Assembly (NCBI GenBank): GCA_964023205.1
Contig: OZ026835.1
Span: 5,352,414 to 5,416,413 of the forward strand
From: Lutraria lutraria
Taxonomy: Eukaryota; Mollusca; Bivalvia; Venerida; Mactridae
DNA: 64,000 nucleotides
Direction of reading: 5' to 3'
The position numbers and the translations under genes are program-made. Shown one piece after another: positions 1-64,000 of the stretch. Positions within the stretch are counted from its first letter, which is position 1. Each line of letters starts with the position of its first letter. Under the pieces are notes generated by a model. The model was not told the origin of the DNA. It worked only from the letters and a program-made list of their open reading frames with translations, and ran no database searches.

Positions 1-1744
1 TTCATATGAGACAAGTCACTGGTGTTGCTCGCAACACAACAATGACTTTTAGGAGAAATCCTGAATTAGGAACTGTACATTTGATGGATATTCATACTTA
101 GGAATTAACATACACCATCTCAATATTGCTATCTATTTATGTACATATTCTGATATTCATGTGCTAAATTCCATCAACCTTACATGATGGTTATCTAAGT
201 TATCAGATGTTTCGAGTTTTTTTATGTAGCCCATTATCCAGCCTATAATTTTCCGAATCCATCGGTACCAAAATAAGCGTTGTCGCTGTCGTATTTACTG
301 AAAAGTAGTAGTATACACCGAAAAGCTCTTCAAAGCGCTCCATTCTGATAATATATCTTGATTATGACCACATATCACTTTAAATGCAGACTACAGTGTT
401 AGAAACGTATTAAAATCGACCTACATAATTATTTTAGTGATAATCTGGTTTTGAAGAGTTTTTCGATTTTCCATCACGGTTTTTAGTTCCATACTCGGAA
501 CAAAATTGCTATCGATAATAGAAATGAACTGACATAAACCACAAAAATCAAGTCCAAAAATGAGAAACGTCAAGAGTTTAAATAGGTCATTAAACACTGG
601 CTCTCAAAGCTACTATTATTCTCGGCTCCGCCAACTTTCGAATTTCTCAGGGACGCTTTTTCAATGTCCACATCCCAACTATACACCGAGCCAAGAACTG
701 TGTCTAGAAAATCCCAGTAAAGGGATGTAGGCTTACAACAGGAACCACGATAAAGAATCAAGATGCAATTTGAGTGAAAACTAGGGGTTTCTAGGGGGCA
801 TAAATATAAGTTGTACAAAAAAGATCAAGGCTAAATATAAGGAAACACTCTTTTCGTCATAGAGTTATTGACGTATGGCATAGTCTACCGATGGAGATAG
901 TGGAGGCAAATACAGTTTATAGTTTCGAAAAAAAAAGACAATTTTTTAAAAGGTCAACTCATGTTATGTGACTTTAAAATGCCAATACAAATGGCCGGAC
1001 GTGTCAAAGTAAGAATAAATAGCGAAAATGAAGAGCTAAGATCACAGGCTGACAGCAGCCTATTGTCAGAAGAGGATCTGTGAGTATATGTGAGTATTAA
1101 GGACACATTGAGCTTACAGTACACGTGGCCATCACGACCTGTACATAACCTTACAACAGCGTTTATCACTACGCTAGAAATATACCGGAACTACTTCTCG
1201 CGGTTTGTGCTATCATTATTAAATTGTTTGAAACTGAATCTAATGAAAATGTTGATAAGTTATTACAAACTAGGTACATGAAGTATACGAAGATGGTTCT
1301 GTTGTTGTTGTTGTAATATTGTAGATGTGTCAGAAATTGATTTAATAAACTGCTTCTACGAGTACTTTAGAGTATAATTTAAACCATATGCACAGTTTGT
1401 GTTTAAAAACGGCAATCTACTTGCCCATGTAATATAATCTAGAAGGTGAGGATAAACTAATATCTAATACTCAAACTGCAATCTGTTCATTTCATAAATT
1501 TAACTGTTACCATATCACGTAATATTGTTAAAGGTTACAATAACCTCTGTTATGAAAGTATGTACATTTATAATTGATAATTAATTTAAATAGTTGAGTT
1601 CATTGTCCTATTGAATGCTATTTTATTCATAGGAAGAAAACAATCGATAAATCAATGTGCCTATTATGTAATGATGTAAATGATTTTAATGTGAAATGAA
1701 TATTCATGCTAAACAGATTATTCATCAAAACTCATAAACTTACT
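1..1744. other. Host intergenic or intronic DNA, no gene seen
   Basis: AT-rich sequence with stops in all frames. I see no conserved protein, RNA gene or clear repeat. Confidence 0.5.
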
Positions 1745-2013
1745 GTAAACTACGGTGTTCCGTTTGGACCATCGTGTCTGTTTATTTCACCCATATCCGC
1801 GATGCACGAGGGTACGATGGTGAAAATACGATGACATGGTGGTACGATGGTGAAAACGTGATGTTGTATCGCGTTTTCACCAGCGTACCATCGTTGTTTC
1901 ACCATTGTACAATCGAATGACCTTTATTCACAGGATGGCCTTTATTCACAGGGTGGCCTTTATTCATAGGGTGGCCTTTATTCGAAGGTGGACTTTAACT
2001 TAGGTTTGACTGT
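1745..2013. repeat. Palindromic repeat with GGCCTTTATTCA expansion
   Basis: Contains an inverted pair (GGTACGATGGTGAAAACG near 1841 and CGTTTTCACCAGCGTACC near 1872), then four tandem copies of a 20-bp unit TGGCCTTTATTCACAGGG (1918-1990) and the end GGTTTGACTGTACA. The last part matches the ends of the MITE-B family. Confidence 0.6.
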
Positions 2014-2566
2014 ACATGCAGTTATTACGTAAACCTATTTATTACTTGTTTGTTTATAAATTTTCTCAAAATTTCGAACGTTCTTTTTATGCTTTATTTT
2101 ATAACTCATTCAATGTTCTTATTATCAATTTAGAGTTCATTAAACATCTTTCAGCATTTTCTCTAAAAGTAAATTATACATTTATGTCCGTGATGTACGA
2201 GATTGTAAAACTCATAGATCGTCTATTTTAAGGATAAGCACCCATTACATTAATACCACTTTCAGACAAAAGAAAAACAATCCTTAATTGAAGTGTCTTC
2301 TTGTCAACTTGAAAAATACAGGAAATATATATAGAAGTCCTGTCCGAAATATTACGTATTGATAAGCATTTTAAAGAAGCATAGAATTCTATAAATGAAT
2401 TATCCTATTCAGTTGTCATTAGATTTTTAATTTTGTTTCTTTAACGGAGCGTCGTTAAACCCTTGTAAAATGTGATTTTACCGCTAAATAAATGTCACTA
2501 ATTGTGCACACAATCAATGTCAAAGTTGTCCGTCCCTCGGTTGGTCTTTGTTTGCAGGTTTTATGG

Positions 2567-2737
2567 TACAATGCAATCTCTCCAAAGCAACACCCTTTGG
2601 GAGAAGTACAATTATGTTGTTGTTTAGATGTTGTTACTTTAGAGAGGTTAAATTAATAATTAAATATGATAAATCATGTTGTTGTTGAAGGAAGGTTGCG
2701 GCTTAAGAGAGAGCCGCTCTGGAGACGTTGTACTGTA
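2567..2737. mobile_element. MITE-A copy
   Basis: About 171 bp between ends TACAATGCAATCTCTCC and its inverted partner GGAGACGTTGTACTGTA. Inside is an AACAACA-rich palindrome. At least seven copies share the ends TACAGTRCAACCTCTCC in this window. No coding capacity. Confidence 0.75.
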
Positions 2738-3461
2738 TAATAATATGTTTACCAGTATGTTTTCGTGGATAGAAATGAGATTTTACGACTCCAGTAAACA
2801 TACTTTCTTTTTTCTAGGAAATTCACCAATCAAGAAAGCTGTTTGTAAAATTTCCTGAAATCCATGACCCTGGATACAGAACATAAAACAAGTTTTAAAT
2901 AGAACATTCTGGTTAAATTATTTTCGGCTAAAGCTAGCATGCATGCCAGGTATGATAAATACTTACAGTTGATAGCGAGATATCCTGGGAAATACTGAAT
3001 TGATATATAAATATTTAGGCCAGCTGAGATATAATTCATTTCTCAAAAAGATCTGTATAGGTTTGCGCAAGGTCTCTACTAAATGAATTGTCGTAAATGA
3101 GGTTACAGACCTTCAGAAAAAGCTACGTTGAACATAGGCAGAAGAATTCAATTTATTTAGAATTTATTTCTTTGTATTCTGATAATATAAAAGACACCAA
3201 CAAAAAGATTTTAAAAAATAGACCAACTCGGAGCAGTTCGCCTCGTTAAACAGCAGCTTTTTATGTCCGAGTAATGTCGTAATCCGAATATCGTGAGCTG
3301 GATTTAAGCTGTTTTGTGCAACTCATAAGACTATGCAGTATACGGCTTCTGATTATAATTAAAACTCATTTATTTTACATCAATCAGTGTTGAGCTAGTT
3401 CTTACAACTTATTATTCAGTCCAGTACTCGCGCCGAAAGAAGGGATTGTGAAGGTTCCGGT
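2738..3461. other. No gene seen
   Basis: AT-rich host DNA; nothing recognised apart from short hairpins. Confidence 0.4.
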
Positions 3462-3545
3462 CAAAGTCCGCCACTGACGGGAATCGAGCCCGCAACCTCT
3501 GGGTTAGGAGTCCGACGCTCAAGGCTTACAACACTGCACCTCCCA
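3462..3545 (-). repeat. tRNA-derived SINE fragment
   Basis: On the minus strand a tRNA-like stretch with a CTCCTAA anticodon-type loop and a B box (GGTTGCGGGCTCGATTCCC). The acceptor arms do not pair well and there is no 3' structure of a true gene, so I read it as a SINE head, not a tRNA gene. Confidence 0.5.
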
Positions 3546-4223
3546 AACATCGGCTTAGGCCTTAGATATTCATGTAGTGTGATTATATCGTAAAAGAGTG
3601 CGGCGGAAGCAATTATGTTTACTTGTCCATAAAACCACTTTGTCATCATTTAACCTTTGTGATGGAAATGTATAGTGTCGATTAGCTATTGAACTTATAA
3701 AATATGAACAAGAGAACTTGTCAGGCATGGTGACCCTTTATAATTGATCATGATGACTAATTCTATTCAAATAACAAGCGTGAAAATTAATTGTCGAAAG
3801 CAAATGTCACGAAATCTAATAAGATAATTGTTCAAATAAATGTATTTCGAAATGAACTGGAGAAAATAGCTCGTGCATCAACTGAATAGGCCCGTAAATC
3901 GTCAATATCATGTTTTTGCTACGCCGAGTATATTTGCAATAAAATTTATGATTATAATCGCGTATGAATGATTATACTCTTTGAAATCGTGTTAATAATT
4001 TTGTAAATTCAAATGTTAATGTTGTTTTGTTGTATTTAAAATGCATGACGATGTTCTGCATAAACATATGGGCAATTTACCCGGAAACGGCTCTTGATTG
4101 GCTGTTCGATGTGTCACGTGCAACACGATCCAAATTCATAACGTAAACTCATCAGATAATTTTTAATTAAGGAATAAAATGAATATGCTGAATATGCAGA
4201 TTTTGATCCAAAGATATCATATA

Positions 4224-4273
4224 ATCAAGGACTTATATACATACATATATATGTATGTATATAAGTCCTTGAT
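4224..4273. repeat. Perfect 50-bp palindrome
   Basis: ATCAAGGACTTATATACATA followed by CATATATATG and the exact inverse of the left arm. Every base pairs. A related imperfect copy (AAGGACTTATATGTATGTAT...AAGTCC) is near 62287-62314. Confidence 0.85.
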
Positions 4274-4338
4274 ATAATATTTAAAAAAAACTGGAGTATA
4301 GCACCTTTGATGTCAAGTCCAGATCAGTGACTGGGACA

Positions 4339-4560
4339 AGGATCCGAGGTTATAAAACTTGAGATCGGTCTCCGATCTCAAATATCATATTTTGCTTATA
4401 CATTCATAAAAAACAAGTATGATATTCATTATTCATAGATTATTCTTGATATGTATTTTTAACATATAACTTTATATATTTTTTCTATATCTTTTAGTCA
4501 TACAGCATTAAGAAGGGAATTGAGATTTTAGTTTGTTCTCAAGTTTTGTAACCTCGGTAC
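4339..4560. repeat. Foldback element, about 220 bp
   Basis: The arm at 4339-4380 (GGATCCGAGGTTATAAAACT...) returns inverted at 4519-4560 (...AAGTTTTGTAACCTCGGTAC). It is non-coding and AT-rich between the arms. Confidence 0.65.
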
Positions 4561-4831
4561 CATGGTCATATGACATAAAACTTGAGAACAGTCTCCGTGC
4601 TCGAATCTCAACAAGATTCTTGAAGTATTTTGGCAGAAATGATACCACTGTTAAAGTTAAAGATATATTTAGATTAGTTAGAATAGTGTTCTATCAGTGA
4701 TAGCAGATCTTTTCATTTTAAACTTACAAACATTAGGTACAAAATCTATCAGAGATTTAAGCTTTGAGACCGGTGTCTCGATTATTTTAGTAAGCTGTTC
4801 CGTATGATTCTAAAAATTAGTATAAATTTGC

Positions 4832-5283
4832 AATTAGACCACAGTTGACACCAACTGACCAATCGCAGTACAGAAAAAGTGTTTGCTAAAACACGTAGAT
4901 CACAGTTAGCCGTTGTAAAAACATTCAGTATTACCTGTGATCTCTCGTAATTGTTGACTATGAAATTTACGGCTTGCTGCGCTCGCCTCTAAATTTCATA
5001 GACAACAGTTACTCGTGATCTATCATATACAATAAACATAGTCGATATAATACTTTTCAGTTAGGAAACGCAGAAAATATATTTTATCAGGCACACATTA
5101 TTTAAAGATTGTTTCTTATTTTTCTGTAGTTTATGCCGTACATGTATAAACGCTCAGTCACGATTCTGAAATTCCGTCAGGTAATACTGAATGTTTATAC
5201 AACGGCTAACTGTGATCTACGTGTTTTAGAAAACACTTTGTCTGTCCTGTGATTGGTCAGTTGGAGTCAACTGTGGTCTAATT
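4832..5283. repeat. Foldback element, about 450 bp
   Basis: The left arm (AATTAGACCACAGTTGAC..., 4832-4940) is repeated inverted at 5178-5283 (...GTCAACTGTGGTCTAATT). It contains the phrase ACGTAGATCACAGTTAGCCG. A shorter relative lies at 6624-6804. Confidence 0.75.
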
Positions 5284-5679
5284 TCTTACATAAACCATTT
5301 TTGACTGTGTAAAAATGCTGATATTTCGTGTTATTAGTGAACAAAACGCTGGGTAAGTTTCTACTAAATTTAGACTGACAGGTTGTATGGTAAGAATATA
5401 ACTACCCGATTTCACTGACAGCGTCTACCAATCAGAATTGTCGGTTTAGATGCTCCGCCCTCGGAGGAGGTCTAAACTTAGTAAATATATGAAAATATAG
5501 CTTTAAAAGATGTTAACAAGTATGTAAACTATATGTTAATGTTTGGTATCGCTGGTTAAGTTGTTAAACAAAAGAATTGTCTGTCAGGGAATATTACCTA
5601 ATTCGTTTTTTTTTTTGGTAGCGTCAGAGACGTATAATACATATACGTCTCTGGTAGCGTGTATACGTCTTAGACCCGT

Positions 5680-5935
5680 CTCCGTGGTCTCGTGGTTAAG
5701 GTCGCTGACTCCAAATCACTGTAACTTCTCACTGATAGAGGCTCGTGGGTTCGAGCTCAGCTACCGACCATGTCTCTTTATGTGGGAAAGTAGACAGTTG
5801 CTAACGGAGGACGGGAGTCTAGTACTTGTTATTCCATGGGACGACGGTTAGTTGAACTGTCCGCCTCATATGACTCTGACTGTTGAAAAGGGGCATAATA
5901 ACCCTATAATTCTGAAATAAACAAACAAAACTGAT
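5680..5935 (+). mobile_element. tRNA-derived SINE copy 1
   Basis: The head has an A-box-like GTGGTTAAGGTCGCTGAC and a B-box-like GTGGGTTCGAGCTC. The body contains CATGTCTCTTTATGTG and CTGTCCGCCTCATATGACT, and the tail is AAACAAACAAAAC. Other copies are at 13350, 32115 (inverted) and 60189. SINEs with this body are familiar from bivalve genomes. Confidence 0.8.
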
Positions 5936-6389
5936 GTCTTAATATCCGACTTTAAGCATAAAATTGTATCTATACTTTTAGTTGAAATATGAATTAAATG
6001 GGGTTCCAACATCGGAATGCATAATTTATGATGATTTGTTAAGCACGTGTGTCTAATTTCATACTAATAAAATTTATTTCAAAATGGTTTTATTGACCAT
6101 TATATTGCAATTAATGGGCAATATGAGATTATTACTGCCGTTAGCATGTAATATTAACCTAAGAAGCGCATGTCACGTACGCCTGTGGTTGCTTTACAGA
6201 TTAATCATATGCGGAAATTTTAATAAAGTGATGCGTTTATTACATATAGAATTGATACAAACACAAGGTTATTTAAAGCATCTGTTTGAACAGGTAAACA
6301 AATTTGATGTTTTCTTGAAACGTTGATTTCACTATGTTTTATACTTCTGTAAATCTTTTAGTGTTTCAGTTTTCAACGATATTTCAGTT

Positions 6390-6495
6390 ATGCACGGCGG
6401 CCGGTTAACCAAACCACAGTTTTCCTGGACAGTATTCATACCAGTACTGACTTACCCTTCTGTAATGAGCCGGCAACTATACTCCGGTAAAATGT
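6390..6495 (+). repeat. Dispersed SINE-body fragment
   Basis: CACGGCGGCCGGTTAACC...TTTTCCTGGACAGTATTCAT...GAGCCGGCAACT. It is related to 33478-33580 and, more weakly, to 19400-19470. Confidence 0.5.
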
Positions 6496-6623
6496 AGGAA
6501 AAACAAATTATTTACAAGGTATCCGGATAATTAACGTGATATACTCAAAACAATAATGCTACATAATTCAACGCGTATACGCCATCCTAAGACATTCAAA
6601 CCATTAAAAAAATGGTAAATACG

Positions 6624-6804
6624 TATAGGATAGATCACAGTTGACTCCAACTGACCAATCACAGGACAGAAAAGATGTTTTCTAAAACACGTAGATCACA
6701 GTTAGCCGTTGTAAAAACATTTAGTATTAGTCAGATAGATCTCTCGTAACTGTTGACTATGACTACGCTCGCCTCGACAACAGTTACTCGTGATCTATCC
6801 TATA
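6624..6804. repeat. Foldback element, short copy
   Basis: TATAGGATAGATCACAG at the left is inverted at the right end (GTGATCTATCCTATA). The inside matches 4832-5283. Confidence 0.7.
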
Positions 6805-8339
6805 CTTAAAATAAAAATCTGGACAAAAGAACAAAAGTAAATGTTCCATAATTGAATGAGTCAGTCTTGTTAACCGCAAGCCAACTTTTTAAGGTTGACC
6901 TCACATACAAATATTGTCATATCTCGATTTGTACTTAGAACAAAAAGGAAATTTTTATTTGTAATTTATAAATACGGATTTTTTGTTTGCCTTAAAAAGA
7001 CAGAAAAGTAAAAATATTACCTTTGTTGCATCGAAATATATCTTTCTTCTTCTGTGTGGGCGTTAGTTAGCTGGCGGCGTACATTTCGAACTGATGGAAA
7101 GTAGGCGCTCTAAAGTAAGCAGTCAGTTTGAAAGGACCCACTTTATGATAATGCTTCACATCCGGTTTTCTAATCTTGGGCTCAGTACAATAAAGAGGGC
7201 TTCGTCTCGTCATATACAACTCAACGTTTAGAATGGCATTAAAGCAATTCTGTCTTAAGTGAATACCTAATAAATTGTACATTATATCTATGTATGTATC
7301 ATTTGCAGCCTCAAGATTATTTTCAACTGTTGTGTGAGAACTAAATTAATACCAGTAACCCGCTTGTTTTATCGTCAGATAGATTTATTGTAAACAGAAA
7401 AAGCAATAATGCTGTTACTGATACATTTTACTCGTTCTGATACATTGTTGCAGTTGATAAAGTTGAGATTCGTGTCCATACTCTAATCTTAAGATCATGT
7501 TTTTATTATTCTCTTCTTAATAAAGAAATTTATGATCGTGATACTAAATGATTGGAGAAGGAAAATTATATGTAGCCGGAACACATATCTCCAGTTTTTA
7601 TACATGCAAAAATTCATAAAATATCATGTGATCTGAATAACATCTGGTTCTATGTAAGACTTAATTTGTCTTACACATGAAGTGCAATATTTATCAAATT
7701 TAGCATAATGTATATTACCAGAAAAAATGTTAAATAAGACATGACTGGAATTCTGTTAACATTATAATGTAATATACCATCCTCTTATAATCCAGTCATT
7801 ATTTTAAGACTTTGTCTTAACAATTCTAAATGAAGAAGATATTTTATGAATTGATATATCTCTTATATTTCTGTATAGAAAGGTATACATATTTTACAAT
7901 GTTTTAATATAAAGTATGTATGTAATGTTGAACGTATGTAGAGACTTAAATAAACTATTTGACTTGACATGACTTGTACTTTCGGACGCAGACGACCTGA
8001 GTTTTCACAATTTGTAAGGATTAATTGAAGTAGACCTTTTAAACTGTTTTTCTATTTTCTAATTTATTGTAACAACAGTCTTAGAAATTGACGGAATTTT
8101 TTAAGATTGTAGATCTCTCTTGTTTTGAAACATGGTGTGTTTATAAATGGTTTTAATTCACGTTCAAGACATATGTTTACGTTACATGAAGATTATCAGC
8201 ACAATGTAGGTCAGCTGTAAGTGAGGTAGATCTCATGATAAGCCATGTATACTCAGGGCCCGGCGGCTTCGCTATTTTACAGACCTTGATGCGTCTTCCC
8301 CGTGGAGAATTGCGTTTATGTAAAGTCGAAAGTTCGTGC
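6805..8339. other. No gene seen
   Basis: AT-rich host DNA. No conserved ORF or RNA gene recognised. Confidence 0.4.
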
Positions 8340-8520
8340 ACAGTTAAATCAGTGTTAGCGACCACCTCCGAATGAAGAGCACCTTGTGAGTAAAGCCAGT
8401 CTTTTAAAAAACTATCAATGATTATATATAACTAAATGATCTCAGACTATAGATTACCCGTCATTAAAGGTCATATTTTGACTTTCCCTAGGATGGCCTT
8501 TGTTCAAAGGCTTGACTATA
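8340..8520. mobile_element. MITE-B copy
   Basis: Begins CAGTTAAATCAGTGTTAGCG and ends GGCTTGACTATA. It shares the family words ACCACCTCCGAAT, TCTTTTAAAAAAC and TGGCCTTTATTCA with the copies at 17239, 59028 and 60610. Ends are weak inverted repeats. No coding capacity. Confidence 0.7.
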
Positions 8521-11500
8521 TTTTAATTTATGTTTATTACTGTAACCGTTTCTTTTATCCACTTCATGTCACTTTCAGTTCATGTTGATTTAAGTACTTT
8601 GTTGTATTTTATTAAGTAGTAGATATTGAGTTAATTATGTTCCTGTCGCTAATGCAGCATTGTACAGTGAATTAAACACGGCACTTAATGAACTTGGATA
8701 CTACAAATGTAGTTCCGGCGACCCCTTTTTCTAGACGAATTATAGTCATGCATGGGTACAAGTTGATTCTAGTTGCTTATGGGTATGTAGTATAGTGTCT
8801 ATTACTACTTTGGGTAATCCTGACCATTTGATTGGCTAATGGGGATGTCGGTCATTTTGATTCGTCAATCATTGGACCGGCTATTCGTCGGTAACTGTCA
8901 TGTTTAATTGAATCTGTTCGTTAGCTCTTTTGTTAATAGTTGATAGGTAAGTTAATCATGCAGGCATAGCTCTGTGATGTTGACTTAGATAAGTTGTTTT
9001 GTGGCATAATATCGGATATGCTTTTTGAAGTTCAATGTGGTTGTATCATAGCAGATGGTGAATTTGTTAGCATTTGGGGTATATATATTTGATTGATGTA
9101 GGGTATGATATTTCCATGCGCTTGTGAACTATATACATGAATCTATTCATTTGTCAAATACTTCTTGTCAATATATGTGTATCATTCATAACATGGAAAC
9201 ATGTTATACTCTCCATAATGGAGGATTGAATAAACTTGCTCTGTACTGAGAACAAACCAGCATTTGTATGTAAATATTTGACTATATATACATGGTATTT
9301 TAGATACCACCACGTCAGCTTTTGTTTTTATGTTCGTATTTCTGTTTGAGAATATGACATCTGGAATAGATTTGAGTCATGAAAACAAACGCAGGTTTTC
9401 ACAACGACTGCATATAACATTTTGTTCATGAAAAACGTTCTCAAATCAAGGACTTATTTTCAAAGTGAAAGTGTAAACGCGTGTGTATAGAAATCCTTGA
9501 GTTAAATAAAATCCAAGAGCCGGTGAAAATGAAGTTTGGTCTGAGAATACGTGTTTTCATCATTGCGCAACTAAACTGTTTATATTTAATTAACTGTTTA
9601 AATTTGGTTACAAAACAAAGCACCCAATCAGCGCACATTTTAAATAATGCATTTTTTTATTTACATGCATGAAACGCCATAGTCTTTGTATCATTAATCT
9701 AAGTTTTTATTGTGTGCTGTAAAGGATTGTACCTTTCTACATTTTGCAGAAAGTACACGCATGAGTGATTAAAAATCCCTTTTGTAAATTTATGTAATTT
9801 ATGATTACCCAATCATTTGGTTTACGCTTAATGCAACACGCTCGTTTTACAATAATTGCCTTATTGGTCCGTCACGTGAAATGCACACTTTATGCGAACA
9901 ACAAATTTAAAACAAAACAAACTTTTGCCAACATAAATCTGACGCATAAAAACACAACAATCAATAATACCAGAACACATCAAAAGCCGCAAATATGTGC
10001 AAAGAGTTTGAAAGTAATTCACTTACATAGGGCCTCAATTTCTTAACATTTTTGTTGGAATTCTGAAAGTGTCTGGTTTCTCGGCCCATTTCACTAATTT
10101 ATGTATGACCCAGTTCCGATACAAGATTAAATAAAGAATAAGAATCTATAAAGAAAGTGGGAAAAAAACTGGAACGCATTCAATGACCTATTTAATCAAT
10201 TATAAGAAAATGAAAACTTTCTTTGTGTAAAGTATAACTGTACGTATAAGTTTGTTCTCAGAGGTATATCGTAAAGCTATAAGTAGGTACATGTTCACAC
10301 ACGGTGTCTTGATACTATCAGATGATAAATGATGTATAACTGTAAATGTACTTTACAAAAATCTGTCAATGTTTGACCCTTTACTTCATAAAAAAGATAT
10401 CTTATTGTATCGATGCATCGATTTATGGTTTATATATTGTGCATTCGGTTTTGTTCGGTTTTTCTCGTGTTTTGTGTTGTGTCGGTTTGTTTGTCCGTCC
10501 GTCTGTGTGTCTGTGTTTATCTAATAGCTCTGTAGTGATTGTAAACAACCGCAACAACAATATGACGATTTACAGATAAACATTTAAATGACATACAGAA
10601 GAAATCAGTAAAATCCGAGTCGTTGATTGGTCGAGCCTTTTCAAGATAAACCAATAAAAAAGCTATATTCTAAGCCTGCTGTACGTTACCTTTTGGTCTT
10701 GGTTTATAATATATTAATTTGGGTTTATCGCCGTTTTTCAACATTTTCCCTTAGACACCAGCAACCTCTCCACATGTGGAGAAAAATCATCATTATTGTA
10801 AAAATGAATTTAATTTCAAACTGTTCGCCATATAACGACTGTTTTGATATTATGGTCACCAATAAAACGAGTTAACACAGTCTGTTCAGTTCTGTTCTTA
10901 TTTGTTCTCAGACACTGATTTAGTCACGAAATCTGCTTGGCTTCATCACAAATATGTTTGCATAATTCTAATTACAACGACCTTGGTAATATGATCTTAC
11001 AGTTTATATTTTGATACAGCATCATAATATTTAACATATGTTTGGTACATACTGTTAAACTTCAATGTCAGAAAATCATAAAAAAATACTAGACTTATCG
11101 TAGGCGAATAATTTTGTTACTAAAAATACATAAGTTTATCAAAAAATGAACACAGTAAACAAAGGCAGTTTGTAAATTGAGTGATTTATTCTGATATTTA
11201 TCGCCCTTTAAAGAGAGTATTAAGAGTTTATTGTGAACATCTGAAGACTGCCATTGTTGTTATGATACATAAAGATATCTCTTGAAGGTCTAGGACATCT
11301 TCGTTTAACAACACACCGCAACACAACCAAATGCAACGCAGCAAAAATGCGACAATCTACCACATCGCAACACAACGCTTCTCTCAGAATCTACGGAAAT
11401 ATCATAGGACTCCATGCAATACACACATACATTTTAACACGTGCTGCGAACGGATAGGTGTACTCGCGTAAAGTTAACATGTACTCTTTGTGTCAAAAGT

Positions 11501-12008
11501 GCCATTTTTTGTTGAGCGTGCATTTTACCGCAGATTCCTTTGTGTATGTGTTTCAGAGGAAAAACGCAAAGCACGCAATCACTGGATTTGAATATCATTA
11601 ACACAATTTGGAGAACATTAAACAGAGGGAACTCTATGGAAAAACAGAGCATGTGGGTAATGCTAATATTTTTTATTTCTGCATTCAAGCACTTAATTCG
11701 GTCATTAAACATCTGTATATAAACATGTACACGAGCGTGATGTCTGTTTTAATCACGTGACTTAATAGAGTGATACATTTTTGTAAAAATTAGATAACAA
11801 ATTTAGTACACACGTTTTCTAATTATGCGCTAAATTCTGCCAAATATAGCTGATTACTCTGTGAACAACAATTGGTGTAATGAAGCTAAGAATGACAACA
11901 CTAGGTTTGGAGGAACATTATAATAATAAAACACTGATCGAGCTCTAAAATGCAAATACCTAGTAAGAGATTATTACGCTAAAAATGGGCACATGACATT
12001 ACGGTTAT
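8521..12008. other. Long gene-free stretch
   Basis: AT-rich with short low-complexity runs (CAACAC-rich near 11310-11380). Short ORFs here have no conserved features. Confidence 0.4.
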
Positions 12009-12309
12009 CCCAAAGCTCAGAACGTATAGAGTATTTAAAACAGTTTTAGAATGTGAAGACTATGTTGAAAGAACTTAACCAAAAAGTGAGCGTTCATTGT
12101 TATGTCAGTTTAGATCTGGAATTTTACCACTGAGGATTCTCAAGACAGGACGATATGTTGGTGAACCTCCTGAGAACAGACTTTGCTTATTCTGTGACAC
12201 TGGTGCTATTGAAGATGAAAAACACTTTTTGTTAGACTGTAGCCTGTATATGGATATTAGACATGATGTATTTAGTGATATTATAACAAATGATGAATTT
12301 AGTGATTAA
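12009..12309 (+). pseudogene. Non-LTR retrotransposon ORF2, broken 3' end
   Basis: Translation gives PKLRTYRVFKTVLECEDYVE, a stop at about 12078, then SERSLLCQFRSGILPLRI and a terminal CLFCDTGAIEDEKHFLLDC, the C-x2-C...H-x4-C element found after the RT domain in LINE ORF2 proteins. The stop and the missing upstream part show decay. A 3' UTR-like AT-rich tract with AATAAA follows to about 12570. Confidence 0.65.
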
Positions 12310-12700
12310 ATAAATGATCAAAATGTTAACCTTTTTAATGTCTTATTACCCAAGAAATAGGAAATGTCATGTACTCTTGATCAACCGTCTTGCCTCCCAA
12401 GCATATTTGTACAATTACCATTGTAATTTACGTTATTCTATGTCAAAAGAACATATATGAATGCTAAGTTTCAGGTGACATATTGGTCCAGTGGGCCGGG
12501 TACTTATATATTTGTTGTAAATATGTGATAATTATTTATGTTTGTATGTACATGTCACCGTAATAAAATATCTATCTATAGCCATTGTAATTGGTCACAA
12601 AATATCAAGAAACAACTAGGTAACTATTTTACGTCTGCTTACATTCTTGCTCAAATGATAAAAGGTTCCTTAGATGTGGTATAAGACTGTTAGGTTTGCT

Positions 12701-12886
12701 ATTCCTTAAAAAACGGTTACCGGGATATCATATTCATTAAATAAACAGTTACGGAGGTAGTATATTCCTTAAATAAGCGTTTACCGAGGTATTATATTCC
12801 TTAAATAAACGGTTATCGAGGTGTTCTATTCCTGAGATAAACGGTTACCGATGTATTCGATTCCTGAAATAAACGTTTACCGATGT
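12701..12886. repeat. Minisatellite, about 33-bp units
   Basis: Roughly six degenerate copies of ATTCCTTAAATAAACGGTTA followed by CCGAGGTATTAT. Confidence 0.75.
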
Positions 12887-13139
12887 ATTCGACAGTGACC
12901 GAGGTATTTTACTTCCTAGGCAAGCAGTTCGCGAGATACATGTTTAATTATCCGTCTCAGAACACATCTACAAATAGATGACTATTTAAGGTGAAATGAC
13001 AATGTAATCATATTCCTCGCGTGTCTAGACAATAAATAATCTATACAATAGAGGCACGACCGAAGTCAGGAGAAGAAAGAGATTGGGTAAGCCTTATCAT
13101 AAATATTAATTTAACGAGTATTTATCAAGCAACATTATC

Positions 13140-13345
13140 ACCTTCTGCATATCAACATCATTACCATAGCCACCAATAGCGCCGACATCAAAACCATCAT
13201 TGTAATCATCATGATCTACACTATCATCTAGCCCACTCATATCATTGATAGCATCATTATTATAGTTAACCTGATCCCCAGAGCACCGCCACCAACAACG
13301 CCAACATTAAAATCATCATCAATACCATTATCATTTCCATAATTT
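13140..13345. repeat. ATC/ACC trinucleotide-rich low-complexity tract
   Basis: Imperfect ATC, ACC and GCC repeats with no stable frame. Likely decayed microsatellite. Confidence 0.6.
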
Positions 13346-13349
13346 CAAA

Positions 13350-13495
13350 ATCGACCATGTCACTTTATGTGAGAAAGCAGGCAGTTGCTTACGTAGGACA
13401 GAGTACTAGTACTGGTTCTTCCGTTAAGTGAAGTGTCCGCCTCATATGACGTAAAACTCAACCAGAGAGACATACAGACATACAGACAAAAAAAC
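13350..13495 (+). mobile_element. tRNA-derived SINE copy 2, 5' truncated
   Basis: Starts within the body (GACCATGTCACTTTATGTGA) and keeps the GTCCGCCTCATATGAC segment and an A-rich tail. The tRNA head is missing. Confidence 0.7.
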
Positions 13496-14676
13496 AAAAT
13501 TCAAAATCAATACAGACTAGCTATGTAACAACTACACTTCACTAACACTATACAGTAGAAGTCGGTTGGAGTGAATTATGATATATTGAAGAATGTAGTG
13601 ACGAATTAATTTTCCCCGAATGTACATATGTTCATGTTTAAGGATGTAGTTAAATAATGATATAATGAAGTTACTATTCGTGTCCTGCAAATGTGGCCCT
13701 AGTATGACGGGGTATAAGCGAATTAAAAAGTTGTGAACGTTTTTATCAAGAAAATGTTAAACATTCGTCCATAACTAAAGCGGCATATCAGCGCACTTTA
13801 GGAAGGATAACTTTTAGCTGAGAATACCTTATCCCGAGCAATTTAACAGGATTCCATATTCTTTATTGATCTGATATCGTGAGGGATTGTAAAAGATGCG
13901 TGTGATATCTCATGACAGATTGACTAGTGTATTCATTATTGCACGTCCGAATAATTCTCACACGTTTGCTGAATTGTTTTCCTCAAACATACTGATTTGA
14001 TAAAACAATGAAATTGTTGTATATATACGAGTATAATAGATAAGTGAAAAATAAAGCGAAGATGTGACTCAACAAAAGCCACGTCCAGTGGTTAAAGTGT
14101 TTGTTTGCTTGCAATGTGCGTCTTTTTGGCATTCTTCTCGATTTTTCCTTATACAACAGAAGCGGTTTTACGTTCAAATTGAAAAGGTCAGTTTCGCATC
14201 TTATCGACGTCAAGTAGCCGAGTTCCGTCTTTCACGGACCCATTTTCCTGATCAGTGCCAAAGGCTTACAATAAAATACTGAAAATGTGCATACTTTTCG
14301 TCGAACCGAATTTTTGCAAATTGAAACATTTATTAATGTAGTTGCTTCATACTTATACTTATACTACGTATGTTAGAAGCGAGTAAATTGATCTGACAAA
14401 AGGCATCAATAGCTTGTTGGAGCAAGACAAGATGTAATACACGTATTATAATATAATTGAATCATATAGTAACAGTGCGTATTGCAAGATATTGTGACCG
14501 CCTCTGTGATATATGTGTAAAAATATGTATTGACATCTATAACATAAGACAAAATTATATGTGATCAAAGAAACAAACAAATTGAATACATTTGTATGTA
14601 ATGAAAACATGTGCAATGTAGTTGTATTCTTTGACAATAAATAATATAAATACATTATCGAACAAATAAAACAATT

Positions 14677-14846
14677 TACAGTACAACCTCTCCAGAGCAG
14701 CCCTCTCTTGAGCAACAACCTCCCTTCAACAACAACATGATTTTTATCCACCTGTACGATTATTTAACATCGAGAGCAATAACCTCTCAACAACAACATA
14801 CTTCTGCTACTCACACAGGGCGTTCTTCTGAAGAGGTTGCGCTGTA
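14677..14846. mobile_element. MITE-A copy
   Basis: 170 bp, from TACAGTACAACCTCTCCAGA to GAAGAGGTTGCGCTGTA. A well preserved family member. Confidence 0.8.
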
Positions 14847-15811
14847 CGGTTAAGGATAAATCAAACATGATATACTATAATTGATTACCGCAAATACATT
14901 GAAAAAACCCTTATCAAAATATTAGTCAGCAGGCATTCTTTTCAACAGTCATTGTGGTACACATATAATTATTTTGTTGCGCAGTATGGTGTCATGTATA
15001 AATTTCAGTCCAAACCTGTGAACAAACGTCACTGAGGGAAGTGAAGTAATACAATTTGATTAACATCATATCCTCAAACACTTAGGAAGATCGAGTACTT
15101 TAGACAGATTGAGAAGAAATACATGCATGACCGACATGTGACAACCTCTGGTCTTCACTTAGAGATATAATATGAGAAATCATATCACTTAATGTGTGCT
15201 GATAAGTAACCGGTGATTACAGAGACCGCTAGCGCTGTAGACAGATGACCGTTCTCATCGGTCCGACTGCATAATTAACGGAGAAAACACAAATTTTGTA
15301 TGTTAACAAACATTAATGTAATTCATTGGAATATATAGCTAGCCAATTATTTTAGTTCTGAATGTTCTTAATAATTTCAGCTTATCCTCACTATTATGGC
15401 AGTTTAAAACCTTTAGTCATTATGAATAAGAAAAAAAGCTTTCACCATATTTTCAAAATATTGAATAGGACATTCTTAAGTGGAGAGATTGCATATACAT
15501 ACCCATGTATTTACTAAAACGTCGAGGATGTGTTAATCAGGCGACGAAAGGGGATTTTTATTGCGATGAATACCTTAAAACATTAATCGGAAATTTAAAA
15601 GCACAACAGACAAACTGTACTTTAGTTCAAATAAACCTCTAAACAAAATATCTTTAAAACAGTTAACAGACAATTGATTAATACATTGAGTGATTTCCTT
15701 GTTGGGCTCTCTACTCCTCCCCAAAACCTTAAATTACACATAAAATCCGCCCACTAAACAAACCGCTAACGTCATTGTGCGGTTTTACTTTCTCGCGGTT
15801 GCTGATTGAAA
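14847..15811. other. No gene seen
   Basis: AT-rich host DNA upstream of the candidate exon at 15812. Confidence 0.4.
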
Positions 15812-15886
15812 ATGGCTACAGCCTCAAATCTTCTTCGAAGGACTTTGGCGGAGTTTCCGTTATCTTTAAACAACCGGTGTTCTATC
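15812..15886 (+). CDS. Candidate first exon of a host mitochondrial protein
   Basis: The ATG at 15812 has a good context (GAAAATGG) and follows a locally GC-richer stretch. The 25 codons begin MATASNLLRRTLAEFPLSLN, which looks like a mitochondrial targeting peptide (Arg, Ser and Leu rich, only one acidic residue). A strong splice donor GTAAGA begins at 15887 in phase 0. No downstream exon is identified in the window, so the call rests on the targeting-like peptide and the donor. Confidence 0.35.
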
Positions 15887-17238
15887 GTAAGAATAGCAAA
15901 ACGTGGTTTTTAAAATTCCACCGTCGCCCGGTGATGACCGGACACGACACTGAAACAAAACGTCATTTAGAGCTAACTTTAATGATATTCGGATGCGTAT
16001 GTATAGTAGACACAAAGATAATTTAGACAGAAATGTGAACAACTTGATACAATCTGCTTGCGTAATCTGACACGTCATATTTCACCACAAAGTAATTATT
16101 TCTTAACGAAACAAACAAACTGTACAGTATACATTCCATAATTCAGCAGTAATACGATTTCAAGAAATACATGTTTTCAATTTAATGATTTTTTATAAAC
16201 CGTTCATTCATTGACACAGCAACACCCATAATTCCATCATGCATCAGAAAAGGGCACTTGTTTGTTTAACTGCATCAATGATTTTAATTTTGTTCATATC
16301 GTATGAACAGAAGCCCTGCTCATTTGAGCATCATGTACGGCACAATTCAAGCTTTATAACAACCCATTTTATTATGTTACTATACGACTTTTATCCTTGA
16401 CTGATATAATAACTCTGTGCTCGATCAATTATGATACGTCATTAGGCTTACGTAAAACTGATGTATGGACTCAATGCCCGACCATTTTTATCAAATCAAC
16501 CCTCGTGTGTTTTGTTTAATGAAGATATCAACCGTTTTCAACTCTAGAATTTGTCAAGTGTGAGTAACGACTGACTGTATATCGAATGGTTAGTTTTTTC
16601 TCTATTTCTAAACATAATCAGTGTCTTTATTCAAAGCCTGAATATGTACTTGAAACAGTTGATAATTACTAAATAGAACATTAGTCCATTCAAACATTAA
16701 ACATGGTTTCGGATTAACGACCAAAGCTTTTAACAGTGTGTAGGTAGGTAAACATACGTAACGTTAATTTTAACGTTACACGGGTCGTCGGGTTACAGGT
16801 CCAGTGCCACTAACACCTGCAGCATGGGCGAACCCGGGGATAGTTTGAAAAATCGGTTATGTAACAATAAGCCAACTTTTTAAAGAATAGCCTTGTTCTT
16901 TGTTAATTATATAACCGTTTTTTTATCGGCAGACAAAGAACTTAAAAGGCATTTTTTCTTACTCGATATATTACTTATGTTGTATAATAAACACATGTGT
17001 GTGTGTGTGGCCCTGCAATTGAACTTTATTGATGTATATGTGTAATATATTAGTTGGTTATAATTAACTACTCCGAAAAAAACACTGTTTGATCAACCAT
17101 AGTTTATTAGAACGCATAATTCATTGGTAGTCACTATAGGTGACTTTTTGTTGATGGTAAAATGAGGTTAAGAACTCAATTTTACAGTGTGGTTTAATGT
17201 ATTGGTGATCAATCTGAAAAAAATATGCATGTTACCAT
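15887..17238. other. No gene seen
   Basis: AT-rich DNA, possibly intronic to the exon at 15812. A short GT repeat is near 16996. Confidence 0.4.
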
Positions 17239-17400
17239 ACAGTGAAACCTGTGTTAGTGGTCACCTCCGAATAATGACCATCCTGTGAATAAATGCCATT
17301 CTTTTAAAAAAACGATTATTTATAACAAACAACCCCCGAATAAGGCCCCGTGTCAATAAAAGCCACATTTTGTCTTTCGCAAGGGCGGCTTAGTTCACAT
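17239..17400. mobile_element. MITE-B copy, truncated right end
   Basis: ACAGTGAAACCTGTGTTAGT ... CACCTCCGAATAATGACC ... CACATTTTGTC. The right terminus is lost after GGGCGGCTTAG. Confidence 0.65.
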
Positions 17401-18056
17401 TTCTGACAGTACTTTATCAAAATTCATAATGCTAATTATACGATTCTCAACTCCGCCTTTAGATTTTTTCAGGGTCGCTTTTTCAGTGTCCCCACCAGAA
17501 CTAATCAGCCAATTACAACGTCTAGAAAATCGCATGAAAAAGACGAGGCGTGTATACATGCACGCTTTACATCGGGTAAGATAAAGAACTAGGACAAACT
17601 TTGAGAAAAGAGTAGGGATGCAAATGTCCGAAACTAATGAAAATATCAGTGACTAGAATGGAACTTCAAGCTGTATGTAAAGCATGCAACAATTGTACAT
17701 ACAAAACTCTCTCTTTGAGCAAGGCAACACATGCAGTCCTAATATGTTTATATCCATGAAGTTGACAGCCCAGCAGCCTAGCAGCATGGTTACACAAATC
17801 AAATTTTCGCGCATAACTAAACAGTAGAGATTGCAAATGCCCGGTCCTCCTGTGTCCCCCCCCTCTTAGGAACGGCCTTGAAATGACCATGTCTGTCGAA
17901 TGGGCCATTAAACATTACAACTGCTAAATTCAAACTTTATCATAGCACATATGTTAGTTTCATTTGCGAAAAAAAACTCTGTGAATAGTTGTCTACACCT
18001 CTGAAGTCCTTAGCAAGAGTTACGGCAGATGATTTTGCGATATTTAGCTGCGGTTG

Positions 18057-18230
18057 CTACGTTTAACGGCAGCGTTGCGACATTTAACGGTAAGTACAAC
18101 ATTTAACGGTAAGTACAACATTTAACGGTAAGTACGAGATTTAACGGCATTGCACAATTTAACGGTAAGTGTGCCATTTAACGGCGTTGCGATATTTTAC
18201 GATAAATGCGACATTTAATGCCGCTACACA
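18057..18230. repeat. Tandem repeat with ATTTAACGGTAAGT core
   Basis: About nine degenerate copies of a 17-20 bp unit (ACATTTAACGGTAAGTACA). Confidence 0.75.
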
Positions 18231-18721
18231 TTATCAGCATCATTGATTAACATTGAGTTTACCTTTTGTTCTAATTTAGGAGGTTCAATATTTAGAAAAG
18301 TTCGTCATGAATCTGCGACCTAGTTCCTTTAAAACACATCAAGTGGCTTCGTACCAAAACAATTACCAGCTTGTCAGGCTGGAATGTGCATAAATTGTAA
18401 TAATTTCCTATTATTTAGAAGCATTGTTCTGTACCATGATAAAATAGCCAATCTTTTGATGCTGTTTTCTCCAAAGATTTTTTTCCATTCCTGTGCCAGC
18501 AATGTTTTGCATACGGTTAATAACTTTGTTTTTTATTTAGATTAAAGAATGTGGCGATATGTTATAATTATATAAAAAGCATTACTTATTCTAACGTATA
18601 CATATAACGTGAGTCAAACTGGTGAACAAAGACCTCCCTCGGGAAGTACACAATGCGTCCTTTATAGAAAGGTGTACGTAACCTTTTATTCGGATGCCAA
18701 TTTGATCTCAATAATCAATGA

Positions 18722-18801
18722 CAGTTTTGAAAAGAATGGCCGTTTTTTATAGAGAGGCCATTATTCGGAGGTATCCGCAGACACATGCTTGACTGTACAT
18801 G
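18722..18801. mobile_element. MITE-B fragment
   Basis: GAATGGCCG ... GGCCATTATTCGGAGG ... GCTTGACTGTACA; only the right end of the family is present. Confidence 0.5.
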
Positions 18802-18943
18802 TAGTTAGTTTTATGCCGAGTCAGTTCTTCACGTGATTAGTAAAATCTATGTTTTCAGCCAATACACTACAAGCATGTATATCTGAATATAAAACATGTA
18901 CCTATCATGTAGGAGTACACGGTTGATTTTGATGATGAATCAA

Positions 18944-19085
18944 AGTACTGAAAGAACTCGTGGAAACCGAATTTGCATAGATTTTCACGGGAACACTAGC
19001 ATGGCGGATGTAGAAAAGCGTAGTACTTCGGTCCGTATCAAAATTCATGCGCGCCGAGCGAGTGACAGCTATGGAAAGTTGAACT
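18944..19085 (+). repeat. Dispersed repeat, partner of 21465-21600
   Basis: About 140 bp (GTACTGAAAGAACTCGTGGA ... AAAATTCATGCGCGCCGAGC) found inverted and diverged at 21465-21600. The short ORFs inside it are not conserved. Confidence 0.55.
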
Positions 19086-19540
19086 TCCACCAATCTTTAA
19101 AAAAAGTAATTAAATCGTAACACACATTTTTCGAGTTTGTTTTGTGGTTTTCGTCATTAAAAAGATGAATTCACTATCACTGTCGAAGACAGATACAGAT
19201 AATTACGCAATCTTGGTTACGAAACTATGCTATGATATATTGCAGTACTTTCTGTTCTAGTTTGCGGTTGAAACAAATGAACCTAACTTACATTAAGGTT
19301 GATTTACTTCACACTATAAGTAAATACGAGACGAGATAAATTCCGATGCATTTATGTTTTTGTGTCGAGTTTTACCGACGTTTTCCAACATTTTTCAGTA
19401 AGTATATACGGCAGCCGATTCACCTCACCAGTTTCCATGGACTATATTCTATCCAGTACCCGAACACTAGGAACTAGTAACATCTCTCATGTGGAAGAAA
19501 AGCTTCTTTTTTGTCAAAATATCATGGAACGGTGTGACCT

Positions 19541-19612
19541 TCCGCGCCGGGAATTGAACCCGGTTCGCCGGTTTACAAATCCAACTTACTACCCACTGGA
19601 CCATGGCCGCTG
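19541..19612 (-). repeat. tRNA-Thr-like SINE head
   Basis: Minus strand AGCGGCCATGGTCCAGTGG with a TTTGTAA anticodon-type loop and B box GGGTTCAATTCCC. The two acceptor strands do not pair properly, so this is more likely a SINE head than a working tRNA gene. Confidence 0.5.
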
Positions 19613-19941
19613 CCATACTCCGATGTAACCCACCATTGTTGTTTTCAAATCACTTTTGTATTTGAACATGGAAGTTTTATTTAAGTACTGGAAAAAGTTG
19701 AATATTTTCAATTCAATACTGAGTACATTGTAGTTTTCTTGGAAAAAAATGACTTTGTCAACCCAGATCACATGCGTACAAAGTCTTCAACAATAAAACG
19801 GTCAACTAGAACTTATTCAGCGAAAGGTTATTAAATGTTACTGATAAGGTATTCACAATAATTGTATACATTTTATATAAATTATTTGTATAAAATGTAA
19901 ATCATGTTTTTATAACAATTATTTCAGTTAATAATGAGATA

Positions 19942-20126
19942 TACAGTGCAACCTCTTCAAAGCAATACCCTTTAGGAGTAGAATAAATTATCCTGTTTTT
20001 GAGAGGTTGTTGCTCTGTAGAGGTTAGATTTATAATATAATTAAATCGTGCAGTTGGACAAACCAGGATGTTGTTGCAGAGAGGCTGTTGCTCAAGAGAG
20101 AGCCGCTCTAGAGAGGTTGTACTGTA
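19942..20126. mobile_element. MITE-A copy
   Basis: TACAGTGCAACCTCTTCAAA to AGAGAGGTTGTACTGTA. Confidence 0.78.
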
Positions 20127-20437
20127 TAGAAATAACTGTGGACCAGAATAATTACTTCAGCGCATCCTATAAAACATTATACTTCCTTACTTCCGTGTTC
20201 ACTAAAACGGCGTTTTACTTTACAATGAAACCTCCATGTCCTGAATGTATGTTTGTCATTACCCTTCTAATGTTAAAATTATATCGTTGGTTTATTAGTA
20301 AGCTTCGCTATATTTTTTGATGTGGCTTATTTGGTTCAGTATATTAAGTGTAATTTCCTTTTGATTAATATTATAAAGTAAACCAAGAATATTCTCCATA
20401 CAAATGTACATGTAATTAAGTTACAAAGTATAATACG

Positions 20438-20661
20438 GTACAAACTCTCCAGAGCGACCTTCTGTAGAGCAACAATGTATATTACAATGTATGTATGTAT
20501 GTATGTATGTATGTATGTATGTATGTATGTATGTATGTATGTATGTATGTATGTATGTATGTATGTATGTATGTATGTATGTATGTATGTATGTATGTAT
20601 GTATGTATGTATGTATGTATGTATGTATGTATGTATGTATGTATGTATGTATGTATGTATG

Positions 20662-20691
<30 letters not shown>
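20438..20691. repeat. (TATG)n microsatellite inside a MITE-A fragment
   Basis: A MITE-A left end (GGTACAAACTCTCCAGAGCG, 20438-20475) runs into about 205 bp of uninterrupted ATGT/TATG repeat (20487-20691). The long YVCM or IHTY reading frames here are only the repeat. Confidence 0.9.
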
Positions 20692-20692
<1 letters not shown>

Positions 20693-21464
20693 CAAAATTA
20701 ATGCACTAAATGTAATAAAATCACTGATATGCCATGACATTGTATAATTCACTTTTGAATGTATCATTTGTATCGGTTATGTACTCTTTTCTGTTCTGTT
20801 CTGTTCTATAATATTGTAAGATGGTGTCAATACATCAATGGTCGTTGAGTGAGGTGATACTGTATACTAAAATAGGTTTTAACTTCCCCTGTAATCGGAG
20901 AACATTATAATAAAAATAAAATATATCTATGATAAAATATTTTATTTCATAATAAACCGCTGTCACAAAGTATACAGAGTATTGTCATGTGAGTCATCGT
21001 TTAAAAGATTGTACTTGTTTTTTGTATGACTTGTTAAGATTACATGTTAATTAGCAGAAATTTTACGCTCATTAAACGAACAATATTTTTGCGCGAATAA
21101 ACATGTTTTCAGGCCATCTTTTATTGACGAAAGCAGCAAAAAATGTATTTTTAACATCGTCACATTTCATGTTGTTTAGTCATTCTTGTACATTGTATAC
21201 GGAAAGCCAAGACGGTAATGGATTACTTTAAGGCATGATAAAATGTTTGTTCATGAATATGCTTTACCGCTTAACATACAGTGAATCAGCCTTAATGGTG
21301 TTTATAAACAGAAAACATTAGGCCCCTCAAGAAACAAGAAGTTCCTGCGACCCCAGTTAAATTGCTGACAACTTTGAAAACCTACCTGATTAAAACATGG
21401 TAGCTTATTCTAGCTCTATAGGATATTTCTTTGAAACTGAATGACAGTTCAGCGTCCCATAACC
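20692..21464. other. No gene seen
   Basis: AT-rich host DNA with no recognised element. Confidence 0.4.
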
Positions 21465-21600
21465 GTCGCTCGCTCGGTGTTCATGAATTTTGATGCCGAC
21501 CTAAATACTACGTTTTATCTACATACGCCTTAAGCTTGTTTCCATTCCATGTTGCAGAGCAAATCTATGTAAGTTCAGTTTCCATGAGTACTTTCAGTAC
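21465..21600 (-). repeat. Dispersed repeat, inverted partner of 18944-19085
   Basis: The reverse complement matches GTACTGAAAGTACTCATGGA ... AAAATTCATGAACACCGAGC. Confidence 0.55.
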
Positions 21601-21869
21601 TTTGAATACGTACGGTTTTTACATTATTGCTAGATATTCATCAACATCCATTGAATTTATCACTGAACATATGGTTTGTCTATTTGCCGATACTGACCAT
21701 TTAAGGTATCACATCCCCTGTATCATACTTCTCTGAGTTGTTTATGTAAACACTTCTGATAAATCATTTTCTATCACGGAAACCAACTACGATTACAAAC
21801 ATTTCCAAAATCTGTCAGACTCATCTTAAGATAATACATTTAGGAGTTAGGATCCTTAAACCTTAAGAG

Positions 21870-22047
21870 TACAGTACAACCTCTCCAGAGCGGCCCTCTC
21901 TTGAACAACTACCTCCCTACAACAAGAGCAGGATATTTTCCCACTTCACGATTAAATTAATAATTTGACCTCTCTAGAGCAACAACCTCTTAACAACAAC
22001 ACAACATGCTACTCCAAAGTGTGTTGCTTTTGAGAGGTTGCACAGTA
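21870..22047. mobile_element. MITE-A copy
   Basis: TACAGTACAACCTCTCCAGA to GAGAGGTTGCACAGTA. Confidence 0.78.
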
Positions 22048-23050
22048 TCTAAACGGACAAACACGTGGACATATTTTATTCTAATTTGATGTTCAGTCTC
22101 CGTTCTTAGATACTTTCACATAATGGCTTGATATAATTTACAGCGCCTCTTCACGCAGAAAACCTAAACATTCGACACGTGATCCATTTCGTCTTAGTTT
22201 GCCAGAGGCGCTAACGCTATCTTAGGATGTTAAATAACCATTATTTAATTCTTATATTAATCTCAATTAACGAAACTTTATAGGTTACGAAGTCAATTAA
22301 GTTAGTTAACACATCTATCATGCAATGTTGATTAAGTCTGCGTACTTATATTGCCTATAAAGTGCTAATGAACACAGATCACAAAATGATGTTGTGTTTT
22401 GTTCGGATTTATCGACAGTTAGTGGAACGAATGGTGCTCGAAGGTGTGTCAATCCTTCGACAAAGCGGATTCGTTTTATTCGTTTGACGCACATACAAAG
22501 AAATTCAAAATTGATTTTGACATGACGATGGCAATAACTTCACGCTTTATTCGAAATGAATTCAAATTTCTATGGATTTTAAAAGCTGCGCACTCGTTTA
22601 AGTTTTTTTCGGCGAAAAAAATGCATGCCTTGAAATAAACAAACTATATGTTTACTGTTCTTCATTTCTTACAGCAAAACTTGGCAGATATCATGAACTG
22701 TGCCATAACGTTTTCCCGACAGTCTAAGTAATGTATGAGACGGCTTTGAAAGAAGATACATCTAAAATTTGATAAGAAATAGACATATTAGGTGATTTTA
22801 TTATATTACCCAGCACGTACAAAATTATTTCTCCAATGAAGTACGGATATAAAACTGATTTATTTGACATATTAGTTCTTATTTATAAGAAGCACTTGAA
22901 CATCTTAATTGTCTGTCTTGTGCTAATTCATATTCATAGTTCTTGCTCTCTGTTCCCGTTATAAGTTTTCTTCAATCAATATTGTGAGCATATCTTCTTC
23001 CTTATATGTTGTTAGCTTTGCAATGTTTCTTTTTAATGTCCTTTTAAATG
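22048..23050. other. No gene seen
   Basis: The short ORF near 22444-22638 shows no conserved feature. No RNA gene recognised. Confidence 0.4.
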
Positions 23051-23230
23051 TACAGTATAACATCTTCAGAGCGGTCCTCTCTTGAAACACAACCTCCCTT
23101 CAACAACAGCATGATACTCCCCAACGGTACGATTTACTAATCAGTTTAATCTCTCTAGAGCAACAACCTCTCGGCAACAACATATTTTTGCTTCTCCCAA
23201 AGGGTGTTGCTTTGGAGAGACAGCACTGTA
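23051..23230. mobile_element. MITE-A copy
   Basis: TACAGTATAACATCTTCAGA to GGAGAGACAGCACTGTA. Confidence 0.75.
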
Positions 23231-25245
23231 TAACTATATACTATGCTTTAATACGGTAGTGTGATGAAATCATGTTATTTTCCATACAATACGTATTGTT
23301 AGTTAATGAGAACCGACCATACACTGTCACTGTTGTCCTTCTTGTATTGTACTGTTTCCCTCATGTTTTACCGACCAATAAAAGCACATACATTAAATGG
23401 GTGTATGTTTAAAGATGTTCATATCGCACTTCCTGACTAAAGTTTAAAATTTGAACAAACAAACTACTAAAGTTTCCGTATAAACATCAATAACTTTACA
23501 AAACGAGAGTTTGTGGTTTCACGGATCCACGGGGTCGTAAATCTCAGTAACTTTAAAAACAGATAATAGATCAATATATAAAACCTCAAAACGTGATGTA
23601 TTATGGTTCTTCTACGATTTTTACACAACGGTGTCCGCTCTCTAACTCAACCAGTATTATTCGGATCCTCACCAAACTTTCTTGAAATGTTTATGGCCAT
23701 GAGATCTCGGTTAAGTTCGATAACCAGCCCAATCGGTCCAGACGCTTCTGAGTTATGTCCCTTGACGCGTTGAAAACATAATTTTGACGGGCGTATTTTG
23801 TGACCTGGCATTTTTGTTAAGTTGGTGAATTTTATTATTAACTATAATCGTTTGCAACATAAATTTCGTAGAGTGAAAATGTCGCAGCTGTACAACGAAG
23901 ATAACTTATAGCGAAATACTAGTATTATGATAAAAATCCGTAATGGTTTATTAGAACACTGCGTTCCGTTACATAGCATTCGGTTATAATGTAATAGACA
24001 ACATACCAAAGTACATTTGTACTTGACTCAGCTAAGACAAAACATCTGGTGCCCGTATTAAAGACACGAGAGCTTCAGTTTGAACCTAGTACAAATGTAA
24101 TGCAGAAGAATAGATGAAATTATAGAAAAGTATAAAAAATATATTGTATTAGCTCTAAAGCAATATTTACATGATGCCTTTCTTTAGCCACATCTCGTAA
24201 AATGTTGTCAGATGTTCTTGTCTTATTGTGTGCAATATCATTGATTAAATACTGTGTTTGTTTCATTTCTTTATGTGCTTCGTGATTTAAAAAATAGGAA
24301 TGTTTCCGGATATCTTGCTAAACAGTGGTCCGTCTTTTGCAGGTGTCCTGTATCCTTAATGGTCGTTAATTCTATTCAGACTTATGTTTACTTTACCAGA
24401 CCATTCAGATTTGTTTTGAACTCCATAATAACAGATGTAAGATCAATTCATCATCATATTGTTACATATGCCGACCAGCCTCAGCGAGCCGGTATTATGT
24501 TAGGAACAACATGAACACACCTAGAACACAGAACATTCCGAAAATTAGGACCAACCTGGATTTCAGCTTAACATATCAGTGAAACTAAAAAGCCGGGTTC
24601 AAATATGACGTATCTGCAAAGTAACCAATAGAAATCGGGCTTACAAAGCCTAAAATTTCCCTATGTTTCGCAGCCATTGGTTTGGTTCCCGTCTACGGTC
24701 TTACGGTATACTGTAAGACTGGAGAGAGGAATCAAATTACACAGCCATTAGTATAGTAACACAAATATGTCTTTAAGACGAAAAGAGATGTCATGAAATC
24801 ACAGCACTGAAGGAACTGGTTATAGTCTTGAGTCGGGATTCTGAATTTTTAATCGATTGAGTACCCATTTCTGCACAGCTGATAAAAAACGAACCGAGCC
24901 GTTTCCTAGCTTTTTTAAAGCTAACCTTGTGTAATACTACATGTACAATGTTTTTGTACAGACGGTGTGTCGTTATATTTTCACGCCATGAGGACTACAC
25001 TTATCTTAACCGCAACAATTCGTGATTGTTTTAACAAGATAATTTATAATCCACTGCAATAATAGATCATGCTTTTATGATTTAATTATGCTCAATCATC
25101 CTCAGTTTTGTGGATTTTGTTGAAACATCTAGCTATGGTCATTTCAGGGCCACCTCAGAAGGACGGGGTAAAAGATGCAGGAAATCCGGGCATTTGTATC
25201 CCAATTCTTTTGTCGAATCGGTTTCCCTCCATGTTTAATGTTCTC
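23231..25245. other. Gene-free stretch
   Basis: AT-rich host DNA. No conserved ORF. It ends at the minisatellite. Confidence 0.4.
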
Positions 25246-26178
25246 GGTGTAAAGCAACTCATATAAACCTCGCTGGTTTCCGGTGTAAAGCACCTCATAC
25301 AAACCTCGCTGGTTTCCGATGTAAAGCACCTATACAAACCTTGCTGGTTTCCGGTTTAAAGCACCTCATACAAACCTCGCTGGTTTCCGGTGTAAATCAC
25401 CTCATACAAACCTCGCTGGTTTCCGATGTAAAGCACCTATACAAACCTTGCTGGTTTCCGGTTTAAAGCACCTCATACAAACCTCGATGGTTTCCGATGT
25501 AAATCACCTCATACAAACCTTGCTGGTTTCCGGTTTAAAGCACCTCATACAAACCTCGCTGGTTTCCCGTGTAAATCACCTCATACAAACCTCGCTGGTT
25601 TCCGATGTAAAGCACCTATACAAACCTTGCTGGTTTCCGGTTTAAAGCACCTCATACAAACCTCGCTGGTTTCCGATGTAAATCACCTCATACAAACCTC
25701 GCTGGTTTCCGGTTTAAAGCACCTCATACAAACCTCGCTGGTTTCCGATGTAAATCACCTCATACAAACCTCGCTGGTTTCCGGTGTAAATCACCTCATA
25801 CAAACCTCGCTGGTTTCCGATGTAAAGCACCTCATACAAACCTTGCTGGTTTCCGGTTTAAAGCACCTCATACAAACCTCGCTGGTTTCCGGTTTAAAGC
25901 ACCTCATACAATCCTTGCTGGTTTCCGGTTTAAAGCTACTCATACAAACCTCGCTGGTTTCCGATGTAAAGCACCTCATACAAACCTCGCTGGTTTCCGG
26001 TGTAAATCACCTCATACAAACCTCGCTGGTTTCCGGTTTAAAGCACCTCATACAAACCTTGCTGGTTTCCGGTTTAAAGTTACTCATACAAACCTTGCTG
26101 GTTTCCGGTTTAAAGCACCTCATACAAACCTCGCTGGTTTCCGGTTTAAAGCACCTCCTTCAAACCTCGCTGGTTTCC
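25246..26178. repeat. 36-bp minisatellite, about 26 copies
   Basis: Unit AAAGCACCTCATACAAACCT followed by CGCTGGTTTCCGGTTT. Variants (GATGTAAATC, GGTGTAAATC, GGTTTAAAGC) alternate, suggesting a higher-order pattern. The unit length is a multiple of 3 and free of stops, so both strands stay open for long distances. Confidence 0.92.
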
Positions 26179-27700
26179 GGTGATGTACTTATCGCAGTAC
26201 TTTGCTTAAAAGATTATAAGGGAACTCTGAAAATTGAACCTCCGATCATCCCGAAATTGAGATGGTAATTATGGTAGAATAGAATATATTCAATTGCATA
26301 TTAAGTCATGAAAAGGACTTCTTATAAAGCAGCAATGATACACATTTCACAATAAACAGCATGGTGACATATGGAATGAACGTATGTATAATGAAATTTT
26401 AAACAAAACGTGGAATAATCGTTTATATATGTAACGAGCGAGACAAATTTTGAAAATTTGGTACGGATCCGGGAGAAACAGTGTTATAAGAAAATTTACA
26501 CTGATATTAACAAGATTGTGTACTGCTATTATATGTTATGCGGTATCTCGCTTTAAAATAAAGACGAGATTCCGCCTTACATACAATACCGGACAAATGA
26601 ATGATACATTTTTTTTAAAAATCCATTATACAGTATGTTATATATACATAATTTATAATAATGACAGTACATGTATATATAAGTATACACGTATTTCTGA
26701 TTCATTAGGCTCTAAGGCCCATGCGAACATATTTACATACATGTACATAAATACATACAATGTTACATACAAATATACATAGACGTACCATGTTGACAAA
26801 AGAAAACTTGTAACCACAATATATCTAATTCATTTAATAGTGTTAATTAAGGCATTTATAATGCTCATGATATTTGTACCATATACATGTAATATACTAT
26901 ACTAAAATAAAGAATATATATATATATACTATATAAAGTAATATAATGATGATTAAGACATTAGAATCTATATTAAGTTAGTACAAATACTAAAACTGCA
27001 TGTAGAAATAATTGAATAAACACAATATTGCACTATAATTCACAATGAGATTAACTTGGCATTAAATACACTGTTTTTATGAAATTCTAACAAAGATACA
27101 TAAATAACACCATTATAGTTAAAACATTAAACCATAGTATGATAAATATATAATATTACATTCATATAAAAATAATTGAATGTACATGTATACCTTGATA
27201 GCTTAAGGCTTGTTTGTTGTGTGTTTGTGGTAAGAGTGGTATACTGAATAAAAAACAAGACCGTTTAAAAAGCGCATTATGCGTATTCGTTATTTTAGAA
27301 CAATTATTAGTAATTTTATGGGCGTCAATAATACCAAACCACAGCAAGCAATCTATTTTCCTCTACATACAACAAAATCAATTGAACTTTCGTATATAAC
27401 AAGGTGCATTTAAGTCATTTTAGAATAACGAATCACCTTAGACACCACGCATACAGTGGTCAGTATCATTGCATGATATATTTCATTTGTATTTCAACAG
27501 TATAATTCTATATAACAACTAAACCGGTGTTCCTGGTGAACTGGTTCCCGTTCTATGTTGCAGTATACCAAAGGCGTTGTACAGACAAGTCAAGGGGAAC
27601 CAGTTTATGTTCCCGGGTTCTTTTCAAGCACGAACCCTGTTCTACACAATTAATGATCGTTGGGGCTCGAATGACTACAAAATCCACATAGAATATGTAT
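26179..27700. other. No gene seen
   Basis: Very AT-rich with TATACA and ACATAC runs. Confidence 0.4.
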
Positions 27701-27704
27701 CACT

Positions 27705-27785
27705 CTTAGCGCTCGAACTCGAAACCCGAGGTCCGCATGTCGATCGCTGACCCTTCAGCTAAGCGGACTGGCGGGGAGTCGAGTA
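27705..27785 (-). repeat. tRNA-like SINE head
   Basis: On the minus strand CCGCTTAGCTGAAGGGTCAG (A-box-like) and GGGTTTCGAGTTCGAGC (B-box-like). Poor acceptor pairing, so likely not a functional tRNA. Confidence 0.45.
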
Positions 27786-27942
27786 CCCGCATTTATTTCT
27801 TTATGCATATGAACTGTTTTGCTTCTAGTTCATTCGGAATGATCATTTAGATTCATGAACGTTAATTGTTTATGTCAATGTACTTCTTCGGTACAGATTG
27901 ATTGTTTAACAATCTGAATAATTTAACATCTGATAATATATA

Positions 27943-28129
27943 TACAGTGCAACCTCTCCAACGCAACATCATATGGGAGTCTAAGCAAAAGTATGCTGTT
28001 GTTGAGAGGTTGTTGCTCTACAGAGGTTAAATCAATAGTTCAATAGTACAGTGGGGAAAATCATGTTGCTGTTGAACTTGAAGAGAAGTTGCTGCTCAAG
28101 AGAATATCGCTCTGGAGAGATTTCACTGT
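27943..28129. mobile_element. MITE-A copy
   Basis: TACAGTGCAACCTCTCCAAC to GGAGAGATTTCACTGTT. Confidence 0.75.
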
Positions 28130-29100
28130 TCTGGTATTTGCAAATCTTCTATGCATATACATGTACATGTATGAATAATAATTATATTTTTAGATTATAC
28201 AGTTGTATATAAAATTAGAGTTAAGTTTTTTTGTGGTCAGGTTTGATGAGTAGATGTTTTTATAAAGGAAAGACATCTATATCTTAATACAATGTATTAC
28301 CCTTAATTATCAATTATGTTTTAAGATAGTCGGGTTTTTTTGTTAAGTCTTATCGACACGTTATCGAGGCTAAACAACTCTTCTAGTACTACAATTTTTA
28401 TCTTTACCGTTGTGACCTGATCTTTATTATAGTGTACTGTAAGCCGAAATAAAAGCTACCTAAAATTATAAATACGTAAATACATGCCCGTACAACGGGT
28501 TCTCAGCTCGACAATCTAGTAGGTAATTATAAGTCAAATTATATCAGCTATTAGCAAACCGTAAACTGGCATTTAGCCAACACCCCCGATTCGGCCCGGA
28601 GAATAACCTTATATGCTATTGAAATTTCATACGATAATTTACAATGGATTACAATGAAGGTTAGAATTACCATTATGTTAATATATATTCAGAGTTTATG
28701 ACGTAAATGAAGTAGATCTTGTTCAACTAGTCTAGTAAAGTCAAGTTTAAACTGTTTATCAATACATTCACCTACAGTTAGGCATTTTAGAAACCAAAAA
28801 TATTTGCAAACGGTTTCGCTTTATCTTAATCTTACTTAACCGACATTGTTTGAGAAGAATAAAAACGTTTGCGTAAATTTCGATGTGAAAGAATTAATAT
28901 TTTATTCAATTTCAAGCCCTTCATGTAGATCCCAGTTGGTAGAGCGCTGGTTCGTTGTCCAAAAAAATGACGACTTATGTTTAACGAGAGCCATACATTG
29001 CTCTTTCGTCTTGAAATAAACCACATGCCCACGATAGCGAATATGAAGAACAAAAGTTAGTGGTCGAGATCATTAATTATTGTGTTTTTCGAGTACAGTA
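28130..29100. other. No gene seen
   Basis: AT-rich host DNA. A short tRNA-like piece (CCCAGTTGGTAGAGCGCTGG, near 28930) is probably another SINE head fragment. Confidence 0.4.
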
Positions 29101-29187
29101 CGTCAAACTTGTGTACAAAGGCCACCTTTGAGAAAGACAAAATATGACCTTAGTGACAGGTAGCCGCTAACACAGGTTTGACTGTAT
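29101..29187. mobile_element. MITE-B fragment
   Basis: Reads CGTCAAACTTGTGTACAAAG ... GCCGCTAACACAGGTTTGAC-TGTA, both family ends with a deleted centre. Confidence 0.55.
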
Positions 29188-29659
29188 ATACTAGTATACA
29201 CATGTTTTACAAATGTTGTTCCAGCGACGGACAATGTAGCATTACTAATACCATGGGCTGCTGAAGTAAATAAACGTTGGTCCAACGTTGACGTATGGGT
29301 TAGATAAGTACTGAAAGGATAACCCGGATGTGCTGGTAAAGTCAGAGTCTTGAACTCTTGTTGACACATGGTGTTAAACAGTAAACACGATATGAAATAC
29401 CACAAGTTTATCATAAAGCGCACATTGAAGTTATATTGTTTGATGAAAACTGAACAGTTGAGTAGACAATATGTTTCAAACAAGTAAGTATATTACTGAT
29501 TTCAGCCATTTTCTGTAATGATATATTTTATCGAAATACATTACGAGAGTATATTGGTTTGTATTTGGCTATTGCTGAGTTTGCCAGGTGACAAAGGTCA
29601 AGTTCCAAAGAAACATTCTATTTGATTAGAGCGAGATGCTAGCCAGGTCTAATTGGCCT

Positions 29660-29745
29660 CTGCGGTAGACTGCTATGGTCACTGACATGTAATCACCACA
29701 TCTTCACCGCTGTGAGTTCGAATTCCACATAGGACGACATTTCAC
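29660..29745 (+). repeat. tRNA-derived SINE head
   Basis: GGCCTCTGCGGTAGACTGCT followed by GTGAGTTCGAATTCC (B box). Confidence 0.45.
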
Positions 29746-31965
29746 CTGTGAGGATTGAGCTATCCAGTCAGCTTACGGAAAGGCGTTGGTTCTATCCATG
29801 TAATCCTGTTAATCTAGGGAGGTCGACAAATGTCCCGGGCTGTTGGGGCGACGTTGATGATTTAATGACAGTTACATCTCAGCACGTGGAAAATACACGT
29901 GGAAAATACATATTAACGGACTAAAGCACAGTTCATAGGTTACAGGACAGTGCATAACTGTCTTTTAAAAAATGAGACAGACATACATTTCCTCGGTTTG
30001 TTGATACAGATTTAATGACATTCAATATGGACCCTTTTTACTCAAATAAACAACCGTGATGTTGAAAAAAACGTGCTTTCTTTTGTTTTCTTTTTTATAA
30101 TTAATTATTAAAAGGAAATTAAGACAGAATACTTCGATTTAAAATGTTAAGCAGGAGGAAATACTCATAATTAACAAAAATGTACGCCTCATTGGGAGTT
30201 TGAAATAAGTCACTTACACATGCAGGTGATGTGTAACTGCGATGTAAACACTTTTGTTTGCTAATTTACTCCCTGCCCCATAAAAAAGGAGAAAGATCGA
30301 AGTATTGTTAGCAACAAATTCTACTGATTAAAATCGTTCTAAACTATTACATAAACACATCAATCACATTAAAAAAAATAGAAAAAAATCTTGTGGTAAT
30401 CGATAGATAGTAATAGAATAAATCTTCACAAAAAAGGAAAGAAAGATGTATCAATCGTGAAAATATTTTGTTACAATGGTAAGTTAGTCCGTTGATGCTG
30501 GTGATTTAGATGTCCTTGTATTACTTGTTTCGTTGTTGATGGTGTTATTGTTGTTGATGGTGTTGATGACGATGAAATCGTAGCTATTGCTGCTGCTGTT
30601 GCTGCTGCTATTTCTATTGGTATTGCTGCAGTTGAAATAATTATTGTTGACGTTTGTTTAGTTGTTTAGTTGTTGTTGTTGTTGCGGCTTCGGCTTTGGC
30701 TGCTGCTGCTGCTGCTGCTGCTGCTGTTTTGATATTATCATCACAACCTTGATTTTGACTTTCATTACATATTTAAAGTAATGCTTCATTACTTCATTTG
30801 TATACGAAATGATGTAGAAAAACACATCTGCTGCAAATGAGTTTAATTTTTTATTTCTTAATTATCAATTTTGTGTCCACGCATTATAGAAATTGTTCAT
30901 GCAGATTTGATAACTTACATAGGGAAAGAAAATATGCTGTATTTATACATATTTGCTAAGATATTTGGACGAACAAAGATCGTGTTATAATTACATTTGT
31001 ATACTTATAATTATAAAAAAATATTTTCTTGCCAAGAATTGCGCCGATGACTAGACGTTTTTGAAATGACCTTTGTAAGTGGCAAATTATAAAATTTTAT
31101 GGTGTCCCTTGGGTTATAAATATGACAACATGATGTCAAATCCCTACTGGAAGTCTATAAATATCCACTAAGCGCGGTAACATATTGACTATACTCACCT
31201 TAGGGCAGGACACACTTGTCATAATTTCGCATGTAAGTGTTAGGTCGATTCATAACAATATACTGCTCTAGAAATATAAGACTGAGACCCTGTATTCCTT
31301 GACTGAATTCAGAATGTTTGATTTAATTGAAATTATACTAAGTCTATGACATATAACACGATACAATGAACAGTCATAATTACAAAATAGATTCATTAAT
31401 TGTAATACAATTCAATGTCGGAAAAAGGCTTCAACAAGACTGTATCTGAAAAATATTTTTTTCAAGGTTGTATCTGCCATGGTGAGAGTCCCCTACCGAC
31501 CCCGCTTAGTACGAACCCTCATCGAGGGGATAATTCTAAATGGAGAAAAAATACAACACGGTGTAACGTCCATTATATAATGAGATATATTATATAAAGT
31601 TTGTATAATTCTTGAATAATAATGAAATGTTAAATTATAGTACCGCTTTGTACATCACGCAAACTACAATGTACATACAATTTAATCATGTTTGCGCTTA
31701 GACGAATGAACTTACGGTATTTATTAGACTATGTCAGTTGGACAATCCTACTTCAGTAACCTCCCTACAACAGCAACCAACTCGAAGGACAAACATTCTG
31801 TTGTAATGAGGTGGCTGTTGCTGAGAGAGTTAAAATAGGGTTAAACGTCAATTTTGGTTGCTAGTATACAGACTGAAGCAGGGAGGTGACAGTTGTTCGG
31901 AGGTGACCTTCATGGAGGTTTCACTGTATTTGCCAAGAAATATTTTAAAATATCGATTTTGTCAC
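29746..31965. other. Gene-free stretch with GTT/GCT tract
   Basis: Contains an imperfect GTT/GCT trinucleotide tract at 30520-30735. A degraded MITE-B end (GGAGGTTTCACTGTA) is near 31916-31930. No gene seen. Confidence 0.45.
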
Positions 31966-32058
31966 AGCAAGCAAGCAAGCAAGCAAGCAAGCAAACAAGC
32001 AAGCAAGCAAGCAAACAAACAAACAAACAAACAAACAAACAAACAAACAAACAAACAA
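31966..32058. repeat. (AAGC)n(AAAC)n microsatellite
   Basis: AAGC repeats pass into AAAC repeats, with two early AAAC interruptions. Confidence 0.9.
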
Positions 32059-32114
32059 AGATAATAGTTTTTAAACCATTAAAATCTTGCTTATGATATA
32101 AACACGACATACAT

Positions 32115-32372
32115 ATATTTGTTTGAGTTTTACGCCCCTTTCCAACAGTCACACAGAGTACTAGTCGTATGAGGCGGACAGTTCACCTAATCATCGTTCC
32201 TGGGAAGAACCAGTACCAGACTCCCATCCACCGTAAGCAACTGCCTACTTTCTAACATAAAGACTAAAGAGACATGGTCGGTAGCTTGGCTAGAACCCAC
32301 GACCCCGTATCAGTGAGAGGCTACAGTGATTTGCAGTCAGCGAACATAATCACCCAACCACGGAAGCGTGGA
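32115..32372 (-). mobile_element. tRNA-derived SINE copy 3
   Basis: Full-length copy on the minus strand: head CCGTGGTTGGGTGATTATGT, B-box region GGTCGTGGGTTCTAGCC, body GACCATGTCTC, and the CGTCCGCCTCATAC-type segment near its 3' end. Confidence 0.78.
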
Positions 32373-32667
32373 CCTATTTGAGAGCTTTCTTAAGATCTTC
32401 ATAAAATTCAATAGGGTGAAGCTCCTTTTATTAACACACGATGGGTTGCAAGATTTTAAAGTTGCTGTCTACGTAACGCTTCAAGGCTTCCTGTACATTT
32501 CAACCTGTTAATAAGAGCCCCCTTTAATAGTCAGACCTTATAAATATCTATCTCAAAGATGGTCGCAACATCGAGGTTATACTGTAGATAAAGTACATTG
32601 TACGTCTACCACACCTTTTTCTTAAGGCATGATATTCGCTTATGACATTGATACTACAAGGTGCATG

Positions 32668-32847
32668 TACAGTACAACCTCTCGAAAGCAACATCCTTGA
32701 GAAATAGCAAAATTATGTTGTTGTTGTTGTTGTTGAAAGGTTGTTGGTCTAATTAATAATAAAATCATGCCGCGGGAAAAAATCATGCTGTTGTATACAT
32801 GAGGTTGATGCTAAAGAGAGGGGGCGCTCTGGAGAGGTTGTACTGTA
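32668..32847. mobile_element. MITE-A copy
   Basis: TACAGTACAACCTCTCGAAA to GGAGAGGTTGTACTGTA. Confidence 0.78.
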
Positions 32848-33982
32848 TATTAATTAAAGGAACAGCAATCACAATCAAATCTAAATCTTGGGGAAAAAAT
32901 ATTGAAAAACAGTCTACTACAAAGTCTGTTAAAAAGGGTTGTCTTGTATTTGAATCGTGCATTCTATTCATGTTCTCATGAACTTCATACACATTCAAAA
33001 GCTAAAAATAGCAACCATGGCCCAAAGTCCAGAAACAGATTACAAGACTGAATTTCATGTAATTCTTATAATGACGTGAGTGCAGAAACCAGCGACGTAA
33101 TCTTTAAATAATAATATACCACGTAAGTTGAGTCAGAACAAAGAAGGGAAAAATCGTCGCATCACGCGAGAAGACATTCCTCTGTTAGCGTATAAATAAA
33201 AAGTTTTTGTCAACAATAAAACGCATGTATTAATTTCAAATTTCGTGTGAACTTTCGTGTCATGTCCTCACGATTTGAACAAAACATGAGTTAATATTAG
33301 CAGACGACACAGGTATAAACTATAATTACACTTTGAACAGCCGGTGTTGCCTGAGAAGTTTTCATGCTATCAGTTTTATGGGATGTCGTGACATAACTTT
33401 TATGAAGTGTTATCAGCTAAAAGAAAGCCGCGGACACATACCTGGTTTCAGTGTTTTGCAAAGAATATTTTCTTTATGTACGGCGACCGGTTCACATATC
33501 AAGTTTTCCTGGAGTGTACATTCGTATTCCAACCAGTACTAACCTACCCTTTCACAAAGAACCGGCAACTCCTACTCAAGGAGGAAAATCTACGTATCAA
33601 TGTTGTGAAATTTTCATCGGAGGGTATGCTTTTCCGCGAACTGGATACGCCTTGCGTCTTCCTCCGTCGATAAATTTGAAAACCTGACTGTTGTGACGTA
33701 ACGCTCAACTAAAAGGTCTAGCATGACATAACATTCAAATGTACTTTTTCACACATACAGCCGTCCATTATATCATAGCAATCTCTGACCAAAGGTCAGC
33801 TGTGCTTAAAGGCAATCTTTCTTTCCAATTAGCAACCTCTACATAATGAATGTTTTTTTTTTACTTTTTTCAATTAAATGTCTCATTATAACACTACAGT
33901 TAACACCAGACATGTTGTTTAGTGTATGTCAGCATGTATGGACATATATATTGATATTACTGTTCATTTATTTATATAAAGG
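32848..33982. other. Left flank of the Polinton, no gene seen
   Basis: AT-rich host DNA. It includes a SINE-body fragment (33478-33580, CGGCGACCGGTTCACATATC...) related to 6390-6495. Nothing marks the Polinton insertion site as genic. Confidence 0.5.
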
Positions 33983-33988
33983 GGCACT
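33983..33988. repeat. Left target-site duplication GGCACT
   Basis: GGCACT lies immediately left of the TIR start and is repeated exactly at 51253-51258. A 6-bp duplication is the norm for Polinton integrase. Confidence 0.95.
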
Positions 33989-34241
33989 AGTAGTAATAGG
34001 CGGTACCCTGGTACCATGGTCATATAGAATATAGAGGGGGTCGGTACCAGAAGTAAACAAAATTGGGACAAATTGGAAATCAATGTTGTACCCCAAAATA
34101 GTATGAATTGAATTTTCGGAATGTTCTGGTACCATTATTTTGTGTGTGTGTGTATAGACTTAGACAATGAGAGAATTTTCTTTCGAAAAGACATGGTGGC
34201 CCTGAAAAGGGCCGTTGGTGGTCCTGAAAAGGACCGTTGGT
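33989..34241 (+). repeat. Left terminal inverted repeat, 253 bp
   Basis: Compared base by base with the reverse complement of 51000-51252 and found identical throughout. It starts AGTAGTAATAGG, so the terminal triplet is repeated. It contains four GGTACC hexamers (34002, 34010, 34043, 34128), a (GT)n run near 34141-34152, and at its inner end two histone-type stem-loops with a purine box. TIRs of protein-primed replicons are the replication origins; here the inner 60 bp also acts as the 3' end of the adjoining gene. Confidence 0.97.
34176..34235 (-). terminator. Tandem histone-type 3' stem-loops plus purine box (after gene at 34248)
   Basis: On the minus strand, 12 nt after the stop codon, GGTCCT-TTTC-AGGACC (34235-34220) is followed after 6 nt by GGCCCT-TTTC-AGGGCC (34213-34198). 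Each has a 6-bp stem, a TTTC loop, a CCAAC 5' flank and an ACCA 3' flank. CGAAAGAAAA follows 12 nt later (34185-34176). This matches the replication-dependent histone mRNA stem-loop (GGYYYT-loop-ARRRCC) with a histone-downstream-element-like box. No AATAAA is seen. Confidence 0.75.
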
Positions 34242-34247
34242 GGTTTT

Positions 34248-34721
34248 TTAAACCGTGTTTGCTGACTGATCTGGTTGGGTACATAGTTCGCATTGGCAGT
34301 CTGGTGGGGGATAGCAGAGCCTGCATGTTGAATCCCCACAGGACCATTCCTGTTCTGGTACTGGTGGTTGTTCCGTGTACTCAACTTGAGCGGTAGTGAT
34401 GATACGCCAATGCTCTTCTTCTTGTTGTTGTTCCCGTTGTCTATTCACCGTTCGTTCCCGAGCATCTCGCTGCCTTTCTCTGACTTGATCTCGAAATTGA
34501 GATAATTCTTCTCTATGATGAAATCGATTGGTTTCAATGGTATTCAAAGTCTCACCAATGAATTGAAGATCACGTTCCCTTTTTCTAACAATGCTAGCCG
34601 CTAAGCGACTGATTGAACGCCATACCCTGCTCTGTTTTTCAGTCAGTTGTTTTGCTGTTTTGAGTTCATTGAATAAAGCCTCCATCTTGAGTGTTTGAGT
34701 TCTCAGAATGAAATGAGGCAT
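34248..34721 (-). CDS. Coiled-coil protein with C-terminal cysteine cluster
   Basis: 157 aa from the ATG at 34721; I do not recognise the family. Residues 20-105 are highly charged and probably helical or coiled coil, with an Arg/Glu/Gln-rich stretch at 80-105. The C-terminus carries six cysteines (C128, C133, C136, C142, C144, C147) spaced like a small zinc-binding module. The reading frame stays open to a GTG at 34826, but the extra sequence covers three CRE-like boxes repeated at spacings that do not keep frame, so it looks like promoter rather than coding sequence. The gene is separated from its upstream neighbour by a poly(A) site, so it is probably transcribed alone. It ends in the TIR-borne stem-loops. 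It could be an accessory or host-manipulating protein; no function can be assigned. Confidence 0.8.
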   Translation of the reverse strand: MPHFILRTQTLKMEALFNELKTAKQLTEKQSRVWRSISRLAASIVRKRERDLQFIGETLNTIETNRFHHREELSQFRDQVRERQRDARERTVNRQREQQQEEEHWRIITTAQVEYTEQPPVPEQEWSCGDSTCRLCYPPPDCQCELCTQPDQSANTV

Positions 34722-34751
34722 TGTATTGTAAGACGGAGTATTTTTCTGTTG

Positions 34752-34825
34752 AAGCGCCGCCCACTCTCGTGGTTGGATGACGTCATATCGCTTGGATGAC
34801 GTCACCCTAGGGTTGGATGGCGTCA
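34752..34825 (-). promoter_or_regulatory. Triple CRE-like array with GC box
   Basis: Two perfect TGACGTCA sites (34778-34785, 34797-34804) and one variant TGGCGTCA (34818-34825), each inside a repeated TGACGTCATCCAA-type unit, lie 57-104 bp upstream of the ATG at 34721. A GC box (GTGGGCGG on the minus strand) lies near 34760. CRE sites bind ATF/CREB-family factors. Placement fits a core-proximal promoter. Confidence 0.65.
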
Positions 34826-34912
34826 CGCGCCAATGTACCGCACAGACATGTGCTTGATTTTTATGAACTTAGAAAAAAGATAACAGACACCTAGTTTCAG
34901 TTTTTCTAAACT

Positions 34913-34918
34913 TTTATT
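34913..34918 (-). terminator. AATAAA poly(A) signal ending the structural-gene block
   Basis: AATAAA on the minus strand, 44 nt after the protease stop codon, in the context CTTGTTACAAAAATAAAAG. A very similar string follows the gene at 42958. Confidence 0.6.
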
Positions 34919-34961
34919 TTTGTAACAAGAAAACAGTAACAACATGAAACAGTAACATTGT

Positions 34962-35552
34962 TTAATGATCACCATAAAGAGTTGTATTTCTATGTGTGAT
35001 ACTATGATACAAACGGTTGTGACCTTCTGGTCTAGAGTTACGTTGAGCACAACACTTTTGTCCACACTTGTTCACATATTGAGCATGCATGTAATAAGTA
35101 CCATAATATTGTTGAAACCAATGCGTCACATAAGTGTCATTTTTTCCATACATGTCCGGTTTGAATCGGGTTAACAGTATCTGGTTCAAGTCACATTCAC
35201 GTGAGATAAAATCCAAAGCGAATAGACAATACACACCACACACCGGTAACATATCGCCTTGTATTCTCATGGCATTCCACAGATAAGTTTTGTTGACATG
35301 TTTTTTCACAAAGGTTAGAATCTCTTCGAAAGGAGGTAATCCGTAGGAATCAAAGTACACTGCTTTATTGTCTTTTAAATAAAGAGCCACCCAGTGTTCT
35401 CCACGTTGATTCCCGTTATGGGTATTCACAATATAGGCTTTCACGTCATGCGGTTTCTCTGAAGGTAATTGATCTTTGGCACAAACACGAGCATGTAGTG
35501 GTTTTAATAACGGTGAATGATCTAATAGGTATTGTAGTTCATTCGTCTCCAT
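34962..35552 (-). CDS. Adenain-like maturation cysteine protease (PRO)
   Basis: 196 aa. A C5/C48-type cysteine protease of the adenain/Ulp1 fold that in this family cleaves capsid and core precursors during particle maturation. Catalytic residues are visible in the expected order: His53 (GEHWVALYL), Asp68 (FDSYG), Gln98 (RIQGD) and Cys105 (VCGVYC). Size is close to that of adenain. The start is the ATG at 35552; the frame remains open to a GTG at 35588, which I reject because GTG is not a normal animal start. The start overlaps the end of the upstream gene by 14 nt. It is the last gene of the structural block, followed by an AATAAA. A Cys-rich tail (near residues 162-169) is additional and of unknown role. 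Confidence 0.93.
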   Translation of the reverse strand: METNELQYLLDHSPLLKPLHARVCAKDQLPSEKPHDVKAYIVNTHNGNQRGEHWVALYLKDNKAVYFDSYGLPPFEEILTFVKKHVNKTYLWNAMRIQGDMLPVCGVYCLFALDFISRECDLNQILLTRFKPDMYGKNDTYVTHWFQQYYGTYYMHAQYVNKCGQKCCAQRNSRPEGHNRLYHSITHRNTTLYGDH

Positions 35553-36003
35553 AATGCCAATTTCTGTTGACACGTTCAGCCCAAACACTGATCCATTGAT
35601 CTATGAACTGATTCTGAGTGAGTTCTTCTTTAAATTGAATCCATAATCGACACGCGTCTCCTTTTTCACTATCGGTCAAGGTCACTAATTCAGGATACCA
35701 CTTTTCCATGACCTTGAACACGTCCAAACGTTGAATCGCTTTTTGAATGTAAAGTTCTGTCCACTCTTCCGTATTCGTGTATAAGCAGAGTACATGTTGT
35801 ACTTGACTAGGATGATTCACTCGACAACCATAACAGTCTTTATGCACTTGATTATAAATTAAAGATTGGAGTGCTTCTGTGACGTGATGATTCAAGCACT
35901 CTTGTAAAAAGTCCGTCCTTGAACTTGTACAACAAGGATACGCCAATAACTTCATTTCGTAATCTTGTCCTTTTTCCAGGTGTTCAATATCCATGTCTTC
36001 CAT
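35539..36003 (-). CDS. Uncharacterised Polinton protein with Cys/His-rich motif
   Basis: 154 aa, function unknown. The centre holds a dense set of possible metal ligands: C24, C25, C36, H39, H40, H54, C57, C60, H64, H70, C73, including the segment CYGCRVNHPSQVQHVLC. I recall similar C-x2-C...HPSQ...H-x2-C segments in Polinton-type ORFs of other invertebrates, but cannot check this here. The C-terminal half is helical and rich in Trp and charged residues. The ATG at 36003 lies 1 nt after the stop of the major capsid gene (TAAGATG) and its end overlaps the protease start, so it sits inside the virion-morphogenesis block. A zinc-binding structural or assembly role is inference only. Confidence 0.85.
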   Translation of the reverse strand: MEDMDIEHLEKGQDYEMKLLAYPCCTSSRTDFLQECLNHHVTEALQSLIYNQVHKDCYGCRVNHPSQVQHVLCLYTNTEEWTELYIQKAIQRLDVFKVMEKWYPELVTLTDSEKGDACRLWIQFKEELTQNQFIDQWISVWAERVNRNWHYGDE

Positions 36004-36004
36004 C

Positions 36005-37303
36005 TTAATAATCTAGAAGCACTTCTCTGAATTGATTGATTTCAATTTGATTGTCGTATTCCGCAAATACAATCACGTTGATGGCTTGTGCAAGTGCTGT
36101 TCCAAAGTGAAATTCCAATCTCAGATTGCCCGTTTTTATAGGATGGAGTTGACCTTCCTCGCAACCTTGATCTGCTGTCAAGTCCAACCCCCAGAGTGTG
36201 TATCCGTTCCGATAATCATTCATGCTCAATCCAAATGAACGATTGAGACCAAGAGCTCCTGTCGCTTGATAGAGTGACATGTAGGATCTTAGAACTTCTC
36301 CCGTTTCAAAATTGGGTTGAAACGCTTTGTTATGAATACTTTTTCCGTCAATGCTGACTTCTAGATGATTCAGTGTAAAATGACGGAAATCAAAGGGGTT
36401 GGTAGCCATGTCTCCATTCATGTCTCCATTTCTTACCATACCGATGATAAGACGTTTTGGCAATTGACCTTGAAATAAATGATCTTCAATCTTGGATCGT
36501 TGACCGTTAGGAATCGTAAATGTTTTTACTTCAGTTCGTCGGATGGGGATTTTCATGTTATGTTGAGCAATCTGTTGATTGAGTTGATTGGCTACCACTG
36601 GCAGTAAATCTACTGTTCTTACATTAAATCCTGCTTCTAGAAACTTGATTTTAGCCGGTGCGGCACCCATGAGACAGAATTGAGGTGACGCTTTGTTTAG
36701 TCTTAAGCGTATTTCCATACCATTGGGTAAATATTTATCTTGCATCATCAGATCCAAATGAAGTCGTCCACATAGTTCCACCACACGACTTTGAAGGACA
36801 CGATCACGTCTCTCAATATAGCCCAGGTTACCCCCGTCATGTGCGTGGGTGTTCATATGACCAGGGGTGTCTTCACCCCATAACTCTAGCGCCTGAAGTT
36901 GAGTGTCTTTACAGCTTGAGGTGAAGGAGAGTAAATTTTCTATGTATGCCCGATAGGCATACGTGTCCGCATTGCTGGTGATCAGTTTATTATTCAGGTA
37001 CACATCAATGCTTGAGAACATACTGTGAAAGAAATTGTTGACGGTAGCAATTTCACTGTCGGCCGCTAGGTCTGTACCATCTGCCTGTATAATTTTGAGT
37101 TTTAGGTACAGGTAAGATTGATTCAGATCTGTCCATTTTTCTGTCTGTGCAGGAATCACAAATTCAATCGGAGCATTATTGTCCAGAGCAGAAATGGGAT
37201 AATGCTCAGTCCATTGACCTTCTTGCATGGCTGTCATGGTAGGTGGCACAACAGACACATCCAACTCTGTCTTACTACATTCACAGGAACCGTGTTGCAT
37301 CAT
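36005..37303 (-). CDS. Major capsid protein, double jelly-roll (hexon-like)
   Basis: 432 aa. The predicted building block of the pseudo-hexagonal capsid lattice, equivalent to adenovirus hexon and other double-jelly-roll major capsid proteins. Recognised by family-typical segments: APIEFVIPA (44-52), then the YLYLKLKI strand (64-71), NNFFHSMFSSIDVYLN (89-104) and YAYRAYIENLLSF (115-127), plus LEVSIDGKSIHNKAF in the second half. Animal copies of this protein are often found in databases as uncharacterised F54H12.2-like proteins. The length is typical for Polintons. The ORF is intact. Its ATG is 2 nt after the stop of the basic protein upstream, and the next gene follows after 1 nt. The capsid set (MCP, penton-like protein, ATPase, protease) is complete. 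Confidence 0.95.
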   Translation of the reverse strand: MMQHGSCECSKTELDVSVVPPTMTAMQEGQWTEHYPISALDNNAPIEFVIPAQTEKWTDLNQSYLYLKLKIIQADGTDLAADSEIATVNNFFHSMFSSIDVYLNNKLITSNADTYAYRAYIENLLSFTSSCKDTQLQALELWGEDTPGHMNTHAHDGGNLGYIERRDRVLQSRVVELCGRLHLDLMMQDKYLPNGMEIRLRLNKASPQFCLMGAAPAKIKFLEAGFNVRTVDLLPVVANQLNQQIAQHNMKIPIRRTEVKTFTIPNGQRSKIEDHLFQGQLPKRLIIGMVRNGDMNGDMATNPFDFRHFTLNHLEVSIDGKSIHNKAFQPNFETGEVLRSYMSLYQATGALGLNRSFGLSMNDYRNGYTLWGLDLTADQGCEEGQLHPIKTGNLRLEFHFGTALAQAINVIVFAEYDNQIEINQFREVLLDY

Positions 37304-37305
37304 GA

Positions 37306-37671
37306 TTAATCGAAAATATCAAGAGGTCTGGCCTGCTTAACTCGGCGATGATGAAGTTTCGAATGAGGTCTTTTCTTGACTGGTTTGCTCTTTATACGTC
37401 TTTTAGGGCTGGCCACGGCATGTAGCAAGGATTCACCCACATCTTTTAATACAGAGGCTCCACGTTTTCGTATTACTTGTTTAGCGTTTGATCCTGTCAA
37501 GATATCTTTGATAGCGGCTTTTCCTTGCTGGAGTCCTTCTTTTTTCAAGGTGCGAACTCCAGATTTCACAAATGGATTCAGTAAAGGTATAATTCTTTTC
37601 ATGGCTTTCTTAAACATGGATCCAAGTCCGTGTCCATATTGTCGAGGTTGACCTTGGTAAGTAGGTATCAT
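37306..37671 (-). CDS. Small basic virion protein (candidate minor capsid/core protein)
   Basis: 121 aa, strongly basic. The N-terminus has a Gly-rich segment (YGHGLG, 12-17), followed by a probable amphipathic helix (MFKKAMKRIIPLLNPFV, 19-35), a second helix, and a Lys/Arg-rich tail (about 88-116) likely to bind DNA or act as a nuclear localisation signal. The sequence QYGHG (11-15) fits the adenain cleavage consensus [MILNQ]-x-G-x|G, so it is a plausible protease substrate. Adenovirus-like viruses use basic proteins with amphipathic helices for genome packing and membrane disruption; assigning either role here is inference. The gene lies between the penton-like and major capsid genes, with a 4-nt ATGA overlap upstream and a 2-nt gap downstream. 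Confidence 0.85.
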   Translation of the reverse strand: MIPTYQGQPRQYGHGLGSMFKKAMKRIIPLLNPFVKSGVRTLKKEGLQQGKAAIKDILTGSNAKQVIRKRGASVLKDVGESLLHAVASPKRRIKSKPVKKRPHSKLHHRRVKQARPLDIFD

Positions 37672-38510
37672 TGTCTTTGGCGTAGGTGTAGTTTCACCAT
37701 AGACTTCCCATGAATAAACTGAATAGACTGGCCAGTGTCACCCCTTATATGGATAGTGATGGTGTCAAAGTCGGCTTTAGCCAGTGGTACATAGTGTAAA
37801 TTCAAGAACTCGAAATGAATATGAGGGTTAGTTCCTGCTTTCGTTCTCGGATCAAATGGAGCTACACGTAAGATGGGGGCTTCTATGTTTCCCAAATAGG
37901 TATAAGACGCAAGGTCGGAATAAACAAACAAATGATTATGACCCATGTTAATATCTACGCCATGAGGAAACGGATCTGGAGTGTCTTTAAAAAAGATGGT
38001 CGAAGAACTATCAGGGGCTCCACCCAGTTTAATAAACATGTGAGGATGAAACTGAATGCCTAGTTGATCCGAACTGTCCAGTTTTGCGCGTTTACTTTGT
38101 CCTGAAAAACCCATGGTAAATCGAAGGCCTTTCTGTTTAAATATTTTACCTAATTGATCTTTCACGGTAAAGTCAATCGTCTCGATCAAATGTTGGGGTG
38201 TGACATAAGTTCCTACAGGAATACAAAGTCGTACACCTTTTTCTTCTTTATTGGGGAGAGTACAATAGGTCTCAAAGTTTTCTAAGGCCTTACCCAGGAC
38301 AGGATCATGTGTGACAATGTAGAAATGTCGCTCTTCTTCAGTGACATTAATGACCTGACTAGGAACAATCATTTCCACTAAGGCAATTTCCCAGTCTTGT
38401 TTATTGAGATGGATGGGTTTTGCCAGTTTGGTACGAAAACAACATTGCGTATTGTCTTGGAATAAATCCATAGAGCTATCACTCATGAGTGTGATGTAAA
38501 ACGAACTCAT
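37668..38510 (-). CDS. Penton-like minor capsid protein, single jelly-roll
   Basis: 280 aa. Predicted to occupy the five-fold vertices of the capsid. Recognised from the N-terminal pattern shared by Polinton and adintovirus minor capsid proteins: FYITLMSDSSMDLFQDNT (4-21), FRTKLAKPI (25-33) and the WEIALVEM strand (40-47) followed by a Pro-containing turn. The rest is beta-rich, with the NMGHNHLFVYSDLA segment late in the protein. Length fits the family. The gene overlaps both neighbours by 4 nt (ATGA), and it is adjacent to the major capsid block as usual. The ORF is intact. Confidence 0.9.
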   Translation of the reverse strand: MSSFYITLMSDSSMDLFQDNTQCCFRTKLAKPIHLNKQDWEIALVEMIVPSQVINVTEEERHFYIVTHDPVLGKALENFETYCTLPNKEEKGVRLCIPVGTYVTPQHLIETIDFTVKDQLGKIFKQKGLRFTMGFSGQSKRAKLDSSDQLGIQFHPHMFIKLGGAPDSSSTIFFKDTPDPFPHGVDINMGHNHLFVYSDLASYTYLGNIEAPILRVAPFDPRTKAGTNPHIHFEFLNLHYVPLAKADFDTITIHIRGDTGQSIQFIHGKSMVKLHLRQRQ

Positions 38511-38752
38511 GTTGATTTAGGTTTATTGAATTTCAAGGAGGGATTCGGTAGAATATAACCTAGAGAACTACTTAAAAGCAGAAGCCACAATTCTCGATCG
38601 GGTCGTTGAAAACACAAATTAAATAGCGATACGGTAATAATAATAAATACCACTACAATTTGTGCAAAAAAAGTGACCTTATTTTTGGGTTCACACAATT
38701 TGGCTTGCTCTGAGGCAGTCACTACCACACTGGCCGTATCAGCTTGAGACAT
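38507..38752 (-). CDS. Small two-helix membrane protein
   Basis: 81 aa from the ATG at 38752. Residues 27-47 (VTFFAQIVVVFIIITVSLFN) form a clear transmembrane segment. A second hydrophobic stretch (53-69) has the pattern ELWLLLLSSSLGYILPNP, a segment I recall as conserved in small membrane proteins of Polintons and adintoviruses. The short acidic N-terminus has no signal peptide. The frame extends upstream to a TTG at 38794 that would overlap the integrase gene; the ATG leaves a 14-nt gap instead. Its place among capsid genes suggests a role in particles or egress, possibly linked to the acylated YPDL protein at 48698. Function is unproven. Confidence 0.85.
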   Translation of the reverse strand: MSQADTASVVVTASEQAKLCEPKNKVTFFAQIVVVFIIITVSLFNLCFQRPDRELWLLLLSSSLGYILPNPSLKFNKPKST

Positions 38753-38766
38753 GATGTATTTATTAA

Positions 38767-39840
38767 CTAAACGAGATGGGATTCGGGAATCCAACTGTCA
38801 AATTTCGAAGGATAGCCTTTCCAATGTACTTTAATTTCTCGTCTTCCGTCTACCTTACTCTGGCGATGGGCGAGCACTGATTCAATTTCATAGATAGCAT
38901 CATCTTTTATAACCTGTACTTCAGAGAAATAAAACGAACCCAGTATGGGTTCTCCGTCTAAATCAGTCAATTTCACAGTAGCAGGAGAGGTCTTTTTGAC
39001 TTGGATCACTTTAAACAGTTCAGTGGTCCAGTTGGGTAGATAACCTTTATCAAATGTACGTTTTGTTTTATTGATACGAACAATATCTCCCACATGAAGG
39101 GTCGTCGACGCTTTCTTTCTTGATTTTCCATACAAGGTCAAGGCCACTTGAGATTCGTTATTCTCATTCACGGATACGGGTGCCATTTGTATACTACGAT
39201 GAACACGATGATTATAGGCATGCACGAGATCAGGCAATACCTGAATATACCTTCGTGTTTTATGATGCGTAAAGTATTTCCACATGCGTGATTTTAAGGT
39301 CCGTTGAAAACGTTCCACTATACTAGCCTTCGTTTCTGGGTTTTCAGTCGTAAAATAATGAATCCCTACTTTGTCTAAAAACTGTTGAAACCTTTGATTC
39401 TTGAATTCTGTTCCTTTATCGGTTTGCAACGCTTTAGGTTGTCTCGTTTTAAGAATAGAGCGAAACGCTTCCACCAATGTGAGCCCCGTTTTATCCTTGA
39501 GGGGAACGACCCAAGCATATTTTGAAAACACGTCAATGACACACAACAAATATCGATAAGGGGTGTTGTACTGAGCCAAGGATTGCATGTCTGCCAAATC
39601 AGCTTGCCATTGATGATCAATACCGCCCACAATCGTTTTCCGTCTCGAGAATACCCTACGGATAGGTTTGTGCAGGGTATAGGTCTTTTGTCCCTTCAAC
39701 CAGGATCGCACTTGACTTGGTGTAATGGATTTCAGTTGAGTTCGAGCTGCTGTAGTAAGACGTTCTACCCCACCAAAACCAGCCGGATGATGGGGATCAT
39801 AATAAATCTGATGTAACAGACTGTCTACCTTTTTGTTCAT
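38767..39840 (-). CDS. Retrovirus-like DDE integrase with C-terminal chromodomain
   Basis: 357 aa. Catalyses integration of the linear element and makes the 6-bp target duplication. The rve core is intact: Asp81 in WQADLADM, Asp141 in QTDKGTEF, Glu176 in KASIVERF, a DDE triad with about 35 residues between the last two. After the core comes an SH3-like stretch (VGDIVRINKTKRTFDKGY) and, at about 317-357, a chromodomain (YEIESVL...VHWKGYP...DSWIP), which in relatives reads histone methylation and can steer target choice. The N-terminal region has no clear HHCC zinc finger. Start chosen at ATG 39840; a GTG at 39861 would overlap the previous gene. The gap to the upstream stop is 5 nt. Confidence 0.95.
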   Translation of the reverse strand: MNKKVDSLLHQIYYDPHHPAGFGGVERLTTAARTQLKSITPSQVRSWLKGQKTYTLHKPIRRVFSRRKTIVGGIDHQWQADLADMQSLAQYNTPYRYLLCVIDVFSKYAWVVPLKDKTGLTLVEAFRSILKTRQPKALQTDKGTEFKNQRFQQFLDKVGIHYFTTENPETKASIVERFQRTLKSRMWKYFTHHKTRRYIQVLPDLVHAYNHRVHRSIQMAPVSVNENNESQVALTLYGKSRKKASTTLHVGDIVRINKTKRTFDKGYLPNWTTELFKVIQVKKTSPATVKLTDLDGEPILGSFYFSEVQVIKDDAIYEIESVLAHRQSKVDGRREIKVHWKGYPSKFDSWIPESHLV

Positions 39841-39845
39841 GTTGT

Positions 39846-40595
39846 CTAGTAGGCTTCCCACTTAGGTTCTGCTTTCATCTGTTTGACAGGTTTACTTATA
39901 GGTTCTGCTTTCATCTGTTTGGCAGGTTTACTTATAGGTGAAGGAGGCTCAACAAAACTATCAAAGAATTCATCATCTTCCTCCGAATCGTCTGCTTTTT
40001 GCATCCATGACCATCTCCGTTTATTTCCTATCGCTTCTTGTGGTACATTGACATCTCTTAGTCCACTAGAAAACTGTTCCCATCCTCTAGGCTCCGACCC
40101 TTTTCTATGACGTATGACATCATTGACCAAATCAATAATGTTGGATCCTTGTATTGGTTTTCCATGGTATTCCAACATCCCTTGATCATTCCATGACATG
40201 TGGGGATGATTTTGTAGAAAGTGTAATAAAAGCTGAGTTTTTCGACGCATAGTAGTAGGAACACTTTCAAGAATCCGATCCGTCAATGTAGCAGGAGCCG
40301 CTTGTGCACCTTGAGCAGCTGGAACAACCGGTGCAGCCGGTGCAACTGGTGCAGCCAGAGTAGCCGGTTCACGTGCTTTTTGATGAGACAGTTGAAACTT
40401 TTGCAAGACTTGCCCATAGTGTTGTGCTTTTTCTGATTCAGACAACGATTCATTTTGTAATACGTCTCCCATTTGTTTCTGTAAATCGGATGTTTGACTG
40501 ACTTGCGGGGGAGGAGGTAAACGTGGTCGTTGTTCTGTTTTCCATCGATTCATCTCTTCTAGCATTTTGAACGGGACGATAGCCATTTTCTTCAT
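39846..40595 (-). CDS. Conserved Polinton protein of unknown function
   Basis: 249 aa. Features: helical N-terminal module (KQMGDVLQNESLSESEKAQHYGQVLQKF region, 40-67), an Ala/Pro/Val-rich linker (78-103), and a second conserved module (105-185) with RILESVP, LLLHFLQ, GKPIQGSNIIDLVND and RGWEQFSSGL. I recall this two-module architecture from many invertebrate Polintons, where it has no experimental function. The C-terminus is acidic (201-214) and ends in a 12-residue tandem duplication (ISKPxKQMKAEP) that corresponds to a 36-bp DNA duplication near 39860-39935. The gene overlaps the pX-like gene by 4 nt (ATGA). Probably a structural or assembly protein, judging from its neighbours. Confidence 0.85.
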   Translation of the reverse strand: MKKMAIVPFKMLEEMNRWKTEQRPRLPPPPQVSQTSDLQKQMGDVLQNESLSESEKAQHYGQVLQKFQLSHQKAREPATLAAPVAPAAPVVPAAQGAQAAPATLTDRILESVPTTMRRKTQLLLHFLQNHPHMSWNDQGMLEYHGKPIQGSNIIDLVNDVIRHRKGSEPRGWEQFSSGLRDVNVPQEAIGNKRRWSWMQKADDSEEDDEFFDSFVEPPSPISKPAKQMKAEPISKPVKQMKAEPKWEAY

Positions 40596-40963
40596 AGCTT
40601 TTTCACCAGTGTGGCAACACCTCCACTGAGTGCTCCTGCAGCAACAGCTTTAGCAATGATTGGAGCAAGAGCCAGTAATGGAAATAATCCTCCTTTTTGA
40701 TTCAACACACGTTTCTTTTTTTGAATGGATACTCTTTTATCTGCTAAAGTGCGGAGATGTTGACGCTTGGACTTCAACCTTTGCTTTTGAGAGGGGGATA
40801 AGGCAACATTGCCTTTTAAAACATTCTGACAGCATTCTGACACACATTGAATCATTTCTTTAGATGCTCCATGTATCATCTTTCTTCTTAACCCATCTGG
40901 GGCTTGAGTTAAACCCAAAACCAGATGTCCGTATTTATGCAGGAGTGGTCTCTTTGGTGCCAT
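40592..40963 (-). CDS. pX-like core protein (short paralogue)
   Basis: 123 aa, basic. A helical module at 24-88 (LRRKMIHGASKEMIQCV ... LADKRVSIQKKKRVL) is followed by QKGGLFPLLALAP (89-101) and a hydrophobic Ala/Gly tail to residue 120. The Gly-Gly plus hydrophobic segment resembles adenovirus pX/mu-type core proteins. QKGG|L (89-93) fits the adenain consensus [MILNQ]-x-G-G|x, so the protease may release the tail. The upstream gene (41002) has the same module in its first 105 residues, so the two are tandem paralogues. It overlaps the next gene by an ATGA. Likely binds or condenses the packaged genome; the membrane-active tail is an alternative role. Confidence 0.85.
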   Translation of the reverse strand: MAPKRPLLHKYGHLVLGLTQAPDGLRRKMIHGASKEMIQCVSECCQNVLKGNVALSPSQKQRLKSKRQHLRTLADKRVSIQKKKRVLNQKGGLFPLLALAPIIAKAVAAGALSGGVATLVKKL

Positions 40964-41001
40964 TATGTCAAATAATACCTGTTTTTACTTCTTTACAGCT
41001 T

Positions 41002-42213
41002 TTATACTAAAGCATCAAAGGCTTGTCTTGAAGCTGGATTCATAGGGCCCTGTCTCATCAGGTGAATACGATGTCTCAAAAGGGGTTTCAAGACAGCCTG
41101 TCTTGATAAGGTAGATAAGGATAGGGGTGAAAAACGACACAATGGAGTGTCTGGTGAACTTCTTGAACTGGGAGATGATCTACTAGATGATCTGCTGGAT
41201 GAACTCCTAGGTGTGCTAAAACTACTTGACCCACTGGTTGAATAACTGCTTGGCCCACTGGTTGAATAACTGCTTGGCCCACTGGTTGAATAACTACTTG
41301 GCGAACTGAAGCTGCTTGGTCCACTTCTAGATGAACTGCTTGGCCCACTGCTTGAATAACTCAAACTGCTTGGTCCACTTCTAGATGAACTGCTTGGCCC
41401 ACTGCTTGAATAACTCAAACTGCTTGGCCCACTTCTTGATAAACTTCTTGAACTTCTAGATGAACTGCTTGGTCCACTTCTTGATAAACTTCTAGATGAA
41501 CTTTTAGGTGTGCTAAAACTGTTTGGTCCACTTCTTGATAAACTTCTAGATGAACTTCTTAAACTTTTAGGTGTGGTAAAACTGTTTGATCCACTTCTAG
41601 AAGAATTTCTTAAGCTTTTAGATGAGCTAAAGTTCAAACTACTCACAGGACTGATAGGAGACCATTGTAACTTACTGATTGGAGTTACAGCCATAGAGGG
41701 TGTTGAAGTGGTTTGCTTTCGACGACGGAGAGTAATAAAACGTTCATTGATCTTGGCAGGCGATTTTCTAGCTTTTTTAGCTGGTGCTTTTCTAGGTTTT
41801 CTGGCTGGTGCTTTTCTTTTAGCTGGAGATTTTCTAGGTTTTCTAGCAGGCGCTTTTCTTTTAGCTGGAGATTTTACAAATTTACGAATCGTCTTTTGAC
41901 CATTCCATCGGAGTAAACTTCGTATCATGACTCCACCAAGAAATCCACCTCCTCCTGGTTTCAATATGAGTTGACGTTTAGTATCCATGTCCACTTGATC
42001 ATCTCCCAGCTGCTCTAATTCATGCTGATGTTTTTGCATAAAGTTTTGTGTTTGTTTAGGTAGCACAATTTTCTTTTTTAAAATCACCTTTGCTGCTAAG
42101 GTGAACCACTTGAGCATTTCTTTTAATCCAGACCGTAGCATTTGCTCCCGTACAGTAGGGTCTCGTTCCTGACCCAAATGTTCTAACGATTGAGCTATGG
42201 CTGTGGCTGACAT
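41002..42213 (-). CDS. pX-like core protein with histone H1-like and Ser-rich tail
   Basis: 403 aa. Residues 20-105 align by eye with the 123-aa protein downstream (helix, KVILKKKIVL versus NVLKGNVALS, then a Gly-Gly-hydrophobic segment GGGGFLGGVM at 87-96). Residues 110-155 are an Ala/Lys/Pro repeat with KSPAK and KAPARKPRK units, like a histone H1 or protamine tail. Residues about 180-365 are almost pure Ser/Arg/Gly/Pro repeats (SGPSSYSTS, SRSSSRS), resembling a phospho-regulated RS domain. The last 40 residues are ordered again (LSRQAVLKPLLRHRIHLM). The repeats are also seen at DNA level near 41160-41640. Most likely condenses virion DNA. It lies 38 nt upstream of its paralogue and 34 nt downstream of the ATPase. 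Confidence 0.85.
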   Translation of the reverse strand: MSATAIAQSLEHLGQERDPTVREQMLRSGLKEMLKWFTLAAKVILKKKIVLPKQTQNFMQKHQHELEQLGDDQVDMDTKRQLILKPGGGGFLGGVMIRSLLRWNGQKTIRKFVKSPAKRKAPARKPRKSPAKRKAPARKPRKAPAKKARKSPAKINERFITLRRRKQTTSTPSMAVTPISKLQWSPISPVSSLNFSSSKSLRNSSRSGSNSFTTPKSLRSSSRSLSRSGPNSFSTPKSSSRSLSRSGPSSSSRSSRSLSRSGPSSLSYSSSGPSSSSRSGPSSLSYSSSGPSSSSRSGPSSFSSPSSYSTSGPSSYSTSGPSSYSTSGSSSFSTPRSSSSRSSSRSSPSSRSSPDTPLCRFSPLSLSTLSRQAVLKPLLRHRIHLMRQGPMNPASRQAFDALV

Positions 42214-42247
42214 GATGACTGAATGATCTTATATGAGTAAACGATGT

Positions 42248-42895
42248 TTATATATACACAACTGGCCCACGTTTTTCTCCAGTGATCCAGTGATGAAAAA
42301 TATCTGTTCTTAACCGATAACTGTCTGGTGTTTGAGGGTGAAAGTCAATCACTAAATACCCATGAGGTGTAGAGATAGCATCTTGATAAGCGGGTAACAA
42401 GTGTGGCAATTGAATTTGATTCGCCAACACTTTGATTTGTCCTTTATCTCTTGTGTTTTGAAATAAGATCATGTAATGTGCATTTAAACTCAGGGTACGA
42501 CTGGCTTTCGATTGTTGAAACATGTTTTGTGTAATGTAGATCACACTAGCATTACGATGGTGACCTTTTCGTGTAAACCATAATTTGATTTTCTCTTCAT
42601 CTTTATCACCAAGCATGTCATCAAATATAATTAAATGAGGAATGGATGTATCCTCTACTATCTCTTCATCCTCGTCAGGTATCCCCTGTATGAACCGAAT
42701 ACTAGGTTCTTGTTCTTGTAATTGTGCATAGGCTACTTGCCATTCTTTGTAACACCATACAATACGCTCAGGTACTACTTGAAACAAATCTGATTTGTAT
42801 TCCAACACCTTTTTTACGAATTGTGTTTTACCAGAGCCACTAGGGCCTGCGATAAACATATTGCAAGGATGCTTAAAAAGTAAACTGGACTCCAT
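42248..42895 (-). CDS. Genome-packaging ATPase (A32/FtsK-HerA type)
   Basis: 215 aa. Powers DNA translocation into the capsid. Walker A is GPSGSGKT (17-24), Walker B is HLIIFDDM (87-94) and a sensor-like ITQN follows at 121-124. The short, single-domain form is typical of Polintons and adintoviruses. This is the first gene of the structural block. The 62 bp upstream carry a CCAAT on the minus strand near 42918 and an AT-rich stretch that doubles as the poly(A) signal of the preceding gene, and a CRE-like TGACGTGA (42894-42901) overlaps the start codon. A promoter for the late block could therefore sit here, though this is inference. The ORF is intact. Confidence 0.95.
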   Translation of the reverse strand: MESSLLFKHPCNMFIAGPSGSGKTQFVKKVLEYKSDLFQVVPERIVWCYKEWQVAYAQLQEQEPSIRFIQGIPDEDEEIVEDTSIPHLIIFDDMLGDKDEEKIKLWFTRKGHHRNASVIYITQNMFQQSKASRTLSLNAHYMILFQNTRDKGQIKVLANQIQLPHLLPAYQDAISTPHGYLVIDFHPQTPDSYRLRTDIFHHWITGEKRGPVVYI

Positions 42896-42935
42896 GACGT
42901 GAAAATCACAACTAACACTATTGGAAGAAAAACAT

Positions 42936-42945
42936 TTTATTTATT
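42936..42945 (-). terminator. Overlapping AATAAA poly(A) signals
   Basis: AATAAATAAA on the minus strand, 13 nt after the stop at 42958, inside CTTGTTACACAAATAAATAA. It shares the CTTGTTACA-n-AATAAA context with the signal at 34913-34918. It marks the probable end of the polymerase transcript unit and lies just before the ATPase start. Confidence 0.6.
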
Positions 42946-42957
42946 TGTGTAACAAGT

Positions 42958-43320
42958 TTATGTATGAGTACAAGAATAATCACAACAAGAACAACACATG
43001 TCATGTAAGGGTAACAACAGTTTGTCAGAAAATTCAAACACACATTCTGAATGTCCAGATTGACTCAGAAATGTTAACACAGAGTCATTGTTCACCACCT
43101 GTTTGAACCAATCCGTTTCACTCAAGTCCATGGGTACTGATTGTTTATAAAATGAATTCATCACATGAAGTCCATGTTTCATTTCTTCAAACATGTCTGG
43201 TGTACTCAACTGTTGTCGAATCCATTCCAGAGAATGATGACCTTCAGGTATCTTCATACGATAAGCAAATACCAATGCTTTTCTCAACAGGGTATGGTTC
43301 ATAATATCAAACTGTTCCAT
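42958..43320 (-). CDS. Small uncharacterised protein, tandem paralogue of next gene
   Basis: 120 aa, no recognised family. Mostly helical, with a terminal cysteine cluster CCSCCDYSC (109-117). The segment TPDMFEEM ... DWFKQVVNNDSV (40-81) resembles NPHTFELF ... DWNTYVCNDRV in the 95-aa protein encoded directly upstream, so the two look like old tandem duplicates. The start overlaps the upstream gene by 22 nt. It is the last gene before a double AATAAA, placing it in the polymerase unit and not in the capsid block. Confidence 0.75.
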   Translation of the reverse strand: MEQFDIMNHTLLRKALVFAYRMKIPEGHHSLEWIRQQLSTPDMFEEMKHGLHVMNSFYKQSVPMDLSETDWFKQVVNNDSVLTFLSQSGHSECVFEFSDKLLLPLHDMCCSCCDYSCTHT

Positions 43321-43586
43321 TCTTGAATCGTGTGAATCACTCTATCGTTACATACATAAGTATTCCAATCGTCTCGATGGATAGCTTTCAAGTCTAAGTG
43401 TGCACTGATCATAGCATCACGAATCATCTGTCTAAATAGTTCAAACGTGTGAGGGTTCAGAATCCACGCGCGAATGTCCTTGACCTTGACAAGGTCATCT
43501 TGTACAATACTGTATAACGTATCCGTATACAGCTCAAAATCCAAAATGTAATATAAACTTATAAATCGTCTAGATGGTTTAACCAT
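43299..43586 (-). CDS. Small uncharacterised protein, tandem paralogue of gene at 42958
   Basis: 95 aa from the ATG at 43586 (a TTG at 43607 is the only other upstream start). The N-terminal part is hydrophobic and aromatic (RRFISLYYILDFELY, 6-20); the C-terminal part contains a D72-D73-W74 followed by V-C-N-D-R-V, matching the neighbouring 120-aa protein. No known domain. It overlaps the gene upstream by 28 nt and the gene downstream by 22 nt, which is tight even for this element. Location next to the polymerase hints at an early or replication-related role, without direct evidence. Confidence 0.72.
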   Translation of the reverse strand: MVKPSRRFISLYYILDFELYTDTLYSIVQDDLVKVKDIRAWILNPHTFELFRQMIRDAMISAHLDLKAIHRDDWNTYVCNDRVIHTIQEWNSLIL

Positions 43587-44227
43587 AATTGAATATTTCC
43601 TGAACAAATCACTATTCTAGGTCGATTCGCATGAACGGCTTCAATCTCGTCTTTGACTTCTCTTAAGCGATGCCTTAATTTATAGAACACGGCACGATAC
43701 TGTAGAATATGAATAACATGAGTGAACGGTACCTGTCTCTTAAATACCATGATACCACGTATTTTAAACTGTGAATACGGACGCCATCCGGGGTGAGATC
43801 TCCCATTGTCCTCTTCAGCCATACTGAACCATATCACATTGGGGGTAGAACGAAAATTGTTAGCTAAGGCAGATACGTCGCTCAAATTAGCATCGTGGAT
43901 TAAAAAATCCCATGTCGTAGATAACATACGATCTAAGCTTTGTTGTACCACATTCAGTTTTCGTAGAATCGGTAATTTTTGGTTGAATGACAAGTCCTGG
44001 CGATCACCTACATCCTTCAACAGTCTCTCTATCCGTCGATGATTTGTATGTTGTAAGCTATGTATAGCATTATGAGTAGCCCATGTGTGCACTAACTCCA
44101 TCTTCCATGTTTTAGCGTTAGCCCATATGACATAACGATAAATTTTAAGTCTCAGCTCTATCGGTAGTAAGGGTATCCAATCCATGTCTTTATGAATAAT
44201 GAATTTTAGATGACTTGTTCTAGTCAT
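43559..44227 (-). CDS. Uncharacterised protein with F-box-like N-terminus
   Basis: 222 aa. Residues 17-50 (WIPLLPIELRLKIYRYVIW ... LVHTW) follow the F-box pattern LPxEL-x2-I-x-x-Y/L with a later aromatic-Trp position; an F-box would link it to SKP1 and the SCF ubiquitin ligase. The remainder is helical with a central Asp/Ser-rich part and no recognised domain; VIWFSMAEEDNG and FKIRGIMVFKRQVPF are likely beta strands. The gene starts 17 nt after the polymerase stop, so both are probably on one transcript. Its start region carries a direct repeat AAGGTCAAGGTCA (44235-44247). The F-box call is weak and needs profile support. Confidence 0.7.
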   Translation of the reverse strand: MTRTSHLKFIIHKDMDWIPLLPIELRLKIYRYVIWANAKTWKMELVHTWATHNAIHSLQHTNHRRIERLLKDVGDRQDLSFNQKLPILRKLNVVQQSLDRMLSTTWDFLIHDANLSDVSALANNFRSTPNVIWFSMAEEDNGRSHPGWRPYSQFKIRGIMVFKRQVPFTHVIHILQYRAVFYKLRHRLREVKDEIEAVHANRPRIVICSGNIQLWLNHLDDL

Positions 44228-44244
44228 TACCTAAAAGGTCAAGG

Positions 44245-47200
44245 TCAGTCATGTAGATAACCATAAGGCACAGTCATATGATTCTCGACCACAATACGTT
44301 TGGTATACACCGAACGAAATGTTTTGACTTGTTTCTCACTGGTCACGGTTCTGTCCTTATGACGTTTAATCCGAGAAGCATATTCAACTACGGTCGAATA
44401 ATGATGTCTGTCTTTCACACAATCCACCATCGTATTGAAATTCACTTGTTGAGTGGCATTGTAGTCTAACGTAATGCCTTTCACTTTGCATTTTTGATGG
44501 AGTTCACCGTTTTCAATGTATTCATAGCCATAGTTCTTTGGACCTAAAGCGACATATCTCACAATACGACCCTTTGGTACCTCATCTGTCCATTTTCCCA
44601 ATCGACTGGAGATAATAGGAACATTATAGCCATCAGGGTCATGAATGTACATACAACTGTCTGTGTCAAAATACAGTACTCTCTTTCCTAGAGGTTCAAG
44701 CACTTTGTACAGTTCTAATCGAGCATAAGCCGTCACAAATGAAGCCACCACAGGATTGGCTGATGAATGAGGGTCTGCTTTGTCCGATTCATCAGTGTAA
44801 TTCATTAACACGAATTCATCATGATCAAAACACTCTGCATATTTCACAGACTTTTTAGGATCGTTCAGTATTCCGTAGAACTGGTCCAATCGATGAACAT
44901 ACTCTGTTTTAGGCAAGAGGTTAGTTTGAGCATTTTTACCCCAGAGACAATTCAGCATGGTTTTGGCAAAAGCTCGTTTTCCTGGATTTTTCTCCACCTG
45001 TTGCAAACGAATTCCTTCTGCTTCAAAATAATCTTGTTTAAATTTATCTTGAGCCTCTTCCGTATCCACCCCTGGAGGATATCCACTAGCCTCTTGTTTC
45101 ATTTTCAAGTATTTGTCAATGTATTGCCGATAGACGTCCGTACTCCATTCATCCCAGTGCCATACATGATACACTTTTGATACTTGATAGCCTAAAGCAA
45201 TAGCTTTAGCCAATTCAACATGAGTCCATGTGCCATACAAGAATCGTTCATACGGGGAATGTGTACAATAATCCATCTCCTTCTCAGCACAGGTACGGCA
45301 TAGCGTAAACACCATTTTACTATTACAGTGTATGGGTAAGACAGGCATCCATAAATCTTGCGGGGGTAGAACACGGCATTTAATCAGTCCTTTGTATTTC
45401 TCAATATGCTGTTGATCAATTTGTTCTTGACTCATGATCACTGGATGACCTATCGGATAAGCCCTGTACTTGTTCACATACGGATAGAGAGAACAAATAT
45501 CCACATATTTGATTTCTTGATCGTTGTCTACTTCATGATACAGTCGGACGGCATTCGTACGACCTCCGAACAAAGCTTCCCTGGGTTGTATCGGTTCTTG
45601 ACCATGATAGAATCGTTCCACTCTTGTCTTATAGGTAGGATCCTTTTGACAACGCTGATCAAATTCACATTCCCACATGACCACAACAGGGTACCCCTGT
45701 TCTTTCAAAGACTCCAGTCGTTTATACGTATCGTGATAGGCCTGTTGCATGCTTCTCAAAGTATACGGATTGATGGTACTTCGGTTAGGAAAACAGGTGG
45801 GGCACCCATGGTACCAACATCCCATGAATTCATACACGGTGTTGGTCTCTTGACAATAGCCATCCACGTAATAAGGTCCAATTTTGACTTCGCCTTTGTT
45901 ATTCAAGGCATGTCGAATATGTATCTCTTCGGTGACAGCCATCATTTGTAGCCAACGTATGCCTTTCATGGAATACCGGGTTTTATTGGGATACCCGGCA
46001 TCCGAAATCACGGCTAAACTATGAGGTGGCATGGAATTTTTGCGCCAGGCTTTGTTACACACTTGAGCTAATGTGGTAGCTTCAGTAAATGGATCTATTT
46101 GATCACTTTCCAATAATTGTTGACGAAATTCTCCACACCCGCGTCTTAAAATGTCCACATCCGATTGACAGTATTTCTCCATTTCCTTTTGAAAATCAAA
46201 TACGTCACCTTTTCTTTCATTGTACCAGGTTAAAAACTCTTCACGTCGCTCTGGTTTCATACTATCCGGTTTGTAAAAGTGTAGCGGTAAATAAGGTCCC
46301 ACATAATCTTGATACGCCAAGGTGTTTGCATAGAATGGAAACCATCCTTTGGCTAACTCGGTCAGTCCAAATGTATTGGGAAAATAGGAGAGAGGCATAC
46401 TCAGGAAACTGAGGGAGTCAATCATGCGTATTCCATGCACTCTCAATTGAATGATTTTACTACCATTCATAATCAACTGGGGTTTCGCCGTCCCCTGAGT
46501 AACCACATATCTAAGAATAAACTGAGCGTCATAGCCTTGAGCATTGTGGGCTATCACTGTCGATCCTCGATGGGTAGGGAGGAATAGCCAAGTACAGAAT
46601 TGTTGTAACGTATTTTCACCACGGAATGTCATTTGTCTGGCTTCATTCACCTCTTCACAATACTCACATGGAGTTTTCACTGACTTACACATACAGTCAC
46701 CACAAGCACGTTGAGCCACACAAAAATTAGGGATATGTTCTCCAGAATCAAAACGACATTCAAAATCAAAAAAGATGAATGGTACTTCTGGTTGTTTTCT
46801 ATTGGATGGTTCATACGTTGGAATGTAACAGTCATGATCTGGTCCTACTATGGCTTTACAACACCTACATTTCTTTGTCCCTGGGCAAACGTGACTCCGT
46901 TTCGTTTCAATCACCTTTTGTCCACATTTCTTACAATTCCATACGGATTCACAAATGGTTTTACGTTGTTTTCCCGTTTTTGTTTTATGATTGTCAAAAC
47001 ATGCCTGACTCTGGAATAGGCGACGGCAATCCGGACATCTTATAGATTGTCCTGCTGGGCACAGGGTGTGAGCATAACACTGACAAATATGGCTACACTG
47101 GTGTCCTTCACGGTGATCATAACCGACATCACACCATTCACAATAATAACTCCGCCCGAGAAATCCGGTAATGGATACAATACAGTCATAATGATTATCA

Positions 47201-48036
47201 TGGTGAAAGATATGAATCACACGACTTTTTTCAGTCATAGCGGGTGGTTTGAATAACAATTCACTTCCATAATGTTGTGGATGGATTTTAATCACATAGC
47301 TGGGATAGATATAGTCCTGTAGTTTTTGGTATTCTTCTATACCACACGACTGATCCGATGAAATACCCACTTGCTTTAATAATGCTTCAGCTTCGTATTT
47401 TTGAAGATTTTTCTTAGACTGACGTATAAGACCCCATCGTTTTTTCCATTCCGGGGTTTGATTTTCATCCACTTTGCACCGTCCTACCACAATCGATCTA
47501 GCTAAACACATAGAGTCCTTACTATTGTCAATACACACAACACTTGTCTTTGACTTCCGCATACTGGATAAGTTTGGTGCTTTAAACGTTTTCTTTCCGG
47601 ATCCCTGTGGCATAGCAATATGCGTAATTTCCATCTGTGCCGCCCCATCATGAATTTTAAATTGACGGTTACTCTGTGCCACACGTTCAATTTCATCCAA
47701 TAATGTATCTCCACTAATACGAGATGCCCTATTAAACGGAACATGTATTCCAAAGTCCAAATCAGGATGTAGAATAGATACTCGAACTCGATCATTTGAT
47801 CTCACTTCACATCTCTTGTAGAGTTGATCCATCATATCATTAAACAACCTGTTTGTAAATTCAAACGATTGATTATACGGCTGAAATGTCACATCATATA
47901 CTTTGGATTGAGTCTTGAATTTTCTTGACTTTCTTTCCATGCGTGACTGTATGTCATAATAGTCGCGCACAGGCTCAACCTTACTTCGTTTAGTTGGAGG
48001 TTCATCCTCACCACTAGTACTGTCGGTATCTGACAT
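44245..48036 (-). CDS. Protein-primed family B DNA polymerase (PolB)
   Basis: 1263 aa from the ATG at 48036 (1281 aa if the ATG at 48090 is used; a TATA-like box lies between them, so I prefer 48036). Replicates the element from its ends. Seen: 3'-5' exonuclease motifs FFDFE (D424, E426), HNAQGYD (497-503) and YCQSDVD (622-628); polymerase motif A YVDICSLYP (844-852), motif B KTMLNCLWGK (1025-1034), motif C YFDTDS (1122-1127), and GPKNYGY near 1165. Upstream of the exonuclease is a Cys/His-rich zinc-finger region (299-403). VDGYC...EFMGCWYHGC (724-745) is the endonuclease-like insertion common in Polinton polymerases. The N-terminal 250 residues may supply the terminal protein. All catalytic residues are present. 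Confidence 0.96.
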   Translation of the reverse strand: MSDTDSTSGEDEPPTKRSKVEPVRDYYDIQSRMERKSRKFKTQSKVYDVTFQPYNQSFEFTNRLFNDMMDQLYKRCEVRSNDRVRVSILHPDLDFGIHVPFNRASRISGDTLLDEIERVAQSNRQFKIHDGAAQMEITHIAMPQGSGKKTFKAPNLSSMRKSKTSVVCIDNSKDSMCLARSIVVGRCKVDENQTPEWKKRWGLIRQSKKNLQKYEAEALLKQVGISSDQSCGIEEYQKLQDYIYPSYVIKIHPQHYGSELLFKPPAMTEKSRVIHIFHHDNHYDCIVSITGFLGRSYYCEWCDVGYDHREGHQCSHICQCYAHTLCPAGQSIRCPDCRRLFQSQACFDNHKTKTGKQRKTICESVWNCKKCGQKVIETKRSHVCPGTKKCRCCKAIVGPDHDCYIPTYEPSNRKQPEVPFIFFDFECRFDSGEHIPNFCVAQRACGDCMCKSVKTPCEYCEEVNEARQMTFRGENTLQQFCTWLFLPTHRGSTVIAHNAQGYDAQFILRYVVTQGTAKPQLIMNGSKIIQLRVHGIRMIDSLSFLSMPLSYFPNTFGLTELAKGWFPFYANTLAYQDYVGPYLPLHFYKPDSMKPERREEFLTWYNERKGDVFDFQKEMEKYCQSDVDILRRGCGEFRQQLLESDQIDPFTEATTLAQVCNKAWRKNSMPPHSLAVISDAGYPNKTRYSMKGIRWLQMMAVTEEIHIRHALNNKGEVKIGPYYVDGYCQETNTVYEFMGCWYHGCPTCFPNRSTINPYTLRSMQQAYHDTYKRLESLKEQGYPVVVMWECEFDQRCQKDPTYKTRVERFYHGQEPIQPREALFGGRTNAVRLYHEVDNDQEIKYVDICSLYPYVNKYRAYPIGHPVIMSQEQIDQQHIEKYKGLIKCRVLPPQDLWMPVLPIHCNSKMVFTLCRTCAEKEMDYCTHSPYERFLYGTWTHVELAKAIALGYQVSKVYHVWHWDEWSTDVYRQYIDKYLKMKQEASGYPPGVDTEEAQDKFKQDYFEAEGIRLQQVEKNPGKRAFAKTMLNCLWGKNAQTNLLPKTEYVHRLDQFYGILNDPKKSVKYAECFDHDEFVLMNYTDESDKADPHSSANPVVASFVTAYARLELYKVLEPLGKRVLYFDTDSCMYIHDPDGYNVPIISSRLGKWTDEVPKGRIVRYVALGPKNYGYEYIENGELHQKCKVKGITLDYNATQQVNFNTMVDCVKDRHHYSTVVEYASRIKRHKDRTVTSEKQVKTFRSVYTKRIVVENHMTVPYGYLHD

Positions 48037-48062
48037 GATTATGATCTTAAAACTTCTCCGCC

Positions 48063-48112
48063 GTTTTTTATAGTTCGGGTTCAAGGTCATAACGCGTGAC
48101 ACTCTATAAAAG
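48063..48112. promoter_or_regulatory. Divergent promoter with two TATA boxes
   Basis: On the plus strand TATAAAAG (48105-48112) lies 34 bp before the zinc-knuckle ATG at 48146. On the minus strand TATAAAAAACGG (48072-48061) lies about 30 bp before the polymerase ATG at 48036. Both boxes are followed by ACG-type sequence. Between them is TCAAGGTCA (48081-48089), a nuclear-receptor-type half-site. The two core promoters are back to back within 50 bp. Confidence 0.65.
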
Positions 48113-48145
48113 ACGTACGCTCCGTCCGTTTTTTATCATTTCAAC

Positions 48146-48496
48146 ATGAGCGATCCTAAAATGAACCAAGTTGAAGAGAACCGAGATCAAACTTTGATGT
48201 ATTCATTAAAGAAGAAAATTAAAGAGCTTAACAACTTAGCGGATCAGCTCTGTGGACAGAAAAATGTAACATGGGATCATATCAAGTGTTATCGTTGTGG
48301 AAAGAAAGGACATTATTCTACAAGCTGTACGGAACCCTTCAACAATGAATGCTTTTATTGTCATGAACAAGGACATTTCATCGCAGACTGTCCTAAGAAA
48401 CAAGGTGAACAGGTCGATCTACAGGACGCAGAACAGAGTAAGAAAAAACGTAAATACAAAAAGAATCCAACAAAAACTGTGAGTGACTTTGTGTAA
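48146..48496 (+). CDS. Double CCHC zinc-knuckle protein
   Basis: 116 aa. Two retroviral-type zinc knuckles, CYRCGKKGHYSTSC (48-61) and CFYCHEQGHFIADC (69-82), both C-x2-C-x4-H-x4-C, which bind single-stranded nucleic acid. A short coiled-coil-like N-terminus (17-35) and a Lys/Arg-rich tail (99-110) that could be a nuclear localisation signal flank them. It is divergent from the polymerase and shares the promoter region, which fits a replication role such as single-strand binding or chaperone activity; this is inference. It is followed by an ordinary AATAAA at 48601. Zinc knuckles of this kind also occur in cellular CNBP-like proteins, so capture from the host is possible. Confidence 0.88.
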   Translation: MSDPKMNQVEENRDQTLMYSLKKKIKELNNLADQLCGQKNVTWDHIKCYRCGKKGHYSTSCTEPFNNECFYCHEQGHFIADCPKKQGEQVDLQDAEQSKKKRKYKKNPTKTVSDFV

Positions 48497-48600
48497 TCCA
48501 GACAATGTGTTGGACAATGTGTTGGACAATTGTGTATAAATTGGAGACTAAGTGAGTTGTATTGTGTTGTACTTTGTTGTACTTTATAAATGTTTTCAAA

Positions 48601-48606
48601 AATAAA
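48601..48606 (+). terminator. AATAAA poly(A) signal
   Basis: AATAAA 105 nt downstream of the zinc-knuckle stop codon. This distinguishes the gene from the four accessory genes that end in stem-loops. Confidence 0.55.
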
Positions 48607-48671
48607 ATGATAGACAATGTAATATGCTTTTGTCTTTGCTTGAGATATAAAACGAATCTAACACATATGGT

Positions 48672-48687
48672 GGCCCTAATAAGGGCC
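48672..48687 (-). terminator. Histone-type 3' stem-loop (single)
   Basis: Minus strand GGCCCT-TATT-AGGGCC with CCAAC before and ACCA after, 10 nt after the stop of the 74-aa gene. Stem and flanks match the other copies; the loop is TATT instead of TTTC, which still fits the T-H-T-N loop rule of histone stem-loops. No purine-rich box and no AATAAA is seen downstream. Confidence 0.65.
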
Positions 48688-48697
48688 GTTGGGTAAT

Positions 48698-48922
48698 TCA
48701 TTGCATTTCTGCAAGAAATAGGTATCGCCAATAGTTGGCTCTCAAATCCTCATCATAAAAGATGGCAAGGTCAGGGTATAAATTACCCATCTTGATATCC
48801 ATCTTCACTTCTACACATGCATCTTGGAATTCAGACAAGTCTGGGTACAAATTACCCATCTTGACCACCCAAACATCTTCTTGTTCAGGTTCATCAGAAG
48901 AACTTTTCAAGCAGTTGCCCAT
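48698..48922 (-). CDS. Acylated protein with two YPDL late-domain motifs
   Basis: 74 aa, acidic. The N-terminus MGNCLKSS is a textbook signal for N-myristoylation at Gly2 with a palmitoylatable Cys4, so membrane attachment is expected. KMGNLYPDL occurs twice (21-29 and 44-52). YPDL is of the YPxL class that binds the V domain of the ESCRT adaptor ALIX. The two DNA copies differ at four positions, all silent, so the peptide is under selection. The C-terminus is aromatic (NYWRYLFL). Shares the CCAAT-box region with the divergent gene at 49124 and ends in a histone-type stem-loop. Probably recruits ESCRT to membranes for particle egress; alternatives are signalling or trafficking interference. 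Confidence 0.85.
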   Translation of the reverse strand: MGNCLKSSSDEPEQEDVWVVKMGNLYPDLSEFQDACVEVKMDIKMGNLYPDLAIFYDEDLRANYWRYLFLAEMQ

Positions 48923-48982
48923 GTTGAATCATGAAACATAAATGAGCTATGGAACATGAGAAAAACACTGACCTAGAACAGA

Positions 48983-49059
48983 CCAATGAAATGCCAGTAA
49001 AATAGACCAATGAAATACCGTTAAAATGGACCAATGAAATACTGTTAAAATGGACCAAT
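48983..49059. promoter_or_regulatory. Four CCAAT boxes at exact 24-bp spacing (bidirectional promoter)
   Basis: CCAAT at 48983, 49007, 49031 and 49055, each in a repeated unit GACCAATGAAAT-n-GTTAAAAT; the last is CCAATCAGA, the best NF-Y type context. The array lies between divergent starts at 48922 and 49124, 60-140 bp from each. Arrays of CCAAT boxes are typical of NF-Y-driven, cell-cycle-linked promoters. Confidence 0.75.
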
Positions 49060-49123
49060 CAGAGTCCTTGTATCATATGAGAGTCAGTGACCTTGCCTTG
49101 ATCTAATTTCATTCTGTATCAAG

Positions 49124-49447
49124 ATGTCGCAACGCACGCTTAACATTATTAAGAGAAAGTATACAACCTTAGGGTTGTATATTGAACAACTGGAGATGCA
49201 GTTAGAAGAGTTGAGGTTGGAGGTGAAGACCCTAAGAGAGGGGAAACAGTTCGCGGAGGAGGTTGTGGTCAGCTCTGGGGAAGAGGACTGGGGGGATACC
49301 CCTCAAGAATCAACCCCAGAGAACTGGGAAGATGAACTGGTAGAGGTTCCGTCGAACCTCTACCAACCTACACCGGACCCGAAGGATGTCCAGAAATGGG
49401 ACAAGTGGTGTCCTGCTTGTATGGGGAGATGCGGTCAACGCCATTAA
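49124..49447 (+). CDS. Acidic coiled-coil protein with C-terminal Cys/His module
   Basis: 107 aa, function unknown. Residues 14-40 form a leucine-rich coiled coil (YIEQLEMQLEELRLEVKTL). Residues 44-75 are strongly acidic with a probable CK2-type site (SSGEEDW). The C-terminus WCPACMGRCGQRH carries C96, C99, C103 and H107, a possible single zinc site. The design (charged coiled coil plus terminal Cys cluster) recalls the 157-aa gene at the other end of the element. The gene is driven from the CCAAT-box region, divergent from the acylated protein, and ends 19 nt before tandem histone-type stem-loops. Likely an accessory or host-interaction protein. Confidence 0.78.
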   Translation: MSQRTLNIIKRKYTTLGLYIEQLEMQLEELRLEVKTLREGKQFAEEVVVSSGEEDWGDTPQESTPENWEDELVEVPSNLYQPTPDPKDVQKWDKWCPACMGRCGQRH

Positions 49448-49466
49448 TCCCCATACAAGCACCAAC

Positions 49467-49525
49467 GGTCCTTTTCAGGACCACCAACGGCCCTTTTCAG
49501 GGCCCCTCATACAATTCAGAAAGAA
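49467..49525 (+). terminator. Tandem histone-type 3' stem-loops plus purine box
   Basis: GGTCCT-TTTC-AGGACC (49467-49482) and GGCCCT-TTTC-AGGGCC (49489-49504), separated by 6 nt, then CAGAAAGAA (49517-49525) 12 nt further on. The arrangement repeats the TIR copies with identical spacing, but the sequence between the second loop and the purine box has diverged. The similarity to the TIR inner end runs from 49461 to about 49535. Confidence 0.75.
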
Positions 49526-49750
49526 TCACTCTCATATTGTCAATATTACTAGTATATTTACATTCCTATCTGATAACACCAAATACAAATAGACGGTGTG
49601 AGGTAAGTTAAACATTTCCTACACATATAAGTGATAGTATGATGTGTACAATCATTTTCAACAAATATAAGTGCTGTGATTGTACAAAGTATTTCCCCCA
49701 CAAATATAAGTGTTAGTATGTGATGTACAATCATTTTCAACAAATGTCTG

Positions 49751-50056
49751 CAAATTGCTGTGATAGTATAATGTGTACAGTGTTCAAATTGCTGTGATAG
49801 TATAATGTGTACAGTATTCAAATTGCTGTGATAGTATAATGTGTACAGTATTCAAATTGCTGTGATAGTATAATGTGTACAGTATTCAAATTGCTGTGAT
49901 AGTATTAAGTGTACAGTCTGCAAAGTGCTGTGATAGTATTAAGTGTACAGTGTTCAAATTGCTGTGATAGTATAATGTGTACAGTCTGCAAAGTGCTGTG
50001 ATAGTATTAAGTGTACAGTATTCAAATTGCTGTGATTGTATAATGTGTACAAAGCA
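49751..50056. repeat. Nine tandem 34-bp iterons with TGTACA core
   Basis: Units start at 49751, 49785, 49819, 49853, 49887, 49921, 49955, 49989 and 50023, all exactly 34 bp apart. The consensus runs CAAATTGCTGTGATAGTATA then ATGTGTACAGTATT. Each holds a palindromic TGTACA. Degenerate relatives reach back to about 49617. The array lies between two plus-strand genes, 200 bp before the start at 50254. It could be an enhancer, a packaging or a segregation site; there are no unique spacers, so it is not a CRISPR array. Confidence 0.85.
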
Positions 50057-50210
50057 TATCTACAATATAACCTTGACCTTGACGTGTCAAACACTTGTTA
50101 AAAAAACTTGAAGTGTCACACTTGTAAAAACTTGAAGTGTCACACGTATTCAAAAAAACTTCTCACAATGACCTTGACCTAATAGAACACTGGCGCGTGC
50201 AGGCAAAAAG

Positions 50211-50218
50211 TATAAATA
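50211..50218 (+). promoter_or_regulatory. TATA box of the rightmost gene
   Basis: TATAAATA, 36 bp before the ATG at 50254, the same distance as the TATA box of the zinc-knuckle gene. TGACCTTGACCT (50169-50180) and TGACCTTGA (50074-50082) lie upstream, with two copies of AACTTGAAGTGTCACAC between them (about 50108-50148). Confidence 0.65.
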
Positions 50219-50253
50219 CCCCCGGCGCAGACACTATTTTTTCATTATCTAGC

Positions 50254-50979
50254 ATGGAGTCCTTCAACATGCCATACGATATATTGAGAGAAGCACTAGA
50301 ATCATCTGAGTTGATAGACCCGAATGCGGGTATGCATTACAACCAGCCGAAGTACAACTAGCCAAAGTACGGTCAACTACAGTATAGGCAGCCACAGTAC
50401 AGCCAATACAGTCAACCACTGTACAGCCAATACAGTCAACAGTCCATGGTAGATGTACAGCCTATGGTAGATGTACAGCCGATACAACCCATGGTAGATG
50501 TACAACCCACTATGACGAATACACAACCCATGGTAGATGTACAACCCACTATGACGAATACACAACCTATACAACCTATGACGAATACACAGCCTATGGT
50601 AGATGTACAACCCACTATGACGAATACACAGCCCTCTATGGCGAATACACAGCTTATGACGGATAAACAGTCTAATACAATTACAAAGCCTACAACGGGA
50701 TTGTCTGTTCTACAAGGTATCAAGGAAGAAATGGTACAGATGAATCAAGTCATGCAAGAGATGGTCAGACTCATGAAAAATCAAGAAGTACGGTTTAAGC
50801 CACAAGAAATGATTGTACCTGTACAGTTTATGTATGATTCAAAGAAACGAAAACATGAGCATGAGAAAAAGAAACCGGAGCATGACAAAAAGAAACCGGA
50901 GATGACAGAAACGAAGAAACGGAAACATGATCTTGAGAAACAACCTCGGGGCAAGTATGGTAAAGAAATAAAGAAATGA
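50254..50979 (+). pseudogene. Repeat-rich, Lys-tailed accessory protein interrupted by in-frame TAG
   Basis: One reading frame runs from the ATG at 50254 to 50979 with a single TAG at 50359-50361, inside a Gln/Pro/Tyr-rich repeat (NQPKYN, QPQYSQYSQ). Parts: a 35-codon N-terminal segment (MESFNMPYDILREALESSEL), the Gln/Tyr repeats, then alternating MVDVQP and TMTNTQP repeats (about 50446-50660), a methionine-rich coiled coil (KEEMVQMNQVMQEMVRLM), and a basic tail of KKRKHE, KKKPEHD and KKRKHD units, a likely nuclear localisation signal. A shorter product could start at the ATG at 50446 (177 aa). Either a recent nonsense mutation or stop readthrough explains the TAG. It is followed by TIR stem-loops. 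No function recognised. Confidence 0.65.
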
Positions 50980-50999
50980 AGATCCGACTAACAGTCACA

Positions 51000-51252
51000 A
51001 CCAACGGTCCTTTTCAGGACCACCAACGGCCCTTTTCAGGGCCACCATGTCTTTTCGAAAGAAAATTCTCTCATTGTCTAAGTCTATACACACACACACA
51101 AAATAATGGTACCAGAACATTCCGAAAATTCAATTCATACTATTTTGGGGTACAACATTGATTTCCAATTTGTCCCAATTTTGTTTACTTCTGGTACCGA
51201 CCCCCTCTATATTCTATATGACCATGGTACCAGGGTACCGCCTATTACTACT
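51000..51252 (-). repeat. Right terminal inverted repeat, 253 bp
   Basis: Perfect inverted copy of 33989-34241. The match stops at 50999/34242. The inner end contains the tandem stem-loops that follow the rightmost gene. Confidence 0.97.
51006..51065 (+). terminator. Tandem histone-type 3' stem-loops plus purine box (right TIR)
   Basis: GGTCCT-TTTC-AGGACC (51006-51021), GGCCCT-TTTC-AGGGCC (51028-51043), then CGAAAGAAAA (51056-51065). Starts 26 nt after the stop at 50979. Mirror of the left TIR copy. Confidence 0.75.
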
Positions 51253-51258
51253 GGCACT
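51253..51258. repeat. Right target-site duplication GGCACT
   Basis: Exact direct copy of 33983-33988, next to the outer end of the right TIR. Both copies being unchanged argues for a young insertion. Confidence 0.95.
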
Positions 51259-51689
51259 TAATAGATCTCATAATAGGACAATGTGACATCCCTCGTCGAG
51301 GTCAATAGGGCGTTGGGTGCTGTTATTACAACATGCGTATCTGTGTAACCATAATGAGCACAATATAAAACATTGTTATACGAAGTGGTGATCTATACTA
51401 CTATATCTCCATATGTTTACCATAACAGTAAAGTATTTATTGCCTACTCGGATGTATACGCACGTTACTTTTGATTTTGTTCAGATAACCGAATTTCAGA
51501 AAGGATGAACATAAATGATCAAAGTAAGTGTGCGGTAACTGTGTGCCCTGAAGCTACTTGACATTAAAATAAAGACCAGCTTTAGGGTTGAAGAAAGATT
51601 GTGTTTGTTAATATTGAGCTAGACTCAGTATCAAGATTGAGTGCAGTATGTCTATTTATGTATATGTTGTTTAACAGCCCATTCGATTT
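51259..51689. other. Right flank of the Polinton, no gene seen
   Basis: Host DNA directly after the target duplication. It ends in a polypyrimidine/AG stretch that could be a splice acceptor for the next feature. Confidence 0.4.
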
Positions 51690-52098
51690 CAGAGCAGTCC
51701 CGATAAGATACAGGAGAACTGAACATTTACATTCCTACTCTATCGGTGTAAATTACGTTACATCCCTGAGATTTTCTAGACACGGTATGGGGTTCGGTAG
51801 CACTAATCGTGTTTCGTTCCCTGTGAGAAATCAACTCGGAGAATATGTGCCACACACAGGGCTCGACTCCGAAACCCGAGCTCAAACATTCAAACGTTTT
51901 TATTTGTATAAGGCCAATGTAGAAACTGTATGGGGACGCATGATGTATATTTCAAGTATTGTTTATATGAACGAGCTGCGTGCGTGTCGTGATATTCATG
52001 ATACATTTATACCAGGAGATGTGTCCCCTCAGCGATATTTGGCTTCGTTGCCCACTGACAATCACAATTTTACACACGTACAAAACATCGTTCATTAA
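51690..52098 (+). CDS. Candidate 3'-terminal host exon, unrecognised
   Basis: An open frame of about 136 codons to the stop at 52098, preceded by an acceptor-like ATTCGATTTCAG (alternative acceptor at about 51677) and followed by AATAAA near 52230. Composition is less AT-rich than the surroundings and the translation has a protein-like residue mix (GVNYVTSLRFSRHGMGFGS, YLYKANVETVWGRMMYIS). I do not recognise a family. It could be a chance ORF or a relic. Confidence 0.3.
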
Positions 52099-52826
52099 AT
52101 ACGTCATCGTGATATATATGTTAGTGACAATTTGTTGTATCATTGCATATGATAAATCTAATGAAATGTAAATTAAAATGCATGTATGCATAATCGTTTC
52201 ATTAATAGATCTAGGTTCATTAACCTCGAAATAAATATTTAATTACGAAATTATTTTAATGAAGGACTGCGACACGCTGAGCATGTTGAGTTATGGAAGA
52301 GATTTTAATTACATATATACATGAAGTCATTATACAATGTACATATCTAATATCATTCGTTGTCCTCAGCTGTTGTTGTGTTGATGTTGTAAGTTAACAT
52401 ATACCAGGGTGGGAAAAGGGAGGGGATTAGCTCCTCCCCGAATAAGTTAATTCGACTAACACGGTAATTAAAGGGGCTATTACTAATCCCCCACATTCCG
52501 TGTATAGACAAAATCGTATCCCCTCCCTGATTTGAAATTACCAACGGGCCTGTATAGTTTTAGACATCTTATATTGGCTAGCACTTGTACCGAGCCAAGT
52601 AACATTTTTAGGCAAACATCCGTCGGCGTATGATTGAAATGCAATAGTTTACAATAATGAAGCACAACTATTGATGTTGATTAGAACAAGACTTCATGTA
52701 ATTTTCTAATTATATTTTGTACATCACCATACTGACACGACACACTAGATGGTGTTACATGAAATTTGTATTAAATATGTTGTTACTAAATTCAATATTG
52801 GTTAATATACTGTAGTGCAAACTTCT
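52099..52826. other. No gene seen
   Basis: AT-rich host DNA. Confidence 0.4.
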
Positions 52827-52985
52827 TAATTTAGACGCAATTTACGAGTACATGGAAAAAATAATGTCATTTTTTAAAACTTATTTAGGCGTAATCTGCG
52901 AGTACATGACAAAATGTCATCTTTTAAAGCCTTGATTTAGACGCAGTGTATGAACACATGGTAAAATGTCAACTTTTAAAACCTT
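52827..52985. repeat. Three tandem copies of a 50-60 bp unit
   Basis: Each copy carries TTTAGACGCAATTTACGAGT, then ACATGGaAAAATGTCAtcTTTT with small changes. Confidence 0.75.
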
Positions 52986-55900
52986 GCCGATATCAAATAA
53001 TTCACAAAACATACTTAGTGGTCATTCGTATCGTCTGCTTGACCTCGTGATATCGTTATAAAGATAGTGAGTGGTGATCCAAAAGTAAGTTAGCTTCCGT
53101 GTGCTCTACAATCGTCCTTGAAGTGGTTGTAAATTTTTATTGACCGGTTAAATTCTATCTCAATATTTTCTTAATAAAATAATCAAATTTTTGTTTGTCT
53201 TGGGAGCTATTCAAACGAATTCATATTTGTGTAAAGATGATTAATAAACGTATACAATTTCACGATGGTTCATCAGCTATGACGTTTTCAAAATTTATGT
53301 CATCCTTTTTAACTTTCGACTACTTTTTACTGAGGTAAATATTTTTGGTGATCATCATTGACGAGTAATAAGAAGCGACTTGTGTTCTTAAAGAAATATA
53401 TCTATAAATATCTTGACATGAATAACTATATCATCTTTCATGATAAAAGACATACCATGTTTAAGTCGTATTTCAATATTGAAAGCATTGTAAGTATTGA
53501 CAGGTAAATAAAACACCTATTCATCGTTATAATTAGGTGTATTTAAAAACAGAACCTTTCTTTTTTGTTTGCGAGAAATCTTCACAAATTTAATAAATAT
53601 AAAATAAGAGAATGGGAGAATAAAACTGAACAACGTAGCTTCGGTGTCACGGTTTCGTAATCTTATTTAAAACTTGATTAAGCTAAGTTACAATACACTC
53701 CGTTTCGTTGTTGAATAGCAGGTCCTTTTTGGAAATAGCGCCATCGTTAACCTTTTTCGATTACATCCCAAATACTGCACCTTTCTGACGTACCAGATTC
53801 TATACAATGCTATACAAATTATTGATATTACAAAAGCAGTATTGTCAATTTATCATTATTTATTTGATAGTTACCTCGAATACTGTTTACGTCACATTTT
53901 TAAATTTGCGTGAGAGTTGTTGCCCTTGTTTAAAAAATAGTCGAATATTAATTTCAGTAGAAATTGCATAGTGACCTGGAGTTTTCTCTTTATCAAATTT
54001 GATTGATACTGTGTTATTGCATTTTTACCACGAGTTTTCATTTAAATGGATATTCAATTTTCTCCAACCTTTGAGAAATGGCTTACTTCCATAAACTACA
54101 ATGGAAATTTTAAGGGAATATAACTCAAGTCATCCAAATCATGGTTTTATTCTTAGCTTAATTTGAACTAATAAATAAATAATAATATAATATAATAATA
54201 AAGAATTACACTGTAAAGCGTTAACAATGTTTGTTTCGGGTTAAATATTCTAACTAAAAATAAGGTTGGTTACTAAGGTACGATTTTTTTTTTTTTTTTT
54301 TTTGATGGGTGGGTGGGTAGGTAACATTCTCGAAAAGATGTAACAAAGTGAGGACAGCGAATGTACCGTTCTTTGTACCTAGTAAAAATTTATAGATAGC
54401 AGGGAAAAGTCATGTTAGGTCAGGTAACCAGAAACTACTGGTTAAGTAGTATGGTTGTTCGACAATCAATCTTGTTATCTGGTTTCTTAGCCTCATTAGT
54501 GACGAACCTGTCATCATATTAAATAGAGATAATGATTCGTTGTTTCCTCTTAGTTTAATTAAAGCGCTCACAAATGAACCACACAAAAGATTAAATAATT
54601 AAGGTCTATAACCTACATTGAAGGAACGTGCTTTTTTATTACGAACAATCAGAATTCCACGTCCAAGAGTGTTGCCCCTGAGTCTACATTTCAAAGAAAA
54701 TATGTAACAGTAATACCACCATTTGCAAAGATTATTGTCATAAATTTTATTTCGGTATATATACATTATCTAAGACATGTATCATAATACTCACATTGAT
54801 TGTATTATAAAAGGAAATTTCAATTTCCAGTAACTTCGTCTCTTTGTCTCATTTGATTTCAGTCAACCACTGTTCGTCATTTCACCACAAGACCATTTTG
54901 ACATGTTTTGATTGGCTGGAGGTTTAGTCATTTTCGCGGCATATGCGCATCGATTTCCCGCACCAGATTGTGCAACAAAGCGAATTCATAAAAAAATGTA
55001 GGTTCGGCATTTTAATTGGGGACCATCGATGTATAATTATTCAAAATAATAAGAACTTTTACACTCTCTATTTTTTCAACCAAAAGTAATTACTTTTGTA
55101 CATGTACATACAATTGAACATTATTTACTGGCATGTAATGTATTTTCTTAATCATCACAAACTATATGGTTTCGTTATGAGTTAATGATTATTTTTCCAA
55201 CGAGTAAACTAAGTATTTATTAACAGTATTATTCATGATCTTCCAAAATCATAAAACATTTTTGATCCATTATAGTGAGTATTAATAACGAACTTTATGC
55301 ACATACCACGTATACATTTGTACATAAAAGTGTATATAAATTCTAATGATGTAAACGGTTAATCGATTAATCGTTCGTTTGTCCGATTTACCGGTTATAA
55401 AATCAGTAACCGATTAATCGAGAAATAGGAAAGTGAATATTAGTAATATGGTAACTATAAATAGACACTAAAGTCTCAGTCAATCTGCATGTGTTATCTT
55501 GTCAATAAATTAGTCGACCAAAAGTGAATGATGTAAATTTGATATTTTTTTATCAAAACTAAACTCCGAAATTATTTGTTAAATGCCAATCATTCAAATG
55601 AGATTTCCTCCTGACGAGTTAATTCTTATTTTGAATACAAAAATATTATTAATAGATGCGAAATCCAAGAGAGGTTTAGCTTTCAAACCAGATTAAAACA
55701 TGCTTTTATTATTCAACTGTCAAAACATGTTTTATAATGATATTAAGAGAAATACGTCACACTGCTATGTACGTCAAAATTCAAAATAAAAACCTCTTTT
55801 TTACATATTAAGCTTTAAAATGTTTGATACTGATCCGATATTTTTGGTCTAAAAATATATTGTACGTAAATAAATATACAGTTTAAATATTCTTCAAAAG

Positions 55901-57204
55901 ATCTATAATAATTGAACTTGAATAGAGTGTTCGTATCTTTTCATCTTAAGTGACAAGCGTAGCTAAACCCCCGGAGAGGATACAAGCTAATTCAACTTTA
56001 TTTACAGTGAATTTAACTCCCGCCCCCGACTATCACGATTTCCATTGTTCGTGTAGGTACAGAATGTAGCTCAAACAAGGGTATGATTATTAACGGTTCA
56101 AATATTATTTACCAAATGTATGTACATTGGTCGCTGAGCTAGCCTGGGAAAATGATTACTGAAATACAAGAATTTGTATACGTATTTGTCAGTTTTTAAG
56201 TTTATTTCGGGCTTACAACAATGTGTAGGTAAACAGGTGACAATTAGTATGGTTGAAATTCTACAAGAATGGAGGGACAAGTGAATATGTATTTAAATAC
56301 TAGTACGTGTATATTCTCCGAGGTTTCTAAAAGATTAACATGCATACGTAACCAATCATATCGAACATAAAAATCAAGTTTGATGACAATTATAATTATT
56401 TGCATGAGTCAGTTTCAAAACGATTTGAGTTTTGCTTAATAATTATAATTATAAGTACACATGACCTCAAGGTAAATGGTCGCATTAATTTTCGATGCGA
56501 GGTGCTTGAGCATTAAACAAAAATATTAAAAATTCTTATACCAGGCTAGATATTGTTAACTGACGATTAATGAATTGACCGATTAGCGTAATTATTTTGG
56601 ACTTTTACTGGAGTATGCCAAAAATTACTAAGTTTGTATATTATATTGAAAACGATTTCACTGCAGCACAACGCCAAAAACGAGACTAAAGTTGCAGAAT
56701 TGACTACATGTATTATGAATTTTATGTAGACCCAATGAAGTTGTACCGTAATTGGCGTGCTTTGTTTGTTTACAAAGCATCTTGGTGATAAGTTAACGTA
56801 GGTAAACAAGGATCTAAATATCTGTAGAAATTGGTCCTTAAACAAAACAGCCTACTCTGCAGAAATTTTGCTCTAGACAGTGTTTTAAGAATCAAACGCC
56901 TTCAGTTATTTGCAATTTATAATAATTCTCACTCATGACCAAATAACATACTAGGCCCATAGATCTACTACGACATCCGCGCGGAGAGTTGGACTTTCGG
57001 ACATAATGTCATGGTGTAAGTATATTTACGAGTGTAAAGATTGAACAAGTCTTAGAATCAATAAAGAAATGCGAGATTTTAGTCTAAATGCTATATGTTG
57101 AACTTCATAGGCACTTAATTAATACTTAGCCTATTAGGTAACACGTTTATTGCGGTTGTTCTTTGTTAGATCTTACAGGCATGGCTTATCACGGTGAAAG
57201 GATA
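52986..57204. other. Long gene-free stretch
   Basis: Very AT-rich; a poly(T) run at about 54287-54303. No conserved ORF or RNA gene recognised. Confidence 0.4.
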
Positions 57205-57270
57205 AAGTCAGCTCTCTCCCCCCCCCCCCCTCTCTGTCTCTCTCTGTCTCCCTCTCTCTATCTATCTATA
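57205..57270. repeat. C-tract and CT microsatellite
   Basis: CTCTCTCC, a run of C, then CTCTCTGT and CTAT repeats. Confidence 0.8.
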
Positions 57271-59027
57271 TGATACATGTAGTTTCTTATAATTTGTTAA
57301 TATATCTTCTGTTGTCACGGAATTGTTTACACATACACAGTAGTTCACGCAAGGCTTAATTGGTCTTTATAAGTGATCTGTTGATTTTTTCCTGATTTTT
57401 GCGACATTATTGGGCCTATGCTTTAACCAACCATTCAAATGTATTTATAAAATAGAATATATGCCTTTTTTAACTGATCTTTATTACATAGACCGCTTGA
57501 TGATGTTACCGATTGGCCTATTTCTAACCCCTAAAGTCAATAAATTAGGCCTAGGCCTACGTTTGAGTAACGATTTTCTGAAACGAATCGTTTTGTGATT
57601 TTGTTCAAACTCACATATGAATATCATCGTATCAAAGTTTATATACGTTTATATCACGTTATCTAACATTTATTGTACGTTTTATCGAGTCATCAAAAAC
57701 AATAAAACGATTACGAAGCGTATTTTTAGCAGACGACCTCATAAAATAGTCCGTTTATCTACGAACGACTAAAGTTAGGCGAAATATCCACCCGAGTGAA
57801 GTATGTACGCTGTTTTAAACGATTGCGTGCTGCGTCCTGCGTGAAGACAAAATAAAAACGGTCGTATCATTTTCGGGAAATGTAATGCAAAATAACCTTA
57901 TATCTACTTGTATATTACCCAAAAAATGCTATAACATTTTTCTCGTGTGAATAATACGATATTGAATTACAATCGTACATGCAAAATGACTTTTAATTAT
58001 GTACAAATGTATATCTAGGCTTATTTACCTATAAAAAAATGTTCAGTTCTTAATTGTAGCCGAAAACAGCAGTAAATACCGAAACTTTTAACAAATACTC
58101 CCTTAGCATATTTGCGAGGTAATATAGGGTTTCAAAACAACCTTTACATTTATTCAGTACTCTAGCTGTTCTGATATATATCCACATGAAGCAATTAAAG
58201 TCATATTCCATGCAAAATTTGACAACAATGTCATTTTTTTCCAGAAGTGGAGAAATTGCCAGTTCCTAGTGGAAGGATAAGGTAGTCTTGGTTCGAATAA
58301 CATCCAGGGAAATTTGTCAGGTGAATCTGCCGTCGTTTATATAACTGAAAAATTGAGAAACAGCGTTAAACCCAGATCAACAAAATTAAAATCATAGCAA
58401 TTATTGAGGGAACCTAATTTATAAATAGTAACATATGTAATAATGCAAGATTAGATGATGATTGTTTAAAAAAAGTTGGAAACCCAATGAAACTGAAGTG
58501 CAGGGTCACGAAACCGCATTGTACGTGATTCAATGTACTAACTGTTGATAATACGGAAATTTAATATAATTTATCAAACGTTTATAATACTAGTATATAT
58601 GTTTCTGAAACACAAACAGCAACTGCTACAGTTTCTATTTTTTTTTAAATTTATTATCTTTTTAAAAAAAAAATTTTTTCTATATTTGATATGGCCATTT
58701 TACTTTAGATAGAAAAATATACAGTAATACCTTGATCTAAAGTTAGCACCAGTATTATCTGGTCTTCATATTAATTGAGGTGGTCTTAAAGTCGAATTAA
58801 TTAATTTTTATAATTAGAAATTATAGTGGATATAAATTATAATGTCGATAACTAAGCCGTCCGGGAATATGTCGTTTTTTATAATGATCTGATCCGTATT
58901 TTCTGGTGGTCCCTAAGTGAAATTTTACTTAACAAATTACACAAGCAGTCGCGATTCAATAAACGGAAAAAGATGTAATACTTTGGTAAGAAATAATTGC
59001 ACGTCACTCGATGCGACTGTAGTAAAA
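57271..59027. other. No gene seen
   Basis: AT-rich host DNA with A and T homopolymer runs near 58640-58680. Confidence 0.4.
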
Positions 59028-59203
59028 CCTCTGTTAGTGGTCATCTCCAAATAAAGGTCCCCCTGTGAATAAGGGGAATTCTTTTTTTTAAAATCGCCAT
59101 CGATTATTTAGAATGAATTTACTTCTGATTAAAGATCACCTTTCAACTAAGGCCACATAATATCTTACACAAAGGTGGCTTTTATTCATACGGTTGACTG
59201 TAT
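59028..59203. mobile_element. MITE-B copy
   Basis: GTAAAACCTCTGTTAGTGG ... GTGGCTTTTATTCATACGGT-TGACTGTATA. Confidence 0.68.
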
Positions 59204-59238
59204 ACATGTACGTTGCTACTTCAAATACTGAAACTATA

Positions 59239-59606
59239 CTTAAAGGGGCATACCCTACAACTTGGTGCATTTAGAATCAAGACAAAATGATGATAAATTA
59301 GAAGCTTGTAAAGAAAAAAGCCGACGAAGAAAGTTTCAGCCAAAAATTCATCCAATTAAAAATAAAATCACAAAAAATATTAGTTTCCATAAAAGATCAG
59401 AAACTCTTTGGAATATGTTGTACAATTTATGGGTGGAAGTGATTTATTATTCATAGCTATGATTTTTGCGGCTAGTACCTAAACTAGTCATTTTATGACC
59501 CAAGTTCTTCTTGCTATTATCCATTATATATTGTTCTACATATACATCTAACACATTTTTACACTTTCACAGAATGTTTGTCAGTTGTAGGGTATGCCCC
59601 TTTAAG
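59239..59606. mobile_element. TTAA-ended MITE, 368 bp
   Basis: The left end CTTAAAGGGGCATACCCTAC-AACT is inverted exactly at the right end (AGTTGTAGGGTATGCCCCTTTAAG). A TTAA at both ends suggests piggyBac-type mobilisation. It contains only a short basic ORF (59262-59456) that I do not recognise. Confidence 0.75.
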
Positions 59607-60188
59607 TCTTATCTGAAGTGTAAACAATCTGACTGCATTGTCTAATATTTCCTTGAAACTAATCGCACAGGATAATAACAGTAATAATAATAATACACAG
59701 GACGTAAGTCATTATCGATAAATGATTATGAAGTAACGATTATTGACTGTAAATTACACGTGGTCTATGATAGCTAATACGTATTGCTGTTTTGTATGAG
59801 CTTCAGTTTAAGTTTCGGTTTCTGGTGAAGTTTTTTTAAATTGAAGTAATACCGGAAGATGATGAAATGATATGATATTTAAAATTTTCGTTTCTGGTTA
59901 CTCGACCCATCCTCATTTTCGCCGAAGAACGGTCCATCTATTTTCTTTCTGTTTTATCATTCCATACGCCAACAAAACCAAAAAAGCCCCGACCACCTAG
60001 TTGGCCTATTTTTAATGAACATTTAACTAGAAACAATGGTAATTAAGGTGGTCGTGTTTGGGCGCGCAACCCAAGGCTAGGATACCGGGGAATTGTGTGT
60101 TTTCTCTCTCATTAACCCAGCTCGTTTAGTTGCTTTCTCTTGAATTGTTAAGCAACATGCAACCTATAACACTTTGCTGGTCACTTAT

Positions 60189-60380
60189 TTGGCCTCCGTG
60201 GTTGGGTGGTTAAGGTCGTTGACTTCAAATCACTGTAACCTCTCACTGATAGAGGGTCGTGGGGTCGAGTCCAGCTACGGATTATGTCTCTTTAAGTGAG
60301 AAAGTCGGCAGTTGCTTACGGAGGAATGATGTTTAGGTGAACTGCCCGTCTCATATGACTCTGTACTAGTGTAAGGGAGG
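60189..60380 (+). mobile_element. tRNA-derived SINE copy 4
   Basis: GGCCTCCGTGGTTGGGTGGT ... GGTCGTGGGGTCGAGTCC ... GTCTCTTTAAGTGAG ... CTGCCCGTCTCATATGACT. Confidence 0.78.
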
Positions 60381-60609
60381 CTACTGTTGATTCCAATTGT
60401 ACTGTTGCCAAATGTGGATTACCGTTCTTTCTTATTAATAGTGCGAATACCAACTAAATAGATACGATATAAATTTATCGAAATTAAAGATATACCGTTT
60501 AAACATGTACTTCTCAAACGTTTTGTAATGGTTCCAGAAGTTCTAACCGGGATTAGAGAACACGTCATCAAATGTGTGACATGGCAGAAAAATGGATTTA
60601 TGTTGTACA

Positions 60610-60794
60610 TACAGATAAACCTGTGTCAGCGGCCAACTCCGAATATTGGCCACCCAGTGAATAAAAGTCGATGGCATTCTTTAAAAACTGATTAGTTTCA
60701 ACAAAATGACTTCTAAACAAACATCACCTGTCTATAAAGGCCATATTTTGTATTTACTGATGTTGGCCTTTATTCATAGGCTTGACGTACTGTA
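60610..60794. mobile_element. MITE-B copy
   Basis: TACAGATAAACCTGTGTCAG ... GGCCTTTATTCATAGGCTTG-ACGTACTGTA. Confidence 0.7.
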
Positions 60795-62455
60795 GTTATA
60801 TCATCATGAGTCGCAGTGAGTTCCTGGCTGTCTTGTAAATCTGGATATATATGTTACTACTCATAGTGTGCTCTTTAAACTGATATTTATTTTATTTGCA
60901 TTTTATGTTATGCTATTATGTTATGTGATTTTGCCATACATATAAACAAAATGCCATTTTTTGGGTCAAATTGAGTCTACTTGTAGCATAAATAAACTTT
61001 GTCATCCGTATATACGTATACCCTTGATTTACCTAAAGTTTTGATCTGTGCTCTTACGTCAGTGCATCATGAAATCTGTCGATAATGTCAATGAATGAGA
61101 TGCGGGGCACATAATATAGATGACGTTAAATCAAACTACATATATGTTTTACTATTAAAGTTTGTTGTTGTTGTTGAGGATGAGGGTAGGTCAGAGTTAT
61201 GAAGATAATGTCATATAAGGACATTAATTGTTACTTATAAATGTCATATAGACATTGTGAATATAAGTATAAACAACATAATAAATATAGAATAGGGTAT
61301 ATTCATGTAATTATAAGCATCAATTTGGCCGGGTTAAATACTGATAGAATTTAAACCTTTGATTTGTGGACTGTTTTTTTTATTTTGATTATATTAGATT
61401 CTTTGTTCTGCTTTTGTTAACACATATCCTATAAAACTGGCAAAATGAGATCTATGAGGCAGATATGTGCGCGCAGTTAGATTCCATATCATATGCATGT
61501 TTCAAGTAGAAATATGAATGATTAAGACAGGATCAATGAGTTGATTCTTCCTGGAACAACTTATCATCTCGTTATGATTTTCTCACAGATTTTTCCTATA
61601 CTATTGTATTATACATTTTTAGTTGTTGTTTCCTTCTGTAAAGATTCGCAGGCTGGTGCAAAATTTATAAATGTGTCATAATAAGGTAAGAGAGAAATTA
61701 AACAAACTCAATAACAAAACTGACTTAATATAATAAATATTATACACACGTAAGTCCTTAAATTGATACCGTCAATTAAAGACCCATTAGCTTTTTGCTA
61801 TAAAAAATATATGCAAAAAACAAACAATTGCTATAGAATATTATCCCAGGATAGTTATAACCGACGAAACAAGTCCGTTTTCTTCTAAAAACACTCATTT
61901 CGCTGTGAATTTTCCTTTGTAAACTTGAAATATATAGAGCGCGTGACGTCACTTCATGTCGTGTGCATAATATGACTGCGATAAATATAGCTGTTCTATT
62001 AATAGTATTTATTTCAATGATATTGAAAAAAATACGATAATGGTTTTGGAAACATTTTTTCTTGCTATAAAATATGCGCGGTAGGAAAACGCCCCGGATT
62101 CTTCTGTTATAGGACAAATTGAAACTATTACGGCCGATAAATTCATATATGATTATATGGGACTTTAAGCATACAATGGCTGTATGAAGTGGTATTGATC
62201 CAATGGTATTAACATATTAAATTACTGATATTGATATAGGCCTAAAACATTGATGTTGGAAATCAACTTGGTCACTCCTGGTACCAAGGACTTATATGTA
62301 TGTATGTAAGTCCATGCTGGTACCAATATATTTTTAGTCCCTGGCCACGCCGGTAAAATGGACTATTTCGTGAAAACACCCCATTTCGTTGCTTGTGTTC
62401 AGTTCGATTCACAATCAAAGCAATTTCACGTGTGTTCAACCGCTGTCAACAAAAA
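60795..62455. other. No gene seen
   Basis: AT-rich. Contains an imperfect palindrome at 62277-62322 (CTGGTACCAAGGACTTATAT...GGTACC) and may include the promoter of the next exon. Confidence 0.4.
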
Positions 62456-62563
62456 ATGGATTTTTCATCTCCTCCAGGTGGTAAAGGCGCCGTTGATGTC
62501 GACCGACAGTTAGCACTTGCAAAGCAACAGTTAGACTTACAGTACAGAATGAGAAATTTACAA
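62456..62563 (+). CDS. Candidate first coding exon of a host gene
   Basis: 36 codons from an ATG in good context (CAACAAAAAATGGA) to a consensus donor GTAAGG at 62564, phase 0. The peptide starts MDFSSPPGGKGAVDVDRQLA and ends in a charged helix (QQLDLQYRMRNLQ). It looks like the N-terminus of a small intracellular, possibly mitochondrial, protein. I could not name it, and later exons must lie beyond the window. Confidence 0.45.
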
Positions 62564-63174
62564 GTAAGGCTTCGGATTGTCTTCTTTCGTGCATTTCAAT
62601 ACGACTCACCTCCATTTTGACCTTAGTAGGCAGGATTTAATTTGCATGCTAGATAACACTGTAATTGTTAATTTAATTGCAAAATGGGAGAACCTCGAGT
62701 TAACAGAATGATATTTGAATTTAAATGACAAGATGCTATCCTTAGATAGAGGCCACAGCTCCCTTTGAAATCATTAGCCGGAAATTTGAATTGTCCGAAT
62801 ACATGGCCAGTTAGGTTTGGCTGACGAAACACCTAAGGTTATATAAATTGACAACTTTTCGGATTTTTATTTTGTTCATACAGGAATGATTAAATATGTT
62901 ACGACTGCTGTAAGTCTTTGGTTAACCAGAAACTGACACAGTCAAACCTTAGGCTTACAATATGGTTGTTGTTGTTGTTGTATGTCGTATACGCTAATAA
63001 TGTAGCGAATGTTCACTTTGTGCTGTTGTCATCTCGGTACACTGTCTCTTTGTGCTTTTACACGTGATACTTTTTAGTTTTAATTAATGTTACTGCTTGA
63101 CTACATCGTGAGAAGTTGTCTAAATGTATTTGAAAGATGAAAAAATGTTAATAAAAATTATTAGACATTTTAAA
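62564..63174. other. Probable intron, no gene seen
   Basis: Follows the donor at 62564. AT-rich with a GTT run near 62963. Confidence 0.35.
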
Positions 63175-63197
63175 GGGGGGGGGGGGGGGGGGGGGGG
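63175..63197. repeat. G homopolymer, 23 bp
   Basis: Uninterrupted run of G next to the 3' end of the LINE fragment. Confidence 0.9.
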
Positions 63198-63226
63198 TTA
63201 AAAAAATAAAATAAAGAAAAGATTAA

Positions 63227-64000
63227 TTAATTAAGTCTTTTTGTTTCAGAAATGTATTCTCCCAAAGCAATGATTAAATCCTCTCTGGCTTGGCTGCTTG
63301 CTCCCTCGATTTCACCTGCCATCACTGCAAGTGTTATATCCCCGCACTGAATGAAGTATCTGTGTAATATTTCTTCAACCTCTTTGATGAGAGTATCCCT
63401 TTCTGTCATGTATTTCTTACAATGAAAAATATAGTGTTCCACTGTTTCAGTTGTGTTACATTTATCACATTGGTTGTCATCTGAATCTGTCACTTTTGAC
63501 CAGTGACCTTTTAACTTGGTGTGGCCACTTAAAAGTTGGTTGATTTTTGAAAAAATAGCCCTGTTCTTTTCTCCAATGCATATTCTTTTGCCTGCTTCTT
63601 TGAAGATATCCTGTACTATGTTAACTTTTTGTGATGTTATATAAGTTGTATTCCATTTGGTGATAACTGTTTGTTTCATTTCATTTATAAGTTCTTTACC
63701 ATCTTTTTTCTCAGAGCTTTCTTCCTCTGTACTTGACATCATCTCCCTTGCTGCTATTTTTGCCTGACCATCTGCTAGTTCATTCCCTCTGATGTTTTTG
63801 TGTCCAGGTATCCAGTGTACCTCAATAGAGTTACCTTTCTGTTCCAGTGATGCTAAAATAGACTTGATGTTGAATATTGTTTCAATTTTGGTTTTAGGAA
63901 TTTCTTTTCTGAAAACAGCCATGATAGCAGCCTGACAGTCTGTAAATATATGGATGTTCTTGTGCCTAACTGTGTCCACATTGTTGACAAAGTCTACTGC
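63227..64000 (-). CDS. LINE ORF2 C-terminal part: RNase H domain and zinc finger (partial)
   Basis: The frame is open to the right window edge, so the N-terminus is outside. Starting at the edge it shows an RNase H domain (IFTDCQAAIMAVF, then EVHWIPGHKNIRGNELAD with the late catalytic His and Asp), a helical linker, and a terminal CDKCNTTETVEHYIFHC element. This order (RNase H followed by C-x2-C...H-x4-C) is typical of the I/Jockey-like non-LTR retrotransposons. No stop breaks the visible 257 codons, so the copy may be young. The ORF ends about 30 bp before the G-tract. Confidence 0.82.
   Translation of the reverse strand, partial: AVDFVNNVDTVRHKNIHIFTDCQAAIMAVFRKEIPKTKIETIFNIKSILASLEQKGNSIEVHWIPGHKNIRGNELADGQAKIAAREMMSSTEEESSEKKDGKELINEMKQTVITKWNTTYITSQKVNIVQDIFKEAGKRICIGEKNRAIFSKINQLLSGHTKLKGHWSKVTDSDDNQCDKCNTTETVEHYIFHCKKYMTERDTLIKEVEEILHRYFIQCGDITLAVMAGEIEGASSQAREDLIIALGEYISETKRLN

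Follow-up and report, generated by a model that had tools for sequence, protein, structure and literature searches.

Seven short hairpins that follow small genes of a mobile element, probably in an animal genome, raise the question of whether the mRNAs of these genes could end in the manner of animal histone mRNAs. The element spans positions 33989-51252 of the window, which is the whole 64-kb stretch of DNA that was analysed. Its terminal inverted repeats are 256 bp long and 99.6% identical, GGCACT directly flanks both ends as a 6-bp target duplication, and it encodes a family B DNA polymerase (PolB), an rve integrase and an A32-like ATPase, all above the Pfam cutoffs. These features support its assignment to the Polintons/Mavericks, on which the earlier note had already settled. 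The coordinates are collected in Table 1. For the capsid candidate, the predicted structure (pLDDT 40.4) gave weak matches to a bracovirus protein and to giant-virus and adintovirus capsids, among unrelated proteins, while Pfam returned no capsid family and a PDB sequence search nothing better than E 0.47. A PHROGs search with eight proteins found no family.

Table 1. Features of the element and of its four hairpin-bearing gene ends (g1-g4), in window coordinates
Feature	Position	Strand	Evidence or remark
Left terminal inverted repeat	33989-34244	+	256 bp, matched to the reverse complement of 50997-51252
Right terminal inverted repeat	50997-51252	-	256 bp; partner of 33989-34244
Structural gene block	34962-44227	-	Pfam for integrase, ATPase; AATAAA past its last stop
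Protease candidate	34962-35552	-	Pfam E 0.044, below cutoff
Capsid candidate	36005-37303	-	weak fold match alone
Second capsid candidate	37668-38510	-	by layout; without family match
Integrase with chromodomain	38767-39840	-	Pfam rve, E 3.2e-12
A32-like ATPase	42248-42895	-	Pfam E 2.4e-8
Family B DNA polymerase, 1281 aa	44245-48090	-	DNA_pol_B_2, E 3.3e-38
CCHC zinc-knuckle protein	48146-48496	+	zf-CCHC, E 3.9e-8; internal contrast, no hairpin in hairpin scan
g1, 157-aa accessory protein, Cys-rich C-terminus	34248-34721	-	ORF; motif scan; no Pfam family above cutoff
g2, 74-aa protein, N-terminus MGNCLKSSS	48698-48922	-	ORF
g3, 107-aa accessory protein, C-terminal CxxC	49124-49447	+	ORF; motif scan
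g4, repeat-rich protein, Lys-rich end	50254-50979	+	ORF
Two TGACGTCA sites and one TGGCGCGTG upstream of g1	34771-34832	-	TGGCGCGTG also upstream of g4
Four CCAAT boxes, 24-bp spacing	48981-49060	+	within 201-bp gap of divergent g2/g3
Hairpin GGCCCTTTTCAGGGCC, distal of tandem pair, g1	34198-34213	-	RF00032 35.8 bits; equals human histone stem-loop
Hairpin GGTCCTTTTCAGGACC, proximal of tandem pair, g1	34220-34235	-	only 16 bits with RF00032, over model positions 6-22
Single hairpin GGCCCTTATTAGGGCC, g2	48672-48687	-	RF00032 31.0 bits, sense strand
Hairpin GGTCCTTTTCAGGACC, proximal of tandem pair, g3	49467-49482	+	RF00032 16 bits
Hairpin GGCCCTTTTCAGGGCC, distal of tandem pair, g3	49489-49504	+	RF00032 32.5 bits
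Hairpin GGTCCTTTTCAGGACC, proximal, g4	51006-51021	+	RF00032 16 bits
Hairpin GGCCCTTTTCAGGGCC, distal, g4	51028-51043	+	RF00032 35.8 bits
GAAAGA, candidate histone downstream element (U7 site), g1	34179-34184	-	14 nt past stem, measured on right repeat copy
GAAAGA, candidate histone downstream element, g3	49519-49524	+	starts 15 nt past stem
GAAAGA, candidate histone downstream element, g4	51057-51062	+	starts 14 nt past stem
AATAAA inside end of g4 frame	50967-50972	+	counts against exclusive histone-type end

All seven hairpins of the earlier note were recovered at the positions and on the sense strand given there. They are 16 nt long, with a fully paired 6-bp stem of the form GGYYYT/ARRRCC and a 4-nt loop, which is TTTC in six of them and TATT in that of g2. 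In each of them the first and third loop positions, which are key for SLBP, are U. The nearest hairpin lies 12, 10, 19 and 26 nt past the stop of g1, g2, g3 and g4, respectively, within the 10-26 nt previously claimed, and the tandem partners lie 34, 41 and 48 nt from the stop. The earlier hairpin pattern matched seven times in the window, always in the orientation of the neighbouring gene, as compared to a mean of 0.01 in dinucleotide shuffles (n = 100). When only fully paired matches were counted, none appeared in 200 first-order Markov sequences, and a longer flanked histone-type pattern gave five matches in the window vs none in 100 shuffles. Chance hairpins were thus ruled out by the Markov sequences, the shuffles and the covariance model presented below.

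The Rfam histone stem-loop covariance model (RF00032, curated cutoff 34 bits) matched each of the four gene ends; a search of the 64 kb at E up to 10 gave no further match. In this check, suggested in the earlier note, two ends exceeded the cutoff, with 35.8 bits each at 34172-34218 (-) and 51023-51069 (+) (E 1e-6 in the 64-kb window), these two being one repeat sequence, but the other two stayed below the cutoff: the g3 end (49484-49528, +) at 32.5 bits (E 1.7e-5 in the window, 4.7e-6 in the element) and the g2 end (48647-48692, -) at 31.0 bits (E 6.5e-5 and 1.8e-5, respectively). Within each of the three tandem pairs, the first hairpin reached 16 bits (E 7.1 in the element-only search). GGCCCTTTTCAGGGCC is identical over 16 nt to one of the human histone stem-loops given in PMC7807067. 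Against the human list, the sense and antisense strands of the g2 hairpin were equal, with two mismatches each, and RF00032 reported the sense strand alone. The likeness of the flanks to those of histone genes, also claimed before, held for CCAA and ACC, except that the 5′ flank of the element ends in C rather than in the A of the Rfam consensus, and that CCT instead of ACC follows the second g3 hairpin.

GAAAGA, which resembles the U7-binding downstream element, was found at +14 or +15 in three of the four gene ends, two of which are one repeat sequence; among comparable 18-nt windows across the element, 0.6% contain it. Behind the g2 hairpin there was no GAAAGA within 60 nt, and AAAGA first appeared at +35. 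In the clam Lucina, purine-rich downstream elements are described for some histone genes only (PMC6210712). Taken together, the covariance model, the identity to a human stem-loop, the position, the orientation and the GAAAGA at three of the four ends strongly support that the gene-end hairpins are histone-type 3′ stem-loops, as judged from sequence.

Polyadenylation signals gave a less uniform picture. The earlier claim that the four genes have no AATAAA nearby was wrong for g4, which has one at 50967, within the end of its frame; in the 270 nt downstream of each of the four genes there is none. Neither AATAAA nor ATTAAA occurs within 300 nt downstream of g2, g3 and g4, and the first AATAAA after g1 lies at +276, outside the element. 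AATAAA follows the structural block at +44 and the zinc-knuckle gene at +105. The DNA polymerase gene has none within 300 nt either, yet it lacks a hairpin.

The earlier note had counted four genes with such ends. Hairpins do stand at four gene ends, but 34198-34235 and 51006-51043 are two copies of one sequence within the 256-bp terminal inverted repeat, so that the distinct hairpin cassettes are three. Likewise, the compensated stem changes were real but fewer than proposed, comprising within the element one pair alone, the third (T-A vs C-G). Between the repeat cassette and that of g3, the tandem hairpins show no difference, and the spacer behind them has diverged. When downstream flanks were compared by a local test, an alignment as good as that of repeat and g3 was obtained in 5 of 2000 shuffles, vs 224 and 141 of 2000 for the other two pairs; a global alignment was weak, the corresponding figures in 1000 shuffles being 55 (repeat-g3), 163 (repeat-g2) and 200 (g3-g2). 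The hairpin cases are not independent, because g1 and g4 share a single repeat sequence and, by the local test, the flanks of the repeat and of g3 seem to be homologous. For g1, g3 and g4, the 3′ region folded better than shuffled sequences (z -3.6 to -4.2); that of g2 gave a z of -2.1, with 9 of 200 shuffles as good.

Regarding the genes themselves, g1-g3 are uninterrupted single reading frames, and g4 presents in this copy one in-frame TAG (50359-50361), its frame being open from the ATG at 50446. No Pfam histone family was found at E up to 1 in g1-g3 or in the open part of g4. The LxCxE motif, which is characteristic of proteins from small DNA tumour viruses, was absent from g1-g4 and from the zinc-knuckle protein in a motif scan. 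The window holds TGGCGCGTG at two places, one ahead of g1 and the other ahead of g4; these sites and the CCAAT boxes of the g2-g3 gap were counted as weaker support for the histone-type reading.

These gene ends share with animal replication-dependent histone genes the 16-nt hairpin, the CCAA and ACC flanks, the proximity to the stop, a purine-rich downstream element at three of four ends, the lack of AATAAA soon past the stop and, in g1-g3, the uninterrupted single frame. They differ in that the genes have no histone family match and are sited in a mobile element, and in the tandem arrangement of the hairpins at three of the four ends. In Hydractinia histone genes, 6-17 bases precede the stem-loop sequences (PMC5011920), vs 10-26 nt from stop to stem here. 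As in human H2AFX, a stem-loop and a possible polyadenylation signal coincide at g4, although the poly(A) form of H2AFX has an extended 3′ UTR (PMC7807067) and the AATAAA of g4 is inside the frame.

With Polintons/Mavericks and adintoviruses, the element shares the inverted repeats, the 6-bp target duplication, PolB, the rve integrase with chromodomain, the A32-like ATPase and the capsid and protease candidates; in contrast, histone-type 3′ ends on accessory genes went unmentioned among the matches listed. That no such Polinton was known to be described, as stated in the earlier note, agrees with the literature searched, where none with histone-type 3′ ends was reported among the matches listed, in texts that span few subscription journals and do not include the main adintovirus paper. 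An exact-short-peptide scan of viral_contigs, which reaches close relatives only, matched one stretch each of capsid, integrase and ATPase, none of them confirmed, and had no match for PolB. In phage records, the capsid search found no match and PolB had three weak ones (24-37% identity). Three hairpin patterns, the flanked one among them, had no match in viral_contigs, nor did the flanked pattern in genome_contigs. A looser pattern matched once in viral_contigs, in the AT-rich contig L001 (GGTTTTTTTGAAAACC), and by eye this was taken for chance.

Could the hairpins serve the DNA rather than the mRNA? As part of the inverted repeat they might mark a replication origin or be recognized by the integrase or the terminal protein, their likeness to histone stem-loops being incidental. 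It fits this view that four of the seven sit inside the inverted repeats, some 210-250 bp away from the ends, and that the g3 cassette, flank included, may have arisen from an old copy of the repeat. However, we judge a DNA-only role unlikely because two cassettes, those of g2 and g3, are internal, and their hairpins directly follow the stops; furthermore, all seven hairpins fit the histone pattern on the sense strand only, and the likeness reaches the CCAA and ACC flanks and the 16-nt identity to the human stem-loop. It also seems unlikely that the ends are relics, captured once from the host, spread by copying and no longer of consequence in this copy. The interruption of g4 and the identity of the repeat and g3 cassettes across their tandem hairpins would agree with such a history, but the hairpins have remained unchanged where the spacer behind them has diverged between repeat and g3, and the other named genes have uninterrupted frames.

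A further alternative overlaps with our own explanation: the histone-type ends would operate in S phase, and some of the genes would also be polyadenylated through read-through or AATAAA, as in H2A.X, which yields both mRNA forms (PMC7807067). The AATAAA inside the g4 end speaks for this combination, whereas the lack of signals within 300 nt of g2, g3 and g4 and the distance of the first one after g1 speak against it, and we regard it as possible but rather doubtful. The explanation that we prefer, that in this Polinton/Maverick four small accessory genes receive their 3′ ends through the histone route of animals, is in our judgement likely on the present sequence evidence. The interpretation given in the earlier note is, as a whole, partly supported.

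By this histone route, host SLBP would bind the hairpin, U7 snRNP would pair with the purine-rich element and the histone cleavage complex would cut a few nucleotides past the stem, leaving an accessory mRNA without a poly(A) tail. That the g1-g4 mRNAs would be non-polyadenylated, SLBP-bound and expressed in S phase is a sound inference. SLBP is S-phase-specific in mammalian cells (PMC7807067), and the accessory proteins would thus be made mainly in DNA-copying cells, at a time at which the polymerase of the element is able to act. The structural block, like the zinc-knuckle gene, carries AATAAA and would be free of this restriction. Since g1 and g4 point outward and take their 3′ end from the inverted repeat, this signal would also stop transcription before the host flank.

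Altogether, the histone-type ends on four small genes suggest that the element ties them to the DNA-copying phase of the cell cycle. We give about even chances to the broader view of a Polinton that expresses non-histone accessory genes from histone-gene-like cassettes, with a divergent promoter rich in CCAAT, short genes free of interruption and 3′ ends of the SLBP/U7 type, through which a virus-like element would read the host S phase directly via its mRNA ends. The hairpins constitute a sequence mark for screening related elements. If the finding is true, poly(A)-selected RNA-seq would miss genes of the g1-g4 type, the histone route would be open to borrowing by a mobile element for unrelated genes, and Polintons would be directly linked to the cell cycle.

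The seven 16-nt hairpins that the earlier note had placed behind four accessory genes (g1 to g4) were all present, each with a 6-bp stem and a 4-base loop. The pattern proposed for them matched seven times in the 64-kb window, whereas 100 shuffles averaged 0.01 matches, and fully paired matches were absent from 200 random sequences with the same dinucleotide make-up. The Rfam histone stem-loop model (RF00032), which scores the flanks as well, gave four matches across the window at E values up to 10, one at each of the four gene ends. In the tandem pairs, the first hairpin was matched only when the element was searched alone (16 bits, E 7.1). As had been claimed, the orientation was sense: both pattern and model fitted only that strand at every site they matched. 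The core GGCCCTTTTCAGGGCC is identical to a human histone stem-loop, one of twelve given in the methods section of PMC7807067. When nine of these twelve were compared with the window, sites with three or fewer mismatches were confined to the seven hairpins; four of them stayed within this limit on the antisense strand too, and the g2 hairpin differed at two positions on either strand. The distances from the stop codons are listed below; in Hydractinia histone genes, 6-17 bases precede the stem-loop sequences, according to PMC5011920. The sequence strongly suggests a histone-type signal at these gene ends.

Positions of the hairpins and other features in the window, with distance from stop codon to nearest hairpin start and Rfam histone model score (cutoff 34 bits)
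Feature	Position	Strand	Distance (nt)	Score (bits)
Inverted repeats	33989-34244, 50997-51252			
g1	34248-34721	-		
Hairpins after g1 (inverted repeat)	34198-34213, 34220-34235	-	12	35.8
g2	48698-48922	-		
Hairpin after g2	48672-48687	-	10	31.0
g3	49124-49447	+		
Hairpins after g3	49467-49482, 49489-49504	+	19	32.5
g4	50254-50979	+		
Hairpins after g4 (inverted repeat)	51006-51021, 51028-51043	+	26	35.8
In-frame TAG in g4	50359-50361	+		
AATAAA in g4	50967			
403-aa protein	41002-42213			
Two TGACGTCA and TGGCGCGTG	34771-34832			
34-bp tandem array	49751-50051			
CAAGGTCA	35677, 35709, 36465, 37649, 39133, 43481, 43490, 44240, 48082, 48766, 49088, 50074, 50169			

A second histone feature was present in part. 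GAAAGA, a typical core of the histone downstream (U7) element, begins 14 nt (inverted repeat) or 15 nt (g3) past the last stem; within the element, GAAAGA occurs in 0.6% and AAAGA in 2.9% of comparable 18-nt windows. The g2 end carries only AAAGA, at 35 nt. This missing purine-rich element is not decisive because in the clam Lucina, as PMC6210712 describes, such elements were detected in some histone genes only, at shifted places.

The surroundings of the hairpins are a Polinton. Its 256-bp inverted repeats are 99.6% identical, GGCACT stands directly outside each end, and it encodes a family B DNA polymerase, an rve integrase with chromodomain and an A32-like ATPase. Together with the hairpin type, the element suggests that the host is an animal. 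For the capsid candidate, a likely assignment, the predicted model was poor (mean pLDDT 40.4); among its better viral hits were giant-virus capsids, an adintovirus capsid and, at 32% identity over 155 columns, a protein from a bracovirus, beside unrelated proteins. Short-peptide scans of viral_contigs revealed no relatives. The element also codes for a Lys/Ser-rich protein of 403 aa that contains SPAKRKAPARKPRK repeats and may be a core protein for DNA packing; it hit no Pfam family above cutoff. The g2 protein starts with MGNCLKSSS, which resembles an N-myristoylation start; the strict motif was not matched. The protein also repeats KMGNLYPDL twice. In this copy g4 is interrupted by an in-frame TAG, and 8.9 copies of a 34-bp unit separate it from g3.

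Promoter features provide weaker hints. Four CCAAT boxes with 24-bp spacing lie in the 201-bp gap that separates the divergent g2 and g3; as many on one strand occurred in 7 of 20000 random 201-bp stretches, a test whose assumption the tandem repeat breaks. The window contains two copies of TGGCGCGTG, one upstream of g1 and the other upstream of g4. We take these CCAAT boxes and TGGCGCGTG, both noticed post hoc, to resemble histone promoters and E2F sites. Upstream of g1, TGGCGCGTG is accompanied by two TGACGTCA sites, presumably of CRE/ATF type. CAAGGTCA, which we take to be a half-site for nuclear receptors of the ERR/SF-1/FTZ-F1 type, has all 13 of its occurrences in the window inside the element and is the element's most enriched 8-mer (12 vs 0.79 expected, tandem arrays masked); nine fall within an interval, defined post hoc, that runs from 200 bp upstream to 20 bp inside any of the 20 listed starts (background 24%).

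The g1 hairpins belong to one copy of the inverted repeat and the g4 hairpins to the other. Since two cassettes lie internally, the hairpins are unlikely to have a role at the element's DNA ends. Between the repeat and g3, the tandem hairpins are identical, the spacer behind them differs, and the flanks become similar again from GAAAGA onward (5 of 2000 shuffles as good in local alignment; weaker in global alignment, 55 of 1000). Such a mosaic is consistent with an ancient common cassette that was maintained where important, and the likeness may also stem from a recent copy. The g2 flank showed no significant likeness to either flank in global or local tests. Regarding the compensated stem changes that had been put forward, a single stem pair varies within the element, so covariation adds little.

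By their 3′ ends, the genes fall into two groups. AATAAA lies 44 nt past the last stop of the structural block and 105 nt past the zinc-knuckle gene. The earlier note had found none near the accessory genes, which holds within 300 nt downstream of g2, g3 and g4, while the first after g1 comes at 276 nt, outside the element; g4, however, contains an AATAAA inside its own end, and dual use of a histone-type end and poly(A) is quite possible for this gene. Absence of AATAAA alone says little, since the DNA polymerase B gene, which bears no hairpin, likewise lacks one within 300 nt.

A literature search returned no report of a histone stem-loop in Polintons or in transposable elements, and among the papers listed for SLBP and viruses, titles and abstract openings revealed no apparent viral genes with such ends. 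'Stem-loop' was absent from four papers on adintoviruses and relatives (PMC11071296, PMC11071308, PMC10812802 and PMC8363768), a set that does not include the original adintovirus paper. 'Histone' was not found in PMC11071308 and appeared twice in PMC11071296, where it refers to histone-like proteins of adomaviruses and tailtomaviruses.

Altogether, the accessory genes probably carry a histone-type 3′ end, and processing by SLBP and U7 is the most likely reading. Host SLBP and U7 snRNP would form these 3′ ends without poly(A), and such ends would lead to accessory proteins being made mainly in S phase, a coupling that we consider somewhat likely.
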